This document shows, piece after piece, positions 1 to 64,000 of a stretch of 64,000 nt of DNA. A model generated the notes under the pieces. The model ran no database searches and was not told where the DNA came from. It was given only the letters and a program-made list of their open reading frames with translations. The stretch lies in contig VENI01000006.1 in the NCBI GenBank assembly GCA_009711615.1, positions 1 to 64,000 of the forward strand. Reading direction: 5' to 3'. A program made the position numbers and the translations under genes. Each line of letters starts with the position of its first letter. Position 1 is the stretch's first letter. The stretch comes from Bacillota bacterium. GTDB taxonomy: Bacteria; Bacillota; Desulfotomaculia; Desulfotomaculales; Desulfohalotomaculaceae.

Positions 1-3
1 GTT

Positions 4-120
<117 letters not shown>

Positions 121-135
121 CAATTTTTAATAAAA

Positions 136-152
136 GCCCGGATTTACCGGGC
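136..152 (+). other. small GC hairpin between 5S and tRNA-Asn
   Basis: GCCCGG and CCGGGC form a 6-bp stem around a 5-nt loop. No T-run follows, so it is not a terminator in this direction. It may be a processing signal for releasing 5S rRNA and tRNA-Asn from the precursor; that role is inference. Confidence 0.4.
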
Positions 153-157
153 AATGA

Positions 158-232
<75 letters not shown>

Positions 233-240
233 CTTATAAC

Positions 241-279
241 AAAAAACCTGTTAGGCAATTATGCCCGACAGGTTTTTTT
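241..279 (+). terminator. rho-independent terminator of the rRNA/tRNA-Asn operon
   Basis: The stem AAAACCTGT...ACAGGTTTT carries an inner GGC/GCC pair-block and is followed by a run of seven T. It sits 8 nt after the tRNA CCA end. Confidence 0.9.
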
Positions 280-427
280 GTTATATCCGAAAGTATAAAT
301 AACTGAACATTATTATTCTTTGAGGCAATATACCATGAAAGAATGAGCTTGGCTTTAAATGAAGGATTTAATTAATTAAAATTGGTAAAAAATATGAATA
401 TGGATCAATATTGAATGAAAATAGAAC

Positions 428-458
428 TTGAATATTAGCCGGTAATTAGTGTTATACT
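428..458 (+). promoter_or_regulatory. sigma-A type promoter of the ctsR operon
   Basis: TTGAAT at 428-433 and TATACT at 453-458 with a 19-nt spacer. It is the only good promoter between the upstream terminator and ctsR. The CtsR-like heptads lie just downstream of the -10, where a bound repressor would block initiation. The rest of the 280-520 gap holds AT-rich sequence with no gene that I can see. Confidence 0.6.
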
Positions 459-471
459 CTTAGTAAAGGTA

Positions 472-500
472 AGTCAAAGTCAAAGTTTAATAAGGTCAAA
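472..500 (+). promoter_or_regulatory. CtsR-type operator heptads (three copies)
   Basis: Three heptads fit the CtsR half-site RGTCAAA: AGTCAAA at 472-478, AGTCAAA at 478-484 (sharing one base) and GGTCAAA at 494-500. The known Bacillus operator is two heptads separated by 3 bp (10-bp period). Here the start-to-start distances are 6 and 16 bp, so spacing is non-canonical although the half-sites are exact. The position just before ctsR supports autoregulation. Confidence 0.65.
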
Positions 501-519
501 GGAGAGGGTCTTATTAAAA

Positions 520-987
520 ATGCCAAACATGTCAGATTTAATTGAAGCATATTTAAAGAATATGCTTCAAAAAAGTAACCAGGGATATATAGAGATTCAA
601 CGCAATGAACTTGCAAACGAATTCGATTGTGCGCCATCACAAATAAATTATGTATTATCCACACGATTTACCGCCACCCATGGTTTTCTTATAGAGAGCA
701 GGCGAGGTGGTGGGGGCTATGTTCGAATAGCTAAAGTGCCTTTGGATAATATTAGTGGTTGGCTGGATGATTTTTTTATCTTAGTCGGTGATAGCGTTAG
801 TCAAAATACTGCCGTGGGAATTCTTCAGCGTATGCTAAGTGAAGAGCTTATTACAAAAAGGGAATTTAAAATTATGATATCTGCTATGGATAGGTCTGTA
901 TTAAGAATTGAATTGCCTTGGCGTGATAAGTTAAGGGCACAAATACTAAAATCTATGGTGAAGGCAGTAATTTCGGAAAAAAAGTAG
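520..987 (+). CDS. ctsR: CtsR, class III stress gene repressor
   Basis: 155-residue repressor of clp heat-shock genes; it acts in the cytoplasm as a dimer on RGTCAAA direct repeats. Residues 1-75 form the winged helix-turn-helix. The glycine-rich wing RGGGGY at 62-67 is the thermosensing tip known in Bacillus CtsR. The rest is the C-terminal dimer/McsB-ClpC interaction domain. ATG 520 is 13 nt from GGAGAG; ATG 529 would drop only three residues. First gene of ctsR-mcsA-mcsB-clpC and probably autoregulated through the heptads at 472-500. Confidence 0.95.
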   Translation: MPNMSDLIEAYLKNMLQKSNQGYIEIQRNELANEFDCAPSQINYVLSTRFTATHGFLIESRRGGGGYVRIAKVPLDNISGWLDDFFILVGDSVSQNTAVGILQRMLSEELITKREFKIMISAMDRSVLRIELPWRDKLRAQILKSMVKAVISEKK

Positions 988-1009
988 TTTAAAGAAGGGG
1001 GCGTTAATT

Positions 1010-1513
1010 ATGAAATGCGAAAGGTGCAGTCAACGTCCAGCAACAGTACACTTAACCCAAGTAATAAACAATAAAAAGACAGAAATGAGTGTGTGTGAAT
1101 ACTGTGCCAGTGAACTGCAGCAAGAAGCTTGGGGTTTTGATCCTCAGTTTAACTTGCATCACTTTCTAGGCAGTTTGATGGGCCACGAATACAATCCCCA
1201 GGTGGAGACCATTGAGGAAAACACATGTCCTAAGTGTGGCATCTCTCATAATCGTTTTGCAAAAGTTGGGTTGCTTGGGTGTAGTGATTGTTATGACACG
1301 TTTAAGGCACAAGTTATACCGCTGGTAAAAAGAATTCATGGTACAGCTCAGCATACAGGTAAAGTTCCTCAAAGAACTGGTGGTAGGGCTAAAATAAATA
1401 AAGAGATAAAAGTATTAAGAGATCAACTTCAGGATGCTGTTCAAAGGGAAGAATTTGAAAGTGCAGCAAAATTGCGAGACCAAATAAAATCATTAGAGCA
1501 AGAACTATCATAA
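1010..1513 (+). CDS. mcsA: McsA, zinc-binding activator of the McsB arginine kinase
   Basis: 167-residue partner that activates McsB and modulates CtsR. Four CxxC pairs are visible: CERC 3-6, CEYC 29-32, CPKC 73-76 and CSDC 91-94, enough for two zinc sites. A UVR-type coiled-coil motif (UvrB/UvrC-like, with the FESAAKLRDQIK core) ends the protein, as in known McsA. SD AAGAAGGGGG lies upstream of ATG 1010. It is separated from ctsR by 22 nt and from mcsB by 13 nt, so it is co-transcribed. Confidence 0.95.
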   Translation: MKCERCSQRPATVHLTQVINNKKTEMSVCEYCASELQQEAWGFDPQFNLHHFLGSLMGHEYNPQVETIEENTCPKCGISHNRFAKVGLLGCSDCYDTFKAQVIPLVKRIHGTAQHTGKVPQRTGGRAKINKEIKVLRDQLQDAVQREEFESAAKLRDQIKSLEQELS

Positions 1514-1526
1514 GGAGGGGTGAGGT

Positions 1527-2585
1527 GTGGGGTTAAAAGATGCTATTAATAACATACATGGTCGCTGGATGAATGGTGATGGACCGGAAAACGATATAGT
1601 TATCAGTAGTCGTATTAGAATTGCCAGAAACTTGCGGGATATGCCCTTCCCTAATCAAATGTCACAAGCAGAAGCAGATTCTATTTTTCATGCGGTACAT
1701 CTAGCGGTGTCTAAAGATGAATTAAAACGCGAGTTTTCCGCTATGGAATTGGTAAAAATGAGCGAATTATCCCCTGTGGAAAGACGCATACTAATGGAAA
1801 AACATTTAATCAGTCCTGATTTACTAAAAAGTTATGAAAGAAAAGCTGTCGTTTTAGGTAATGATGAAATTATAAGTGTGATGCTTAATGAAGAGGATCA
1901 TTTAAGAATGCAGTGCTTAATGCCTGGTCTCCAGTTGCAAGGAGCATGGGAAAGAATAAATAAGTTAGATGATGTCCTGGAAAACACATTGGATTTCGCT
2001 TTTTCAGAGCAACTTGGTTATTTGACTGCATGCCCCACCAATGTGGGTACGGGGTTGAGAGCATCGGTAATGGTGCATCTACCTGGGCTTATAATGATGA
2101 ATCAGATAAATCAAGTTATTAATGCGGTATCGAAGCTGGGATTAACCGTACGAGGGCTATATGGAGAAGGTACAGAGGCCGCTGGGAACTTGTTTCAGGT
2201 TTCCAATCAGGTTACATTAGGTCTCACGGAGGAAGAGATCATCAGTAAGTTAACTTCTGTTGTTAAACAGCTTATCGATCAGGAGCGCTTAGCTAGACAA
2301 ACATTGTATCGGGAACAAAAGCACCGGTTAGAGGACAGGATATTTCGGGCTTATGGGACATTAAAAAATGCTAGACTGCTCACATCTGATGAAGCGATGA
2401 AATATATTTCAGACGTTAGGTTGGGTATTGACTTAAACATACTTGAAGGTCTTTCTGGTGAAGTAATGACCGAATTAATAGTGATGACCCGTCCTGCATA
2501 TTTAATTAAACAGAACCAAAAAGAAATGAATTCCCAAGAAAGGGACATCATGAGGGCGGAAATTGTTAGGAGTAAGTTAAACTGA
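1527..2585 (+). CDS. mcsB: McsB, protein-arginine kinase
   Basis: 352 residues, phosphagen-kinase fold. It phosphorylates arginines of substrates, marking them for ClpCP degradation, and inactivates CtsR. ATP/guanidino-kinase features: SSRIRIARNL at 27-36, NEEDHLR near 121-127 (catalytic glutamate region) and CPTNVGTGLRAS at 169-180 (the conserved CP[ST]N[IVL]GT signature with the reactive cysteine). GTG start at 1527, 7 nt after AAGGAGGGG. Length matches Bacillus McsB. Third gene of the ctsR operon. Confidence 0.95.
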   Translation: MGLKDAINNIHGRWMNGDGPENDIVISSRIRIARNLRDMPFPNQMSQAEADSIFHAVHLAVSKDELKREFSAMELVKMSELSPVERRILMEKHLISPDLLKSYERKAVVLGNDEIISVMLNEEDHLRMQCLMPGLQLQGAWERINKLDDVLENTLDFAFSEQLGYLTACPTNVGTGLRASVMVHLPGLIMMNQINQVINAVSKLGLTVRGLYGEGTEAAGNLFQVSNQVTLGLTEEEIISKLTSVVKQLIDQERLARQTLYREQKHRLEDRIFRAYGTLKNARLLTSDEAMKYISDVRLGIDLNILEGLSGEVMTELIVMTRPAYLIKQNQKEMNSQERDIMRAEIVRSKLN

Positions 2586-2612
2586 AAGAATTAACTTGGG
2601 GGTGTTGTAGAG

Positions 2613-5072
2613 ATGTTTGCCAAATTTACAGAACGGGCTAGGAAAGTGATTGCATTTGCCCAGGAAGAAGCTAGAAATATGAACTATCCATATATTGGTA
2701 CTGAGCATCTCTTGTTAGGTTTAATAAAAGAGGGGCAAGGTGTAGCCTCTAAGGTATTACAGGAACTTGATATAAAAGCTGAAGTGGTAAGGGAAAAGGT
2801 TGAGAAAATGGTGGAAAAGGGGCAGGGCGAAGTGCCCAGTGAAATACCACTAACCCCAAGAGGGAAAAAGGTAATTGAGTTGGCAGTTGTTCATGCCCGT
2901 AGAATGGGACACAATTATGTGGGTACAGAACATTTGCTCTTGGGCTTAATTAGTGAAGGTGAAGGTGTTGCTGCCAATGTGCTTACATCTATGGGAGCAG
3001 ATATGAATCGAGTTCAACAGATGCTGATAAAAATGTTGGGTGGGCAACAGGGTGAATCACCTCAAAACAATAACGGTGGCCATATGGGTGGATGCCCCGG
3101 TGGTAGTTGCGGCACTGGAACAACAGGTACATTAGACGAATTTGGCAGCGACTTAAACAATCTGGCCAAGGATGATAAGTTGGACCCCGTGATTGGAAGG
3201 CAAAAAGAAATTGAAAGGGTTATACAAGTTTTAAGTAGACGTACAAAAAATAATCCTGTTTTAATTGGAGAACCCGGGGTTGGGAAAACAGCCATTGCAG
3301 AGGGTCTGGCTCAGCGTATAGTAAGCGGCGATGTGCCAGAAACACTTACTAACAAAAGGGTCGTGACATTGGATTTGGCGGCTATGGTGGCCGGGACCAA
3401 ATACCGAGGTGAATTTGAGGATCGACTTAAAAAAGTAATTAAGGAAATAACCGAGGCAGGAAACGTGATTGTATTCATAGATGAATTGCACACTTTAATA
3501 GGTGCAGGTGGGGCTGAGGGTGCGATAGATGCTTCAAATATATTGAAGCCAGCACTGGCCAGGGGTGAACTGCAAACCATTGGCGCCACCACTTTGGATG
3601 AATATCGCAAACATATTGAAAAAGATGCGGCGCTGGAACGACGATTCCAACCGATTACAGTGCAGGAACCAACACTTGAAGAATCGGTAAGCATTTTAAA
3701 AGGGCTGCGGGATAAATACGAAGCTCACCACCGGGTGCGTATAACGGATGAAGCATTAAGTGCAGCGGCTAAACTGTCAGATCGCTATATTGCCGATAGA
3801 TTTCTTCCTGACAAGGCCATAGACTTATTGGATGAGGCTGCATCCAGGGTACGGGTTAATGCATATACTGCACCACCAGACATGAAGCACTTGGAAAGTG
3901 AACTGGAGGATACCCGCAAAGAAAAGGAAGCGGCAATTAACAACCAAGAGTATGAAAAAGCTGCCGAACTAAGAGACAAAGAAAAAGATATACTAAAGAA
4001 ACTTGATAATCAAAGGGATGATTGGAAACAGCAACAGGAAGATAAAAAACTAGTGGTTGATGAAGAGGAAGTGGCAGCTATTGTAGCCAGCTGGACTGGA
4101 ATTCCGGTGAGTAAGTTGGCACAGGAAGAATCCCAGCGGTTACTTAATTTAGAAGATGTACTTCATGATCGTGTAATTGGTCAAGAAGAGGCAGTCAAAT
4201 CTGTGGCTAAAGCCGTTCGCAGGGCAAGGGCCGGATTAAAAGATCCTAAAAGACCTATAGGTTCATTTATATTTCTTGGGCCCACTGGTGTTGGTAAAAC
4301 TGAATTGGCAAGGGCATTGGCAGAAGCTATGTTTGGTGATGAAGATGCCATGGTAAGAATTGACATGTCAGAATATATGGAAAAGCATGCGGTATCTCGG
4401 CTTGTTGGGTCACCACCTGGATATGTAGGGTATGACGAAGGCGGTCAACTTACAGAAGCAGTAAGACGTCGCCCCTATTCGGTGGTACTGCTGGATGAAG
4501 TTGAAAAGGCTCATCCGGAAGTTTTCAACGTACTGTTGCAGGTGTTAGAAGATGGTAGATTAACTGAAGCTCAGGGGCGAACAGTTGACTTTAGAAACAC
4601 GGTAATTATTATGACTTCAAACGTAGGAATACAGAAATTAAAACATACACCGGTAGTAGGTATTAAGACGAACGAGAATGAGAAGAACAAAGCAGCAGAA
4701 ATTCAGCAAGGGCTAAAGAAAGAGTTGGAGCTAACATTCCGACCGGAATTTTTAAATCGTATTGACGAGATAGTTTATTTCCATACTCTTCAGCCAGAGC
4801 ACATTAAAGAAATTGTGGGATTGATGCTAGAGCAGGTATCCAAAAGAATTGCCGACCAAGAGATTTACTTGGAGTTTTCCGAAGAAGTAAAAGATTTACT
4901 AGCAGAGAAAGGTTACAGCGAAGAGTATGGAGCCAGACCGCTTCGAAGAGAAATTCAAAAAATTGTGGAAGACAAACTTTCGGAGGAGCTTTTAGAGGGC
5001 AATATAAAAAAAGGAGATAAAATCAGAATTAGTAAAAAAGATAATGAAATAACAGTAGATAAAGTATCTTAA
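2613..5072 (+). CDS. clpC: ClpC, Hsp100 AAA+ unfoldase of the ClpCP protease
   Basis: 819 residues. The repeated Clp N-domain (about 1-145) is the pArg-binding module in known ClpC. AAA D1 has Walker A GEPGVGKT at about 219-226. A UVR/M-domain coiled coil lies near 425-465 and docks McsA/MecA-type adaptors. AAA D2 has Walker A GPTGVGKT at about 556-563 and the C-terminal Clp domain. A Gly/Cys-rich linker (about 153-172, [13 protein letters not shown]) between N-domain and D1 is longer than usual. Last gene of the CtsR-controlled operon. Confidence 0.96.
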
Positions 5073-5073
5073 C

Positions 5074-5128
5074 TTCAGGAGACAGGAGACAGGATAAAAA
5101 CCCTCGCAAACATTCTGAATTCTGAATA
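5074..5128. repeat. heptamer inverted repeat element 1 (after clpC)
   Basis: Left arm has CAGGAGA units twice plus CAGGA (about 5075-5092). Right arm has ATTCTGA twice (about 5112-5125). It starts within a few bases of the clpC stop. Member of the dispersed 7-base-unit family described in the findings. Confidence 0.7.
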
Positions 5129-5147
5129 GTTATATTGTCTTATTGCT

Positions 5148-5183
5148 GGGCAAAGACACTTGTGGTGTTTTTGCCCTGTACCC
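5148..5183 (+). terminator. hairpin terminator of the ctsR-clpC operon
   Basis: GGGCAAA-g-ACAC, loop TTGTG, then GTGT-t-TTTGCCC: an 11-bp stem with one symmetrical mismatch. Only a moderate T-rich tail follows (CCCTTTTATT), so efficiency is uncertain. Confidence 0.6.
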
Positions 5184-5196
5184 TTTTATTCGGTCA

Positions 5197-5205
5197 TGGT
5201 ATAAT
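5197..5205 (+). promoter_or_regulatory. possible extended -10 promoter of radA
   Basis: TGG-TATAAT (TATAAT at 5200-5205) with the TGn extension but no convincing -35. It lies between the clpC terminator and radA and would give radA-disA its own transcript. Confidence 0.4.
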
Positions 5206-5268
5206 TTTGTATTAATGAAATACAAATAATGATCGGAGCTGGTTATTATTCGTGCTAGAACCAGTTTT

Positions 5269-6603
5269 TTGTGCCAGGAATGCGGTCACCAGTCTCCACG
5301 GTGGATGGGTAAGTGTCCTGAGTGTGATTCCTGGAACACTTTAGTGGAAGAGAAACCGCCATCCGGAAATAGCAAGAGCAAGTTGACATTACCAACGGAT
5401 TTTCCAAAACTGCTTTCCCAAGTTGATATGGCAGAAGAGGATAGATACCCTACCGGGATTAATGAATTGGATCGGGTGTTAGGGGGCGGGGTGGTTCCTG
5501 GCTCGTTGGTGTTAATTGGTGGGGATCCAGGGATAGGAAAGTCAACATTGTTGCTACAGGCAGCCAGCAGTTTGAGTACCAGTGGTAAGGTTCTTTATAT
5601 AACAGGGGAAGAATCACTACGACAAGTTGGCTTGCGTGCAGGCAGACTAGGTCTTAAGACAAATGAGATATACCTGGCCTGTGAAACAAACCTGGAATAT
5701 ATTTCTGAATATATAAAGAAAGTATCCCCTCGGGTAGCAGTGGTTGATTCTATACAGACCATGGTTCACCCAGATGTAACGTCTGCACCTGGTAGCGTAT
5801 CTCAAGTAAGGGAAGTAACGGCAAAATTAATGCACCATGCAAAGGAACATGGAACTTCTATTTTTATTGTGGGTCACGTTACTAAAGAAGGAACTATAGC
5901 AGGCCCTAGAGTTTTGGAGCATATGGTGGATACCGTGTTATACTTTGAAGGTGATAGACACCAGTCTTTTCGTGTACTGCGAACGGTGAAAAACAGGTTT
6001 GGATCCACTAACGAATTAGGTATTTTTGAGATGCAGGGCCAGGGGTTAGTTGAAATAGAGAATCCGTCAGCAATGTTTATGGCCAGACACCCATTATCCA
6101 CAGCGCCAGGCTCTGTTGTAGTTCCCAGCATTGAAGGAACTAGACCACTGTTGGTGGAAATTCAAGCGTTGGTTAGTTCAAACTCTTACGGGGTGCCTCG
6201 ACGTATGACCACCGGTGTAGATCACAATCGGGTGGCGTTAATTATGGCAGTGTTGGAGAAAAGAGTGGGAATGAGAATGGGTAGTAGCGATGCATATGTA
6301 AATGTAGTTGGTGGGGTGCGCCTGCTGGAACCCGCGGTTGACTTGGCGGTAGCTTTGTCATTGGCCTCCAGTTTTAGGGACGCGGCAGTTCCAAATGACA
6401 TGGTGGTAGTGGGGGAAGTGGGGTTAACCGGTGAGGTGAGGCCAGTAACGTCACTGGAGAGAAGACTAAAGGAAGCAGAGGGCATGGGATTCAAGAAAGC
6501 ATTGGTTCCTTGTACTGGAATCAAAAAAATGAGCCTGCCAGATGTGCAGTTGTACTCTATAGATACATTGGTTGAAGCCATAGAAGTGGCATTACAAGGG
6601 TAA
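5269..6603 (+). CDS. radA: RadA/Sms, DNA repair branch-migration ATPase
   Basis: RecA-like helicase that processes recombination intermediates. It has an N-terminal C4 zinc finger (CQECG...CPEC), Walker A GGDPGIGKS near residues 85-92, the RadA-specific KNRFG motif near 241-245 and a Lon-like C-terminal domain. The stated start is the first standard codon (TTG 5269), but it has no SD and falls right at the first zinc cysteine. The reading frame stays open upstream (R-A-R-T-S-F-L) to an ATT at 5245 or 5248, placed 6-9 nt after GGAG (5235-5238). The real start is therefore probably a rare ATT. disA follows after 11 nt. Confidence 0.93.
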   Translation: MCQECGHQSPRWMGKCPECDSWNTLVEEKPPSGNSKSKLTLPTDFPKLLSQVDMAEEDRYPTGINELDRVLGGGVVPGSLVLIGGDPGIGKSTLLLQAASSLSTSGKVLYITGEESLRQVGLRAGRLGLKTNEIYLACETNLEYISEYIKKVSPRVAVVDSIQTMVHPDVTSAPGSVSQVREVTAKLMHHAKEHGTSIFIVGHVTKEGTIAGPRVLEHMVDTVLYFEGDRHQSFRVLRTVKNRFGSTNELGIFEMQGQGLVEIENPSAMFMARHPLSTAPGSVVVPSIEGTRPLLVEIQALVSSNSYGVPRRMTTGVDHNRVALIMAVLEKRVGMRMGSSDAYVNVVGGVRLLEPAVDLAVALSLASSFRDAAVPNDMVVVGEVGLTGEVRPVTSLERRLKEAEGMGFKKALVPCTGIKKMSLPDVQLYSIDTLVEAIEVALQG

Positions 6604-6614
6604 GGAGGAGCGGC

Positions 6615-7697
6615 ATGCTTAAAGATGAGAAAATTGAAGATGAATTACTTCAAGTGCTGCGCAAAGTTGCTCCTGGAACACCACTGAGGGATGGAATGGA
6701 AAATATTCTACGGGCAAAAACAGGTGCCTTAATAGTAATAGGCGATAGCCCTGAAGTTATGAATATTTCTGAAGGCGGTTTTGAAATTAACGCGGACTTT
6801 ACTCCAGCCTCTCTATATGAACTGGCTAAGATGGATGGGGCAATAATAATTAGTGAAGACACCAAACAGATAATAGCTGCCAACAAACAATTAATTCCCG
6901 ATCTGTTGATACCTTCTACCGAAACCGGCATTCGTCATCGTACAGCCGAAAGGGTGGCTAAGCAAAGTGTGGAATTAGTTATATCCGTATCCCAGCGTCG
7001 GGGCGTTATCACATTATATAAAGGCTCATTAAAATATGTTCTTAAAGATATTGGTGTCATATTAGCAAAGGCCAATCAAGCTATTCAGACATTAGAGAAA
7101 TACCGTTCTGTATTAGACCAGGTGGTTTTGGAGCTTTCCAACTTAGAATTTTTGGATTCAGTAAGTCTGTATGATGTTACTAAGGCGATTCAGCGTGTAG
7201 AAATGGTAATGCGTGTGGTAAAGGAGATTGAGCGTTATACCAGCGAACTAGGTGTGGAGGGTCGCCTGATAACCATGCAGATGGAAGAATTGGTATCAAA
7301 CGTGGAAGTCGAAGGTTTGCTTATTATACAGGACTATACCACTGATGTTGAAAAATCCCCGGAAAGTATATTCGAGATGATCAACAGCTGGCCAGCAGAA
7401 GATTTGTTGGACTTTGCCTTAATTGCCAGAGCATTAGGGTATTCGGGAGGGCAAAGTATACTGGAACAAAATGTGACTCCCAGGGGATACCGGGTGCTGC
7501 GAAAGATTCCGCGCCTGCCGGTGCCGGTAATAGAAAATTTAGTAGATTCATTTGGTACTCTTCAGCATATTCTGCGAGCCAGTATTGAACAGTTAGATGA
7601 TGTAGAGGGAATTGGTGAAGTTCGCGCCAGATCAATAAAAGAGGGTCTCCGTCGTTATCGGGATAAGTTAATTCAAGATAGATTTACAAATTATTAA
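6615..7697 (+). CDS. disA: DisA, diadenylate cyclase and DNA-integrity scanner
   Basis: 360 residues, typical length. It makes cyclic di-AMP from 2 ATP and scans DNA for recombination intermediates, delaying sporulation when damage is found. The N-terminal DAC domain has DGA at 74-76 and RHR at 107-109, both needed for nucleotide binding. A helical spine follows, and a C-terminal helix-hairpin-helix (VEGIGEVRA, about residue 330) binds branched DNA. SD AAGGAGGAG precedes ATG 6615. It follows radA by 11 nt, matching the known RadA-DisA partnership. Confidence 0.96.
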   Translation: MLKDEKIEDELLQVLRKVAPGTPLRDGMENILRAKTGALIVIGDSPEVMNISEGGFEINADFTPASLYELAKMDGAIIISEDTKQIIAANKQLIPDLLIPSTETGIRHRTAERVAKQSVELVISVSQRRGVITLYKGSLKYVLKDIGVILAKANQAIQTLEKYRSVLDQVVLELSNLEFLDSVSLYDVTKAIQRVEMVMRVVKEIERYTSELGVEGRLITMQMEELVSNVEVEGLLIIQDYTTDVEKSPESIFEMINSWPAEDLLDFALIARALGYSGGQSILEQNVTPRGYRVLRKIPRLPVPVIENLVDSFGTLQHILRASIEQLDDVEGIGEVRARSIKEGLRRYRDKLIQDRFTNY

Positions 7698-7700
7698 TAG

Positions 7701-7778
7701 TGCAGGAGTCAGGATAAAACCGTTAAAGTTTAAAAACCTTTTGGAGCATTCTGAATTCCGAATTCTGACTCCTGAATA
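7701..7778. repeat. heptamer inverted repeat element 2 (after disA)
   Basis: The left arm GCAGGAGTCAGGA (7702-7714) starts 4-6 nt after the disA stop. The right arm, about 7749-7777, is ATTCTGA/ATTCCGA/ATTCTGA/CTCCTGA. The middle is about 35 nt of AT-rich sequence. Confidence 0.75.
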
Positions 7779-7786
7779 CCTAACCC

Positions 7787-7812
7787 AAAAAACCGGGGTG
7801 ACCCGGTTTTAC
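7787..7812. terminator. bidirectional terminator between disA and the minus-strand gene
   Basis: AAAACCGGG at 7789-7797, loop GTGA, CCCGGTTTT at 7802-7810, with A- and T-runs on both sides. It therefore works on both strands: for disA (plus) and for the CGC-protein gene whose stop is at 7812-7814 (minus). A weaker outer pairing CCTAAC/GTTAGG extends the stem. Confidence 0.88.
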
Positions 7813-8216
7813 TAAGTTAGGTTATAATGTCTCAATAATTTTGTTTTATTATATTCCTTTATAATTATGTCAAATAAGTTTATATCCAATGAATTGCATA
7901 GTGCTGCTAAGTATACCAAGGATTTGCCAATGTCCTTTTCCACAGCTTCTCTGCATTGTAAGCAAAGTTTGCCCTTTAGATGGGAGTCCATAATGTTTTT
8001 TAATTCAGCAAGAGATGTACTATCAGAGACCTTGTTTTTGCTAGATTGTATGTTTATGCAACCACAGTTTGTTACTGCTTTGAATGTAGAGCGGTTAATT
8101 GCAGCCCCGCATTCTTGGTGCTTGCTTAAAATATCTAAAATACTTCGATTACATACAATCTGGTCAGAAACAGTATATTGGAATTCTTCTGCTAAAAGAT
8201 CTTTTAACAAGTGCAT
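7812..8216 (-). CDS. small conserved CGC-motif protein (DUF1573-annotated type)
   Basis: 134 residues with no signal peptide or membrane segment. Visible marks: CGAAINR, a CGC triplet in TNCGCINIQ near residue 52, a second pair in LCLQCREAVE and a helical C-terminal half. From memory it resembles a small protein often labelled DUF1573 and found beside carD/disA in Peptococcaceae; I cannot confirm the family. I chose ATG 8216 because AAAGGAG stands just before it; an upstream in-frame Met adds 15 residues without an SD. It has its own strong minus-strand promoter and a bidirectional terminator. The cysteines suggest metal or redox use, but the function is unknown. Confidence 0.72.
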   Translation of the reverse strand: MHLLKDLLAEEFQYTVSDQIVCNRSILDILSKHQECGAAINRSTFKAVTNCGCINIQSSKNKVSDSTSLAELKNIMDSHLKGKLCLQCREAVEKDIGKSLVYLAALCNSLDINLFDIIIKEYNKTKLLRHYNLT

Positions 8217-8247
8217 CCACTCCTTTATGGTGTTAATACATAAATAA

Positions 8248-8277
8248 ATTATAGACACCATTTGAGGTGTTTGTCAA
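8248..8277 (-). promoter_or_regulatory. consensus sigma-A promoter of the CGC-protein gene with palindrome in the spacer
   Basis: On the minus strand TTGACA (8277-8272), an 18-nt spacer and TATAAT (8253-8248). The spacer contains the palindrome ACACC-N6-GGTGT (8255-8270), a position typical of a repressor operator. Confidence 0.75.
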
Positions 8278-8300
8278 ACGAACACACATTCAAAAAGTTA

Positions 8301-8329
8301 TTGACACCTCATGATCCCTGTGCTATAAT
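8301..8329 (+). promoter_or_regulatory. carD promoter P1 (perfect consensus)
   Basis: TTGACA at 8301-8306, 17-nt spacer, TATAAT at 8324-8329. ACACCTCA at 8304-8311, overlapping the -35, repeats the half-site found in the divergent promoter. Confidence 0.8.
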
Positions 8330-8340
8330 ACTAGTTTTGT

Positions 8341-8369
8341 TTGACAGTTAAATTCTTTTATGTTATACT
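8341..8369 (+). promoter_or_regulatory. carD promoter P2
   Basis: TTGACA at 8341-8346, 17-nt spacer, TATACT at 8364-8369. It lies exactly 40 bp downstream of P1. Confidence 0.78.
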
Positions 8370-8397
8370 AATAGAGGAATTTTAAGGGGGGATGCTC

Positions 8398-8874
8398 TTG
8401 TTCAGTATAGGGGATAAAGTTGTTTATCCTATGCATGGTGCTGGTGTTATCGAAGCCATAGAGGAAAAAGAAGTGTTGGGTGAAAAGCGCAAGTACTATA
8501 TACTGCGCTTGCCTATGGGAGACATGAAAGTAATGATACCGATAGCTGGCACTGATAATACGGGATTGCGTCAAGTTATAGATAACCAAGGAGTTAAGCG
8601 AGTGATGGACATCCTCAGCGAAGATACCAGTAGTATGTCTACCAATTGGAACAGACGATATCGTGCTAATCTGGAAAAGATTAAAAGCGGTGATGTTTAT
8701 GAGGTGGCAGAAGTAGTTCGTAATCTCTTTAAAAGGGACAGAGAAAAGGGACTATCGTCAGGGGAGCGAAAAATGCTGGAAAATGCCCGGCAGATTTTAA
8801 TAAGTGAGCTGGTGCTGGCAGCTGAACTAGAAATAGACTCAGCTCAAACCCTAATCGAAAGTGCCCTCGCATAA
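8398..8874 (+). CDS. carD: CarD/CdnL-family RNA polymerase-binding transcription regulator
   Basis: 158 residues. CarD-family proteins bind the RNA polymerase beta subunit through an N-terminal Tudor-like domain and stabilise open complexes through a helical C-terminal domain. The start FSIGDKVVYPMHGAG is the family hallmark (CarD_TRCF domain). The C-terminal half is helical, with ERKMLENARQIL near 125. TTG 8398 is preferred over ATG 8392 because AAGGGGGG ends one base before the ATG but 6-7 nt before the TTG. Two tandem consensus promoters drive it and a terminator follows, so it is monocistronic. Confidence 0.92.
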   Translation: MFSIGDKVVYPMHGAGVIEAIEEKEVLGEKRKYYILRLPMGDMKVMIPIAGTDNTGLRQVIDNQGVKRVMDILSEDTSSMSTNWNRRYRANLEKIKSGDVYEVAEVVRNLFKRDREKGLSSGERKMLENARQILISELVLAAELEIDSAQTLIESALA

Positions 8875-8879
8875 AACTT

Positions 8880-8910
8880 ACGTCAGAAATTTTTTTTCTG
8901 GCGTATTTTA
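8880..8910 (+). terminator. carD terminator
   Basis: ACGTCAGAAA pairs with TTTCTGGCGT (one G-U), followed by ATTTTATT. It begins 6 nt after the carD stop. Confidence 0.75.
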
Positions 8911-8958
8911 TTATAATGAAATTTCTTACTAAAAAATGGTATTATTTTTTATTAGGTA

Positions 8959-8988
8959 TTGAATCAAGTTATACTTATTAACTATAAT
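8959..8988 (+). promoter_or_regulatory. promoter of yacL
   Basis: TTGAAT at 8959-8964, 18-nt spacer, TATAAT at 8983-8988. It is placed about 70 nt before the yacL start. Confidence 0.6.
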
Positions 8989-9059
8989 GTATATATGTGT
9001 TTATGTAAAGGTCGATTTTTATTATCATCAATAACTCTATCATGGAAAGGAGGGGAAAG

Positions 9060-10208
9060 ATGGTAAGGAAAGTTATTTCTGGGATGCTTATTTTATTATT
9101 TGCGGCTGTTGGTTTATACGTTGGACTCTACGCTGCCGAACACAATATTATTCCAATGCCTGAAGAGGTGCCCCGGTGGTTGGATGCCGGAATAATCGGA
9201 GTAATTACTCTTGTGGGAGCATTGGCAGGAGTGTTGCTGACGCCATTTATTATTAGGGGGTCCCTTTGGTTTACTGCTCACATGGACCAGTATTTGGCGA
9301 AAACCCCTACATCAGACCTTGTTATGGGTGGCGTGGGCTTGATTTTTGGACTTATAATTGCTAATTTATTAGGGAATATCTTATCTTCTATGGGTCCCAT
9401 AGGCAAGGGAATATGGCTTTTATCCACAATTCTACTGGGATACTTGGGTCTGTCTGTGGGTACCAAAAGACGGGAAGAGATACTTAGTTTGGTATCAAAC
9501 TTTTTCCGTTTTGGTAAAGAAAAGACAATGAAAACCGATGCAAAAGGAAGTAGCGGGGTTAAAGTGCTGGATACCAGTGTGATTATTGATGGACGGATTG
9601 CCGACCTTTGTGAAAGTGGATTTATTGATGGGGTCTTGGTAATTCCTTCATTTGTGGTGGATGAACTTCGCCACATTGCAGACTCCTCAGATGTGTTAAA
9701 ACGAAACCGTGGACGTCGGGGATTAGATATTTTAAATCACATGCGAAAAAATATTCCTGACATTAAAGTGCAGATTTATGATAATATCCGGGGTTTAGAT
9801 GATATTGCAGAGGTAGATGCTAAACTGGTAAAATTGGCCGAAAAGCTAGGTGCAAAGGTTATGACCAATGACTATAACCTAAATAAAGTTTCAGAACTGC
9901 AAGGGGTTAAAGTGCTTAACATTAATGAACTGGCCAATGCTGTGAAGCCTGTTGTTCTACCTAATGAGGAAATGGAAGTGCAAGTAGTTAAGGAAGGTAA
10001 AGAGCTTGGACAGGGATTGGCATACTTGGATGATGGTACTATGATTGTAATTGAAGGTGGAAAGCGTTATATGAATCAGACCATTACCGTAATTGTTACC
10101 AGTGTGCTGCAGACAGCTGCCGGCAGGATGATCTTTGCCAAACCTAAGTCCGGTGAAAGACGGGGTGATACATCCCATTACGATAGTGGAGTGAATGCTC
10201 TTGGCTAG
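9060..10208 (+). CDS. yacL: YacL-type membrane PIN/TRAM-domain protein
   Basis: 382 residues. About four hydrophobic segments lie in residues 1-140 (starting ISGMLILLFAAVGLYVGLY). They are followed by a PIN nuclease-fold domain from about residue 165 (VLDTSVIIDGRIAD with the acidic Asp, later DVLKRNRGRRG and MTNDYNLN) and a C-terminal TRAM RNA-binding domain. Homologous to Bacillus YacL; the substrate is unknown. I use ATG 9060 because AAAGGAGGGG (9047-9056) lies between it and the more upstream ATG 9042. It overlaps ispD by 14 nt. Confidence 0.9.
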   Translation: MVRKVISGMLILLFAAVGLYVGLYAAEHNIIPMPEEVPRWLDAGIIGVITLVGALAGVLLTPFIIRGSLWFTAHMDQYLAKTPTSDLVMGGVGLIFGLIIANLLGNILSSMGPIGKGIWLLSTILLGYLGLSVGTKRREEILSLVSNFFRFGKEKTMKTDAKGSSGVKVLDTSVIIDGRIADLCESGFIDGVLVIPSFVVDELRHIADSSDVLKRNRGRRGLDILNHMRKNIPDIKVQIYDNIRGLDDIAEVDAKLVKLAEKLGAKVMTNDYNLNKVSELQGVKVLNINELANAVKPVVLPNEEMEVQVVKEGKELGQGLAYLDDGTMIVIEGGKRYMNQTITVIVTSVLQTAAGRMIFAKPKSGERRGDTSHYDSGVNALG

Positions 10209-10902
10209 AGTGTATGCCATTATACCTGCTGCTGGAACTGGCAGTAGAATGGCCACGAAAACAAAAAAGCAGTACCTAGAGTTAAATGGACTACCTGTAC
10301 TGGTACACACCTTAAAGGTTTTTGAACAATGTCCCTTGGTAGAAGGAATTGTATTGGTGACGGGCGAAGATGAACTTGATTGGTGTCAACAAGAAATAGT
10401 TGATAAATACGGAATTGAAAAAGTGCTGTCGGTGGTTCCTGGCGGGGATCACCGGCAGCTTTCGGTATATAATGGTTTAAAATCATTGCCGGCAGAAAAA
10501 GAAGACATAGTGATGGTGCATGATGGCGCTAGGCCGTTAATTACTAACAATGAAATATCAAATGCTGCTAGCGCTGCCCGGGAAAAAGGAGCTGTGGTGG
10601 TGGCTGTACCAGTTAAGGATACAATAAAAGTTGTCGGTGAGGGGCAAAAGGTTGTTGACACTCCTTCTAGGGACAGCCTCTGGGCGGTTCAAACCCCCCA
10701 GGTATTTAAGTATCATGTTTTAATGAATGCCTATGTAAATGCCTTTAAGATTAATTTCCTGGGTACCGATGATGCATCCCTAGTGGAAAGAATGGGACAA
10801 GCCGTTTATCTAGTTACTGGAAGCTATCAAAACATAAAAATAACCACGCCAGAAGATATGTTATTGGCTGAGGCCATTTTAAAGGGGAGGCAAGGTTATT
10901 GA
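10195..10902 (+). CDS. ispD: IspD, 2-C-methyl-D-erythritol 4-phosphate cytidylyltransferase
   Basis: 235 residues. It forms CDP-ME from CTP and MEP in the MEP isoprenoid pathway. Motifs: the nucleotide-binding loop AAGTGSRMA, then TKKQY near the N-terminus, VHDGARPL in the middle and GTDDASLVE near 190. ATG 10195 overlaps the end of yacL; TTG 10201 is an alternative start with better spacing from GGAG at 10188. The stop overlaps the ispF start as TTGA, indicating translational coupling. Confidence 0.95.
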
Positions 10903-11372
10903 GAGTAGGAATTGGTTATGACGTACATAAATTGGTGCCCAACCGTGCTTTGATTATAGGTGGTGTACAGATGCCCTATCAACTTGGTCTGGCAGGCCAT
11001 TCTGATGCAGATGTACTAGTTCACGCTATAATGGATGCGCTGCTTGGGGCTGCTGGACTTGGGGACATAGGAAGACATTTCCCTGACAGTGATGATAAAT
11101 ACAAAGGGATATCCAGCCTAAAACTACTAGATGAGGTTAGGGATAAACTGGATATGGAAGGTTACATTATAAACAACTTGGATGCAGTGGTTGTAGCTCA
11201 AGCGCCTAAAATGGCACCACATATTCCTGTGATGAGGGGTAACATAGCAACTGTTTTAGGCCTGGACCAAGGGATGGTGAATATAAAAGCCACCACCACC
11301 GAGCACCTAGGGTTTGCCGGTAGGGGGGAAGGTGTTGGGGCCTATGCCACTTGTAGCATCAAGGAGAAATGA
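10899..11372 (+). CDS. ispF: IspF, 2-C-methyl-D-erythritol 2,4-cyclodiphosphate synthase
   Basis: 157 residues, usual trimeric enzyme length. It cyclises CDP-ME 2-phosphate in the MEP pathway. Metal ligands are visible: D8 and H10 in YDVHKL and H42 after [10 protein letters not shown]. The C-terminal [14 protein letters not shown] segment is also typical. TTG start at 10899 overlaps the ispD stop by 4 nt. IspD and IspF are adjacent as in Bacillus, though the intervening IspE is elsewhere. Confidence 0.95.
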
Positions 11373-11497
11373 CCTGTAAGGAGCACGGGAATTTTTGAAC
11401 TTCTTAATTATAAGAAAAAGGATTTTTGGACAATCTGTGGAAAGTAGACATTTCGTGACGTGCTTTACGATACAAAATAGATAAGGGAGTCATGAAA

Positions 11498-13174
11498 ATG
11501 AGTGACAAATTTACAAGCTTTATTCACGATATTATTGATCAAGATTTAAAAGAGGGAATTAACAGTAAAAAAGTCCACACTCGGTTTCCTCCGGAGCCCA
11601 ATGGTTATTTACATATTGGACATGCCAAGTCAATTTGCCTTAATTTCGGTGTTGCCCTTGAATATAAGGGGTTTTGTAACCTGAGATTTGATGACACTAA
11701 CCCAAGTAAAGAGGATGTTGAATACGTAGAATCGATTCAAGAAGACGTTAAATGGCTTGGCTACCGCTGGGATGATCGGATGTATTATGCTTCCGACTAC
11801 TTTGATAAGCTATATCAGTATGCGGTGCAGCTAATAGAAGATGATAAAGCTTACGTGGATGACTTGAGTCCTGAGGAAATTAGAGAGTACCGTGGTACTC
11901 TGACCTCGCCGGGGAAAGAAAGTCCCTATCGCAATCGCTCTATTGAGGAGAATCTTGATCTATTTGAACGGATGAAGGCGGGGGAATTCCCTGATGGTTC
12001 CAAAGTGCTGCGTGCCAAGATTGATATGGTTTCAGGCAATCTAAACATGCGCGATCCGGTTCTTTACCGTATTCAACGGGCTAATCACCACCGTACAGGA
12101 AATAAGTGGTGCATCTACCCAATGTATGATTATGCCCATCCGCTTTCGGATGCAATTGAGGGAATTACTCATTCCATCTGTACCTGTGAGTTTGAGGATC
12201 ACCGTCCTTTGTATGATTGGATAATTGAAAACGTTAGAAACCTTAATTCACGACCAAGGCAGATAGAATTTGCCCGACTTAACCTCAGCCATACAGTAAT
12301 GAGTAAGCGCAAACTGCGCCAATTGGTGGAAGAAGGTTATGTAGAAGGCTGGGATGACCCAAGAATGCCAACTATTTCTGGACTTCGTCGCCGTGGATAC
12401 ACACCTGAAGCAATTCGGGATTTTTGTGAACGTATTGGAGTTGCCAAAGCGGTTAGCACGGTGGATATCGCCTTGTTGGAGCACTGTGTAAGACAAGACT
12501 TAATATTCAAAGCACCACGTTATATGGCTGTGCTTCGCCCGCTTAAGGTTGTGATAGATAACTTCCCTGAGGATCAAGTGGAATGGATGGATGCAGATAA
12601 TAACCAGGAAAACCCTGAACTGGGAACTCGCAAGATGCCATTTTCACGAGTGATATATATTGAGCAGGACGATTTTATGGAAGATCCGCCGAAAAAATTC
12701 TTTCGACTGGCACCGGGTCGTGAAGTGCGGTTAAAGCATGCATACATAATCAAGTGTGAGCGGGTGGTAAAGGATGAAAACACCGGTGAGATCATTGAGC
12801 TCCGCTGTACTTATGATCCGCAAACCCGTAGCGGTATGGATACTTCTGGTAAAAAAGTGAAGGGTACCCTGCACTGGGTTTCTGCAGAACAAGCAATTAA
12901 TGCAGAAGTAAGATTGTATGATCATCTTTTTGTCAAAGATAACCCCGAAGAGAGTAAAGATACCGATTTCAAACAAAATGTTAACCCACAATCTTTAGAA
13001 ATACTAAAATCATTTGTTGAACCAGCTTTTGCTGAAGCTCAACCAGGAGGTAGATATCAGTTTTTGAGGCAGGGTTATTTCTGTGTAGATCCAGACTCAT
13101 CTGAAGAGCAACTGGTATTTAACCGTATTGTGTCTCTAAAAGATAGTTGGGCGAAGATGCAGAAGAAAAAGTAA
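11498..13174 (+). CDS. glnS: GlnRS, glutaminyl-tRNA synthetase
   Basis: 558 residues, class I synthetase charging tRNA-Gln with glutamine. HIGH-type motif in [14 protein letters not shown] near residue 35 and KMSKS variant VMSKRKL near 268. The beta-barrel anticodon-binding region runs from about 340 to the end ([26 protein letters not shown]). I prefer ATG 11498 because AAGGGAG at 11483-11489 is 8 nt away; ATG 11492 is too close. Most Firmicutes lack GlnRS and use GatCAB, so this is an addition relative to the Bacillus order. It has its own terminator. Confidence 0.95.
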
Positions 13175-13191
13175 CTTAACTTAAATAAAGC

Positions 13192-13228
13192 ATGAGGCTC
13201 CCGCCTGATTAGGAAGGGGCCTCATTTT
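13192..13228 (+). terminator. glnS terminator
   Basis: ATGAGGC at 13192-13198 pairs with GCCTCAT at 13219-13225, followed by TTTT. Confidence 0.8.
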
Positions 13229-13348
13229 ACGTGCCAAGGGTTTTGGTTTAAAAATAAAGATGTTATTTGCAACAAAAGTGAACGAATTTTATTGATAGGC
13301 TGTCGAATTTTTTGTTCTATAGTTATAATGATGCTAATACTGTAAATG

Positions 13349-13378
13349 TTGTGCGGCCCAACATATAAATGGTATAAT
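13349..13378 (+). promoter_or_regulatory. probable gltX promoter
   Basis: TATAAT at 13373-13378 with a weak -35 TTGTGC at 13349-13354 (18-nt spacer). I searched the leader for a T-box and saw neither the conserved T-box sequence nor a following terminator. Confidence 0.45.
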
Positions 13379-13440
13379 ATCCTACTAGATCTAGAGAATT
13401 TTAGCAACTAATGAAATATTGATATAAAGGAGGAAGTTTC

Positions 13441-14901
13441 TTGACTGTAAGAGTACGTTTTGCACCCAGTCCAACTGGGCCGTTGCATATTGGCGGAGCT
13501 CGTTCCGCACTTTTTAACTGGCTTTATGCACGCCACCATGGCGGTCAATTTATTGTACGGATAGAAGATACCGACTTGGAGCGTTCAAGCCGTGAATCTG
13601 AAGAGAATATCCTGAATTCCCTAAAATGGTTAGGTCTGGACTGGGATGAAGGTATAGAAGTTGGTGGACCTAATGGGCCATATCGTCAAACTGAACGATT
13701 GGCCAAATACCGTGAATTAGCTGATACCCTGGTGCAAACAGGGCATGCTTATCACTGCTACTGCAGTGAAGAAGAGTTGGCTGCTGAACGGGAGGCTTTG
13801 AAAGAAAAAGGAGAATTGCCTCGCTATTTAGGGCGCTGCCGTAACCTTTGCCAGGAAGACAAAGAAAAATTAGAGGCGGAAGGACGAAACCCAGTACTTA
13901 GATTTAAGGTTCCAGAGAATGAAATTATTACGATTAACGATGATGTTCGGGGGCAGGTTGAATTTGAGAGCGATGGTATAGGAGATTTTGTAATAATGAA
14001 ATCCGGTGGCATCCCCACATACAACTTTGCTGTGGTGGTGGATGACCATGATATGGATATTACCCATGTATTACGGGCCGAGGAACACCTCTCCAATACT
14101 CCTAGGCAAATTCTTATATATAATGCCCTGGATTGGGATGTGCCCATATTTGCTCATGTTTCTTTAATACTGGGTAAAGACCGCAGTAAAATGTCTAAAC
14201 GCCATGGAGCAACTTCAATCGAACAGTATAAATCAATGGGATATCTTCCAGAAGCACTGGTGAATTTCTTGGCCCTTTTAGGTTGGTCCCCCGGTGGTGA
14301 AGAAGAAGTTCTACCCCTTGAAGAAATAAAAGATCTTTTTACACTGGATAAAGTATCTAAGAGTCCGGCAGTATTTGATCTGGAAAAGCTGAATCACTTA
14401 AACGGCATGTATATTCGTAACAGTGAATTAGACTATATTACTAAGCTTGCCCTGCCCTTTATGCAAAAAGCTGGCTACATTTCTGAGAGCCCTACCCCTG
14501 AAGACTTGGAAATGGCAAAACAAATTGTTGACGCGACCAAGAAGTATGTAAATAATATGTCAGAGATAGTAGAACATATGGAAATTTTCTTTACTGACGA
14601 AATGAAGTTGGAAAATGAAAAGGCCAGGGAAGCATTGCAAATAGAAGAGGTTCCCCAGGTAATGCACGCCATGAAAGAAAAAATATTTTCTTCCAGTAAG
14701 CTTACTGAGGAAATAGTGAAAGGTATGCTTAAAGAACTAACAAAGGAACTGGGTTTTGGAGGCAAAAAGGTTTACATGCCCCTAAGAGTGGCTTTGACCG
14801 GTCAAACCCATGGGCCTGAACTCTATCAAATAATACCGATTTTAGGTACCAACAGAACAATTGACAGGCTAAATGCTGTATTAGAGGGGAAACTTTCATA
14901 G
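13441..14901 (+). CDS. gltX: GluRS, glutamyl-tRNA synthetase
   Basis: 486 residues, class I synthetase. HIGH motif in [15 protein letters not shown] at the N-terminus and KMSKRHGA near residue 250. A cysteine/histidine cluster near 102-124 (HCYCSEEE...CRNLC) fits the zinc-binding region of bacterial GluRS. TTG start with AAGGAGG 9 nt upstream. The neighbouring glnS suggests this enzyme could be discriminating (Glu only), but specificity cannot be read from the motifs. cysE-cysS follow, as in Bacillus. Confidence 0.95.
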
Positions 14902-15015
14902 ATAAAAACTACTCTGGGGTCTGAATTAGAGGACTGGCGTAGCAAAGCAGGTAAGATTTGTTTTTAAAAATTGCCAAAGTATTAAAGAATGCCGATACTA
15001 TCTGATCCTACGAAG

Positions 15016-15055
15016 TATTCTAACTACTGACTCCTGAATTCTGACTCCTGAATTA
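15016..15055. repeat. heptamer repeat element 3 (right arm, before cysE)
   Basis: Units ATTCTAA/CTACTGA/CTCCTGA/ATTCTGA/CTCCTGA/ATTA in 7-nt register. A degenerate left arm may lie near 14913-14950 but is not convincing. It ends about 20 nt before the cysE start. Confidence 0.65.
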
Positions 15056-15077
15056 TAAGTAAAGGATTGTTTGCGCT

Positions 15078-15770
15078 GTGCTTAAGAGAATAAAAAAAGA
15101 TATTCAGGTGGTCTTTGAGCGTGACCCGGCAGCAAAAACTGTTTTGGAAGTGCTGCTCACCTACCCAGGATTTCATGCCATCATGCTACACCGGGTGGCC
15201 CATTGGTTATACGGTAAGAAATGGTTTTTGTTTGCTCGGGTGATATCTCAATTTAGCCGCTTGCTTACGGGTATAGAAATTCACCCCGGAGCCAAGATTG
15301 GGGAAGGTTTGTTTATCGATCACGGAACAGGTGTTGTTATAGGAGAAACGGCGGAAGTTGGAGACAATGTGACCATATACCAAGGGGTAACCTTGGGGGG
15401 CACTGGAAAAGAAGGGGGCAAACGACATCCTACGATTGGTAGCAATGTGGTAATCAGTTCCGGTGCCAAAGTACTGGGTTCCTTTACAGTGGGAGATAAT
15501 GTAAAGATTGGTGCCGGATCGGTTGTGTTAAAACCAATACCATCAAACTGTACTGTTGTGGGAGTGCCGGGTAAGGTTGTAGTAAGAAATGGCGAACGGG
15601 TACCAAAGGTACCAAACATAGACCTGCGCCATGATCTATTACCTGACCCAGTGGCCGATGCCCTTACTGGTCTTACTGAAGGGATAGAGCGCTTAGAAAA
15701 ACGCGTTGACGAACTGGAAAGGGAGAACGCTGTTTTAAAATCTGAAGTTCAAGGGGGCCAAAAGATTTGA
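15078..15770 (+). CDS. cysE: CysE, serine O-acetyltransferase
   Basis: 230 residues. It acetylates L-serine with acetyl-CoA, the first step of cysteine synthesis. An N-terminal helical part is followed by the left-handed beta-helix of hexapeptide repeats, including HPGAKIGEG, DHGTGVVIGETA and GGTGKEGGKRHP (catalytic/CoA region). A C-terminal coiled-coil tail (about 200-225) is present. GTG start 11 nt after AAAGGA. Four-base overlap with cysS shows coupled translation and places cysteine supply with Cys-tRNA charging. Confidence 0.95.
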   Translation: MLKRIKKDIQVVFERDPAAKTVLEVLLTYPGFHAIMLHRVAHWLYGKKWFLFARVISQFSRLLTGIEIHPGAKIGEGLFIDHGTGVVIGETAEVGDNVTIYQGVTLGGTGKEGGKRHPTIGSNVVISSGAKVLGSFTVGDNVKIGAGSVVLKPIPSNCTVVGVPGKVVVRNGERVPKVPNIDLRHDLLPDPVADALTGLTEGIERLEKRVDELERENAVLKSEVQGGQKI

Positions 15771-17227
15771 TAGAGATATACAATACCTTAACCAGGCAGA
15801 AAGAAAAGTTTGAGACTAGCACACCTGGCCAGGTAAACATGTATGTGTGCGGCCCAACCACATATAATTACATCCACTTGGGCAATGCTCGTCCAATAGT
15901 GGTTTTTGATACGGTGCGCCGTTATTTGTTAAACAAGGGTTACCAGGTAACCTATATACAAAACTTTACCGATGTAGATGATAAAATAATAAAGCGAGCC
16001 ATTGAAGAAGGGGAACAACCTTTGGTGCTGGCTGAGAAATACATAAAGGAATATTTTAAGGATGCAGATGCCCTTAATGTAAAGCGTGCTGATAAACACC
16101 CCAAAGTTTCTGAGCATATGCCAGAAATTATAGAGTTGATTAAGGAACTTATTAAAAACGGTTATGCTTATGAAGTTGAGGGTAATGTGTTTTTTGATGT
16201 ACGTAAGTTTGAAGGTTACGGAAAGCTTTCTGGGAGAGACCTTGATGAAATGCAGGCCGGTGCTCGGGTAGAAGTTAACGAAATTAAAAAAGACCCCATG
16301 GATTTTGCCCTGTGGAAGAAGGCCAAGCATGGGGAACCCAGTTGGCCAAGCCCTTGGGGTGAAGGGCGTCCTGGGTGGCATATTGAATGCTCGGCAATGG
16401 CATTAAAATATCTGGGAGCTGGTTTTGATATTCACGGTGGTGGTTATGATTTAGTGTTTCCTCACCATGAAAATGAGATTGCCCAGTCTGAAGCGGTTGT
16501 ACAAGAGGATTTTGCAAAGTACTGGATGCATAATGGTTTTATTACCATTAATAAGGAGAAGATGTCCAAATCATTGGGTAATTTTTTCTTGGTTCGAGAG
16601 ATTTTGGATAAATTTCCTGGGGAAGTGGTCCGCTTTTACCTCTTATCCACCCATTACCGCAGTCCCCTTGATTTTGATAATGAAAAACTGGAGGCCAGTC
16701 AGCGTGGTTTAGAAAGGTTAAAAAACTGCTACAATCTGTTAGCAGAAGCCTCTGGCAGTAGTGAAGAAAGCATTGAAGCATCAGAGGTTGAGAAGCAATT
16801 TGAAGATCAGCTGGTTCATCTGGATAAATCTTTTGAAGAGGCAATGGATGACGATTTTAACACAGCCTTAGCCACCGCTGTTTGGTTTGACCTGGCTAAA
16901 GAGATAAATGTATATTTTAAGGATAAACAGAATGATAATGCAACGGCATCGGCAGCTAACTTACAGCGGGCTAAAGATCTTTTTAATACATTTAACCAAG
17001 TATTGGGTGTTTTTAAAGCAGATCAAACTACGGGCAACATACTTATGGAAGAAAAAGACTCTGGCGATGACGAACTGGTAGATCAGCTGATACAGCTTGT
17101 TGCTGGCATCCGTCAGCAGGCACGGAAGAAAAAAGACTGGGATACCGCTGATTCTATTAGAGATGGTTTGAAAGAATTGGGCATCACACTGCAGGACACC
17201 CCCCAAGGTGTTAAATGGAAAAGGTGA
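15767..17227 (+). CDS. cysS: CysRS, cysteinyl-tRNA synthetase
   Basis: 486 residues. HIGH variant HLGN in GPTTYNYIHLGNARP near residue 30-44. Zinc ligands are C28 (VCGPT), the cysteine in WHIECSAM, and HHENE; KMSKS is in KEKMSKSLGNF near 265. The C-terminal anticodon-binding helical bundle is full length. TTG start overlaps the cysE stop (TTGA). mrnC begins inside its 3' end. Confidence 0.96.
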   Translation: MIEIYNTLTRQKEKFETSTPGQVNMYVCGPTTYNYIHLGNARPIVVFDTVRRYLLNKGYQVTYIQNFTDVDDKIIKRAIEEGEQPLVLAEKYIKEYFKDADALNVKRADKHPKVSEHMPEIIELIKELIKNGYAYEVEGNVFFDVRKFEGYGKLSGRDLDEMQAGARVEVNEIKKDPMDFALWKKAKHGEPSWPSPWGEGRPGWHIECSAMALKYLGAGFDIHGGGYDLVFPHHENEIAQSEAVVQEDFAKYWMHNGFITINKEKMSKSLGNFFLVREILDKFPGEVVRFYLLSTHYRSPLDFDNEKLEASQRGLERLKNCYNLLAEASGSSEESIEASEVEKQFEDQLVHLDKSFEEAMDDDFNTALATAVWFDLAKEINVYFKDKQNDNATASAANLQRAKDLFNTFNQVLGVFKADQTTGNILMEEKDSGDDELVDQLIQLVAGIRQQARKKKDWDTADSIRDGLKELGITLQDTPQGVKWKR

Positions 17228-17649
17228 CACCGGTGGTTGATATGTTAAAACACACTGACCAACCATTAAAAGATCCACATTTACTGCCCCCGTTAGCGTT
17301 GGCCTATGTTGGTGATGCAGTATACGAATTAGCGGTTAGAAGGCTTTTAATAACAACAGGTACTTTAAAGGCTCACAAACTGCATAAAAGCGCTATTAAA
17401 TATGTCCGCGCTGGTTCCCAGGCTGAAATTATTCATGGAATAGAAGATATGCTAACTGAAGAAGAAAAAAGTATTGTTCGTCGGGGAAGAAATGCTAAGT
17501 CTGTTACGGTGCCTAAAGGGGCAGGGGTAATGGAATACCGGCACAGCACTTCTTTTGAATGCTTAATTGGTTATTTATATTTAAAAGGTGATATAAATAG
17601 GCTCAATGAAATATTAGAAGTAGCTGGTAAGATAGCTACCGAATTATAA
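17215..17649 (+). CDS. mrnC: MrnC, mini-ribonuclease III
   Basis: 144 residues. An RNase III catalytic domain without the dsRNA-binding domain; it matures 23S rRNA in Bacillus. The signature LALAYVGDAVYELAVRR (about 24-40) holds the catalytic Asp and downstream acidic residues (ECLIGYLYLKGD near 122). The start overlaps the end of cysS by 13 nt, the conserved Firmicute arrangement. GTG 17224 is an alternative start. Confidence 0.93.
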   Translation: MEKVTPVVDMLKHTDQPLKDPHLLPPLALAYVGDAVYELAVRRLLITTGTLKAHKLHKSAIKYVRAGSQAEIIHGIEDMLTEEEKSIVRRGRNAKSVTVPKGAGVMEYRHSTSFECLIGYLYLKGDINRLNEILEVAGKIATEL

Positions 17650-17686
17650 AAAGTAAGTTTGAAAAGTTTTAGATAGGGGAGAAATT

Positions 17687-18427
17687 ATGGGTAACAAAAC
17701 TGCAAAAGTAAGACTACTTAGACATACACCTAACCCGGAAGAACTGGTGGCCATGAGTGCCAGACTTTGCTATTCCCCCTCTTCCATAGAAGAAATATCT
17801 GAAGGTGTGAGCAGAAAAGATCAGGCTGGGTTTATAAACAAGATAATGGACATGGGGCATCTTACGGTGTTAGAACATGCATCCTTTACCTTTGGTATTG
17901 AAGGGGTGTCTAGAAGTTTACTGGCCCAAATTACTAGGCATCGCATAGCTAGTTTTAGTGTCCAATCCCAGCGTTATGTGGGGGAAACAAAGTCGCAAAA
18001 CCAGGGAGATACTTTTGGATATGTAGTGCCTAAAAAAGTTAAACTATTGGGAGAAGATGCGGTAGAGGATTTTTGTAATCAGATGTCCCAAATGCAAAAA
18101 TGGTATGATCAGTGGGTAGAGCGATTTGGTGGCGATCGTTCTGGGTATGAAGATGCCCGCTTTGTGCTACCTAATGCTGCTGAAACAAAAATCATTGTTA
18201 CCATGAATGCCCGGGAGTTAATTCACTTCTTTAATTTGCGTTGCTGTGATCGGGCTCAATGGGAAATTAGGGCGGTGGCTGATGAGATGCTGTCTCAGGT
18301 TAAACAGGTAGCACCAACAATTTTTGAGAAAGCAGGTCCCGGCTGTGTAGGTGGTCCTTGTCCAGAAGGTAATCTCAGCTGTGGGAAAGCTAAGGAAGTA
18401 AAAGAGCGTTATCTAAAAAATGGCTAA
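17687..18427 (+). CDS. thyX: ThyX, flavin-dependent thymidylate synthase
   Basis: 246 residues. It converts dUMP to dTMP using FAD, NADPH and methylenetetrahydrofolate. The ThyX signature RHR-x7-S is at 84-94 (RHRIASFSVQS), followed by QRY. The C-terminal part has RELIHFFNLRCCDRAQWEIR, the usual substrate-binding segment. SD AGGGGAG precedes ATG. It is inserted between mrnC and rlmB relative to Bacillus. A cysteine-rich tail (GPGCVGGPCPEGNLSCG) resembles tails in some clostridial ThyX. Confidence 0.95.
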   Translation: MGNKTAKVRLLRHTPNPEELVAMSARLCYSPSSIEEISEGVSRKDQAGFINKIMDMGHLTVLEHASFTFGIEGVSRSLLAQITRHRIASFSVQSQRYVGETKSQNQGDTFGYVVPKKVKLLGEDAVEDFCNQMSQMQKWYDQWVERFGGDRSGYEDARFVLPNAAETKIIVTMNARELIHFFNLRCCDRAQWEIRAVADEMLSQVKQVAPTIFEKAGPGCVGGPCPEGNLSCGKAKEVKERYLKNG

Positions 18428-18459
18428 CAATAATACAAGCCAATAAGCTGGTGAAAATT

Positions 18460-19188
18460 ATGAGACAAGATATTATTGCTGGTCGCAATGCTGTTCGTGA
18501 AGCACTGCGTTCCGGCAGAACTATTAACAAAATAATGCTGGCACAGGGAAGCAAAAATGGTTCAATTAAAGAAGTTGTCAGCCTGGCTAAAGACAGTAAA
18601 ATTCCTGTGCAAAACGTTGAGCGAAAACACCTTGACAAAATTGCTTCAGGCATGCAACACCAGGGTGTGGTGGCTGTTGCTGCGGCGAAAGACTATACAG
18701 ACTTTGATGATTTGTTGGACGCAGCTGAACAGCAAGGCCAGCCTTTTTTGGTTTTATTGGATGAGATAAACGATCCCCATAACCTTGGGGCGATTATCCG
18801 AACTGCTGATGCTGCTGGGGCTGATGGTGTGATTATTCCCCGCAGACGTTCTGTTCAGTTGACACCCACGGTGGCTAAGGCTTCTGCTGGTGCTGTGGAA
18901 CATGTCCCAGTGGCCAGGGTGACTAACCTGTCTCAAACCATAAAAAAACTGCAGGACAGGGGTGTGTGGGTGGTAGGGGCAGACATGGATGGTGAACTAT
19001 ACTGGAATGCATCGCTGGATGGCCCGATAGCTCTGGTTATAGGTGGTGAGGGTAAGGGACTGGGGCGACTGGTAAAAGAAAGCTGTGACGCAGTGGTAAA
19101 GGTCCCCATGTCGGGCAAGGTGAACTCATTAAATGCATCGGTAGCTTCTGCCTTGCTTACATATGAAGTTGTACGACAGCGTACCTGA
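18460..19188 (+). CDS. rlmB: RlmB-type 23S rRNA/tRNA 2'-O-methyltransferase (SPOUT)
   Basis: 242 residues. N-terminal L30e-like substrate-binding domain (GRNAVREAL) followed by a SpoU methylase domain with LDEINDPHNLGAIIRTADA near 105, GGEGKGL near 192 and the knot motif MSGKVNSLNASVA near 217. In E. coli RlmB methylates G2251. ATG 18460 is chosen over GTG 18451 because GGTGA precedes it. yacP follows after 10 nt. Confidence 0.92.
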   Translation: MRQDIIAGRNAVREALRSGRTINKIMLAQGSKNGSIKEVVSLAKDSKIPVQNVERKHLDKIASGMQHQGVVAVAAAKDYTDFDDLLDAAEQQGQPFLVLLDEINDPHNLGAIIRTADAAGADGVIIPRRRSVQLTPTVAKASAGAVEHVPVARVTNLSQTIKKLQDRGVWVVGADMDGELYWNASLDGPIALVIGGEGKGLGRLVKESCDAVVKVPMSGKVNSLNASVASALLTYEVVRQRT

Positions 19189-19198
19189 GGAGTAAATA

Positions 19199-19711
19199 AT
19201 GTCTGATTACTACGTTATTGACGGTTATAACATTATACACGCCTGGCCCCGCTTTAATAAAATAAGGGAGGACTCCCTGGGGCACTCCCGGGACAAGCTG
19301 ATCGAAATACTTTCAAATTATGCTGCATCTACCGGTGCCAAAGTGACTATTGTTTTTGACGCCCACCAGGTAAGACATGGTGTTGAACATGTGGAAAGAA
19401 TAAATGATGTGGATGTCTACTACACTGGCCAAGACGAAACTGCCGATAGTTTGATTGAGCGTTTGGTGGGCGACTTGTATTACAAAGGAAGGGTATATGT
19501 AGCTACTTCGGATTGGGACGAGCAGCGAATAATATTTGGACGGGGCGCATATCGTATAACACCAAATGAACTACTAAAACAAATAAAAGATGCACAGAAA
19601 GAAACCAAGCGTCATAACAAAACTGCACCACCAACAGAAGATTACCTAGAAAACCGGCTCCAGGAAGAAATACGGCGTAAGTTCGAGCAATGGAGGAAAC
19701 AAAAAAAATAA
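19199..19711 (+). CDS. yacP: YacP/Rae1-type NYN-domain ribonuclease
   Basis: 170 residues, NYN (PIN-like) domain: YYVIDGYNIIHAWP at the N-terminus gives the first catalytic Asp, with VFDAHQVRHG, TGQDETADSLIERLV and VATSDWDEQ giving the others. The Bacillus homologue Rae1 cleaves mRNA in the ribosomal A site. A charged C-terminal helix (about 135-170) follows. SD GAGGAG. It is located between rlmB and sigH as in Bacillus. Confidence 0.9.
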   Translation: MSDYYVIDGYNIIHAWPRFNKIREDSLGHSRDKLIEILSNYAASTGAKVTIVFDAHQVRHGVEHVERINDVDVYYTGQDETADSLIERLVGDLYYKGRVYVATSDWDEQRIIFGRGAYRITPNELLKQIKDAQKETKRHNKTAPPTEDYLENRLQEEIRRKFEQWRKQKK

Positions 19712-19739
19712 TACAAGCAGTATACTTGTTCTTTTCTAG

Positions 19740-19769
19740 TTGACTAGTGTTTTTGTTTTCGGTTATAAT
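19740..19769 (+). promoter_or_regulatory. sigH promoter
   Basis: TTGACT at 19740-19745, 18-nt spacer, TATAAT at 19764-19769. It is about 110 nt before the sigH start. No AbrB or Spo0A box was identifiable by eye. Confidence 0.6.
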
Positions 19770-19881
19770 TGAAGACGTTATAAGATGAAATTAGTGCAGT
19801 AATTAGACTTGATCTTTCGTACAATTATGACATTTAATAGCTTGATAACTTTTCTAACAAAACAGAAAGCGGGGCGATTGA

Positions 19882-20523
19882 ATGAGTGCTAATGCACAAA
19901 GAGATGTGGCGGATTATCACCTGTTAGTTGACGAAGAAGTAGTAGAGTTTGCTAGAAAGGGTGATGATACTGCACAGGAGTACTTAATTAACAAGTACAA
20001 AAACTTTGTGCGTGCCAAAGCCCGCAGTTACTTCTTGATTGGCGCGGACCGAGAAGATATAATTCAAGAGGGCATGATAGGCTTGTATAAGGCAATTCGT
20101 GACTTTAAGATGGATAAGCTGTCGTCTTTTAGAGCGTTTGCAGAACTATGTATTACCAGGCAAATTATTACGGCCATTAAAACCGCCACTAGGCAGAAGC
20201 ATATTCCACTGAATTCTTATGTGTCATTGAACAAGCCCATCTATGATGAAGATTCAGACCGCACCCTGCTAGATGTTATTTCCGGATCAAAGATAACTGA
20301 TCCAGAAGAGTTAATTGTTAGTAGAGAAGAATTTGATGACATTGAAGAAAAGATGGGTGAAATACTAAGCTCATTGGAATGGAAAGTGTTGATGTCATAC
20401 TTGGAAGGGAAGTCATATCAAGAGATAGCCGTGGAACTAAATCGCCATGTAAAATCCATTGATAATGCTTTGCAGCGTGTTAAAAGAAAAATCGAGCGTT
20501 ACTTGGAAAAGCGGGAAGCTTAA
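19882..20523 (+). CDS. sigH: SigH, RNA polymerase sigma-H factor
   Basis: 213 residues. Alternative sigma factor for entry into sporulation and stationary phase. Region 2 is at about 15-105 (AQEYLINKYKNFVRAKARSY, GADREDIIQEGMIGLYKAIRDF). Region 4 is at about 150-205, with the helix-turn-helix near SYQEIAVELNRHVKSIDNALQRVKRKI. Length and position before rpmG/secE/nusG match Bacillus sigH. The SD is weak (GCGGGG). Terminated by the hairpin at 20543. Confidence 0.95.
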   Translation: MSANAQRDVADYHLLVDEEVVEFARKGDDTAQEYLINKYKNFVRAKARSYFLIGADREDIIQEGMIGLYKAIRDFKMDKLSSFRAFAELCITRQIITAIKTATRQKHIPLNSYVSLNKPIYDEDSDRTLLDVISGSKITDPEELIVSREEFDDIEEKMGEILSSLEWKVLMSYLEGKSYQEIAVELNRHVKSIDNALQRVKRKIERYLEKREA

Positions 20524-20542
20524 AGTGAGTGTTCGAAAAGGA

Positions 20543-20588
20543 GTACGATAGACACGAGAAGTTCAAGGCGGATATCGTACGGATTTTT
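20543..20588 (+). terminator. sigH terminator
   Basis: GTACGATA (20543-20550) pairs with TATCGTAC (20573-20580), followed by GGATTTTTTG. Confidence 0.75.
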
Positions 20589-20632
20589 TGAATATCATCT
20601 TAAAATAGATAATTTTGTTAATAAAAAGTATA

Positions 20633-20661
20633 TTGACAGCAAGCAGCATAAATGTTAAGAT
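20633..20661 (+). promoter_or_regulatory. tRNA cluster promoter
   Basis: TTGACA at 20633-20638, 17-nt spacer, TAAGAT at 20656-20661, 48 nt before the first tRNA. Confidence 0.75.
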
Positions 20662-20708
20662 AGATCTTGCGTTGAGGCGGGACGGCTTCAACAGCGATAC
20701 AAAAATAA

Positions 20709-20784
20709 GCTGGCGTGGCTCAATTGGTAGAGCAGCTGACTTGTAATCAGCAGGTTGCAGGTTCAAGTCCTGTCGCCAGCTCCA
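20709..20784 (+). tRNA. tRNA-Thr (TGT)
   Basis: Acceptor GCTGGCG/CGCCAGC, discriminator T, encoded CCA at 20782-20784. The anticodon loop CTTGTAA reads TGT. First of five tRNAs. Confidence 0.96.
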
Positions 20785-20801
20785 TTAACAAATAACAAAG
20801 T

Positions 20802-20887
<86 letters not shown>

Positions 20888-20935
20888 TAAAATTTTGACA
20901 AATTATTTGAAACATGATACTATGGGCTTTATCCA

Positions 20936-21011
<76 letters not shown>

Positions 21012-21013
21012 AT

Positions 21014-21089
<76 letters not shown>

Positions 21090-21106
21090 AATAAATAAAA
21101 AAATAT

Positions 21107-21183
21107 GGCGGTGTAGCTCAGATGGTCAGAGCACACGGTTCATACCCGTGGCGTCGCTGGTTCAAATCCAGCCACCGCTACCA
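21107..21183 (+). tRNA. elongator tRNA-Met (CAT)
   Basis: Acceptor GGCGGTG/CACCGCT, loop TTCATAC reading CAT, encoded CCA. It matches the Bacillus elongator Met type rather than a lysidine-modified Ile tRNA, though sequence alone cannot fully exclude the latter. Confidence 0.9.
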
Positions 21184-21189
21184 ATAAAT

Positions 21190-21218
21190 TAAACCAACCT
21201 AGACTTAGGTTGGTTTTT
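21190..21218 (+). terminator. tRNA cluster terminator
   Basis: AAACCAACCTA, loop GAC, TTAGGTTGGTTTTT. Strong 10-bp stem with T-run right after the last tRNA. Confidence 0.9.
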
Positions 21219-21260
21219 GCTATACATGAACAAGTAAGCTAACATTATTTGATTAAGTTC

Positions 21261-21446
21261 GACTCAGGAGTTAGTAGTGAGTAGTGAGGAGTTAGAATAA
21301 AAACCATAAGAACATAAGAAGGATTAAATCTAACTATAATACTGGTTGCGGTAATCTTTGAGACATAAAAGTTGCAAAACTTGAAGAGATATTTTTTAGT
21401 ATTCTAACTACTATCTCCTATCTCCTAACTCCTAGCTCCTAATAAT
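21261..21446. repeat. heptamer inverted repeat element 4 (between tRNAs and tuf1)
   Basis: Left arm 21261-21299 has units like AGGAGTT, AGTAGTG and AGTGAGG. Right arm 21399-21444 has TCTCCTA, ACTCCTA and GCTCCTA units. This is one of the longest members, separated by about 100 nt of AT-rich sequence. The remainder of the 21219-21601 gap shows no gene and no promoter I would trust for tuf1. Confidence 0.75.
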
Positions 21447-21601
21447 TTTTTCCATAATTAAGAAGGAGTTTGCATTTTAGTATCGAACAATATTTACTGG
21501 TGTGTTGTAGATTTCACGCACTGTGTAGAAAAGTATATTTGAATTAGCAACTGGTAATAACTTAAAAGAGTGTTAAAAGATGCTAAGGGGGAAAGATACC
21601 A

Positions 21602-22804
21602 ATGGCAAAGGCTAAGTTTGAACGTAACAAGCCGCACGTAAACATCGGTACTATCGGTCACGTTGACCATGGAAAAACCACTCTCACCGCTGCAATCACC
21701 ATCACATTAACCAATGCATATGGCGGCGATATAAGAAAGTACGACGAGATTGATAACGCTCCAGAAGAGCGGGAACGTGGCATCACCATTAATACCGCCC
21801 ACGTGGAATATGAGACAGAAAATCGTCACTATGCCCACGTAGATTGTCCTGGACACGCTGACTATGTTAAGAACATGATCACTGGTGCTGCACAAATGGA
21901 CGGCGGTATCTTGGTAGTATCTGCTGCAGACGGTCCAATGCCACAGACCCGTGAGCACATTCTGCTTTCACGTCAGGTAGGCGTTCCATCAATCTGCGTA
22001 TTCCTGAACAAATCAGACATGGTTGATGATGAAGAACTGCTGGAACTGGTAGACATGGAAGTACGCGAACTGTTAAGTGAATATGACTTCCCAGGTGATG
22101 ATACACCAATAGTAGCTGGATCAGCGTTGAAGGCTATGGAATGTGGTTGCGGCAACCGTGACTGCGAATGGTGCGGTAAGATCTGGGAACTGATGGATAA
22201 CGTAGATGAGTTTATCCCAACCCCAGAACGTGATACCGAAAAGAACTTCTTGATGCCCGTGGAAGACGTATTCTCCATCACCGGTCGTGGTACAGTTGCT
22301 ACCGGTCGTGTGGAACGTGGTGTTGTAAAACAGGGTGAAGAAGTAGAAATAGTTGGTCTGATGGATCAACCAAAGAAAACAGTTGTAACCGGTGTAGAAA
22401 TGTTCCGCAAGTTGCTGGACTATGCAGAAGCTGGAGACAACATTGGAGCACTGTTGCGTGGTGTTGAGCGCAAAGAAATTGAACGTGGTCAAGTATTAGC
22501 GAAGCCTGGCAGTATCAAGCCACACACCAAGTTTGATTCAGAGGTATATGTACTGACTAAAGAAGAAGGTGGACGACACACCCCATTCTTTAACGGATAT
22601 CGTCCTCAGTTCTATTTCCGTACAACTGACGTTACCGGTTCCATTGCATTGCCAGACGGTGTAGAAATGGTAATGCCCGGAGACAACACCAAATTTAAGA
22701 TTGAACTGATTACTCCCATTGCTATTGAAGAAGGTCTGCGCTTTGCTATTCGTGAAGGTGGCCGTACAGTAGGTGCCGGTGTAGTAACCGCTATTACTGA
22801 GTAA
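21602..22804 (+). CDS. tuf: Elongation factor Tu, copy 1
   Basis: 400 residues. GTPase delivering aminoacyl-tRNA to the ribosome. G1 GHVDHGKTT at 19-27, G3 DCPGHADY near 81-88, G4 NKSD near 136-139, then domains II and III. A four-cysteine insertion [14 protein letters not shown] (C181, C183, C188, C191) replaces the usual acidic loop before the domain II linker. Nearly identical to copy 2 at 37515, including the bases just upstream of the ATG. It stands alone, ahead of rpmG, with its own terminator. Confidence 0.97.
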
Positions 22805-22812
22805 AACTTCTG

Positions 22813-22854
22813 TATTATTAAAAGTGGGGGTTATCCCCACTTTTAATAATACTA
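22813..22854 (+). terminator. tuf1 terminator
   Basis: 17-bp uninterrupted stem: 22813-22829 pairs with 22835-22851 around the 5-nt loop GTTAT. The 3' half contains TTTT, so it resembles an A/T-rich bidirectional terminator. Confidence 0.85.
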
Positions 22855-22946
22855 GCACGGTGTAACCAAGGGCTAAGGTTTTAGTTGGTATATAGTGGCA
22901 GCGAATGTGTTAAACTATAAACACTATTTTTAAATGGTATTCAGTA

Positions 22947-22975
22947 TTGACATGTATTAACACTTGTGATAAATT
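22947..22975 (+). promoter_or_regulatory. rpmG-secE-nusG promoter
   Basis: TTGACA at 22947-22952, 17-nt spacer ending in TGA, TAAATT at 22970-22975 (extended -10). Confidence 0.6.
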
Positions 22976-23034
22976 TGATAAGGTGAATTTCTAAAAGGAA
23001 ATTGCCGAGGTTTTTTTATTTTTGGGAGGTGGCA

Positions 23035-23187
23035 ATGGTGAGAGTAGGAGTTACACTGGCTTGCACAGATTGCAAGAGAAGAAACTACACCACTACAAAA
23101 AGCAAGAAGAATGATCCTAATAGAATTGAGATGAAAAAGTATTGTCCCTTCTGCAAAACTCATACCATGCATAAAGAAACCAGATAA
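23035..23187 (+). CDS. rpmG: Ribosomal protein bL33
   Basis: 50 residues, large-subunit protein of the zinc-ribbon type with CTDC (residues 11-14) and CPFC (near 37-40). The start ATG 23035 follows GGGAGGT; an upstream in-frame ATG at 23002 has no SD and adds residues unlike L33. First gene of the secE-nusG transcript. Confidence 0.94.
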
Positions 23188-23247
23188 CTGGTTTTTACAG
23201 TAAACTGTTGTCATCAGAATTAATTTGGTTTTAAGGATGTGGCATAA

Positions 23248-23532
23248 ATGGTAGCTTCCAAAAAACAAGCCGCCGAGAAAAAGGGCGCAGCCGTGGCTCA
23301 GAAAGGCCCATCAAAAGCTGCAAAGAAGGATACTAAATCCAAAGGTCGTATGCAAGTAATAAAAGACTTCTTTTCAGGGGTTAAGACTGAGTTGAAGAAA
23401 GTTCATTGGCCGACACGCCGGGAGACGATGGTTTATACAGGCGTTGTTTTGGCAACGGTCACCTTGGTGGCTTTGATTATTTGGATTTTAGACTCAATTC
23501 TCAGTGGAGGAATGTCCCTGATTATTGGATAA
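23248..23532 (+). CDS. secE: SecE, preprotein translocase subunit
   Basis: 94 residues with a single C-terminal membrane helix (about 64-86, TGVVLATVTLVALIIWIL) preceded by the conserved amphipathic segment ELKKVHWPTRRE. Residues 1-35 are a Lys/Ala-rich extension not found in short SecE forms. It forms the SecYEG channel with SecY (48038). nusG follows. Confidence 0.95.
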   Translation: MVASKKQAAEKKGAAVAQKGPSKAAKKDTKSKGRMQVIKDFFSGVKTELKKVHWPTRRETMVYTGVVLATVTLVALIIWILDSILSGGMSLIIG

Positions 23533-23549
23533 GTGAGGTTCCCTTTTTT

Positions 23550-24077
23550 ATGGATAAAAACTGGTATGTAGTACATACCTATTCTGGATACGAGAACAAA
23601 GTTAAAGCTAATCTGGAAAGACGCATAGAATCTATGAATATGGAAGAAAAAATCTTCCGTATTTTAGTGCCTATGGAAGATGAAGTGGAACATAAAAACG
23701 GCAAGAAAAAAGTGACCAAGAAGAAGGTCTTTCCGGGTTATGTGCTAGTGGAAATGGTAATGACTGATGACTCATGGTATGTAGTGCGCAACACGCCTGG
23801 TGTGACAGGCTTTGTTGGGTCTGGTACCAAACCTATTCCTTTGAATGAACAAGAAGTTAAGGCCGTTATGAAGCAAATTGGCGAAGAGGAACCACGTCCA
23901 AAGGTGCCTTTTGAAGAAGGGGAACAGGTTAAAGTAAATGCCGGCCCATTTGAGGATTTTGTTGGTGTTATTGAAGAGATTTACCCAGAAAAAGCTAAAG
24001 TAAAAGTAATGGTATCAATGTTTGGGCGGGAGACTCCCATAGAATTAGAGTTTAACCAAGTAGAAAGAATTGACTAG
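23550..24077 (+). CDS. nusG: NusG, transcription elongation factor
   Basis: 175 residues. NGN domain at 1-110 (KNWYVVHTYSGYENKV, FPGYVLVEM) binds RNA polymerase. A C-terminal KOW domain (VKVNAGPFEDFVGVIEEI) links to Rho or ribosomal S10. ATG 23550 matches the standard N-terminus; an in-frame extension upstream overlaps secE and has no homology. Confidence 0.96.
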   Translation: MDKNWYVVHTYSGYENKVKANLERRIESMNMEEKIFRILVPMEDEVEHKNGKKKVTKKKVFPGYVLVEMVMTDDSWYVVRNTPGVTGFVGSGTKPIPLNEQEVKAVMKQIGEEEPRPKVPFEEGEQVKVNAGPFEDFVGVIEEIYPEKAKVKVMVSMFGRETPIELEFNQVERID

Positions 24078-24104
24078 ATATCATCGTGTGAGGAGGTGTG
24101 AGTA

Positions 24105-24533
24105 GTGGCTAAGAAAGTAGCTGCTGTAGTTAAACTACAAATACCTGCCGGTAAAGCAAGTCCTGCACCCCCAGTAGGCCCTGCGCTGGGTCAGCATGGA
24201 GTTAACATCATGGGTTTTGTAAAGGAGTTTAACGAAAAAACTGCACAACAAGCAGGTTTGATTATACCTGTTGAATTAACTGTATATGAAGATCGTTCTT
24301 TTACATTTATTTGTAAGACACCACCTGCTGCGGTATTACTTAAAAAAGCAGCCGGCATTGAAACTGCATCAGGAGAGCCAAATCGGAACAAGGTGGCTAA
24401 AGTACCTCGTTCCAAGGTTAAAGAAATTGCCGAGCTTAAAATGCCTGACTTGAATGCAGCTGATATTGAAGCAGCAATGCGTATGGTTGAAGGCACTGCC
24501 CGTAGTATGGGAATTGAAATTATTGAAGGATAA
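24105..24533 (+). CDS. rplK: Ribosomal protein uL11
   Basis: 142 residues. L11 stalk-base protein that binds 23S rRNA helices 43/44, where thiostrepton acts and where RelA senses stalling. N-terminal proline-rich segment ([19 protein letters not shown]), C-terminal RNA-binding domain. GTG start after AGGAGGTG. rplA follows. Confidence 0.97.
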
Positions 24534-24595
24534 TATGCTAATTATCTGAGTGTGGGAGGAATTTTCCGTTATATACCACTAAGGAGGAATAACAA

Positions 24596-25288
24596 ATGCC
24601 AAAGCATGGTAAAAAGTATCAAGAAGCAGTAAAGGCTATTGACCGTGATTCTTTGTATGAGGTTGAAGAAGCCATTGAACTAGCAAAAAAATCTGCGTCA
24701 GCAAAATTTGACGAAACTATTGAAACTGCTGTACGTCTAAATGTAGATGTGCGGCACGCAGATCAACAAATACGTGGTGCTGTAGTACTGCCTCACGGAA
24801 CGGGCAAAAGCAAAACTGTGCTGGTTTTTGCTAAGGGTGATAAAGCCAAGGAAGCAGAAGCAGCCGGTGCTGATTTTGTGGGAGCAGATGATATGGTTGA
24901 AAAAATCCAGGGCGGGTGGTTAGGTTTTGATGTAGCAATTGCTACACCTGATATGATGGCTCAAGTGGGTAAACTGGGTCGGGTGTTGGGACCACGTGGT
25001 TTAATGCCAAACCCCAAAACAGGTACAGTGACCATGGATGTAGATCAGGCTGTTAAAGAAGCAAAAGCTGGTAAGATTAATTATCGTACCGACAAGGCTG
25101 GTATTATCCATGCCCCCATTGGTAAAGCATCCTTTGAAGTTGATAAATTAAAGGGTAACTTTGATACACTGGTAGATACACTGATGAAGGCAAAACCTTC
25201 AGCGGTAAAGGGGACTTATGTGAAGAGTGTTTCCTTGTCTAGCACAATGGGGCCTGCTGTTAAGGTTGATCCAGCCAAACTTAGCTAG
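24596..25288 (+). CDS. rplA: Ribosomal protein uL1
   Basis: 230 residues. L1 stalk protein that helps eject deacylated tRNA; in many bacteria it represses its own operon. Signature [17 protein letters not shown] near 128-144. SD AAGGAGG. Followed by a heptamer repeat element and the L10 leader. Confidence 0.97.
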
Positions 25289-25306
25289 TACTCACACGTT
25301 AATAAT

Positions 25307-25401
25307 TCAGGAGTTAGAATTTAGGAGTTAGGAGTTAGAATTAAGAAAGCGTAAGACTTTCGATATTCTGAATGCTGACTACTGAAACCTGATTACCTGA
25401 T
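25307..25401. repeat. heptamer inverted repeat element 5 (rplA-rplJ)
   Basis: Left arm 25307-25342 has CAGGAGT TAGAATT TAGGAGT TAGGAGT TAGAATT units. Right arm 25364-25400 has ATTCTGA ATGCTGA CTACTGA. It lies directly upstream of the L10 leader. Confidence 0.75.
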
Positions 25402-25410
25402 AACATTCTA

Positions 25411-25540
25411 ATATATGATTGTTCCTGCTGTAGACCGTTGGTGTTTAACTTAAAGGCGAAAGCTGCCAGCGCAGGTCGGAGACATCCTGCTCAATGAATA
25501 TGCAGGACCTCTGTGTCTGTCTACAGAGGTCTTTTTCTTA
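25411..25540 (+). ncRNA. ribosomal protein L10 leader with attenuator
   Basis: The leader upstream of rplJ holds a structured region (about 25420-25500, with AGCTGCCAGCGCAGG and repeated GCAGGA elements). It ends in an intrinsic attenuator: GACCTCTGT at 25506-25514, 8-nt loop, ACAGAGGTC at 25523-25531 and TTTTTCTT. Such leaders are bound by the L10-(L12)4 complex to adjust L10/L12 output; the family is assigned from position and architecture. Confidence 0.8.
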
Positions 25541-25569
25541 TTTTAATGCCTTTGAAGGGAGGTGTGCAA

Positions 25570-26112
25570 ATGCCGACCAGACAAGAGAAAGAACAAATGG
25601 TAACTGAAATTAAAGAGCGGCTAGATAAGGCGAAAGTGGTTGTTTTGGCTGACTACAGTGGTGTTACAGTAGATGAAGTAACAAAATTACGTGCAGAACT
25701 GCGTAAAGCAGGCTGTGAACTAAAAGTAACTAAGAACACACTGACAAAAATCGCTGCTGATGAGATTGGTATTGAAGGTTTGGATTCATTCCTAGAAGGT
25801 CCAACAGTAATGACCTTTGGTTATGATGATGCTGTAGCTGCAGCCAAGATTGTTAACAAATACTCCAAAGATCTTAAAGAAAAGCTGGAGATTAAAGCCG
25901 GTGTACTTGAAGGGTCAGTGGTTAATGTAGATCAGATTAAAGAACTGGCTGAATTACCACCCCGCGAGGAATTGCTGGCCAAAGTTGTTGGAGGAATGCA
26001 GGCACCACTTTATGGATTTGCCAATGTACTTTCAGCAAACCTCAGAGACTTGGTGCATGTGGTTGAGGCTGTCCGCAAAAAGAAGGAAGAGGAAGAACAA
26101 GCTGCTTCCTAA
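25570..26112 (+). CDS. rplJ: Ribosomal protein uL10
   Basis: 180 residues. Base of the L7/L12 stalk; its N-terminal domain binds 23S rRNA and its C-terminal helix binds L12 dimers. Motifs VLADYSGVTVDEVTKLR and GCELKVTKNTL are typical. ATG 25570 with GGGAGGTG is used; an ORF extension from 25513 runs through the attenuator hairpin and is not real. Controlled by the leader upstream. Confidence 0.96.
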   Translation: MPTRQEKEQMVTEIKERLDKAKVVVLADYSGVTVDEVTKLRAELRKAGCELKVTKNTLTKIAADEIGIEGLDSFLEGPTVMTFGYDDAVAAAKIVNKYSKDLKEKLEIKAGVLEGSVVNVDQIKELAELPPREELLAKVVGGMQAPLYGFANVLSANLRDLVHVVEAVRKKKEEEEQAAS

Positions 26113-26177
26113 TAGTTTGATGGAACTATTATTAAAAAATTATACTATAAGAGAATTCAAGGAGGTAACATAGAGTT

Positions 26178-26558
26178 ATGTCTAAAGTTAATGAAATTTT
26201 AGAAGCTGTAAAAGAACTGAGTGTTTTAGAACTGTCTGAGCTGGTAAAGGCCTTTGAAGAAGAATTTGGTGTTAGCGCTGCTGCCCCTGTGGCTGCTGTA
26301 GCTGCTGCTCCTGCTGCTGGTGGCGACGCTGGTGCTGCAGAGGAACAAACAGAATTTGATGTAATTCTGAAAGCACCTGGTGCTAAAAAGATTAACGTAA
26401 TTAAAGTAGTTCGTGAAATCACTGGCCTAGGACTAAAAGAAGCTAAAGAATTGGTAGACAACGCTCCAAAGCCGGTTAAAGAAAAAGCCAGCAAGGAAGA
26501 TGCTGAAGAAGTTAAGTCCAAGTTAGAAGAAGCTGGTGCTGAAGTAGAAGTTAAGTAA
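26178..26558 (+). CDS. rplL: Ribosomal protein bL12 (L7/L12)
   Basis: 126 residues. N-terminal dimer domain, Ala-rich hinge ([12 protein letters not shown] near 38-49) and C-terminal factor-binding domain ([20 protein letters not shown]). It recruits GTPase factors such as EF-Tu and EF-G, encoded nearby. SD AAGGAGG. A strong terminator follows. Confidence 0.97.
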
Positions 26559-26570
26559 CATTAAATAATA

Positions 26571-26612
26571 AAAAGTGCCTGGTTATATTGGTCAGGCACT
26601 TTTATTTTTACA
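26571..26612 (+). terminator. rplJ-rplL terminator
   Basis: AAAAGTGCCTG pairs with CAGGCACTTTT, followed by ATTTTTA, 13 nt after the rplL stop. Confidence 0.85.
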
Positions 26613-26703
26613 AAATGTTCTAGGGCTGGAGCTTGGAGTAATTCCCAACAATCAACGCATAAGGCAGACTTTTGTAAATCTATGAATGTCTAACAAAAAA
26701 CAC

Positions 26704-26732
26704 TTGACAAAAAACTATTTATATGCTAGTAT
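26704..26732 (+). promoter_or_regulatory. rpoB-rpoC promoter
   Basis: TTGACA at 26704-26709, 17-nt spacer, TGC-TAGTAT (-10 at 26727-26732). Between the rplL terminator and rpoB I see only this promoter and the leader hairpin at 26842. Confidence 0.7.
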
Positions 26733-26841
26733 CTAAAAATGTCATTCTATGGTTTTCTTAGCCTTTTTTGTATGTTACCTAAAAGATTGAATTTACTGGT
26801 AATAAATAGGGCATAATAATTAACATTAGGTGTAGTGTCTA

Positions 26842-26899
26842 AAAGCGAGGTTGTAAGGTTAACTAACCATAGCCTTGCTTTTCGCTTGTTTTTAATTTT
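26842..26899 (+). promoter_or_regulatory. leader hairpin before rpoB (possible attenuator)
   Basis: AAAGCGAGG (26842-26850) pairs with CCTTGCTTT (26873-26881, one G-U) around an inner GGTT/AACC mini-stem. It is followed within a few bases by CTTGTTTTTAATTTT. The layout is terminator-like but imperfect, suggesting partial attenuation of rpoBC. Confidence 0.5.
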
Positions 26900-26920
26900 A
26901 TAAGGGGTGTGATGCGCTAG

Positions 26921-29900
26921 ATGGTCTTTCCGGAAAAGGTTGGCACCAGGGTTAGGTGGAACTACGGCAAATTGAAGGAAGTGCTGCAGCTTCCCAACCT
27001 AATTGAAATCCAAAGGGATTCTTACAAATGGTTTCTGGATACTGGTTTGCGAGAGGTGTTCCGCGACATATCACCCATCCAGGACTTTACCGGTAACTTG
27101 GTATTAGAGTTTTTAGATTACACTCTCGGTGATCCTAAATATGTTGTTGAAGAATGCAAAGAGCGTGATGTTACCTATGCAGCACCACTTCGGGTAAAAG
27201 TAAGGTTAATCAATAAAGATACCGGTGAAGTAAAAGAGCAAGAAGTATTTATGGGTGATTTCCCGCTAATGACCGATAAAGGAACATTCATTATTAATGG
27301 TGCAGAAAGAGTTATAGTCAGCCAGTTGGTGCGTTCCCCAGGGGTGTATTTTACAGAGACTATTGACCCTAGTGGGCAAAGACTGTACGGCTCAACCATA
27401 ATACCAAACCGTGGAGCATGGCTGGAATTCGAGACAGATGTAAATAATCACATTTTTGTAAGAATTGACCGTACTCGTAAAATACCAGGTACTGTGCTTG
27501 TTAGGGCATTGGGTTACAGTTCTGACCAACAAATACTAGAACTGTTTAATAATGACCAAAATATTAATGAAACCCTCAGCAGAGATAATACTGATTCGGA
27601 AGAAGATGCCCTGGTGGAAATCTATAAAAGATTACGACCGGGTGAACCCCCTACCGTTGAGAGCGCCCGTTCCTTAATACAAACTTTATTCTTTGACCCT
27701 AAGCGATATGACTTAGCAAACGTGGGTCGCTACAAAATACATAAAAAATTAAAACATGACATATTTTATCGCTTCCCTGATGAGGACGGTCCAAAAGAGT
27801 TTGATAGATATTTGCAGAGAGAAGTTCCTATTGAAAGGGAATACATTCGTGAACTTACCCCTGAAGATATCATTGCCACTGTTCGTTACATACTGGGTTT
27901 AATGAAAGGTGAAGGTAGTGTGGATGATATTGACCACTTGGGTAATCGTCGCCTACGCTCGGTAGGTGAACTGCTACAGAACCAGTTTCGCATCGGGTTA
28001 TCTAGAATGGAGCGTGTAGTGCGTGAGCGGATGACTATCCAAGACGTGGATGTAATAACTCCGCAGGTTCTAATAAATATACGCCCAGTGGTGGCATCAA
28101 TTAAAGAATTCTTTGGTTCCAGCCAGCTATCACAGTTCATGGATCAAACTAACCCGCTGGCAGAATTAACTCACAAGCGTCGGCTATCTGCCCTTGGCCC
28201 GGGAGGGCTGTCTAGAGAGCGGGCAGGATTTGAAGTTCGTGACGTTCACCACTCTCACTATGGACGTATGTGTCCCATTGAGACTCCTGAAGGACCTAAC
28301 ATCGGCTTGATAGGCTCTTTATCTACTTATGCTCGTATTAATGATTTTGGATTTATGGAAACACCTTACCGTAAGGTCGATAAGGAGAGCAAGAGGGTTA
28401 CACAAGAAATAGTTTATTTGACAGCCGATGAGGAAGAACAAGCCATTGTAGCACAGGCTAACGCCCCTTTAGACGAGAAGGGTTATTTTGCTAATGAACG
28501 GGTAAATGCCCGAAAGGGTCATGAAATTCTGGTGGCTCCCGTTACAAACGTTGATTTTATGGATGTTTCTCCTAAACAGGTTTTTAGTGTAGCTACTTCA
28601 TTAATTCCGTTTCTGGAACACGATGATGCCAACCGTGCCCTGATGGGGGCTAACATGCAGCGTCAGGCGGTACCACTGCTACGACCCCAGGCACCACTGG
28701 TGGGTACTGGGATCGAGTATAAGGCCCTAAAGGATTCAGGTGCTGCAGTGCTAACCAGAAGAAGTGGTACTATAGAAAAGGTATCGGCAACGGAAGTGCA
28801 TATTCGTGCAGACGAGGACGGGTCACTGGATGTCTATAAGTTGCTTAAGTTTATCAGGTCCAACCAGGGCACCTGTATCAATCAAAAGCCAATAGTCGGA
28901 AAGGGACAAAAGATAGAAGCAAACGAAATAATTGCTGACGGGCCCTCGTCGGACAAAGGTGAACTAGCGTTAGGCAGAAACGTGCTGGTGGCCTTTATGC
29001 CTTGGGAAGGTTACAACTATGAGGATGCCATTCTAGTCAGTGAGAAGATGGTAAAGGAAGACTACTTTACCTCTATTCATATAGAAGAATACGAATGTGA
29101 TGCCCGGGATACTAAACTGGGTCCTGAAGAAATCACCAGGGACATCCCTAATGTGGGTGAGGAAATTCTAAAGGATCTGGATGACAGAGGCATAATTAGA
29201 ACAGGTGCTGAAGTACGCCCAGGTGATATTTTGGTAGGCAAGGTTACCCCCAAGGGTGAAACGGAACTAACTGCTGAAGAGCGTTTATTGAGAGCAATTT
29301 TTGGTGAGAAGGCTCGAGAGGTACGCGATACTTCGCTAAGAGTACCCCATGGTGAAGCGGGTAAAATAGTAGACGTAAAAGTATTTTCCCGTGATAACGG
29401 TGATGAACTGCCTCCGGGAGTAAACCAGCTAGTACGGGTATATATCGCCCAGAAGAGGAAAATATCCGAAGGTGATAAAATGGCGGGTCGTCACGGGAAC
29501 AAAGGGGTTATCGCCCGTATCCTGCCTGAAGAGGATATGCCATTCATGCCTGATGGTACGCCGGTGGAAATTGTATTAAACCCCCTGGGTGTTCCTTCGA
29601 GGATGAACATCGGACAGGTGTTGGAAACTCATTTGGGTTGGGCAGCAAAAGTTTTAGGTTTTCATGTAGCCACGCCGGTATTCAACGGTGCGGCTGAGGA
29701 ATCGATTATTGAGACGCTCCAAAAAGCATCTTTACCTGAAATTGGGAAAATAACCTTAAGCGATGGTCGAACTGGAGAGCCATTTGACAATCCTGTCACC
29801 GTGGGATATGTATATATGCTAAAGCTTGCCCACTTAGTTGATGACAAGATTCATGCCCGTTCCACTGGACCGTATTCACTTGTTACTCAACAACCGTTGG

Positions 29901-30340
29901 GTGGTAAAGCACAGTTCGGTGGCCAGCGCTTTGGTGAAATGGAGGTATGGGCCCTGGAGGCTTATGGCGCGGCCTATACTCTGCAGGAAATCCTCACTGT
30001 GAAGTCTGACGATGTGGTAGGACGTGTTAAAACATATGAGTCAATTGTAAAAGGTGAAAATGTACCGGAACCAGGAGTACCGGAATCCTTTAAAGTTCTA
30101 ATCAAGGAACTGCAAAGTCTGGGACTGGATGTCAAAGTGCTTTCGGAAAATGAAGAAGAGATAGATATTAAAGAATCAGAAGAAGATGTAAACGAAGCGG
30201 CTAAAGATTATGGGTTGGATGCTCAAGAAGAACCGGCTACTGGGACAAGAACCAGTAATACCGATGATGAAAATGCAGACACCGCTGAAGAGAAGGAATT
30301 AGATTTGACCGTAGTAGATGAGGATTTAGAAGTGGATTAA
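26921..30340 (+). CDS. rpoB: RNA polymerase beta subunit
   Basis: 1139 residues. Catalytic subunit; the rifampicin pocket is present in its sensitive form ([16 protein letters not shown], then [14 protein letters not shown]). C-terminal conserved [19 protein letters not shown]. The last 75 residues or so are a strongly acidic tail ([28 protein letters not shown]). ATG 26921 lies 13 nt from AAGGGGTG; a two-codon ATG-CGC-TAG ORF fills the gap and abuts the start (TAGATG). rpoC follows after 48 nt. Confidence 0.97.
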
Positions 30341-30388
30341 GAATTAACAGTAGCTGCCGGTAAAACCTGTTTAAAGGGGGAAAAATCC

Positions 30389-33300
30389 TTGCTGGATTTA
30401 AACAACTTTGACCGGATTAGAATTGGGCTGGCTTCTCCGGAGCAAATTAGGGCCTGGTCTAGTGGTGCGGTGAAAAAACCGGAAACCATTAACTATCGTA
30501 CTTTAAAGCCGGAACGTGACGGTTTGTTTTGTGAAAGAATATTTGGACCCACAAGAGACTGGGAATGTCACTGTGGTAAGTACAAGCGGGTTAGGTATAA
30601 AGGCGTTGTTTGTGACCGCTGTGGCGTAGAAGTTACCAGATCCAAAGTACGCCGGGAACGGTTAGGCATCATTGAACTTGCTGCTCCGGTATCCCACATC
30701 TGGTACTTCAAAGGGATTCCCAGTCGGATGGGCTTAATAATGGATATGTCGCCCCGGGCACTGGAGAAAGTACTTTACTTTGTTTCATATATTGTGATAG
30801 ATCCGGGCGAGACCAACTTGATTAAAAAGCAGTTGCTTACAGAGACAGAATATCGGGAGTATTACGACAAGTACGGAGACAGCTTCAAAGCAGGTATGGG
30901 AGCCGAAGCTGTTAAAGAGTTGCTTAAAGAAATTGATATGGAAAAGGAAAGCAAAAACCTGCGACAGGAATTAAAAGAGGTTTCTGGGCAACGTAAAATC
31001 AGGGCTATCCGCCGGTTAGAAGTGGTAGAGGCGTTTCGTAAATCCAAGAACAGACCGGAATGGATGATTATGGATGCACTTCCAGTAATCCCCCCTGAAC
31101 TCCGACCCATGGTACAGCTTGATGGTGGCCGGTTTGCCACATCTGACTTAAACGATTTGTACCGACGGGTGATAAATAGGAATAACAGGCTGCAGAAACT
31201 GTTGGATTTAGGTGCTCCAGATATTATTGTACGTAACGAAAAAAGAATGCTTCAAGAAGCGGTGGATGCCCTTATTGATAACGGGCGCCGTGGACGGCCG
31301 GTTACTGGACCTGGTAACCGCCCATTGAAATCATTATCTGACATGTTGAAGGGTAAGCAGGGTCGTTTTAGACAGAATCTGTTGGGTAAAAGGGTAGATT
31401 ACTCCGGTCGTTCAGTTATTGTTGTTGGCCCTGAGCTGAAGCTTCATCAGTGTGGTTTGCCAAAAGAAATGGCATTGGAGCTATTTAAACCCTTTGTTAT
31501 GAAAAGTCTTGTAGAAAAAGGCTACGCCCATAACATTAAGAGTGCCAAGCGAATGGTAGAGCGGGTGCGCAGTGAAGTGTGGGATGTACTAGAAGATGTA
31601 ATTAGTCAGCATCCGGTAATGCTAAACCGTGCGCCAACCTTGCACCGTCTGGGGATTCAGTCATTTGAACCTGTTTTAGTAGAAGGTCGGGCCATTAAAA
31701 TTCACCCGATGGTATGTACGGCATACAACGCTGACTTTGACGGGGACCAAATGGCTGTACACGTACCCCTTTCTGCAGAGGCCCAGGCTGAAGCGAGGCT
31801 GTTGATGTTATCAGCTAATAACATCCTCAATCCAAAAGACGGAAAACCGGTGGCCACTCCTACTCAGGATATGGTATTGGGATGCTACTACTTAACAATG
31901 GATAGGCCTGGAGCCCTTGGGGAAGGAAATATCTTTAAAGATTTTGAAGAAGCAGTTATGGCTTACGATAACGATGCACTGTCCCTTCATGCTAAAATAA
32001 AAGTACGAATTAAAGGTGAATTGTTGGAAACAACAGTGGGTCGCTTGATCTTTAACGAAGCCATTCCCGATGAACTGGGCTACTATAACACAGTGTCAGA
32101 CAAAAAGTCTCTCGGTAAAATCGTTGAAGAGAGTTATCGTAAGTTGGGATATAGTTCCACAGCACAGTTGTTGGACGGTCTAAAAAAACTTGGGTATCGT
32201 TATGCTACCCGTGCAGGGATGACAATAGGTGTAGCTGATATCACCATCCCTGAAAAGAAGAAGGAGATTCTAGCAGAATCTGAAAAAAGAGTAAATGATA
32301 TAGAAAAGCAGTACCGTCGGGGACTGATTACCGAAGAGGAACGCTATCGTAAGATTATTGGTGTTTGGAATGATGCCACCGAAGATGTAACCAACGCTTT
32401 AATGGAGACGCTGGATAAATTTAACCCAGTATACATGATGGCTACATCTGGTGCCCGTGGTAACATTCAGCAAATCCGCCAGCTGGCAGGTATGCGTGGT
32501 TTGATGGCTGATCCTTCAGGTCGAATTATTGACCTGCCAATTAAAGCGAACTTCCGTGAAGGCTTAACAGTACTGGAGTACTTTATCTCCACTCACGGGG
32601 CTCGTAAAGGTTTGGCGGACACTGCCCTTAGAACGGCTGACTCTGGATACTTAACCAGGCGCTTGGTGGACGTGGCCCAGGATGTAATTGTTAGGGAACT
32701 GGATTGCGGTACCGAAGCTGGTGTGGAAGTATCAGAAATCAAAGAAGGCACTGAAGTGATAGAAAATCTGTTTGACCGTATTGTGGGCAGGTTTACAATA
32801 GATGATGTTACCAATCCCGAAACTGGTGAAGTAATTGTTAAAGCAGGCGATATGATAATGGAAGAACAAGCGGAAGACATTGTTAACTCTGGTGTAGATA
32901 AATTAACCATCCGCTCTGTTCTGACATGTAGAACTCATCACGGTGTTTGCAACAAATGCTATGGCCGTAACCTTGCCACTGGTCAAGAAGTGGATATTGG
33001 GGAAGCAGTTGGTATCATTGCTGCACAGTCCATTGGTGAACCGGGAACACAGCTTACCATGCGTACCTTCCACACCGGTGGTATTGCTGGAGACGATATT
33101 ACTCAGGGTCTACCGCGTATTGAGGAATTATTTGAAGCTAGGCGTCCCAAGGGGCAAGCTATTATTACTGAAAATGAAGGCACGGTAGCTATAACCGAAG
33201 TAAAAGGTCGCCGCGAGATTGAAATCACCGGAGATGATGGAGAAAAACAATCATACCCAGTACCATATGGTTCTCGGTTGAAAGTCCGGGATGGTAACAA

Positions 33301-33880
33301 AGTGGAACCCGGTGATGAACTTACAGAGGGTTCCGTGAACCCACATGACATGCTGAAAATCAAAGGTGTTCGTAACTGTCAGCTATACTTACTGCAGGAG
33401 GTGCAAAAAGTCTACCGATTGCAAGGTGTAGAAATCAGTGATAAACATATTGAAGTGATGATTAGGCAAATGTTCCGTAAGATCAAAGTAGATGAAGTGG
33501 GAGACACTGAACTTCTTCCTGGTGGCTTGATCGATATATTTGACTTTGAAACGCAAAACAATAAGGCAAAAGAAAAAGATGGAGAACTGGCTACTGGAAA
33601 GTCGGTGCTCCTAGGTATTACTAAAGCATCACTGGCTACGGATTCATTCCTGTCAGCAGCATCGTTCCAGGAAACCACCAGGGTACTGACCGAAGCGGCA
33701 ATCAAAGGAAAACTTGATCCGCTACTGGGATTAAAAGAAAACGTAATTATTGGAAAACTGGTCCCAGCTGGTACAGGGATGTCTAGGTACCGTAATGTAG
33801 AAGTGGCTTCACCAGGGGGCCAAGCTGAGGAAACAGAGGTAACAGACATAGACGATATTGAAGATATTATGGATATTTAA
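30389..33880 (+). CDS. rpoC: RNA polymerase beta' subunit
   Basis: 1163 residues. N-terminal zinc finger CHCGKYK...CDRCG near 58-78. The catalytic magnesium loop NADFDGDQ is near 447-454. A second zinc site is at [13 protein letters not shown], and the C-terminal clamp has [19 protein letters not shown]. No large insertion in the trigger loop, as is usual for Firmicutes. TTG start after AAAGGGGG. Followed at once by heptamer element 6. Confidence 0.97.
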
Positions 33881-33882
33881 AA

Positions 33883-33982
33883 GCAGGAGCTAGGAGTTAG
33901 GAGTAAGGAGTTAGAATTTAAAGCCAGAGAAGGATGTTTGATGGACATTCTGAATTCTGACTCCTGAATTCTGACTACTGTC
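33883..33982. repeat. heptamer inverted repeat element 6 (after rpoC)
   Basis: Left arm 33883-33918: GCAGGAGC TAGGAGT TAGGAGTA AGGAGTT AGAAT, starting 3-4 nt after the rpoC stop. Right arm 33946-33980: ATTCTGA ATTCTGA CTCCTGA ATTCTGA CTACTG. One of the cleanest examples. Confidence 0.8.
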
Positions 33983-33999
33983 GTGAATTGATAAAATTG

Positions 34000-34028
34000 T
34001 TGACAATGTAATAAGTGGGTGTTATTAT
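34000..34028 (+). promoter_or_regulatory. promoter of the L7Ae-like gene and str operon
   Basis: TTGACA at 34000-34005, 17-nt spacer, TATTAT at 34023-34028. It is placed about 20 nt after the heptamer element, so transcription restarts here. Confidence 0.75.
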
Positions 34029-34062
34029 ATACGAGTGTGCGGATTTCTGGAGGGTTTTGACT

Positions 34063-34314
34063 ATGCCGTATGAAAGAATATCCAAGGCTCAGAAGAAAAC
34101 AGTGGGCGCTAAACAAACCGCCAAAGCTGTTGATAAAGGCCGGGCAAAGCTGGTTCTGGTAGCCCGGGATGCTGACCGACACGTAATAAATCCCATTATA
34201 AATGCCTGTAAAGAAAAAGGCATAGATGTGGTAGAAATAGACAACATGAAGAAACTTGGTAAAGCATGTGGAATTGAAGTCCGCTGTGCTGTGGCAGCAG
34301 TAATTAAAGAATAG
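34063..34314 (+). CDS. rplGB: L7Ae-family ribosomal/kink-turn-binding protein
   Basis: 83 residues. Small L7Ae/L30e-fold protein like Bacillus YbxF, which binds kink-turn RNA. It lies between rpoC and rpsL, exactly as ybxF does. The middle VLVARDADRHVINPIINACKE and late IDNMKKLGKACGIEVRCAV fit the fold. ATG 34063 has GGAGGG upstream; the longer GTG ORF from 34015 would begin inside the promoter. Confidence 0.88.
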   Translation: MPYERISKAQKKTVGAKQTAKAVDKGRAKLVLVARDADRHVINPIINACKEKGIDVVEIDNMKKLGKACGIEVRCAVAAVIKE

Positions 34315-34375
34315 CCTTAGGGCTTGATATATTAAGAATTGCATTTGCATTAGTGAAGGGAGGTGTTGTTGGGAA

Positions 34376-34750
34376 ATGCCGACCATTAACCAGCTCATTC
34401 GTAAAAACAGAAAATTAACCAAAGAAAAATCTGGCGCTCCGGCTTTAAAGAATAGTCCACAAAAACGTGGGGTGTGCACTAGAGTTTATACCACTACTCC
34501 TAAGAAGCCAAACTCTGCTTTGCGTAAAGTGGCCAGGGTGCGTTTAACAAATGGTATTGAAGTAACTTCCTACATCCCTGGTATCGGCCACAACCTGCAG
34601 GAACACTCAGTGGTACTGGTTCGCGGTGGCCGTGTTAAGGACATTCCAGGTGTGCGTTACCACATAGTTCGTGGTGCTTTAGACACAGCTGGTGTACAGG
34701 ATCGTAACCAAGGAAGGTCCAAATACGGAACAAAGAGACCGAAGAAGTAA
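34376..34750 (+). CDS. rpsL: Ribosomal protein uS12
   Basis: 124 residues. Decoding-centre protein. [15 protein letters not shown] and [17 protein letters not shown] are the conserved streptomycin-site regions, with the wild-type lysines in both. SD GGGAGGTG. Followed by heptamer element 7 inside the str operon. Confidence 0.97.
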
Positions 34751-34754
34751 TTGC

Positions 34755-34843
34755 TCAGTAGTCAGGAGCTAGGAGTCAGGAGTCAGAATAAAACCATAAA
34801 AACAATTAACATATGTGCATTCTGAATGCTGGCTACTTAATTA
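34755..34843. repeat. heptamer inverted repeat element 7 (rpsL-rpsG)
   Basis: Left arm 34755-34789: CAGTAGT CAGGAGC TAGGAGT CAGGAGT CAGAATA. Right arm 34818-34840: ATTCTGA ATGCTGG CTACTTA. It lies within an operon, between two ribosomal protein genes. Confidence 0.75.
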
Positions 34844-34879
34844 TAAATACTTCAATAATTACAATATGTACTTATATAA

Positions 34880-35389
<510 letters not shown>

Positions 35390-35407
35390 GGAGGATATTG
35401 ATATAAC

Positions 35408-37480
35408 ATGGCTCGTAAGTTTCCGCTAGAGCGAACTCGCAACATAGGAATCATGGCTCATATTGATGCCGGAAAAACAACAACCACCGAGCGCATGCTA
35501 TTCTACACTGGTAGAGTTCATAAACTTGGTGAAGTCCATGATGGTGCAGCAACGATGGACTGGATGGTACAAGAGCAGGAAAGAGGTATTACAATTACCT
35601 CAGCTGCAACCACATGCGAATGGAAGGATCATCGTGTAAATATTATAGATACGCCAGGCCACGTGGACTTTACAGTTGAAGTAGAACGATCACTGCGTGT
35701 GTTAGATGGAGCAGTGGCAGTGTTCTGTTCTGTAGGGGGCGTAGAACCGCAGTCTGAAACAGTTTGGAGACAGGCGGATAAATACAAAGTTCCAAGACTT
35801 GCTTACATCAACAAAATGGACCGCGTCGGAGCTGACTTCTTTGTAGGCATAAATATGATGCAGGAAAGATTAGGTGCAAACCCAGTTCCAATTCAACTGC
35901 CCATTGGTGCAGAAGATGAATTCCAGGGCATTGTAGACTTGATTAAAAACAAGGCTATTTATTACCTTGATGACCTTGGTACTAGAAGTGAATTCAAGGA
36001 AATACCCGATGAAATGAAAGAAATTGCAGCAGAATACCGGACCAAACTGGTAGAGGCAGTGGCCGAAACAGATGATGAACTGATGATGAAATATCTCGAG
36101 GGCGAAGAGCTTACGGAAGAAGAAGTCAGCATTGGTGTTCGTAAAGCTACACTAGCAGTTAAAATAATACCGGTACTTTGCGGATCATCATTTAAGAACA
36201 AAGGTGTGCAATTACTACTAGATGCAATTGTTGACTACCTGCCGGCTCCTATTGATGTACCACCGGTAACAGGAATTAAGCCTGGTACTGAGGAAGAAGA
36301 CCGTCGGCTATCCAACGATGATGAACCCTTTTCTGCTTTAGCTTTTAAAATTATGACAGATCCGTATGTGGGTAAACTTTCATTTATCAGAGTGTATTCC
36401 GGTACACTGAAGTCTGGATCATATGTTTACAACCCCAGTAAAGGCAAAAAAGAACGGGTGGGGCGTATCATGCAGATGCATGCTAACCACCGGGAAGAAA
36501 TTGACGAAATACATGCCGGAGACATTTGTGGTGTTGTAGGATTAAAAAATACTGGTACAGGCGATACACTATGTGATGAAAAAAGCCAAATTGAACTGGA
36601 AGCTATGGAATTCCCGGAACCAGTTATCGATGTGGCCATTGAACCAAAGACAAAGAGTGATCAGGATAAACTGGCAGTTGCCTTACAGAAACTGGCTGAT
36701 GAAGATCCAACATTTAAAACTCACACAGACCATGACACCGGTCAGACAATTATTTCAGGTATGGGTGAATTGCACCTTGAGGTTATTGTTGACCGCCTGC
36801 TGAGAGAGTTTAAAGTTGAAGCTAACGTAGGTAAACCGCAGGTAGCTTATAAAGAAACCATTAGAAAAGTCGTTAAGCAGGAAGGTAAGTTTGTACGACA
36901 ATCTGGTGGTCGGGGGCAGTTTGGTCATGTTCATATTCAAATTGAACCCCTTGAGGCTGGAACAGGGTACGAGTTTGTTAACAAAATTGTTGGTGGCGTG
37001 GTACCTAAAGAGTATATTCCTGCTGTGGATAATGGTGTTAAAGAAGCCATGCAGACTGGTGTGATGGCCGGTTATCCCATGACGGATATCAAAGTAACAC
37101 TATACGATGGTTCTTATCACGAAGTGGATTCCTCGGAAATGGCCTTTAAGGTAGCTGGTTCTATGGCATTTAAAGATGGTTCTAAAAAAGCCAGTCCAGT
37201 TATTCTAGAACCAATGATGAAGGTTGAAGCATTAATGCCAGAGGAATATATGGGTGACGTGATGGGTGACATTAACAGTCGTCGTGGACGGGTAGAATCA
37301 ATGGACCAAAGAGGTAATGCCAAAGTGATTAACGCTTATGTACCTCTATCGGAAATGTTTGGTTATGCCACCGAACTTCGTTCCCGCACCCAAGGGCGTG
37401 GACAATATACAATGCAGTTCTCTCATTACGATGAAGTGCCTAAAAACATTGCTGAAGAGATAGTTTCTAAAAACACTTAA
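35408..37480 (+). CDS. fusA: Elongation factor G
   Basis: 690 residues. Translocase GTPase: G1 [13 protein letters not shown] near 18, G3 [10 protein letters not shown]4 NKMD, then domains II-V ending in QFSHYDEVP. Length matches EF-G1. SD AAGGAGG. Between rpsG and tuf2 in the str operon. Confidence 0.97.
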
Positions 37481-37514
37481 TAAAATTAACGAGAATTAAG
37501 GGGGAAAGATACCA

Positions 37515-38717
37515 ATGGCAAAGGCTAAGTTTGAACGTAACAAGCCGCACGTAAACATCGGTACTATCGGTCACGTTGACCATGGAAAAACCACTCTCAC
37601 CGCTGCAATCACCATCACATTAACCAATGCATATGGCGGCGATATAAGAAAGTACGACGAGATTGATAACGCTCCAGAAGAGCGGGAACGTGGCATCACC
37701 ATTAATACCGCCCACGTGGAATATGAGACAGAAAATCGTCACTATGCCCACGTAGATTGTCCTGGACACGCTGACTATGTTAAGAACATGATCACTGGTG
37801 CTGCACAAATGGACGGCGGTATCTTGGTAGTATCTGCTGCAGACGGTCCAATGCCACAGACCCGTGAGCACATTCTGCTTTCACGTCAGGTAGGCGTTCC
37901 ATCAATCTGCGTATTCCTGAACAAATCAGACATGGTTGATGATGAAGAACTGCTGGAACTGGTAGACATGGAAGTACGCGAACTGTTAAGTGAATATGAC
38001 TTCCCAGGTGATGATACACCAATAGTAGCTGGATCAGCGTTGAAGGCTATGGAATGTGGTTGCGGCAACCGTGACTGCGAATGGTGCGGTAAGATCTGGG
38101 AACTGATGGATAACGTAGATGAGTTTATCCCAACCCCAGAACGTGATACCGAAAAGAACTTCTTGATGCCCGTGGAAGACGTATTCTCCATCACCGGTCG
38201 TGGTACAGTTGCTACCGGTCGTGTGGAACGTGGTGTTGTAAAACAGGGTGAAGAAGTAGAAATAGTTGGTCTGATGGATCAACCAAAGAAAACAGTTGTA
38301 ACCGGTGTAGAAATGTTCCGCAAGTTGCTGGACTATGCAGAAGCTGGAGACAACATTGGAGCACTGTTGCGTGGTGTTGAGCGCAAAGAAATTGAACGTG
38401 GTCAAGTATTAGCGAAGCCTGGCAGTATCAAGCCACACACCAAGTTTGATTCAGAGGTATATGTACTGACTAAAGAAGAAGGTGGACGCCACACCCCATT
38501 CTTTAACGGATACCGTCCTCAGTTCTATTTCCGTACAACTGACGTTACCGGTTCCATTGCATTGCCAGACGGTGTAGAAATGGTAATGCCCGGAGACAAC
38601 ACTAAATTTAAAATTGATCTGATTACTCCCATTGCTATTGAAGAAGGTCTGCGCTTTGCTATTCGTGAAGGTGGCCGTACAGTAGGTGCCGGTGTAGTAA
38701 CCGCTATTACTGAGTAA
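37515..38717 (+). CDS. tuf: Elongation factor Tu, copy 2
   Basis: 400 residues in the classical str-operon position. By eye it differs from copy 1 at five bases, all within 130 bp near the 3' end, giving one substitution (Glu368 in copy 1, Asp368 here). The SD and preceding bases (AAGGGGGAAAGATACCA) are also identical, so recent gene conversion is likely. Same four-cysteine insertion at 181-191. Followed by a hairpin before rpsJ. Confidence 0.97.
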
Positions 38718-38732
38718 CAAATAATAAGACAT

Positions 38733-38767
38733 TTGGGAGGTGGGTAAGATACCCCCCGCCTCCCATC
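38733..38767 (+). terminator. hairpin between tuf2 and rpsJ
   Basis: GGGAGGTGGG and CCCCCGCCTCCC form a strong GC-rich stem (one bulge region), followed by only ATCTTCTATT. It may be a partial terminator separating the str and S10 operons. Confidence 0.5.
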
Positions 38768-38872
38768 TTCTATTACAGCAAAGCTGACAACGATGAAGTG
38801 GAAGGTTGCCTGGGAATCGGGGAAATTTTCACAGAGTAGTCCGCACCAATCGGACGATAAGGAGGACTAGTA

Positions 38873-39181
38873 ATGAAGAAACAAAAAATTCGTATTCGCT
38901 TAAAAGCATATGATCATCAAATGCTTGATCAATCTGCAACTAGAATTGTAGATACAGCAAAACGTACCGGGGCATCTGTTTCCGGTCCTGTACCGCTTCC
39001 TACTGAGAAAAGTATTTACACCATCTTACGTTCCCCGCACGTTAACAAAGACTCTCGGGAACAATTTGAGATGCGTATCCACAAGAGATTAATAGATATT
39101 GTAGAACCCACACCTAAGACTGTGGATTCTCTGATGCGACTGGACTTACCAGCCGGTGTAGATATTGAAATTAAGCTATAA
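38873..39181 (+). CDS. rpsJ: Ribosomal protein uS10
   Basis: 102 residues. 30S head protein and NusE, partner of NusG/NusB in antitermination. [17 protein letters not shown] is the family signature. First gene of the S10 block; SD AAGGAGG. A 99-nt gap with a structured hairpin separates it from rplC. Confidence 0.97.
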
Positions 39182-39227
39182 ATAAAAAGGTATGTGAAAC
39201 ACCCGGGTCAGTGTTCCTGGGCTATAA

Positions 39228-39260
39228 ACGATTATGTTCGTTAAGCGAACCGCTAATCGT
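39228..39260 (+). promoter_or_regulatory. hairpin in the rplC leader
   Basis: ACGATTA (39228-39234) pairs with TAATCGT (39254-39260), and inside it GTTCG (39236-39240) pairs with CGAAC (39246-39250). The hairpin ends 5 nt before the rplC SD GGAGG. It could control access to rplC. Confidence 0.5.
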
Positions 39261-39280
39261 GAACAGGAGGTGCTTAGGAG

Positions 39281-39910
39281 ATGTCAAAAGCAATTTTGGG
39301 CAAAAAAGTTGGGATGACACAAGTATTAACCGATGAAGGCAAAGCTATTCCGGTAACTGTTATCGAAGCCGGTCCCTGTGTTGTAGTGCAAAAGAAAACC
39401 ACAGAAGTAGATGGATATACAGCAGTGCAACTTGGTTACGGTAGTAAGGCAGACCGATTGGTAATTAAGCCTTTAAAGGGTCATTTTGCCAAGTACGGGG
39501 TTAAACCGGTACGCCATATTAGAGAACTGAGAGCAGAAAATGTTGATGATTATGAAGTGGGCCAAGAAATTAAGGCTGACATTTTCGCTGAAGGTGAAAA
39601 AGTAGATGTTGTTGGAACATCTAAAGGTCGTGGATTTGCTGGTACAATTAAACGGCATAACTTTAGCCGTGGACCCATGACTCATGGTTCTAAGAATCAC
39701 CGTCGTCCTGGTTCTGCGGGAGCACTTGGGCCGCAGCGCACATTTAAGGGTAAAAAAGCCCCAGGACATATGGGAGTAGATCGGGTGACTGTACAAAACC
39801 TTGAAATGGTTAAAGTTGACCCGGAGAGAAATCTTATTGCTGTGAAAGGTGCTGTACCCGGACCGCGGGGTGGTATGGTGATGATTAAAAACAGCATCAA
39901 AGCCAAGTAG
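39281..39910 (+). CDS. rplC: Ribosomal protein uL3
   Basis: 209 residues. Large-subunit assembly initiator near the peptidyl transferase centre. [15 protein letters not shown] start; the [15 protein letters not shown] loop is the rRNA-penetrating extension. SD AGGAGGTG. rplD follows after 29 nt. Confidence 0.97.
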
Positions 39911-39939
39911 CAGCTGTAAGGCGAAAGGAGGAATAAGTG

Positions 39940-40563
39940 ATGCCCAAAGTAGCAGTATATAATATCAGTGGCGATCAGGTTGGCGAAGCCGAGCTGAACG
40001 ACAAAGTGTGGGGTATCCAGCCTAATGAGCACGTGTTGCACGAGGCAGTGGTAATGCAGCTAGCCGGCCGTCGGTTGGGAACCCATGACACCAAGACTAG
40101 ATCACAGGTGCGTGGTGGTGGTCGCAAGCCCTGGAGACAAAAAGGTACAGGTCGTGCTAGACACGGCACAATTAGGTCACCTATCTGGCGTGGTGGCGGT
40201 ATAGTATTTGGTCCGCACCCCAGAGACTATAAAAAATCCCTACCTAAGAAGGTAAGAAGATTGGCCATGAAATCAGCGTTATCCAGTAAAATGCAGAGTG
40301 GAGACATACTAGTACTGGAATCGCTTACAATGGAGCAACCAAAGACAAAGGAAATGGTCAGCATCTTAAACACACTAGAGGTAGGTAATAAGGCTCTTGT
40401 GGTAACTGCAGAAAAAGATGAAAATGTCACTAAATCTGCCCGTAATATTCCAGGTATTAAACCCCTGAGAGCAGAAGGGCTAAATGTTTATGACATACTA
40501 CACCACGACAAACTGGTCATCACTAAAGATGCAGTGACCAAAGTCGAGGAGGTGCTGGCATGA
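39940..40563 (+). CDS. rplD: Ribosomal protein uL4
   Basis: 207 residues. Lines the exit tunnel through its long loop (about 45-100: [21 protein letters not shown]). In E. coli L4 also regulates the S10 operon; no matching leader is proven here. ATG 39940 is 8 nt from AAAGGAGG; GTG 39937 is possible. It overlaps rplW. Confidence 0.96.
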
Positions 40564-40850
40564 TGAAGAATCCTCGCGACATTATTGTTAAACCAGTAAT
40601 TTCTGAAAAGAGTACAGATCTGCTGGCGGATAACAAATACACTTTTTGGGTAAACAGGGCTGCCAATAAAGTAGAGATTAGGCAGGCTATTGAAAAATTG
40701 TTTGATGTAAGTGTAGAAAAAGTTTACACATTAAATGTCAAGGGAAGAAAAAAACGTGTACGCCAGTTCATTGGAAAAACCCCAGACAGAAAGAAAGCTA
40801 TTGTTAAACTCGCTGAAGGCGAAAAGATAGAGATATTCGAAGGTCTGTAA
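40560..40850 (+). CDS. rplW: Ribosomal protein uL23
   Basis: 96 residues. Docking site for trigger factor and SRP at the tunnel exit. [15 protein letters not shown] start and [22 protein letters not shown] loop are typical. ATG 40560 overlaps the rplD stop; ATG 40563 is an alternative. Confidence 0.96.
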
Positions 40851-40863
40851 GGAGGGATGCCAG

Positions 40864-41688
40864 GTGGCAATTAAAAAGTTTAAACCAACCTCCCCTGGTC
40901 GCCGATTTGTAACAGTTTCGGATTTTGCTGAAGTGACAAAAACCGAACCAGAAAAGTCCTTGCTTGCTCCTCTTAAGAAAACTGCTGGACGTAACAATCA
41001 GGGTCGTCTTACAGTTAGACACCGTGGCGGTGGACATAAGAGGATGTATCGCATAATTGATTTTAAGCGGAATAAGGACGGGGTTCCGGCAAAAGTGGCT
41101 TCTTTAGAATACGATCCAAACCGCTCAGCCTACATTGCATTACTACATTATGCTGATGGAGAGAAACGCTATATTATAGCACCCAAAGGTGTCACTGTAG
41201 GAACATATGTAGAATCTGGTCCGGAAGCTGATATCAAAGTAGGTAACGCACTACCGCTTACTAACATTCCGGTGGGTACATTAATTCATAATATTGAGTT
41301 ATATCCAGGACGCGGCGGACAAATGGTACGATCTGCAGGTGCTTCTGCACAGTTGATGGCTAAAGAAGGTAAATATGCAACAATTCGGATGCCATCTGGA
41401 GAAATGCGCATGGTACTGCAGACTTGTCGGGCAACCGTAGGTCAGGTTGGTAATGTTGAACACGAAAATATCACAGTTGGTAAAGCCGGTCGACAGCGCT
41501 GGCTGGGCAAGCGCCCAACCGTACGGGGGGTTGTAATGAACCCGGTTGATCACCCACACGGTGGTGGTGAAGGTCGCTCACCTGTTGGTCGTCACCCTGT
41601 TACACCATGGGGTAAACCAGCAATTGGTGCACGGACTCGTAAGAAAAAGCCTAGTGACAAGTTGATAATCAAGCGGCGGAAAAAGTAA
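40864..41688 (+). CDS. rplB: Ribosomal protein uL2
   Basis: 274 residues. Needed for subunit association and peptidyl transfer. [16 protein letters not shown] near 220 holds the conserved histidine, and the tail is [23 protein letters not shown] start with AAGGAGGG. rpsS follows. Confidence 0.97.
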
Positions 41689-41706
41689 TTAAAGGGGGTC
41701 CATGAT

Positions 41707-41991
41707 ATGGGTAGGTCACTCAAAAAAGGACCATTCGTGGATGAGAAACTTTTGGCCAGAATAGAAAAGATGAATGAAACAGGTGAGAAAAAAGTACTGA
41801 AGACTTGGTCACGTAGTTCCACCATCTTTCCTGAGATGGTAGGACATACAGTTGCAGTACACGATGGTCGTAAACATGTACCTGTATACATTACGGAAGA
41901 TATGATTGGCCACAAGTTAGGAGAATTTGCTCCGACACGTACTTTTCGTGGTCATGGAAATCATACAGAAAGGTCTACTACACTTAAGTAG
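41707..41991 (+). CDS. rpsS: Ribosomal protein uS19
   Basis: 94 residues, 30S head. [16 protein letters not shown] and [16 protein letters not shown] are signatures. SD AAAGGGGG. rplV follows after 23 nt. Confidence 0.97.
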
Positions 41992-42014
41992 GCTAGAGAG
42001 GGGGGCAATAAGTA

Positions 42015-42356
42015 ATGGAAGCAAAAGCTATTGCCAAGTACATTCGGATTTCCCCGTTCAAGGTGCGTCAAGTGGTGGATTTAATTCGTGGTAAGGAAAT
42101 TAATGAAGCTTTGGGAGTTATTAAGTACACACCAAAACGGGCATCTGATGCAGTGGCTAAAGTAATTAATTCTGCTGCAGCGAACGCTGAGCATAATTAT
42201 GAGATGGATAAAGATAATTTATACATTGCCGAAGCCTATGTGGATCAGGGTCCCACCCTCAAGCGCTATCGTCCCCGTGCTTATGGTCGGGCGGACCTGA
42301 AGCGCAAACGTACTAGCCACATTACCATTGTGGTAAAAGAGAAGAAGGAGGGATAA
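42015..42356 (+). CDS. rplV: Ribosomal protein uL22
   Basis: 113 residues. Its beta-hairpin reaches the tunnel constriction, where macrolide resistance mutations arise. [20 protein letters not shown] start and [19 protein letters not shown] hairpin are present. Four nt before the rpsC start. Confidence 0.97.
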
Positions 42357-42360
42357 CTGA

Positions 42361-43026
42361 GTGGGACAGAAGGTTAACCCTAAGGGTATGCGGGTTGGTA
42401 TCATTAAGGACTGGGATTCAAAATGGTTTGCAGACAAGAAAAATTATTCTGAACTTCTAGTCGAAGACCAAAAAATCCGCGATTTTATAAAAAAGAATTT
42501 GTACACAGCCGGTATATCTCGCATTCAAATAGAACGTGCCGCTAATCGTGTTAAAATTACCATTAATACAGCTAAGCCAGGTATTGTTATCGGTCGCGGT
42601 GGCACAGAGGTAGAAGCATTAAGGCAGAAGCTAGAGAAAATGACTGGTAAAAAGGTAAACGTAAATATTCAAGAAGTAAAAGCACCAGAAATGGATGCTC
42701 AACTGGTGGCTGAGAATGTAGCGTCCCAGTTGGAAAGACGTATTGCTTTTCGTAGAGCAATGAAGCAAGTTGTAGGTAGGGCAGTAAAAATGGGAGCTAA
42801 AGGAATTAAGGTTTCCGTTAGTGGACGTCTGGGTGGAGCAGAAATTGCCCGCACCGAGTGGACCAATGAAGGTAAAGTGCCGCTGCATACACTACGTGCC
42901 GATATAGATTACGGATTCGCAGAAGCAAACACCACATATGGCAAAATTGGTGTCAAAGTATGGATTTATAAAGGAGAGGTCTTGCCCCAACGGGCAAAAG
43001 CGGCTGCCAATAAAGGAGGGGAATAG
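42361..43026 (+). CDS. rpsC: Ribosomal protein uS3
   Basis: 221 residues. mRNA entry-tunnel protein with a KH domain ([17 protein letters not shown] near 74-90). Start [17 protein letters not shown] start with GAAGGAGG. The rplP start lies three bases past its stop. Confidence 0.97.
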
Positions 43027-43029
43027 GTA

Positions 43030-43464
43030 ATGCTGATTCCAAAAAGGGTAAAATTCCGTAAACAACACCGGCCCCGCAAGCTGACTGGTAAATCAAAGGG
43101 TGGCACAGAAGTGAACTTTGGTGAGTTTGGCTTGCAATCATTGGATGCCGGCTGGATTACCAACCGTCAAATAGAAGCTGCTCGTATTGCCATGACCCGT
43201 CATATTAAACGTGGCGGTAATGTATGGATTCGTATATTCCCTGACAAACCTATTACCCAAACACCGGCTGAAACCCGTATGGGTAAAGGTAAAGGTACAC
43301 CAGAGCATTGGGTGGCTGTAGTAAAACCAGGTCGCATAATGTTTGAGATCGCCGGAGTTCCTGAAGATGTGGCGACGGAAGCTTTAAGGTTGGCCTCTCA
43401 TAAGTTACCCGTTAGATGTAAATTTGTTAAACGTGGGGAAGTAGGTGAAGCCAATGAAGAATAA
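43030..43464 (+). CDS. rplP: Ribosomal protein uL16
   Basis: 144 residues. Positions A-site t[18 protein letters not shown] start and [16 protein letters not shown] are conserved. Overlaps rpmC by 11 nt. Confidence 0.97.
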
Positions 43465-43657
43465 AGAGCTCCGCGAGTTGACAACTGAAGAATTGAACAA
43501 GAAAATGGATGATACAAAGGATGAGCTCTTTAAGCTCAGATTCCAATTGGCCACCGGACAGTTGGATAATCCGATGAGAATAAAAGAAGTCCGTCGTGCA
43601 ATTGCACGTATTAAAACTATTATCAGGGAACGTGAAATGGGAATACAGAGAGCATAG
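43454..43657 (+). CDS. rpmC: Ribosomal protein uL29
   Basis: 67 residues, helical hairpin at the tunnel exit. [18 protein letters not shown] start; ATG 43454 is used because it matches the family, while GTG 43445 adds three residues. The SD GGTGA lies in rplP. Confidence 0.95.
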
Positions 43658-43690
43658 CCTTTGCTCGTGTGAGAGGAAGGAGGCATAGCT

Positions 43691-43954
43691 GTGCAGGAGC
43701 GCAATTATCGCAAAGTAAGATTTGGTAAAGTGGTGAGCGATAAAATGGATAAAACTGCTGTAATAGCAGTTGAGACCTTAAACAGGCATCCATTGTACGG
43801 TAAAATTGTACGTACAACTAAAAAGTATAAAGCTCATGACGAGGAGAATACCTGCCGTATCGGCGATGAAGTTAAGATTATGGAAACTCGTCCTCTGTCC
43901 AAAGATAAGCGCTGGCGATTAGTGGAAGTCTTACGCCGCGCCAAGCGCATCTAA
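43691..43954 (+). CDS. rpsQ: Ribosomal protein uS17
   Basis: 87 residues, OB-fold primary 16S rRNA binder. [17 protein letters not shown] and [16 protein letters not shown] are signatures. GTG start after GAAGGAGG. Confidence 0.96.
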
Positions 43955-44001
43955 CTAACTCCTTTTTATGGAGCCAAGGGCGTTGAAAGGAGGGAATCAC
44001 C

Positions 44002-44370
44002 TTGATACAAGAAGAAAGCAAACTCAGTGTTGCTGACAATACCGGTGCACGCAAATTGCAGTGTATTCGTGTGTTGGGAGGTTCCGTGAAACGATATGCT
44101 ACCCTGGGTGAAACTATTGTGGCAGCTGTAAAAGAAGCCACACCAGGCGGCGTTGTTAAGAAAGGTGAAGTAGTAAAAGCAGTTATTGTGCGTACTAAAA
44201 AAGAGGTACGCCGGAACGATGGATCATATATTAAGTTTGATGAAAATGCGGCAGTAATTATTAAAGATGACAAGAGTCCAAGAGGTACCCGTATCTTTGG
44301 CCCAGTGGCTAGGGAGCTGCGTGAAAAGGATTATATGAAGATTGTTTCTCTGGCTCCTGAGGTTCTCTAA
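44002..44370 (+). CDS. rplN: Ribosomal protein uL14
   Basis: 122 residues. Intersubunit bridge B8 protein and RsfS target. [18 protein letters not shown] start, [14 protein letters not shown] near the end. TTG start after GAAAGGAGG. Confidence 0.97.
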
Positions 44371-44388
44371 GATTGGAGGTGCAGAACA

Positions 44389-44703
44389 GTGCAAAAAGTA
44401 CACGTTCGCAAAGGAGATACAGTTGTTGTAATTACCGGTAAAGATGCTGGTAAAAAGGGTAAAATATTAGAAGTACACCCTGCAACAAATCGGGTAGTAG
44501 TTGAAGGCGTTAATGTGGTTAAACGCCATACTCGCCCAAGTCAAGGTATGCCGCAGGGCGGAATCGTAGAAAAACCTGCACCTATTCACAGCTCAAATGT
44601 ACTGCCATTTTGCTCTAAATGTGACAAAGCAGTTCGTACTGGCAAAAAGATTGATGGCAAACAGAAAGAGCGAGTGTGCAGGAACTGCGGCGAAGTGCTT
44701 TAG
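44389..44703 (+). CDS. rplX: Ribosomal protein uL24
   Basis: 104 residues. Assembly initiator with a KOW motif (KGDTVVVITGKDAGKKGKIL). The C-terminal CSKCDK...CRNCGE shows two CxxC pairs, as in many clostridial L24. GTG start after TGGAGGTG. Confidence 0.97.
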   Translation: MQKVHVRKGDTVVVITGKDAGKKGKILEVHPATNRVVVEGVNVVKRHTRPSQGMPQGGIVEKPAPIHSSNVLPFCSKCDKAVRTGKKIDGKQKERVCRNCGEVL

Positions 44704-44734
44704 CTAACCCGCATGTGGGAAGGAGGTAGGAACA

Positions 44735-45280
44735 GTGCCTAGGCTTAAGGATAAATACAGTGATGAAGTAATTAAGATTCTAATGGAAAAGTTTGGCTAT
44801 AAGAATATTATGGAAGCACCCAAACTGGAAAAGATAACTATCAATATGGGACTGGGTGAAGCGGCTCAAAACTCAAAAGTTATCGACTCAGCTGTAGAAG
44901 ACCTAATGACAATCACCGGCCAGCGTCCGGTGGTAACAAAGGCAAAGAAGTCAATAGCCGGCTTTAAGCTGAGGGAAGGAATGCCTATCGGTGCAAAAGT
45001 AACCCTGCGTGGAAGTAAGATGTGGGAATTCATTGATAGACTTATCAGTATTTCCCTACCCAGAGTACGTGACTTCCGTGGCGTTTCAGCCACAGCCTTT
45101 GATGGCAGAGGTAACTACACCCTGGGGATTAAAGAACAACTTATCTTTCCGGAAATTGAATATGACCAAGTGGACAAAGTTCGCGGTATGGATATAAACT
45201 TTGTAACCACTGCAAAGACAGATGAGGAAGCGCGGGAACTATTAAAACTATTGGGTATGCCCTTCAAAAAGGCCAGCTAG
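44735..45280 (+). CDS. rplE: Ribosomal protein uL5
   Basis: 181 residues. Central protuberance protein binding 5S r[15 protein letters not shown] and [21 protein letters not shown] are signatures. GTG start after GAAGGAGG. Confidence 0.97.
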
Positions 45281-45307
45281 TGACCCAACTGCAAAGGAGG
45301 GAATTAC

Positions 45308-45493
45308 ATGGCTAAAAAATCAATGATTGCCAAGGCCAAGCGCACATCTAAATATAAAGTACGTGGATACAATCGTTGCAAGTTATGTGGTAGACCACAT
45401 GCATACATGAGGAAATTTGGAATCTGCCGTATTTGTTTCCGTGAACTCGCTTATAAAGGCGAAATTCCGGGCGTTAAAAAGGCCAGCTGGTAA
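45308..45493 (+). CDS. rpsZ: Ribosomal protein uS14, zinc (type Z) form
   Basis: 61 residues, short zinc form with CKLCGRP and CRICFRE. Start [12 protein letters not shown]. Replaces the longer C-minus S14; no second copy in this window. Confidence 0.97.
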
Positions 45494-45512
45494 AAGGAAG
45501 GAGGTAGGGGCA

Positions 45513-45911
45513 ATGGTAATGACTGATCCCATTGCGGACTTCTTGACACGTATTCGCAATGCTAACATGGTTTACAAGGGTGTAGTTGAGGCTCCTGCAT
45601 CCAATGTGAAAAAAGCAATTGCCGAAATTCTTAAAGAAGAAGGCTATATAAAAGATTGCGAATTCATTGCAGATGGAAAGCAGGGTATCGTCCGTTGTTA
45701 TATGAAGTATAATGGTGATAAGAATCGGGTAATAACCGACTTAAAAAGAATCTCCAAACCAGGCCTAAGGGTTTATGCCAGAAAGGACAGCGTTCCAAAG
45801 GTTCTTGGTGGCTTGGGTATCGCAATTATTTCCACTTCCAGAGGAATTGTATCCGACAAAAAAGCCCGTGAGTTGGGCGTAGGCGGCGAGGTTCTTTGCT
45901 ACGTCTGGTAG
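45513..45911 (+). CDS. rpsH: Ribosomal protein uS8
   Basis: 132 residues. Central-domain assembly protein and, in E. coli, spc repressor. [16 protein letters not shown] start and [20 protein letters not shown] end are typical. ATG 45513 follows GGAGGTAG by about 6 nt; ATG 45519 is possible. Longer in-frame reading from 45417 is inside rpsZ. Confidence 0.96.
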
Positions 45912-45934
45912 TGATGGCTAAGGAGGTGTAGAAC

Positions 45935-46471
45935 TTGTCTCGTACTGGTAGAAAACCTATTGCTATTCCCGATGGCGTTGAAGTGCAACTACAAGATAAC
46001 CTGGTGCAGGTTAAAGGCCCCAAGGGTCAACTGGAAAAAGAAATGCACCAGGAAATGAACATCAAGATTGAAGACAAAACTATAGTTGTAGAACGTCCAT
46101 CTGAAAGTAAAAAGCATAAAGCACTGCACGGAACAACCCGTTCACTAATATCCAATATGGTAGAAGGTGTTACCAACGGTTTTGAAAAATCTTTGGAATT
46201 AGTGGGGGTTGGTTACCGGGCACAAAAGCAGGGTAATAAACTTGTGTTGAACATGGGTTATTCCCACCCGGTAGAAATGGACCCTCCTGAGGGTATTGAA
46301 ATTGAAGTGCCTTCCAACAACAAGGTTCAAGTAAAAGGCACTGATAAGGAACTGGTAGGTGCAATTGCTGCCAACATTCGTATGGTACGCGAACCAGAAC
46401 CTTATAAAGGAAAAGGTATTAAATACGAAGGTGAACATATTCGTCGTAAAGCTGGTAAAGCCGGTAAGTAA
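45935..46471 (+). CDS. rplF: Ribosomal protein uL6
   Basis: 178 residues, two related domains near the factor-binding site. [16 protein letters not shown] start and [20 protein letters not shown] end. TTG start after AAGGAGG. Confidence 0.97.
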
Positions 46472-46491
46472 TAGGGAAGGAGTGAAATCAG

Positions 46492-46860
46492 TTGATAAAG
46501 AAGCCTGACAGAAAGGCGATTCGTGCAAAACGTCGCCAAAGATTGCGCAACAAATTGCGCGGCACCTCCGAACGCCCTAGATTAAACGTTTTTCGGAGTT
46601 TAAATAACGTATATGCACAAATCATTGATGATGATAAGGGTGTTACGCTGGTTGCTGCTTCATCCCTCTCACCGGAGCTGAAAGGTAAATTAAGCACAAG
46701 CGGCAACACGGAAGCTGCTGTAGAAGTGGGAAAACTGATTGCCAAAAAAGCTCTTGACTCAGGCATAAAAGATGTTATATTTGATCGTGCCGGGTATATC
46801 TATCACGGCCGGGTAAAAGCTCTGGCTGATGCAGCCAGAGAAGGTGGTCTGGAGTTTTAG
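46492..46860 (+). CDS. rplR: Ribosomal protein uL18
   Basis: 122 residues, 5S rRNA binder with an Arg/Lys-rich N-terminus ([18 protein letters not shown]). [21 protein letters not shown] is conserved. TTG start. Confidence 0.97.
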
Positions 46861-46890
46861 ATAGGTAATAAGGAGGGAATTATAAGCGTA

Positions 46891-47391
46891 ATGTCAAAAA
46901 ATGACGCCAGCAAAATGGAACTTTCCGAAAAGGTTGTTTTTATAAACCGTGTCGCTAAAGTAGTAAAAGGTGGCCGTAGATTTAGCTTTGCAGCCCTGGT
47001 AGTAGTGGGTGATGGCAATGGTAAAGTTGGCACAGGCATGGGTAAAGCCACTCAGGTTCCCGATGCCATTAAAAAGGGTGTTGATGATGCCAAAAAGAAT
47101 ATGGTTCAGATACCATTAAATGGAACCACCATTCCACACGAAGTAATCGGCAGGTTTGGTGCCGGAAAAGTAATGTTAAAGCCTGCTGCTCCAGGTACCG
47201 GAGTTATTGCCGGTGGTCCGGTAAGGGCCATACTGGAACTGGCCGGGGTACGTGACATTTTAACTAAATCCCTGGGTTCAAACAATGCCAACAACATGGT
47301 GAATGCTACCATGGCAGGTTTAATGGAACTTAAAACACCTGAAGAAGTGGCAAAACTCAGAGGAAAATCTGTTGAAGAACTGCTAGGTTAG
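46891..47391 (+). CDS. rpsE: Ribosomal protein uS5
   Basis: 166 residues. Fidelity protein at the mRNA entry. [20 protein letters not shown] and [14 protein letters not shown] (spectinomycin loop region) are present. SD AAGGAGGG is 14 nt from the ATG, longer than its neighbours. Confidence 0.97.
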
Positions 47392-47401
47392 GAGGGCGGA
47401 T

Positions 47402-47581
47402 ATGGCCAAGTTAAAGATTACACTGGTGAAAAGCCCAATTGGCAGGCCGGAAAAACAAAGAACTACAGTTAAAACACTGGGTTTAAAGAAAGTTAACGGT
47501 ACAGTGGTACAAGATGATACACCACAAATACGTGGCATGATAGATAAAGTATCACACATGGTTAAGGTAGAAGAAGCGTAA
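47402..47581 (+). CDS. rpmD: Ribosomal protein uL30
   Basis: 59 residues. Translation of 47402-47581 gives [20 protein letters not shown] followed by [19 protein letters not shown] and a charged end, the bacterial L30 pattern. ATG follows GGAGGGCGG directly after rpsE, and rplO begins 13 nt later. Confidence 0.96.
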
Positions 47582-47594
47582 GGGAGGTGTTACG

Positions 47595-48035
47595 GTGAAA
47601 CTAAATGAGTTGAAGCCGGCTCCTGGTTCCAGAAAAAAACCAACTCGTAAGGGACAGGGTCCTGGTTCCGGCCTAGGAAAAACTGCAGGACGCGGCCAAG
47701 ATGGTCAGAAATCCCGTTCGGGCGGTGGCGTAAAACCTGGGTTCGAAGGTGGACAAATGCCCTTACAGCGCCGCTTGCCAAAGCGTGGTTTTACAAATAT
47801 CTTTAAAAAGCAAATAGCTGCTATTAACGTTGAACAACTAAACAAGTTCGAAGAAAATACAGTTGTTACCCCGGAATTACTGAAAGAGGCAGGGGTTATT
47901 AAGAAGATTAAAGATGGAGTAAAAGTTTTAGGTGAAGGTGAACTCAAAAAATCCCTTACCGTAAAGGCACATGCTTTTAGTAAATCAGCAGAAGAGAAAA
48001 TCAATGCTGCCGGCGGTAACACTGAGGTGATTTAA
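47595..48035 (+). CDS. rplO: Ribosomal protein uL15
   Basis: 146 residues. Late assembly protein; its Gly/Lys-rich N-terminus ([16 protein letters not shown]) threads the subunit. [15 protein letters not shown] [18 protein letters not shown] is conserved. GTG start after GGGAGGTG. secY begins 2 nt after its stop. Confidence 0.97.
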
Positions 48036-48037
48036 AC

Positions 48038-49297
48038 TTGCTGGATAGCTTGAAAAATGCGTTAAAAGTAGGCGAATTGAAGAACAAGTTGTTGTTTACC
48101 TTGGCCATACTGCTTGTATTCCGTATTGCTGCTCACATACCGGTACCCGGTGTGGATGCATCAATGTTTGAGCAGTTGGCCAACGACAACGCACTATTGG
48201 GATTCTTTGATGTGATCTCGGGTGGTGCCTTTGCAAATGTATCGGTTGTGGCTATGGGTATCTTTCCATACATCAATGCCTCGATTATCATGCAGCTGTT
48301 AACAGTTGTAATACCCCGTCTGGAGCAACTTTCTAAAGAAGGGGAAGAGGGAAAGAAAAAGATCACCCAGTACACAAGGTATTTTACAGCAGTAATTGCC
48401 TTTGTTCAGGCCATTGGATTGTCTGTTTATATGAGAGGTGCATTAGCGAATCCAAGTATTTATACCTATGCTGCGGTGGCAATTACACTGACAGCAGGTA
48501 CAGTATTCTTGATGTGGCTCGGTGAGCAAATTACTGAAAAAGGTATTGGTAATGGTATTTCATTAATCATTTTTGCCGGTATTGTATCTCGAATTCCTTC
48601 AGCACTGGTTAATCTTTATACACTGCTAACTGCTGGTACCATTAACGTATTAAGCATCGTACTTTTGGTGGTTATTGCTCTGGTTGTAATTGCTGGAATT
48701 GTAGTGGTACAGCAAGGTCAACGGCGTATACCGGTGCAGTATGCTAAGCGGGTAGTAGGACGCCGGGTTTATGGTGGGCAAACTACTCATTTGCCAATTA
48801 AAGTAAACCAAGCCGGTGTTATTCCAGTAATCTTTGCATCATCACTTTTAATGTTCCCACAGCAGCTTATTCAATGGTTTACCAGTCCAGGTGTGTCTGA
48901 GTGGTATACCAAATACATGGGTTTTGGTACAGTACCGAACTCTTTTGTATATGCTCTGCTGATTATCGGCTTTACTTATTTCTACACTGCCGTAATTATG
49001 AATCCAGTTGATATGGCAGATAACATCAAGAGAAACGGTGGTTTTATTCCAGGTATTAGGCCTGGACGCCCAACTGCAGAATTTATTTCTCGGGTGCTGA
49101 GTAGAATTACCATGGCTGGTGCGATATTCCTAGCATTAATTGCTATTTTACCGAATTTTGTACTGGCAATAACCCAAATACCTGGTATGTGGTTTGGCGG
49201 TACATCACTGCTGATTGTAGTAGGTGTGGCGTTAGATACCATGAAACAAATTGAATCCCAATTGTTAATGCGCAGTTACCAAGGGTTTATTAAATAG
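48038..49297 (+). CDS. secY: SecY, protein translocation channel
   Basis: 419 residues with about ten membrane segments. The plug/TM2a area [25 protein letters not shown], the lateral gate and the C-terminal [15 protein letters not shown] end are typical. Works with SecE encoded at 23248. TTG start immediately after rplO. The next gene is map; the usual adk between them is missing. Confidence 0.97.
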
Positions 49298-49310
49298 GGA
49301 TGGTTATACA

Positions 49311-50057
49311 ATGATTACCTGTAAATCGGATAAAGAACTAAACTACATGCGGGATGCGGGAAAATTGGTGGCCAAAACCCACCAAGAACTAGAGCAAGCA
49401 ATTAAACCAGGTATAACTACTAAAGAGCTAGACACCATTGCAGAGGACATAATAATAAAGAATGGTGCCAGGCCAGCTTTTAAAGGCTTGTATGGATTTC
49501 CTGCTACCATTTGTGCATCTATAAATGAAGAAGTAGTACACGGTATACCCGGTTTAAGAAAATTGGAAAATGGGGATATTATTAGTATTGACCTTGGAGC
49601 GGAAATAAATGGATATTACGGTGATGCTGCCAGAACTTTGGCAGTAGGAACTGTCTCAGATGAAGCTATGGAACTAATGCGAGTGACAGAACAATCACTA
49701 TATATGGGAATTGACCATGCGCTGGAAGGTAACCGGCTATCGGATATTTCCCATGCCATACAAGATTACGTGGAAACCCACGGCTTTTCGGTAGTGCGAG
49801 ATTACGTAGGACACGGCGTAGGCAGTAAATTACATGAGGATCCACAAGTACCCAACTTTGGACGTTCTGGACGTGGACCGCGGTTGAAACAAGGTATGAC
49901 ATTAGCTATAGAACCGATGGTTAATGTGGGTACTTTTGACGTTCAAACTCTTCCCAACAACTGGACGGTGGTTACACTGGACAAAAAACTGTCAGCCCAT
50001 TTTGAGCATACCATTGCCATAACAGATGATGTTCCTGAAATTTTGACAAAGCTGTAG
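49311..50057 (+). CDS. map: Methionine aminopeptidase, type I
   Basis: 248 residues. Removes N-terminal methionine. Metal ligands: D in [10 protein letters not shown] and GDAARTL, H in [13 protein letters not shown] in AIEPMVNVG and the C-terminal [10 protein letters not shown] weak SD (GGGATGG) precedes ATG. Adjacent to secY without adk. Confidence 0.96.
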
Positions 50058-50097
50058 CCTGGGGCCACTGACCAGTCAGTTTGTGGGAGGTGCCTTT

Positions 50098-50370
50098 ATG
50101 AAGGTTATCAATGACTTCAATATAGGGCAATTGGTTTGCTCAATTGCAGGACGTGATAAAGGTAGTCTATATGTAGTAGTAAAAATGGCTGAGAAGAATA
50201 ATGTATGGGTTGCTGATGGAAGAAAACGTAAGGTTGAAAAACCAAAGAAAAAGAATAGTAAACATTTAAAAAAACTTCCCAATCCAGCTGACAAATCCAG
50301 TGAGAACAAACTTAAAGATGAAGTTGTAAGAAATATTATTACCCAGTATAGGAAACAAAACAGTGTATAA
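50098..50370 (+). CDS. KOW-domain RNA-binding protein (L14e-like)
   Basis: 90 residues. N-terminal KOW segment (IGQLVCSIAGRDKGSLYVVV) followed by a Lys-rich stretch (GRKRKVEKPKKKNSKHLKK), suggesting rRNA binding. Small proteins of this type sit between map and infA in many Clostridia and are labelled KOW-domain or L14e-like. ATG 50098 follows GGGAGG. Function unknown. Confidence 0.85.
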   Translation: MKVINDFNIGQLVCSIAGRDKGSLYVVVKMAEKNNVWVADGRKRKVEKPKKKNSKHLKKLPNPADKSSENKLKDEVVRNIITQYRKQNSV

Positions 50371-50402
50371 CCTGGGAAGAGTAAGGGAGGCAATATAGAC
50401 TA

Positions 50403-50621
50403 ATGTCAAAAAGTGATGTTATTGAGGTAGAGGGTACTGTAATAGAACCTCTTCCGAATGCTATGTTTCGGGTGGAGCTGTCTAACGGACACAAAGTGTT
50501 GGCACATGTATCCGGTAAAATACGTATGAATTTTATTCGCATATTACCCGGTGACAAGGTAACAGTTGAGTTATCCCCGTACGATTTAACCAGAGGAAGA
50601 ATTGTATATCGTTACAAGTAA
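50403..50621 (+). CDS. infA: Translation initiation factor IF-1
   Basis: 72 residues, single OB fold. [20 protein letters not shown] and [20 protein letters not shown] are signatures. SD GGGAGG. Confidence 0.97.
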
Positions 50622-50640
50622 CACCCAAAAAGGAGGGTGA

Positions 50641-50757
<117 letters not shown>

Positions 50758-50777
50758 ATGGGAGGTGTTCAAAAAGG

Positions 50778-51146
50778 ATGGCACGTATTGCCGGGGTGGA
50801 TTTGCCCAGAGATAAAAGGGTTGAAATAGCCCTAACCTATATATATGGTGTTGGAAAATCAACATCACAAAAGATTTTGTCACAGACCGGTGTAAATCCT
50901 AACACCAGAGTTCGCGATCTGACTGAAGAAGAAGCTAACAGATTACGTGAATATGTTGATAAAAACATTATGGTTGAAGGTGACCTGAGACGCGAAGTAT
51001 CCTTGAATATAAAAAGATTGATGGAAATTGGTTGTTATCGTGGTTTAAGACACCGTCGCGGTATGCCGGTACGTGGTCAAAAAACTAAGACCAATGCTCG
51101 AACACGTAAAGGACCAAAGAGAACTGTTGGAGTGCGTAGAAAATAA
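50778..51146 (+). CDS. rpsM: Ribosomal protein uS13
   Basis: 122 residues, 30S head bridging to the 50[21 protein letters not shown] start and [20 protein letters not shown] end. SD GGGAGGTG. Confidence 0.97.
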
Positions 51147-51170
51147 GTAGGTTAGGGGGGATCCTAATAA

Positions 51171-51560
51171 ATGGCCCGTCGCGCAGCACGTCCTAAAAGA
51201 CGTGAAAGAAAAAATATTGAATCTGGTATTGTATTTATTCAATCATCTTTTAACAATACAATTGTCACAATTGCAGATCCCAAGGGGAATGCAATTACAT
51301 GGGCCTCATCAGGCCAAGTGGGTTTTAAGGGCTCACGGAAGAGCACACCTTTTGCTGCTCAAATGACAGCTGAAAAGGCTGCTAAAGATGCCATTGATCA
51401 TGGCATGAAGACGGTACAAGTAAAAGTTAAAGGTCCTGGTGCCGGTCGTGAGGCGGCTATCCGTTCACTACAGGCAGCCGGTCTGGAAGTAAGTATGATC
51501 CAAGACATTACTCCTATTCCACACAACGGATGCCGGCCGCCCAAGCGCCGGAGAGTTTAA
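51171..51560 (+). CDS. rpsK: Ribosomal protein uS11
   Basis: 129 residues, platform protein near the Shine-Dalgarno helix. [20 protein letters not shown] and [15 protein letters not shown] are signatures. SD AGGGGGG. Confidence 0.97.
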
Positions 51561-51575
51561 GGAGGGGGAGATAAC

Positions 51576-52202
51576 ATGGCTAGATATACTGGTGCTCAAT
51601 GCAAGCTTTGTCGCCGTGAAGGTGCAAAACTATACCTTAAAGGTGACCGCTGCTATACAGGTAAATGTGGAATCGACAGACGTAGCTATGGACCTGGCCA
51701 GCACGGTCAGTCACGAAAAAAAGTATCGGAATACGGTTTGCAACTGCGTGCAAAGCAGCGGGCCCGTCGCTTATACGGTGTTCTAGAAAGACCGTTTAGA
51801 AACTATTTTGCAGAGGCTGCTCGTCAACCTGGTGTAACAGGTGCCAACCTGCTGCGTTTGCTAGAACGTCGCCTGGATAACGTAATTTATCGTCTGGGTC
51901 TGGGTGCTTCTCGCAGTGAAGCTCGCCAACTGGTGTTGCACGGACACTTTGAAGTTAATGGACGTAAGGTTAATGTGCCCTCTTTCCAAGTGAAAGTTGG
52001 CGATGAAATTAGCGTAAAAGATAAAAGTAAAGAATCTCCTCGTGTTAAAGAGTTAATGGAGCGGGCCGGTGAAAAGACCCCTCCGGCATGGCTTGAGTAC
52101 GATGCTGAGCAAGCAAAAGGTCGAGTAGTGGCCCTCCCCGACAGGGAACAGATTGATGTTCCTATTGAAGAACATCTTATTGTTGAGCTTTATTCCAGGT
52201 AG
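51576..52202 (+). CDS. rpsD: Ribosomal protein uS4
   Basis: 208 residues. 16S assembly initiator. The N-terminal cysteine form (CKLCRREG...[11 protein letters not shown]) should bind zinc. The S4 RNA-binding domain has [32 protein letters not shown]. rpoA follows after 52 nt. Confidence 0.97.
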
Positions 52203-52254
52203 GTCGGTATGCTGAGTTGTTTGCTTCGGTCCGGCCAAAGGAGGGTTACCGTAA

Positions 52255-53205
52255 ATGTTGGAAATTGAGAAACCAAAGATTGAGTGTGTAGAACAAAACG
52301 AGGAAAGCAATTACGCCAAATTTGTGGTGGAACCCCTGGAGCGGGGTTATGGTATCACCTTAGGCAACAGCCTGCGTCGCATTTTACTATCATCGCTGCC
52401 CGGTGTTGCAGTGACCTCTGCAAAAATAGATGGGGTGCTGCATGAGTTTTCCACAGTTCCAGGTGTTAGAGAAGATGTAACAGATATTATACTGAACCTA
52501 AAGAGCCTGTGTCTGAAACTAGAGGGTGAAGACGATGAAAAGGTGCTTCGTATTGAGGTTCAAGGTGAGAGTAATGTTACAGCAGCAGACATTATAGCTG
52601 ATGCAGATGTAGAAGTATTAAACCCGGATTTGCACATTGCTACCCTGTCAGAGGATGGCCGCCTGTTTATGGAGATCACTGTTGCCCGAGGTCGTGGATA
52701 TGCTTCGGCAGAGAAGAATAAAAAGGGCGAGCACGTAATTGGGGTTATTCCCATAGACTCAACCTTTACTCCAGTTACAAAAGTTAATTATGCAGTGGAA
52801 AACACCCGGGTGGGACAAATAACTAACTACGACAAACTAACACTGGAAGTTTGGACAGACGGTAGCATACGCCCGGATGAAGCAACAAGCCTAGCAGCAA
52901 AAGTAATGAGCGAGCACCTACAGCTGTTCATCGGTTTAACTGAGGCAACCAGCGATGTAGAAATAATGGTGGAAAAAGAAGAAGAACAAAAAGATAAAAT
53001 CATGGAAATGTCCATAGAAGAATTAGATTTGTCTGTTCGTTCCTATAACTGCTTAAAGCGTGCTGGAATCAACACTGTGGAAGAATTAACACAGCGATCT
53101 GAAGAAGAAATGATGAAAGTGCGCAATTTAGGCAAAAAGTCCCTGGAAGAAGTTATTCATAAAATGCAAGACTTGGGACTTGACCTAAGGAAAGAAGACG
53201 AGTAA
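52255..53205 (+). CDS. rpoA: RNA polymerase alpha subunit
   Basis: 316 residues. N-terminal assembly domain ([22 protein letters not shown]) and C-terminal UP-element-binding domain ([41 protein letters not shown]). SD AAAGGAGGG. Next gene rplQ after 13 nt. Confidence 0.97.
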
Positions 53206-53218
53206 GGGAGGGAGAACG

Positions 53219-53557
53219 GTGAGCTATCGCAAGTTGGGTCGCAATACCGGACACCGTAAAGCTATGCTTCGCAACCTGGTAACTTCCCTGTTTCGGGATA
53301 ACCGCATCGAGACTACTGAGCCTCGGGCCAAGGAAGTTAAAAAAATAGCGGAAAAGCTGGTGACACTGGCTAAGAGGAATGACCTGAATGCCAGACGCCA
53401 ATGTTTGGACTATATTTACGAAAAAGAAGTTGTAAAGAAATTGTTTGATGATATTGCACCAAAGTATGTTGAACGTCCAGGTGGCTATACTCGGATTGTA
53501 AAGGTTGGAGTACGCAAGGGCGATGCAGCATCAATGGCTATTTTAGAGCTGATATAG
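53219..53557 (+). CDS. rplQ: Ribosomal protein bL17
   Basis: 112 residues, tunnel-exit protein. [19 protein letters not shown] start and [19 protein letters not shown] end. GTG start after AAGGGAGGG. Ends the superoperon; its stop overlaps the first hairpin downstream. Confidence 0.97.
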
Positions 53558-53629
53558 GCGACCTCAAAAAATGTGGTCGCCTCCATTTGCAGTATCTTGT
53601 ATGTCGTGGGAAATCGCCTAGCGATTTCC
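53557..53629 (+). terminator. two hairpins after rplQ
   Basis: First stem GGCGACC (53557-53563) with GGTCGCC (53575-53581) and only a weak T tail. Second stem GGAAATCGC (53609-53617), loop CTA, GCGATTTCC (53621-53629), followed by TTATCGGC. Neither is a textbook terminator, so read-through into ecfA1 is likely. Confidence 0.5.
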
Positions 53630-53649
53630 TTATCGGCTTTTAGGGGTTT

Positions 53650-54483
53650 TTGCTTTTGATTAGTTTATCTAAGGTAGATTACTCTTACCAACTGGGAAGC
53701 CATGAATCGATTAAGGCGTTAAATAACTGCAGCTTAAGTATTAGTAGTGGCCAATTTGTAGCTATCACTGGTAGCAACGGATCTGGAAAATCTACTCTGG
53801 CTAAACATCTTAATGCCCTGTTGTTGCCAGACAGCGGCAAAGTTACTGTGGACGGAATGGATACATCCACTGAAGACAGAGTGTGGGAAATTCGTCGGCG
53901 GGTAGGGCTGGTTTTTCAGAACCCAGACAATCAACTGGTGGCTTCGGTGGCTGCGGAAGATGTAGCCTTTGGACCAGAGAACCTGGGTCTCCCTGTCGGT
54001 GAGATAAAGAAGAGGGTTAATTACTATTTAGACCTCTTAGGCTTAAGTGACGTAAGAGATCATCCACCACACATGCTGTCAGGAGGGCAAAAACAGCGGT
54101 TAGCCATCGCGGGGGTTTTGGCCATGGAGCCAAGGTATCTAGTGCTGGACGAGCCAACTGCTATGTTAGACCCTTCTGGAAGAGCTGAATTATTAAATGC
54201 GATTACTCATCTTAATAAGCAACTGAACATTACCGTTGTTTTAATTACTCATTTAATGAATGAAGCAGTATTAGCTGATAGGGTAATATTAATGGGTGGT
54301 GGGAAGATAATTATGGATAAGCCACCGAGAGAGTTTTTCGCCCAAGAAGAAATAATTAAACAAAATGGTTTGAGGCTTCCTGAAGTAGTACATTTGGCTA
54401 AAAAACTAAAGGAAAAAGGGTTTGAACTAAATCAGCAACCGCTAACAATTGATGAAGTGGTGGATAGCTTATGTGGGCTGTAG
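53650..54483 (+). CDS. ecfA1: EcfA1, ECF transporter ATPase subunit
   Basis: 277 residues, ABC ATPase. Walker A GSNGSGKS near 41-48, signature LSGGQKQRLAI near 142, Walker B YLVLDEPTAML. Partner of EcfA2 and EcfT; the module energises interchangeable vitamin S-components. TTG start at 53650 (TTG 53656 possible). Overlaps ecfA2 by 13 nt. Confidence 0.95.
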   Translation: MLLISLSKVDYSYQLGSHESIKALNNCSLSISSGQFVAITGSNGSGKSTLAKHLNALLLPDSGKVTVDGMDTSTEDRVWEIRRRVGLVFQNPDNQLVASVAAEDVAFGPENLGLPVGEIKKRVNYYLDLLGLSDVRDHPPHMLSGGQKQRLAIAGVLAMEPRYLVLDEPTAMLDPSGRAELLNAITHLNKQLNITVVLITHLMNEAVLADRVILMGGGKIIMDKPPREFFAQEEIIKQNGLRLPEVVHLAKKLKEKGFELNQQPLTIDEVVDSLCGL

Positions 54484-55325
54484 AAGTAGAAAACCTTTTT
54501 TACACTCATGCCCCAGGTACACCCTATGAGCATACTGCGCTTAAGGGAGTTTCACTTAAGGTGGGCAGGGGAAGGATAGCAGCAATTATAGGTCCTACCG
54601 GATCTGGAAAGTCAACATTAATCCAGCACTTTAATGGACTGTTGGCTCCCCAAAGAGGTTCTGTGAAAATATTTGGAAAAAGTGCTTCAGATAAAGCAGT
54701 TAGGAAATCACTTTGGAAGTCAGTGGGGTTGGTATTTCAATATCCCGAAAAGCAGCTATTTGAAGAAACTGTTTATGATGATATTGCTTTTGGTCCTAAG
54801 AATTTGGGCTTAAATAAGCAACAAATTCAAGGAAGGGTAATTAAGGCATTAGATTTTACAAACTTATCTCAAGAAATTCTTACGCGCTCACCGCATGTAT
54901 TAAGTGGTGGCATGAAAAGAAGAACCGCCATAGCCGGGATATTAGCGATGAAACCTGAAATACTGGTGCTAGACGAACCCACAGCGGGAATGGACCCTGA
55001 TACTAAAAAAAGTTTTCTTGCTAACATAAAAAAATTACAACAAAGCAATACCATTACAATAATTATGGTTACCCATAGCATGGAAGATGCAGCATTGATA
55101 GCAGATGAACTATTGGTTATTAACAAAGGGGAAATAATTTTAAATGGTACACCAAGGGAGATCTTTACACAAGCTGAACAGCTGACTAACATTGGGTTGG
55201 ATGTACCGGTGGAGGTGGCGCTGATGATAAAGCTACAGCGGCGAGGAATACCGGTAAGTACCAGCGTTTTAGGAGTTAACGAAGCAGTGGCGGAAATTTG
55301 TAGAAATATAAAAAGCAGGAGTTAG
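54471..55325 (+). CDS. ecfA2: EcfA2, ECF transporter ATPase subunit
   Basis: 284 residues, ABC ATPase. Walker A GPTGSGKS near 43-50, signature LSGGMKRRTAI, Walker B ILVLDEPTAGMDP. The last codons and the stop (AGG AGT TAG) lie inside heptamer element 8, so the protein's C-terminus (KSRS) is made by the repeat. Confidence 0.95.
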   Translation: MWAVEVENLFYTHAPGTPYEHTALKGVSLKVGRGRIAAIIGPTGSGKSTLIQHFNGLLAPQRGSVKIFGKSASDKAVRKSLWKSVGLVFQYPEKQLFEETVYDDIAFGPKNLGLNKQQIQGRVIKALDFTNLSQEILTRSPHVLSGGMKRRTAIAGILAMKPEILVLDEPTAGMDPDTKKSFLANIKKLQQSNTITIIMVTHSMEDAALIADELLVINKGEIILNGTPREIFTQAEQLTNIGLDVPVEVALMIKLQRRGIPVSTSVLGVNEAVAEICRNIKSRS

Positions 55326-55428
55326 GAGTCAGTAGTCAGGAGTCAGAATGGAAAAGCATTAAGAACCTAATGATGTATCATCTTATTAAATTAATTGTGA
55401 ACACAATTTGATTCCTGAATTGATTTAG
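55314..55428. repeat. heptamer inverted repeat element 8 (ecfA2-ecfT)
   Basis: Left arm 55315-55349: GCAGGAGT TAGGAGT CAGTAGT CAGGAGT CAGAAT, starting inside ecfA2. The right arm is reduced to ATTCCTGAATTGA (about 55411-55423). Confidence 0.75.
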
Positions 55429-55440
55429 GAGGGTACTTTT

Positions 55441-56244
55441 ATGCTGGGGAATATTACTTTGGGGCAGTTTGTACCCGGCGACTCCTTGGTACACAGGTTA
55501 AGTCCGATCAGTAAAATAATTGCCATGATAATAAGTGCAGCATCAATTATGATGTTTCCCGATGTTACCGGATTGCTGATAACTGCAGGGTACATTTTAT
55601 TAGTAGCTGTATTTACAGGTAGAACAGTGTTATTTGCTTTAAGAGGTTTAAAACCGTTATGGATATTGCTGGCGTTTACCTTTTTATTTCAATCTATAGC
55701 CATACCAGGCGAAACACTCTTTAATCTAGGTTTTTTCGATATTAGCAAAGAGGGGTTACAAAAAGCTGTTTTCATTACAGGTAAACTCTTATTTGTTGTG
55801 CTGTTGGCATCTATTGTTACCCTTACCACGTCACCGATAGCTTTAAACCACGGATTAGAAAGATTGCTAAATCCCTTTAAAAAGGTAGGATTGCCGGTGC
55901 ATGAACTGGCAATGATGATAACCATAGCCTTAAGGTTTATTCCGATACTTATTACAGAAGCAGATATAATAATTAAAGCCCAAAAATCAAGAGGGTCGGA
56001 TATGACCCGAGGCAATCCCGTTGATAGAGTTAAAGCACTGGTCCCGTTTATTGTACCTTTGTTGGTAGGTTCTCTGCGTAGGGCTGATGAGTTAGCTGTG
56101 GCAATGGAATCAAGGTGCTACCAAGGCGGTGTTGGTCGCACCACTATGCATCAAATGAACATGAAAGTTATTGATATTGCGGCGGTAACAGTGTCTTTGT
56201 TTTATTTGACGTTAGCCATTACTTTGCGGTTAGCAGGTTGGTGA
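55441..56244 (+). CDS. ecfT: EcfT, ECF transporter transmembrane subunit
   Basis: 267 residues with about five membrane helices. The coupling motifs are visible as [23 protein letters not shown] and the downstream [15 protein letters not shown] (the two Ala-Arg-Gly-like coupling helices). Works with EcfA1A2. SD TAGGAGGG. truA starts 4 nt after its stop. Confidence 0.95.
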
Positions 56245-56248
56245 TGAA

Positions 56249-56989
56249 ATGAATATTAAACTAACCGTTGCTTATGACGGTACCAATTACTATGGGTTTC
56301 AGGAACAGCGCGGAACACAATATGTGACTATACAGGAATTACTGGAAAAAGCGTTGTCAAAACTGGTCAAACAAAGAATACAGGTAATTGGGGCTGGCCG
56401 TACAGATTCCGGGGTGCATGCCAGGGGTCAGGTTGTAAACTTTAAATTTGACCATTGGCCTGTGCCACTGAATAAAATACCGCTTGCGGTCAATCCTTTG
56501 CTTCCTGAGGATGTGGTGGTGTTGCTAGCCGAGGGAGTTAGCGATGATTTCCATGCCAGATTCTCAGCAGTAAAGAAAACATATGTTTATACAATAAATA
56601 ACGGCAAATTACCAGACCCATTTCTAAGAAGGTTTACCATACATGAACCACGGTTGTTGGATGATAAAGCAATGAATGATGCGGCAAAGTACCTTCTGGG
56701 AGAGCATGACTTCAAATCTTTTCAGGCCCAGGGGGCAACGGTTAAAACCACAGTAAGGGAAATTACGGAAGCTGATGTAGAGCGAAAAGGTGAAAACATA
56801 TATATCAGCTTAACTGCTAACGGTTTTTTATACAACATGGTTAGAATAATAACCGGCACTTTAATAAACGTTGGCTTGGGGAAAAATACCCCTGAAGATG
56901 TTAAAGCGATTATCGCCGGTAAAGACCGCACCATTGCAGGTCCGACAGTTCCACCACAAGGGCTCTGTATGGAGAGAGTATATTACTAA
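56249..56989 (+). CDS. truA: TruA, tRNA pseudouridine(38-40) synthase
   Basis: 246 residues. Catalytic Asp53 in [13 protein letters not shown] (48-60). [10 protein letters not shown] start and [17 protein letters not shown] near the end are family motifs. Located after ecfT as in Bacillus. Heptamer element 9 follows. Confidence 0.96.
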
Positions 56990-57168
56990 GGCAGGAGATA
57001 GGAGCTAGGAGTTAGGATTTAGAATTGTAAGAACTAAAGCTAAGTGCTTCTTCGAAGCACTTGAATATATTGATGTTTTTCGATGCAGCTTCTTGCTATA
57101 AAGTAGACGGTGTATATTGTTAGGATTTTATTCTAACTACTAACTCCTCACTACTAATTACTGAATTT
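56990..57168. repeat. heptamer inverted repeat element 9 (truA-rplM)
   Basis: Left arm 56991-57024: GCAGGAGA TAGGAGC TAGGAGT TAGGATT TAGAATT, starting 1-3 nt after the truA stop. Right arm 57129-57165: ATTCTAA CTACTAA CTCCTCA CTACTAA TTACTGA. About 100 nt between arms. Confidence 0.78.
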
Positions 57169-57194
57169 GTGATTCGCCTGGTAACGTGTTTTTC

Positions 57195-57223
57195 TTGACA
57201 CGCTTATTACCATATATTAAAAT
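57195..57223 (+). promoter_or_regulatory. rplM-rpsI promoter
   Basis: TTGACA at 57195-57200, 17-nt spacer, TAAAAT at 57218-57223. Confidence 0.7.
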
Positions 57224-57240
57224 ACAACTATGTGGCTTAA

Positions 57241-57274
57241 GGCAGTCGCCCCGTTCTGCCAACAGCCCATGCAG
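57241..57274 (+). promoter_or_regulatory. rplM leader with alternative pairings (L13-leader-like)
   Basis: GGCAG at 57241-57245 can pair with CTGCC at 57256-57260. The same CTGC could instead pair with GCAG at 57271-57274, directly beside the SD AAGGAGGG. This looks like a small switch; the L13 leader family is known at this place, but I cannot confirm membership. Confidence 0.45.
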
Positions 57275-57291
57275 TAAGGAGGGAAACAAAC

Positions 57292-57720
57292 ATGAAGACT
57301 TTCATGGCTAAGCCGGAAGAAGTACAGCGTAAGTGGTATGTAATTGATGCTGACGGTAAGCCCTTAGGTAGGTTGGCCGCTGAAGTTGCTCGCATACTGC
57401 GGGGTAAACATAAGCCCACTTATACACCACATGTGGACACTGGCGACCATGTTATTGTACTCAATGCTGAAAAAACACTATTAACCGGAGATAAATTGAA
57501 AAAGAAAATGTATTATCATCACAGCGGTTATCCCGGTGGTCTTAAAGAATTAACCTATGAACAGTTTATGGCAAAAAGCCCGGAAAAAGCTGTGGAGAAA
57601 GCAGTTAAAGGAATGCTACCTAAAAATTCATTGGGTAGACAAATGTTTAAAAAATTAAAGGTATATCGTGATGGTGAACATAACCATCAGGCTCAGCAGC
57701 CACAAGAGTGGGATTTTTAA
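57292..57720 (+). CDS. rplM: Ribosomal protein uL13
   Basis: 142 residues. Early assembly protein. [19 protein letters not shown] start, [19 protein letters not shown] end. SD AAGGAGGG. rpsI follows after 30 nt. Confidence 0.97.
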
Positions 57721-57750
57721 AAGAAGTTTGAAGGAAGGGAGGCTTTTTGA

Positions 57751-58143
57751 TTGGCCCAAGTACAGTTTTATGGTACCGGACGTAGAAAAAGTTCAGTAGC
57801 ACGGGTTTATCTGGTACCTGGTGAAGGTAAGTTTAATGTTAACGATAAATCACTGCAAGATTACTTTGGTCGTAAAACACTAGAGATGATTGTAAAGCAA
57901 CCTATGGAAGTAACTGGCACATCCGGTCGCTTTGATGTTAAGGTAATAGTAAAAGGCGGCGGTGTTAGTGGTCAAGCAGGTGCAGTGAGAATGGGTATAG
58001 CAAGGGCATTGGTGCAGGCAGATCCCAATTTGCGTCCAGCATTAAAGCGTTCTGGCTTCTTAACCCGTGACCCACGGATGAAGGAACGCCGTAAATACGG
58101 TCTGAAAAAAGCCCGTCGTGCTCCACAGTTCTCAAAACGTTAA
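57751..58143 (+). CDS. rpsI: Ribosomal protein uS9
   Basis: 130 residues; its C-terminal arginine tail ([12 protein letters not shown]) touches P-site t[20 protein letters not shown] start. TTG start after GAAGGGAGG. Followed by heptamer element 10 and a strong terminator. Confidence 0.97.
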
Positions 58144-58147
58144 TAAG

Positions 58148-58223
58148 TGCAGGAGTCAGAATTCAGGAGTCAGTAGTCAGAATAAGAGAAAAGTTCATCG
58201 TCTCGAAATTTGGAATTCTGAAC
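58148..58223. repeat. heptamer inverted repeat element 10 (after rpsI)
   Basis: Left arm 58148-58183: GCAGGAGT CAGAATT CAGGAGT CAGTAGT CAGAAT. Short right arm GGAATTCTGAA (58212-58222). Confidence 0.75.
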
Positions 58224-58251
58224 TGTTTAGCAGTTACAAAGTGTATACACC

Positions 58252-58287
58252 AATAAAGGAAGGCTCAAGCCTTCCTTTATTTTTTTA
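58252..58287 (+). terminator. rplM-rpsI terminator
   Basis: AATAAAGGAAGGCT at 58252-58265 pairs perfectly with AGCCTTCCTTTATT (58268-58281), then TTTTT. Strong. Confidence 0.93.
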
Positions 58288-58430
58288 ACTAAAAATAGAA
58301 TGTTACTTAGGTCTATTAAAGAATACTGAAACCACTTGAATTAAAAGTGGTCTTAAATGTGGTCAAACTTTATAAACATACCTTCTAGTACAAAAGTATT
58401 TGATTTATTTGGAAAGATATTTTTAAAATT

Positions 58431-58463
58431 TTGACTCCTGACTCTTGGCTCCTGACTTCTTAA
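58431..58463. repeat. heptamer repeat element 11 (right-arm type, before cwlD)
   Basis: TTGACTCCTGACTCTTGGCTCCTGAC in 7-nt register, without a nearby left arm. It may be the partner of element 10, split by the terminator. Nothing else is recognisable between 58288 and 58556. Confidence 0.6.
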
Positions 58464-58556
58464 CCCCAAATAAGCTTCCATAAATAACATGCATTTTCTA
58501 ATCTCTTTCTGCATACCTTTCTTTCATAAGTTTAAGTTGTACAAGGGGTGGGGGAA

Positions 58557-59309
58557 TTGGTTACATATTTTAAAGTATTTCGCTTTCGTAAGCGGTATCT
58601 GATCTACGGGCTAATTGCAATGTTTTTAGTGAGTAAACTCTATGGGGTGGCACAGATAAGGGCGGAACAGGAATCTATTTCCGCCATGTCCTGGTCAGTG
58701 GCAAACAAAGTAATAGTAATAGACCCAGGTCATGGTGGAGTAGATCCAGGTAAGATGGGAGAGAACGGTGTAAAAGAAAAGGATATTAATTTAGAAATAT
58801 CTAAACGATTGGCCACCATATTAAGTCAAGCAGGAGCGGCAGTAATTTTAACAAGAGAAAGTGATATGCACTTGTCCAGTGAAAAAACTAAGGGCTGGGC
58901 TGCGAAGCACCGTGAGGACTTATCTAAAAGGGTAAAACTGGCCAATGAGAGAGAAGCAGATTTATACATCAGCATTCACTGCAACAGCTTTCCTGACAGC
59001 AACCAGCGTGGATCACAGGTGTTCTACCAACCTAAGTCAGAAAATAGTAAAATGCTTGCAGAGGCAATACAGCATGAAATTATTCGGTTAATTGGGAATA
59101 CGAAACGGAAGGCAAAGGGTGTTGACTATTATATAACTAGGAACACCAATATGCCTACAGTGATAGTGGAAACAGGTTTTGTCACCAGTCCAAAAGAAGT
59201 AAGCCAGTTGTTAGACCCTGCTTACCAAACCAAAATGGCTTGGAGTATTTATGCTGGCATAATTAAGTACTATGCCGACAAGGCTGAAGGTTATGAAACT
59301 AAAGAGTGA
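58557..59309 (+). CDS. cwlD: CwlD, N-acetylmuramoyl-L-alanine amidase (spore cortex)
   Basis: 250 residues. One N-terminal membrane/signal segment (about 14-30), then an Amidase_3 domain: DPGHGGVDPG with the zinc histidine, the glutamate in EKDINLEISKRL, SIHCNSF with the second histidine, and VETGFVT with the catalytic glutamate. With PdaA it makes muramic lactam in the cortex. TTG 58557 is 8 nt from AAGGGG; GTG 58548 is too close. Downstream of rpsI as in Bacillus. Confidence 0.92.
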   Translation: MVTYFKVFRFRKRYLIYGLIAMFLVSKLYGVAQIRAEQESISAMSWSVANKVIVIDPGHGGVDPGKMGENGVKEKDINLEISKRLATILSQAGAAVILTRESDMHLSSEKTKGWAAKHREDLSKRVKLANEREADLYISIHCNSFPDSNQRGSQVFYQPKSENSKMLAEAIQHEIIRLIGNTKRKAKGVDYYITRNTNMPTVIVETGFVTSPKEVSQLLDPAYQTKMAWSIYAGIIKYYADKAEGYETKE

Positions 59310-59328
59310 AGTTAAAAATTAAGGAATC

Positions 59329-59499
59329 TTAATCGGCTATTATTCTACCAATAATTTTAATACTTACATCATGCAGATTTAGCATATAAATTTTTGGCCG
59401 ATCTTCAATAGTTGCAAAAAGCATAATCTTATCGTCCTTGTGATTTCTACTGAAAGCTAATAGAAAAGAAAAGGCTTCGGGTATTAGGGAGCAGAACAT
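59329..59499 (-). CDS. short uncharacterised ORF, 56 residues
   Basis: My direct reading of the minus strand: MFCSLIPEAFSFLLAFSRNH, then KDDKIMLFATIEDRPKIYML, then NLHDVSIKIIGRIIAD and TAA. ATG is preceded by GAGGTG at 6-7 nt. It begins hydrophobic and continues with an ordinary globular-like composition. I do not recognise it. It lies alone between two plus-strand genes, so its reality depends on conservation. Confidence 0.45.
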   Translation of the reverse strand: MFCSLIPEAFSFLLAFSRNHKDDKIMLFATIEDRPKIYMLNLHDVSIKIIGRIIAD

Positions 59500-59567
59500 A
59501 ATTAACACCTCAAATACGGCAGCATTATTTTAAAACAAAAATTTTATGAGTAATATTAGAGACTGCG

Positions 59568-59634
59568 CCTCAAAATAATAAGTAAGCGAGTTCAAGTGAA
59601 TATGTTTCATTATATTAACTTTCTTATTTTGGGG
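59568..59634 (+). promoter_or_regulatory. inverted repeat that can mask the cysteine desulfurase SD
   Basis: CCTCAAAATAA (59568-59578) pairs with TTATTTTGGGG (59624-59634, one wobble). The 3' arm runs into GGGGTGA, the SD for TTG 59643. The loop is about 45 nt. Confidence 0.45.
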
Positions 59635-59642
59635 TGACAATT

Positions 59643-60800
59643 TTGAAATATGTATATTTTGATAATGCAGCAACATCATGGCCGAAACCACCGGAAGTAT
59701 TACAGGCAATGGAACATTTTATTAAAGAAGTGGGTGCCAGCCCTGGTAGAGCGGGCCATAAAAGAACAGTGGAAGCCAACGGAATAGTAGATGAAACACG
59801 GGAGTTACTGGCCAGACAGTTTAATATTAATGATCACCAGCAAATAAGTTTCACCATGAATGCTACTGACGGGTTAAACACTGCCATAAAAGGAATATTA
59901 AAACCCGGCGATCACGTAATTACCAGTTCTATGGAGCACAATTCGGTGTCCCGCCCACTATATGTTTTAGAGCAAGAGGGAGTGCAGGTTACTAAAATCA
60001 AATGCAATTTCCAAGGGGATATCTGCCTGCAAAAAATTGAACAGGCCATAAAACCCAACACCAAGTTGTTAATTATAACCCATGGTTCCAATGTAACGGG
60101 TACCATTATGCCAGTTAAAGATATTGGAGAAATAGCCCAAAAGCACAACATATATTTTTTGCTGGATGCATCTCAAACAGCGGGTATTGAAAATATTGAT
60201 GTACAAAAATTTAATATTAACATGATGGCTTTTCCCGGCCACAAGAGTTTATATGGCCCCCAAGGAACAGGTGCATTATATGTAGCAGGGGGAATGCCGG
60301 TGCACCCGCTCAGGCAAGGAGGTACGGGCACAAAATCGGACACACCTTATCAGCCAGAAGTTCTACCAGAAAAGTTTGAGAGCGGCACCCTTAATGCTTT
60401 AGGTATTGCTGGGCTGGGGGCAGGACTAAAATTTATTAACCGTGTAGGGATGGATGCTATCAAAGAACGGGAAATGCAGCTAACCAAGAAATTCTTAGAA
60501 GGTGTAAAAAAGATACCGAACATAGTGGTTCATGGGCCAAGAAATGCAGAAAAACAGCTCCCGGTGGTATCATTTGAAATAAAAGGGCATAAGGCGGGGG
60601 ACGTGGGTAAACCGCTGGATGAGCAATACAATATAGCCTGTCGCGCCGGGCTACATTGTGCACCGGATGCTCATCACACGTTAGGTACATTTAACCGAAA
60701 ATTGGTTAGGTTTTCGTTTTCATATTTTAATACTCCTGACGAAGTGGAATATGCCCTAAGAAGCCTTAGGGAAATTGCAATGGACATGCCCAAAAATTAA
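59643..60800 (+). CDS. Cysteine desulfurase family protein (class V aminotransferase fold)
   Basis: 385 residues, PLP enzyme removing sulfur from cysteine. YFDNAATSWPKP start, the PLP lysine in FPGHKSLYGPQGTG near 200, GTGTKSD, and the catalytic cysteine in CRAGLHCAPDAHHTLGT (C339). This is the NifS/Csd-like subgroup seen in Clostridia; no scaffold gene sits next to it. TTG 59643 is 5-6 nt after GGGGTGA; GTG 59634 overlaps the SD itself. Confidence 0.92.
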   Translation: MKYVYFDNAATSWPKPPEVLQAMEHFIKEVGASPGRAGHKRTVEANGIVDETRELLARQFNINDHQQISFTMNATDGLNTAIKGILKPGDHVITSSMEHNSVSRPLYVLEQEGVQVTKIKCNFQGDICLQKIEQAIKPNTKLLIITHGSNVTGTIMPVKDIGEIAQKHNIYFLLDASQTAGIENIDVQKFNINMMAFPGHKSLYGPQGTGALYVAGGMPVHPLRQGGTGTKSDTPYQPEVLPEKFESGTLNALGIAGLGAGLKFINRVGMDAIKEREMQLTKKFLEGVKKIPNIVVHGPRNAEKQLPVVSFEIKGHKAGDVGKPLDEQYNIACRAGLHCAPDAHHTLGTFNRKLVRFSFSYFNTPDEVEYALRSLREIAMDMPKN

Positions 60801-60822
60801 ATTTTTTACAGTTTATTCGTAG

Positions 60823-60942
60823 TAGAGTAGTGTAATAATGGGTCGCCGTGGACTAAACCGATTACAAGACATTCTTTTAGGTAGTTTATGTGAAAGGGTA
60901 GTTGATAAATCCAAATGCCCGGTAACAGTGGTTCTAAGATTA
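60823..60942 (+). pseudogene. C-terminal remnant of a universal stress protein (UspA)
   Basis: From the in-frame stop at 60823-60825 the frame reads SSVIMGRRGLNRLQDILLGS, then LCERVVDKSKCPVTVVLRLIV. This matches the UspA ATP-binding end, VMG-x2-G-x9-G-S/x-x-x-V-x6-CPVxVV. The N-terminal two-thirds are missing, and homology continues upstream of the only ATG (60838), so it is a decayed gene. Frame stays open to 60981, running into the terminator. Confidence 0.7.
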
Positions 60943-60955
60943 ATTGTAGATATAA

Positions 60956-60994
60956 AGCCAGCCTGTATCACTCTGATATAGGCTGGTTCTTTTG
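60956..60994 (+). terminator. terminator after the cysteine desulfurase/UspA remnant
   Basis: CCAGCCTGTATCA (60958-60970), loop CTC, TGATATAGGCTGG (60974-60986), one G-U, then TTCTTTT. Confidence 0.85.
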
Positions 60995-61025
60995 TGAATT
61001 AGTATAATTATTAATTCTACATTTT

Positions 61026-61304
61026 TCATTGTATTTTTTTATCTAGTCTTGCCACTTGAATTAACACCTTGGCCACTGCCTCGTATAATTCCGGTGGAAT
61101 TTCTGCTCCGATGCCAAGCTCTGTGAGGGCTTGGGCTAACACCTTGTCCTGATGAATGGGGATGTTTTCTTTTTTAGCTATTTCCTCTATTTTTTTGGCC
61201 ACGTCACCGTAACCAGCTGCCACCACCTTTGGGGTTTCATCTTCTTCCAATCTATACTTAAGTGCTGCAGCAACCTTTCTGGAGGTCCTTTTGTTATCTG
61301 CCAA
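61026..61304 (-). CDS. FlhB C-terminal-domain homologue (YlqH/FlhX type)
   Basis: 92 residues, equal to the cytosolic export-switch domain of FlhB/YscU without the membrane part: VAAALKY, then IAKKENIPIHQD, LAQALTELGIGAEIPPELYEAVAKVL. The autocleavage NPTH of true FlhB is replaced by a run around DNKRTSRKV, so it is not self-cleaving. TTG 61304 chosen because GGGAGGTG lies 7 nt upstream. Cotranscribed with the FliK-like gene. Confidence 0.85.
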   Translation of the reverse strand: MADNKRTSRKVAAALKYRLEEDETPKVVAAGYGDVAKKIEEIAKKENIPIHQDKVLAQALTELGIGAEIPPELYEAVAKVLIQVARLDKKIQ

Positions 61305-61306
61305 AC

Positions 61307-61900
61307 CTACACCTCCCAATCCAGCAGTGACTTAATTACTTCTGCATTAGCAGCTGCTGGGTCAATATCCTGGCATTGCCTAATGTTGGGTTGCACATGG
61401 CTGTATGCTGCCACTTCTTTGTAACCAGCACTCTTTAAATCGTTAGTTACTTCGGGCAGAATGCCGTTAATTGCTTCGCTAACCGGCTGGCTATCTGCAA
61501 AGAATCGCACCACCAAACCGCCAGTGGGTACAGAAAAAAGCGCTACCCACAATATACCCAAGTTATAAGTATCTAATTTAATAAACAGTCCAGAGCTTTC
61601 ATTTTCAGAGTCTTTACTTTTATTTTCACTGTATTTGCGTAGATAAAAAAGCGCAGACTTAAAATAGTCACTTTTTAACGGCAACGGCAAGTATAGTATT
61701 TCATTTTGCAAAGAAGGCCGCATCTGCTGGGTATCAGCCTCCTTTGTTTCGCCGCCTTTGGTGGTGGACATAGCAGCCTGAGCTTGCCTGGCAGTTTCTT
61801 TAAGCTGAAAAGCCTCATGTTTTTGGTTCGCCGGCTGTTGTTTTGCATGTTTGGGCTGCTGTAACTTTAAAATAGCCGGTAATATTTTGTTTATATTCAT
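61307..61900 (-). CDS. FliK C-terminal-like uncharacterised protein (YlqG type)
   Basis: 197 residues. A Gln/Lys-rich N-terminal 65 residues is followed by a folded part with LFIKLDTYNLGILWVALFS and LVVRFFADSQPVSEAINGI, resembling the hook-length control FliK C-terminal fold. Its partner downstream is the FlhB-C homologue, matching Bacillus ylqG-ylqH. ATG 61900 follows AAAGGTGG. The identity is by pattern only. Confidence 0.65.
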   Translation of the reverse strand: MNINKILPAILKLQQPKHAKQQPANQKHEAFQLKETARQAQAAMSTTKGGETKEADTQQMRPSLQNEILYLPLPLKSDYFKSALFYLRKYSENKSKDSENESSGLFIKLDTYNLGILWVALFSVPTGGLVVRFFADSQPVSEAINGILPEVTNDLKSAGYKEVAAYSHVQPNIRQCQDIDPAAANAEVIKSLLDWEV

Positions 61901-62050
61901 GTCACCACCACCTTTGAACTTTTTGATGTATATATGTATTTTTTTGTTTTGAACGTTTCATTTTAATACTAACTTATATTATACATATCGTTAATACATA
62001 GTGCAGGACTTTAGCATTAAAAAAAGAAAACATAAAAAAATTGTAATTAC

Positions 62051-62071
62051 GTAGGAGTTAGGAGTTAGAAG
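62051..62071. repeat. heptamer repeat element 12 (left-arm type)
   Basis: TAGGAGTTAGGAGTTAGAA, left-arm units only, upstream of the MEMO-AMMECR1 gene. No clear right arm; the 61901-62122 gap shows otherwise AT-rich sequence. Confidence 0.65.
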
Positions 62072-62122
62072 AAAAGAACTTAAAACATTTTGAGACTACG
62101 TTAATAGAAGGGGTGATCTATT

Positions 62123-63532
62123 TTGAGTATAGTACAATGTGGTGTTCTACCTCACCCACCAATAGCGGTACCGGAAGTGGGAAAAGGAGAAGATGAGAAG
62201 GTTAAAGATACTCAGCAAGCGGCCTTAGAATTAGGGCGTCGTATTAAAGATAGCGGGGCCGAAGTTTTGGTGATTATATCCCCCCACAGCCCCTTGTTTG
62301 CTGATGCAATAGCTTTAAATAAAGCCAAACAGTTAAAGGGTAGTCTGGCCAACTTTGGCGCGCCATCACCGGTGTTTGAGTTCAATAATGCCCCCTCTTT
62401 ATTAAACGAAATTGTTGTTGAAAGTGAGAAACATAATCTCGTAGCAGTGGGATTAGATCAAGAATTGGCCGAGGACCTTGATGTCGACTTATCACTTGAT
62501 CACGGGGTAACGGTGCCACTATATTTTCTGCAGCAAGCAGGAGTGGAACTTCCGTTAGTGGTGTCATCCATGTCAATGTTTTCCTTTGAGCAATTGTATC
62601 GCTTTGGGTCGGCGGTTGCAAATGCAGCAAATAAACTAAATAAGAAGGTGGCATTATTGGCCAGTGCGGATTTGTCCCACCGCTTAACCCCTGATGCCCC
62701 GGCAGGGTACGAACCCAGTGCCGCCCAGTTTGACAAGGAATTGGTAAGTTTGGTTCAGTCGGTCGATGTAATGGGCTTAATGAACTTGGATAAAGACAGA
62801 ATTGAACGGGCTGGGGAGTGTGGCCTGCGTCCCATTATTATGATGATGGGTGCACTGGACGGTAAAGATGTACAATCTGAAGTATTATCCTATGAAGGAC
62901 CGTTTGGAGTGGGGTACATGGTGGCCTCCCTTAAACCAGGTGCAGATAATAACAGCCGTAGGCTGCTTGAGCAAATAGAGAAGCAGCGCCAATCCAAGGT
63001 CAAAAACAAAAGGAAAAACGAGAGTTTTATAGTAACTGTGGCCAGGAGTACGCTAGAAAATTATGTGCTGGGAAAGACACCTCCGAAAATAACACCCATT
63101 GAGACTCCAGATGAGTTCAAAGGAGCAGCGGGTACCTTTGTATCTATCAAGAAAGAAGGACAACTGCGCGGTTGCATTGGATCGGTATTTCCTCAGCAAA
63201 AAAATATAGTGCAGGAAGTGATGCATAATGCCATCAACGCCGGAATCCATGACCCCCGTTTTTACCCGGTAGGGCCGGAAGAACTAGATGAACTGACCTA
63301 TTCAGTGGACGTGCTGACAAACCCGGAACTGGTAACTGATATCAGTAAACTAGACCCCAAAAAACATGGTGTAATAGTTAAACAAGACGATAAAAGCGGT
63401 CTGCTACTGCCCGACCTGGAGGGTATAGAAACCGTGGGTGAACAAGTGAAAATAGCAAAGGAAAAGGCCGGAATCAACCCCCAGGACGAAAATATACAAT
63501 TGGAGAGTTTTGAAGTGATTCGCTATTTATAA
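62123..63532 (+). CDS. MEMO-AMMECR1 fusion (AmmeMemoRadiSam system proteins B and A)
   Basis: 469 residues. Residues 1-270 are a MEMO-like domain related to class III extradiol dioxygenases: LPHPPIAVPEVG, VIISPHSP, DHGVTVPL, SSADLSHR with the metal-type histidines. Residues 290-469 are an AMMECR1 domain: FVSIKKEGQLRGCIGSVFP, HDPRFYPVGPEELDELTYSV, GLLLPDLEG. The linker is Lys/Arg-rich. The system is defined by co-occurrence; its function is unknown. TTG start after AAGGGGTGA. Radical SAM partner follows after 71 nt. Confidence 0.93.
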   Translation: MSIVQCGVLPHPPIAVPEVGKGEDEKVKDTQQAALELGRRIKDSGAEVLVIISPHSPLFADAIALNKAKQLKGSLANFGAPSPVFEFNNAPSLLNEIVVESEKHNLVAVGLDQELAEDLDVDLSLDHGVTVPLYFLQQAGVELPLVVSSMSMFSFEQLYRFGSAVANAANKLNKKVALLASADLSHRLTPDAPAGYEPSAAQFDKELVSLVQSVDVMGLMNLDKDRIERAGECGLRPIIMMMGALDGKDVQSEVLSYEGPFGVGYMVASLKPGADNNSRRLLEQIEKQRQSKVKNKRKNESFIVTVARSTLENYVLGKTPPKITPIETPDEFKGAAGTFVSIKKEGQLRGCIGSVFPQQKNIVQEVMHNAINAGIHDPRFYPVGPEELDELTYSVDVLTNPELVTDISKLDPKKHGVIVKQDDKSGLLLPDLEGIETVGEQVKIAKEKAGINPQDENIQLESFEVIRYL

Positions 63533-63603
63533 GAGGATGTTCGAAAAGTCCGCGCGAGATCCACTTTGAACACTTATTATAAGCATAATAGGGAGGAAGT
63601 AAA

Positions 63604-64000
63604 ATGCAAGAAGCTATGTTTTGGCATGCCAAAGATGATAATCTAGTGCACTGCGAATTATGCCCCCAATACTGCACCATCCGCCCCGGAAAAACTGGGT
63701 TTTGCCGGGTGCGAAAGAATATAGATGGTAAATTGTACAGCCTAAACTTTAACCGGGTGGCAGCCCATGCCACAGACCCAATGGAGAAAAAACCCCTTTA
63801 CCATTATTACCCTGGAAAATACATCCTGTCACTGGGCACATCGGGCTGTAATTTGCGATGCGGCTTTTGCCAGAATTGGAGCATTGCCCAGGATGACCCA
63901 GAAACCATTGAGGTGACCCCGGAACATGTGGCAGAAGTGGCAGCCAACCAAGACCCTTATCCCAACGTTGGTGTGGCTTATACCTACTCAGAACCTTTTA
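63604..64000 (+). CDS. AmmeMemoRadiSam system radical SAM enzyme (partial)
   Basis: First 132 codons, running off the window. MQEAMFWHAKDDNLVHCELC start; N-terminal CxxC...C cluster (CELCPQYC, FCRV). The radical SAM motif is CNLRCGFC (C-x3-C-x2-C) in GTSGCNLRCGFCQNW, then GVAYTYSEP. The family is PflA-like. SD GGGAGG precedes ATG. Forms an operon with the MEMO-AMMECR1 fusion. Confidence 0.93.
   Translation, partial: MQEAMFWHAKDDNLVHCELCPQYCTIRPGKTGFCRVRKNIDGKLYSLNFNRVAAHATDPMEKKPLYHYYPGKYILSLGTSGCNLRCGFCQNWSIAQDDPETIEVTPEHVAEVAANQDPYPNVGVAYTYSEPF

Follow-up and report, generated by a model that had tools for sequence, protein, structure and literature searches.

The window, i.e., the whole 64,000-nt stretch of DNA that was analysed, contained 18 arms built of heptamers as determined by a profile scan, and the reversed window contained none. 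These arms make up about a dozen elements, which were compared with the corresponding regions of two congeners of the window genome, G001 and G002:

5075..5127, + strand: element 2 nt 3' of the putative clpC stop codon, with left arm 5075-5094, core, and right end 5113-5127 (profile scan and sequence); absent in G001 and G002.
7703..7779, + strand: element 5 nt 3' of the stop codon of a disA-like gene, with left arm 7703-7714 and right arm 7749-7779; absent in G001 and G002.
15015..15053, + strand: lone right-type arm 24 nt before a 230-aa ORF read as cysE; absent in G001 and G002.
21264..21442, + strand: element downstream of the tRNA cluster, with left arm 21264-21297 and right arm 21399-21442; absent in G001 and G002.
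25305..25392, + strand: element 16 nt 3' of the putative rplA stop codon and immediately 5' of the L10 leader; absent in G001 and G002.
33884..33982, + strand: element 3 nt 3' of the putative rpoC stop codon, with left arm 33884-33920 and right arm 33948-33982; absent in G001 and G002.
34755..34851, + strand: element 4 nt 3' of the stop codon of the ribosomal protein S12 gene (PF00164), with left arm 34755-34788 and right arm 34820-34851.
55316..55348, + strand: lone left arm behind the gene read as ecfA2, whose TAG stop codon (55323-55325) is inside the array; absent in G001 and G002.
56992..57166, + strand: element 2 nt 3' of the putative truA stop codon, with left arm 56992-57026 and right arm 57131-57166; absent in G001 and G002.
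58150..58223, + strand: element 6 nt 3' of the putative rpsI stop codon, with left arm 58150-58182, a short core, and the right-end remnant AATTCTGAAC at 58214-58223 (sequence and arm scan); absent in G001 and G002.
58432..58460, + strand: right-type arm before the Amidase_3 (cwlD) gene.
62052..62071, + strand: lone left arm 51 nt before the LigB/AMMECR1 (MEMO) gene; absent in G002, while the compared G001 stretch ends before the site.

The first-pass annotation had described a dispersed intergenic family of imperfect hairpins in a 7-base register, including partial copies before cysE, cwlD and the MEMO gene, and arms were found at all the genes that it named. The L10 leader identified by Rfam occupies positions 25410-25546. 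At the S12 site, 107 bp separate the aligned blocks in the window genome versus 4 bp in G001. The scan paired the arm at 58432..58460 with the rpsI left arm at a distance of 249 nt, a pairing that is doubtful. A terminator-like hairpin is found downstream of the element at 7703..7779. Inspection by eye showed no T-run directly behind the stem after any right arm of the window, in agreement with the earlier view that these are not ordinary terminators. No Rfam family at gathering score overlapped any of the window elements.

A simpler regular expression found 17 runs in the window, compared to a mean of 1.08 and a maximum of 4 in 50 order-1 random sequences. The first-pass annotation had proposed a search of the whole genome with a heptamer profile and a control for enrichment. 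The two-unit pattern CAGGAGTCAGGAGTCAG, with up to two mismatches and with overlapping matches within one array counted separately, had 171 + 141 = 312 matches in the 3.17 Mb genome, and the reversed pattern had none. Seven was a singular period, with 24 arrays in 420 kb versus 0-1 per period for periods 4-6 and 8-12. The arm scan was noisy at threshold 15 (163 arms, 42 in the control), and later counts were made at threshold 20, at which G000 had 128 arms and its control 3. Called genes contained 3 of these 128 arms. The arrays consist of degenerate, tandem 7-bp units located between genes, as do the STRRs. The sequence GAGAACGGTT was considered as a common core and rejected, as it had only 13 matches in 200 loci.

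The distribution of the family among relatives is uneven. Both congeners had zero matches to the CAGGAGTCAGGAGTCAG pattern. In the orthologous regions, 58 kb and 80 kb long, no arm reached the threshold and one 11-nt match fell below it. The comparison of orthologous intergenic regions, also proposed in the first-pass annotation, showed that the 10 window sites compared were empty in both G001 and G002. In G042, three of six resolved elements were absent from both relatives. Cores and ends, or whole ORF-bearing elements, are insertions relative to relatives. Some element sites are common to several species, and within two genera the arrays and cores at such sites differ. With regard to a MITE of a DNA transposon, the ends are inverted, but no target-site duplication could be defined because the relatives are too diverged for a duplication to be read.

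The elements have a defined position and polarity. In three divergent genomes, 40, 11 and 8 sense-strand GGAG-type arms (59 in total) had their start between -3 and +7 nt relative to a stop codon, while the opposite-type arm was found there 0, 0 and 0 times. Arm pairs in the same genomes face inward, with 31, 9 and 12 (52) in the left-right order versus 0, 0 and 1 (1) in the right-left order. Among the elements with a short core, 24 of 30 folded with z < -2, showing the complementary ends and long stem known from rRNA intervening sequences. The spacer test scored 53/67, 18/18 and 16/18 same-strand spacers, dropping those with a first arm that was not of the GGAG type. The hairpins of the first-pass annotation were real, but its description overlooked that the arms have a polarity and are anchored at stop codons, and that the full-length form (described below) carries an S23/IVP gene.

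Co-variation between the arms of an element was rejected. The two arms of an element did not pair more stably than arms exchanged among the elements of a genome (as low or lower in 1806 of 2000 permutations, three genomes together), a result that does not uphold the proposal that complementarity is kept. This result comes from a repeat of the test oriented by gene direction, which the first version had ignored. The use of C or T was correlated between the two arms in the pooled data (rho 0.41, p 0.004) and was not significant within any single genome. Size changes by whole heptamers, as had been suggested, but the arms do not grow together: between related species a single arm grew from 5 to about 35 units in one element and from 6 to about 55 in another, and the opposite arm was barely altered. 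IS-like DNA was observed inside at least one element (L319 compared with L317). The first-pass annotation held that arms failing to co-vary would mark the family as a compositional artefact. Despite the lack of co-variation, the pattern counts, the empty congener sites, the inward pairing and the anchoring at stop codons indicate that it is not one.

The new part of the finding is the gene of the full-length form, which encodes a four-helix-bundle protein, PF05635/TIGR02436 (S23 / 23S-rRNA intervening-sequence protein, S23/IVP). Period-7 arrays were present on both sides of 14 of 29 PF05635 loci, while the controls, Y1_Tnp and RVT_1, gave 0/28 and 0/6; about half of the PF05635 loci thus lack arrays on both sides. 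The 29 loci were taken from 32 PF05635 rows, leaving out two without a fetched locus and L356, which is the second piece of the L352 gene. The 14 doubly flanked loci included nine different units and are not all independent, since L332 and L347 seem to be a pair of copies from a single genome and L329 and L333 are orthologues; a further one, L353, is a fragment inside a long ORF. Three other loci (L357, L362 and L371) have degenerate arrays that are visible by eye and fell below the array threshold, and they were not counted. The geometry is fixed across the different units, as the left array ends immediately upstream of the start codon and the right array contains the stop codon or is close to it. 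Copies in cyanobacterial plasmids have the same unit and the same leader, CAGGAGTCAGAATAA-ATG, as those in Bacillota, a different phylum. A plasmid of Trichormus variabilis ATCC 29413 has an S23 hit. Four PF05635 loci are inside 23S rRNA (L332, L337, L355 and L351), and three of them have period-7 arrays on both sides. In the window genome, the copy L348, one of the 14 doubly flanked loci, starts 3 nt after a stop codon and has its own stop codon in the right arm; a second S23/IVP gene, L327, had no period-7 array by the test used. The start of the L348 ORF could be traced in 9 of 19 core starts of G066 and 12 of 67 of G000, above shuffles, and the trace was not clear in G079. S23/IVP genes over the cut-off were present in 10 of 18 unit-rich genomes and 7 of 18 genomes without a unit match, and the richest genome, G066, had none over the cut-off. 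The window elements are too short to contain an S23/IVP ORF and none was found in them, for which reason they are called derivatives, rather than members, of the S23/IVP elements.

The window hairpins, the majority of which start a few bases 3' of a stop codon in the sense orientation, are likely to be ORF-less derivatives of a small mobile element with a full-length form consisting of an S23/IVP gene between inverted 7-bp arrays. The anatomy, the placement after stop codons and the empty sites in the congeners are direct observations, as is the occurrence of S23/IVP genes between inverted 7-bp arrays in the window genome, other Bacillota, cyanobacterial plasmids and 23S rRNA genes. We propose that the S23/IVP protein, acting in cis or in trans, assists the movement of the element, and that sense-oriented entry into RNA-coding DNA would take place at rRNA hairpins or immediately 3' of stop codons. 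Entry after a stop codon would spare the reading frame and leave a downstream terminator or leader in place. Once transcribed, the element would become a hairpin behind the stop codon. RNase III excises rRNA intervening sequences (PMC4990558, in the part available) and would probably cut these hairpins in the same manner, which would uncouple the ends of neighbouring cistrons. We read the window copies in this way, as derivatives transcribed as post-stop hairpins, which RNase III would probably cut. The arrays may lengthen and shorten by slippage, each arm separately.

The S23/IVP genes could instead be passengers that landed in pre-existing heptamer hairpins spreading by other means. In eight of the 18 rich genomes no S23/IVP gene exceeds the cut-off and, as mentioned above, IS-like DNA entered at least one element, which would fit this view. 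The fixed geometry of arrays, start and stop despite different units, the identical leader in two phyla and the remnants of the ORF start that two genomes retain in copies without the ORF make it unlikely. It is more improbable still that the hairpins are selected 3'-end elements that tune termination or mRNA stability and owe their placement to selection and not to targeted insertion. Such a role could account for the same post-stop placement in three divergent genomes and for sites common within two genera where arrays and cores differ, and E. coli REPs no more than 15 nt from a stop codon were reported to stall ribosomes (PMC12306157, in the part available). However, the congeners of the window genome lack any element, half of the resolved G042 elements are absent from both relatives, and there is no compensation between arms.

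Three other explanations have very little probability. REP-like palindromes moved by a RAYT (Y1 HUH) transposase would be placed after stop codons as REPs are (PMC12306157, same part), and the window genome has four Y1_Tnp matches. Nonetheless, no arm was found at 15 scanned Y1_Tnp loci and no array pair at 28 tested, the rich genomes G058 and G218 lack a Y1_Tnp match, and the RAYT locus of the window genome is flanked by a different palindrome. These counts weaken the RAYT explanation, and RAYT was discarded as a partner of general occurrence (PF01797 searched in 37 genomes, 15 loci scanned). Equally hard to credit is growth in place, in which heptanucleotide repeats arise by polymerase slippage and template switching without a mobile element. 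Period 7 dominates, single arms expand between related species, and heptanucleotides were the most abundant class of long repeats in most genomes of an earlier survey (told in the available part of PMC4679880), but comparison with relatives shows insertion of cores with ends or of entire ORF-bearing elements, Cyanobacteriota and Bacillota have the same unit and leader, and matches are many in one species and none elsewhere in the genus (two congeners). It is just as improbable that the arrays bind a global regulator or a nucleoid protein, either IHF/HU or CsrA through a GGA motif: for comparable pairs of heptamer sites in Geobacter metallireducens, IHF/HU has been proposed (PMC2700814, part available), and the window genome has four csrA matches, while many heptamer units lack GGA and IHF/HU binding does not explain the post-stop placement. 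CsrA titration was rejected as a general reading, since the rich genomes G026, G043, G051 and G057 had no CsrA match. A reverse transcriptase partner was rejected for the assemblies searched, with no PF00078 (RVT_1) match in the window genome, G009, G026, G057, G058 or G218. A mobilising enzyme was not found among the families searched, Y1_Tnp and RVT_1, which do not track the repeats.

If the derivation from S23/IVP elements is true, a repeat class hitherto without one gains a protein-coding parent, and rRNA intervening sequences and post-stop mRNA hairpins belong to one family that ties together separately described repeats. It would also place the four-helix-bundle proteins of the S23 family, which are weakly related to the DGR factor Avd, in a setting that can be tested. 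The many post-stop copies, some situated within clusters of ribosomal-protein and RNA polymerase genes, could determine RNA stability for each cistron individually in those lineages that have them. A broader conjecture, which we would sooner doubt than trust, is that STRRs, the Geobacter class-3 sites, these hairpins and 23S rRNA intervening sequences form one mobile superfamily that has interchangeable 7-bp modular ends and a four-helix-bundle protein, and inserts in the sense direction into RNA-coding DNA at rRNA hairpins or directly behind stop codons. Insertion might proceed via an RNA intermediate, at sites marked by ribosomes or folded RNA, and S23 would act as the mobility factor on which hundreds of copies lacking the ORF draw in trans.

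The cyanobacterial STRRs are intergenic tandem arrays of degenerate 7-bp units with a patchy distribution, and the first-pass annotation rightly saw their likeness in kind to the window repeats. The TAACTGA heptamer arrays, also intergenic, degenerate and patchy in distribution, share with STRRs and with the arms described here the organization in tandem 7-bp units; however, according to the available part of that report, they are direct repeats with a single inverted case, and in Maribeggiatoa they are mostly just upstream of start codons (PMC4679880). The class-3 sites of Geobacter metallireducens are five tandem heptamers with the consensus MTYCTGA, found as eight opposite-strand pairs at variable distance (PMC2700814). 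Their consensus is that of the right arms here, but they were read as IHF/HU regulator sites, and the available part of that report has neither stop-codon anchoring nor an S23/IVP gene. REP/BIME palindromes with RAYT are likewise intergenic. Some lie no more than 15 nt from a stop codon, or at times even provide it (PMC12306157 and PMC3733652, in the parts available), a proximity shared by the 40, 11 and 8 sense arms at -3 to +7 nt. They differ in consisting of one short palindrome instead of heptamer arrays and in flanking the RAYT gene, where the 15 and 28 Y1_Tnp loci had neither arms nor a period-7 pair. Avd of the diversity-generating retroelements (NF033474) is weakly similar to S23/IVP proteins, with 22-53 bits for three of four proteins and a cut-off of 80, but the armed elements show no reverse transcriptase and the window genome has no RVT_1. 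Compared with the 23S rRNA intervening sequences with an S23/IVP ORF (PF05635), the window copies lack the ORF and are located between protein or tRNA genes and not in rRNA; on the other hand, both are inserts with complementary ends, transcribed in rRNA and presumably here, and the ORF-bearing forms encode the same protein family (PMC4990558, same part).

The first-pass annotation had claimed about twelve dispersed, heptamer-built hairpins with co-varying arms, and had proposed a whole-genome 7-mer search, folding of the copies and a comparison of orthologous intergenic regions. A profile scan located 18 heptamer arms in the window, making up about 12 elements at the sites it had named, and 0 in the reversed window at that threshold. 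A paired element consists of two inverted arms of tandem 7-bp units, GGAG-type on the left and the opposite type on the right, around a core. Throughout the genome (3,168,988 bases, 19 contigs), a pattern of two tandem units with at most two mismatches gave 171 forward and 141 reverse matches, against 0 for the reversed pattern. Period-7 tandem arrays numbered 24 in 420 kb of this genome, array density being biased upwards in the 356 kb outside the window, which were picked near pattern matches; each of periods 4-6 and 8-12 yielded 0-1. Two further rich genomes held 18 and 17 period-7 arrays (other periods at most 1), and genome G042 held 12 (other periods at most 2). Folding against dinucleotide shuffles bore out the hairpins, since 24 of the 30 elements with cores of up to 60 nt fell below z = -2 (median -4.0). 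Window gene names are those of the first-pass annotation, unless a Pfam or Rfam match is given, and gene ends come from our own ORF caller.

The closest relatives found, Desulforadius tongensis and Desulfotomaculum sp. GB_MAG20_002, fall into one genus group with the window genome. Neither genome contained a pattern match, and their orthologous stretches had no arm at threshold and one 11-nt match below it. The orthologous comparison showed all ten sites examined in both relatives to be empty, as was an eleventh, upstream of the MEMO gene, in the single relative compared. Alignments were interrupted at the elements; behind the S12 gene, 107 bp separate the aligned blocks versus 4 bp in one relative. 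At least one match was found in 28 of 60 relatives, only some of them rich and these in other families of the order, and in 13 of 29 named genomes (Peptococcaceae bacterium BRH_c8a, 509; Bacillota bacterium SKS1.bin126, 333). In a phylum survey allowing at most one mismatch, 32 of 398 genomes had a match. The spread of the family is patchy and deep.

Turnover was followed in three species of one genus (G042, G009 and G034, about 75% identity) at the six G042 elements resolved in loci L201 and L208, a count that leaves out one further L201 element and two L211/L212 sites. Two of the six occur in all three species, one is common to G042 and G034 only, and three are missing from G009 and G034, with short clean gaps. 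At the site common to G042 and G034, G009 has a pair of a different heptamer, AGCTGAC; at one additional site the element is present in G009 and G034 and absent in G042. In another genus, that of G101, three element sites are common to species, and the places in G101 match those in the genome of the Thermincola ferriacetica MAG. Right-type arms in the first genus are adjoined by a dispersed repeat, about 360-460 bp long (L201:16571-16729, L208:14252-14611, and repeats in G034 and G009), which at the one locus tested matches TwoAYGGAY RNA (RF01731).

The arms are oriented with respect to genes. Counted relative to the closest stop codon upstream, read in the direction of the gene, 40, 11 and 8 GGAG-sense arms of three genomes lay at -3 to +7 nt, against 0, 0 and 0 opposite-sense arms. 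Within same-strand spacers whose first arm is GGAG-type, that arm lay in the initial 10% of the remaining spacer in 34/53, 10/18 and 8/16 cases (uniform expectation 5.3, 1.8 and 1.6). Arm pairs less than 300 bp apart pointed inward 31, 9 and 12 times, versus 0, 0 and 1 in reverse order. The gene read as ecfA2 takes its stop codon from the array. In the window genome GGAG units made up 150/242 in the stop-proximal arms versus 44/170 in the other arms (p = 3e-13); the difference was not significant in the other two genomes. In virus-set contigs, 74 stretches selected by the pattern contained 38 inward and 2 outward pairs, and 25 arms versus 1 of opposite sense lay at -3 to +7, with 60/205 arms inside called ORFs and 24 arms in the reversed control. 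One such contig (L279, IMGVR_UViG_3300010379_000036) carries about ten inverted heptamer pairs in 14.7 kb, a density far above elsewhere.

Within one G101 element lies an ORF that takes its ribosome-binding sequence from the last left unit and ends at a stop codon in the right arm; its protein matches PF05635 (23S rRNA-intervening sequence protein, S23/IVP) with 124.9 bits. A PF05635 search of 36 genomes returned 32 rows in 20 genomes, with a match over the cut-off in 17 of those. When 160 bp on each side were inspected for 29 of the 32 rows, 14 had period-7 arrays on both sides, 4 had one only upstream and 1 only downstream; both-side arrays of period 6 and period 8 numbered 0 and 1, and control loci had no period-7 pair (0/28 Y1_Tnp, 0/6 RVT_1). 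Independence does not hold for all 14: one genome seems to contribute two copies (L332 and L347), L329 is the orthologue of L333, and a long ORF encloses L353, a fragment. Their units are AGGAGTC, AGAATCC, AGTAGTC, GAGAGGT, GAGTCAC, TTCGAGG, AATTCGG, ATTGGAT and AGTGGGC, and in 12/14 the left and right units are reverse complements of each other with at most two mismatches. Six weak rows (L342-L346, L354) had no array pair and an upstream array in 2/6; 5/6 adjoin a reverse transcriptase, and these are probably avd genes of diversity-generating retroelements (DGR). The window genome holds one ORF-bearing element like that of G101:

L348, G000 contig 1, 604269-604571: S23/IVP element; its array starts 3 nt past the end of the upstream ORF (position 1433).

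The array is followed by AGGAG-AAAAAA-ATG, a 121-residue ORF (MREPAKSFEDLVVWQKAH...) and a TAA stop within the right arm. The protein matches TIGR02436 (four helix bundle protein) with 113.6 bits and DGR Avd weakly, under that family's cut-off; its structural relatives are PDB chains 2gsc and 2rld. The other PF05635 gene in the window genome, L327, had no period-7 array in the flank test. With at least 9 of 13 positions required to match and mononucleotide shuffles as control, the ORF-start motif ATGAGRGAACCKG occurred at the core start in 47% of 19 elements of genome G066 (shuffles 4.7%) and 18% of 67 window-genome elements (1.7%); 26 elements of G079 gave no clear signal (3.8% versus 1.7%). 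Such traces in ORF-less cores are the expected remnant of an internal deletion.

We hypothesized that a small element, with modular inverted ends of 7-bp units around a four-helix-bundle gene, would insert in sense into RNA-coding DNA, that ORF-less copies would derive from the full-length form by internal deletion, and that the arrays would then drift via slippage. The post-stop hairpin would form part of the mRNA and would probably be cut by RNase III, which cuts such hairpins in rRNA according to PMC4990558. Alternatively, it may act on ribosomes, as PMC12306157 reports for E. coli REPs no more than 15 nt from stop codons. We infer movement, a helper role and cutting. Against insertion of a mobile element, a target-site duplication was not defined for any element, and sites common to species could reflect function instead of old insertions. 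Also against it, an S23/IVP gene over the cut-off occurs in 10/18 unit-rich genomes versus 7/18 without a unit match, so the gene does not predict unit abundance, and G066, the richest genome, has none over the cut-off.

The claimed co-variation of the arms did not hold. True pairs were no better than swapped arms (1806/2000 permutations as low or lower), and the pooled arm-to-arm correlation of C/T use (rho 0.41) was never significant within single genomes. A comparison of related species, with aligned neighbours 87-92% identical, showed one arm expanding from 5 to about 35 units and, in a second element, from 6 to about 55, while the opposite arm stayed almost constant. Therefore, the hairpin results from a shared unit alphabet and not from arm-by-arm compensation. 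About 0.9 kb of additional DNA, IS-like by eye, lies within a heptamer element of G185 (L319:7145-8035) that is short in G101.

Other repeats were observed in passing. The window genome has a second heptamer class, AATGAAA/AATTAAA with CATTTTT, that likewise occurs as inverted pairs; several of these start or end no more than about 10 nt from a stop codon:

L113:13098-13148, AATGAAA/AATTAAA class
L114:9687-9718, AATGAAA/AATTAAA class
L116:2071-2170, AATGAAA/AATTAAA class
L117:17123-17227, AATGAAA/AATTAAA class
L125:15934-16248, AATGAAA/AATTAAA class
L128:3058-3177, AATGAAA/AATTAAA class

Inverted pairs of GGGATTA-like units in an Armatimonadetes MAG (L033:14233-14546) and of AGTTGAC in a Bacillota MAG (L088:15307-15418) start at or just past a stop codon. 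Three short inverted pairs of an 8-bp unit, CTGCATAA, in G066 (L156:6360-6421, 14607-14668 and 15930-15990) are perhaps a period-8 cousin. In the window genome a Y1_Tnp (RAYT-like) gene (L189:1070-1936) has GGGGACGGTTC in inverted orientation on its two sides; these sequences form a REP-like family of their own that recurs at several other loci. This genome also has four csrA matches (C1:153100, C1:150804, C1:150294, C1:623158); other searched genomes have none, one or two.

Among the matches listed from open-access literature, no paper linked heptamer arrays to S23/IVP genes or stop codons. Tandem heptamer repeats (STRRs) are known from cyanobacteria. The text and supplement legends of PMC2700814 describe eight opposite-strand pairs of five tandem heptamers (consensus MTYCTGA) in Geobacter metallireducens, with a guess at IHF/HU binding; heptamer abundance and TAACTGA arrays are covered in PMC4679880, and GTAG REPs can supply stop codons according to PMC3733652. 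A plasmid protein search for S23/IVP gave 20 records, 19 of them cyanobacterial. Of 17 loci fetched, 12 had a period-7 array over threshold upstream and 7 on both sides (period 6, 0; period 8, 1), and by eye the left array began 0-8 nt past the stop codon of the preceding gene in 9 of the 13 inspected loci that include such a gene. The leader in Scytonema, Trichormus, Aulosira and Nostoc C052 reads CAGGAGTCAGAATAA-ATG, with the stop codon inside a GACTCCTGA or GGCTCCTGA unit; this is the window's unit, in a different phylum. Three cyanobacterial plasmid S23/IVP genes (L362, L364, L368) lie between annotated CRISPR genes (cas10/cmr3-family; cas6/cas4). Four PF05635 loci lie within 23S rRNA genes by Rfam, L332, L337 and L355 with arrays on both sides and a second, ORF-less array pair in the same gene, and L351 with an upstream array only. 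The 23S rRNA gene is the classical place of 23S rRNA intervening sequences, and these four loci share it.
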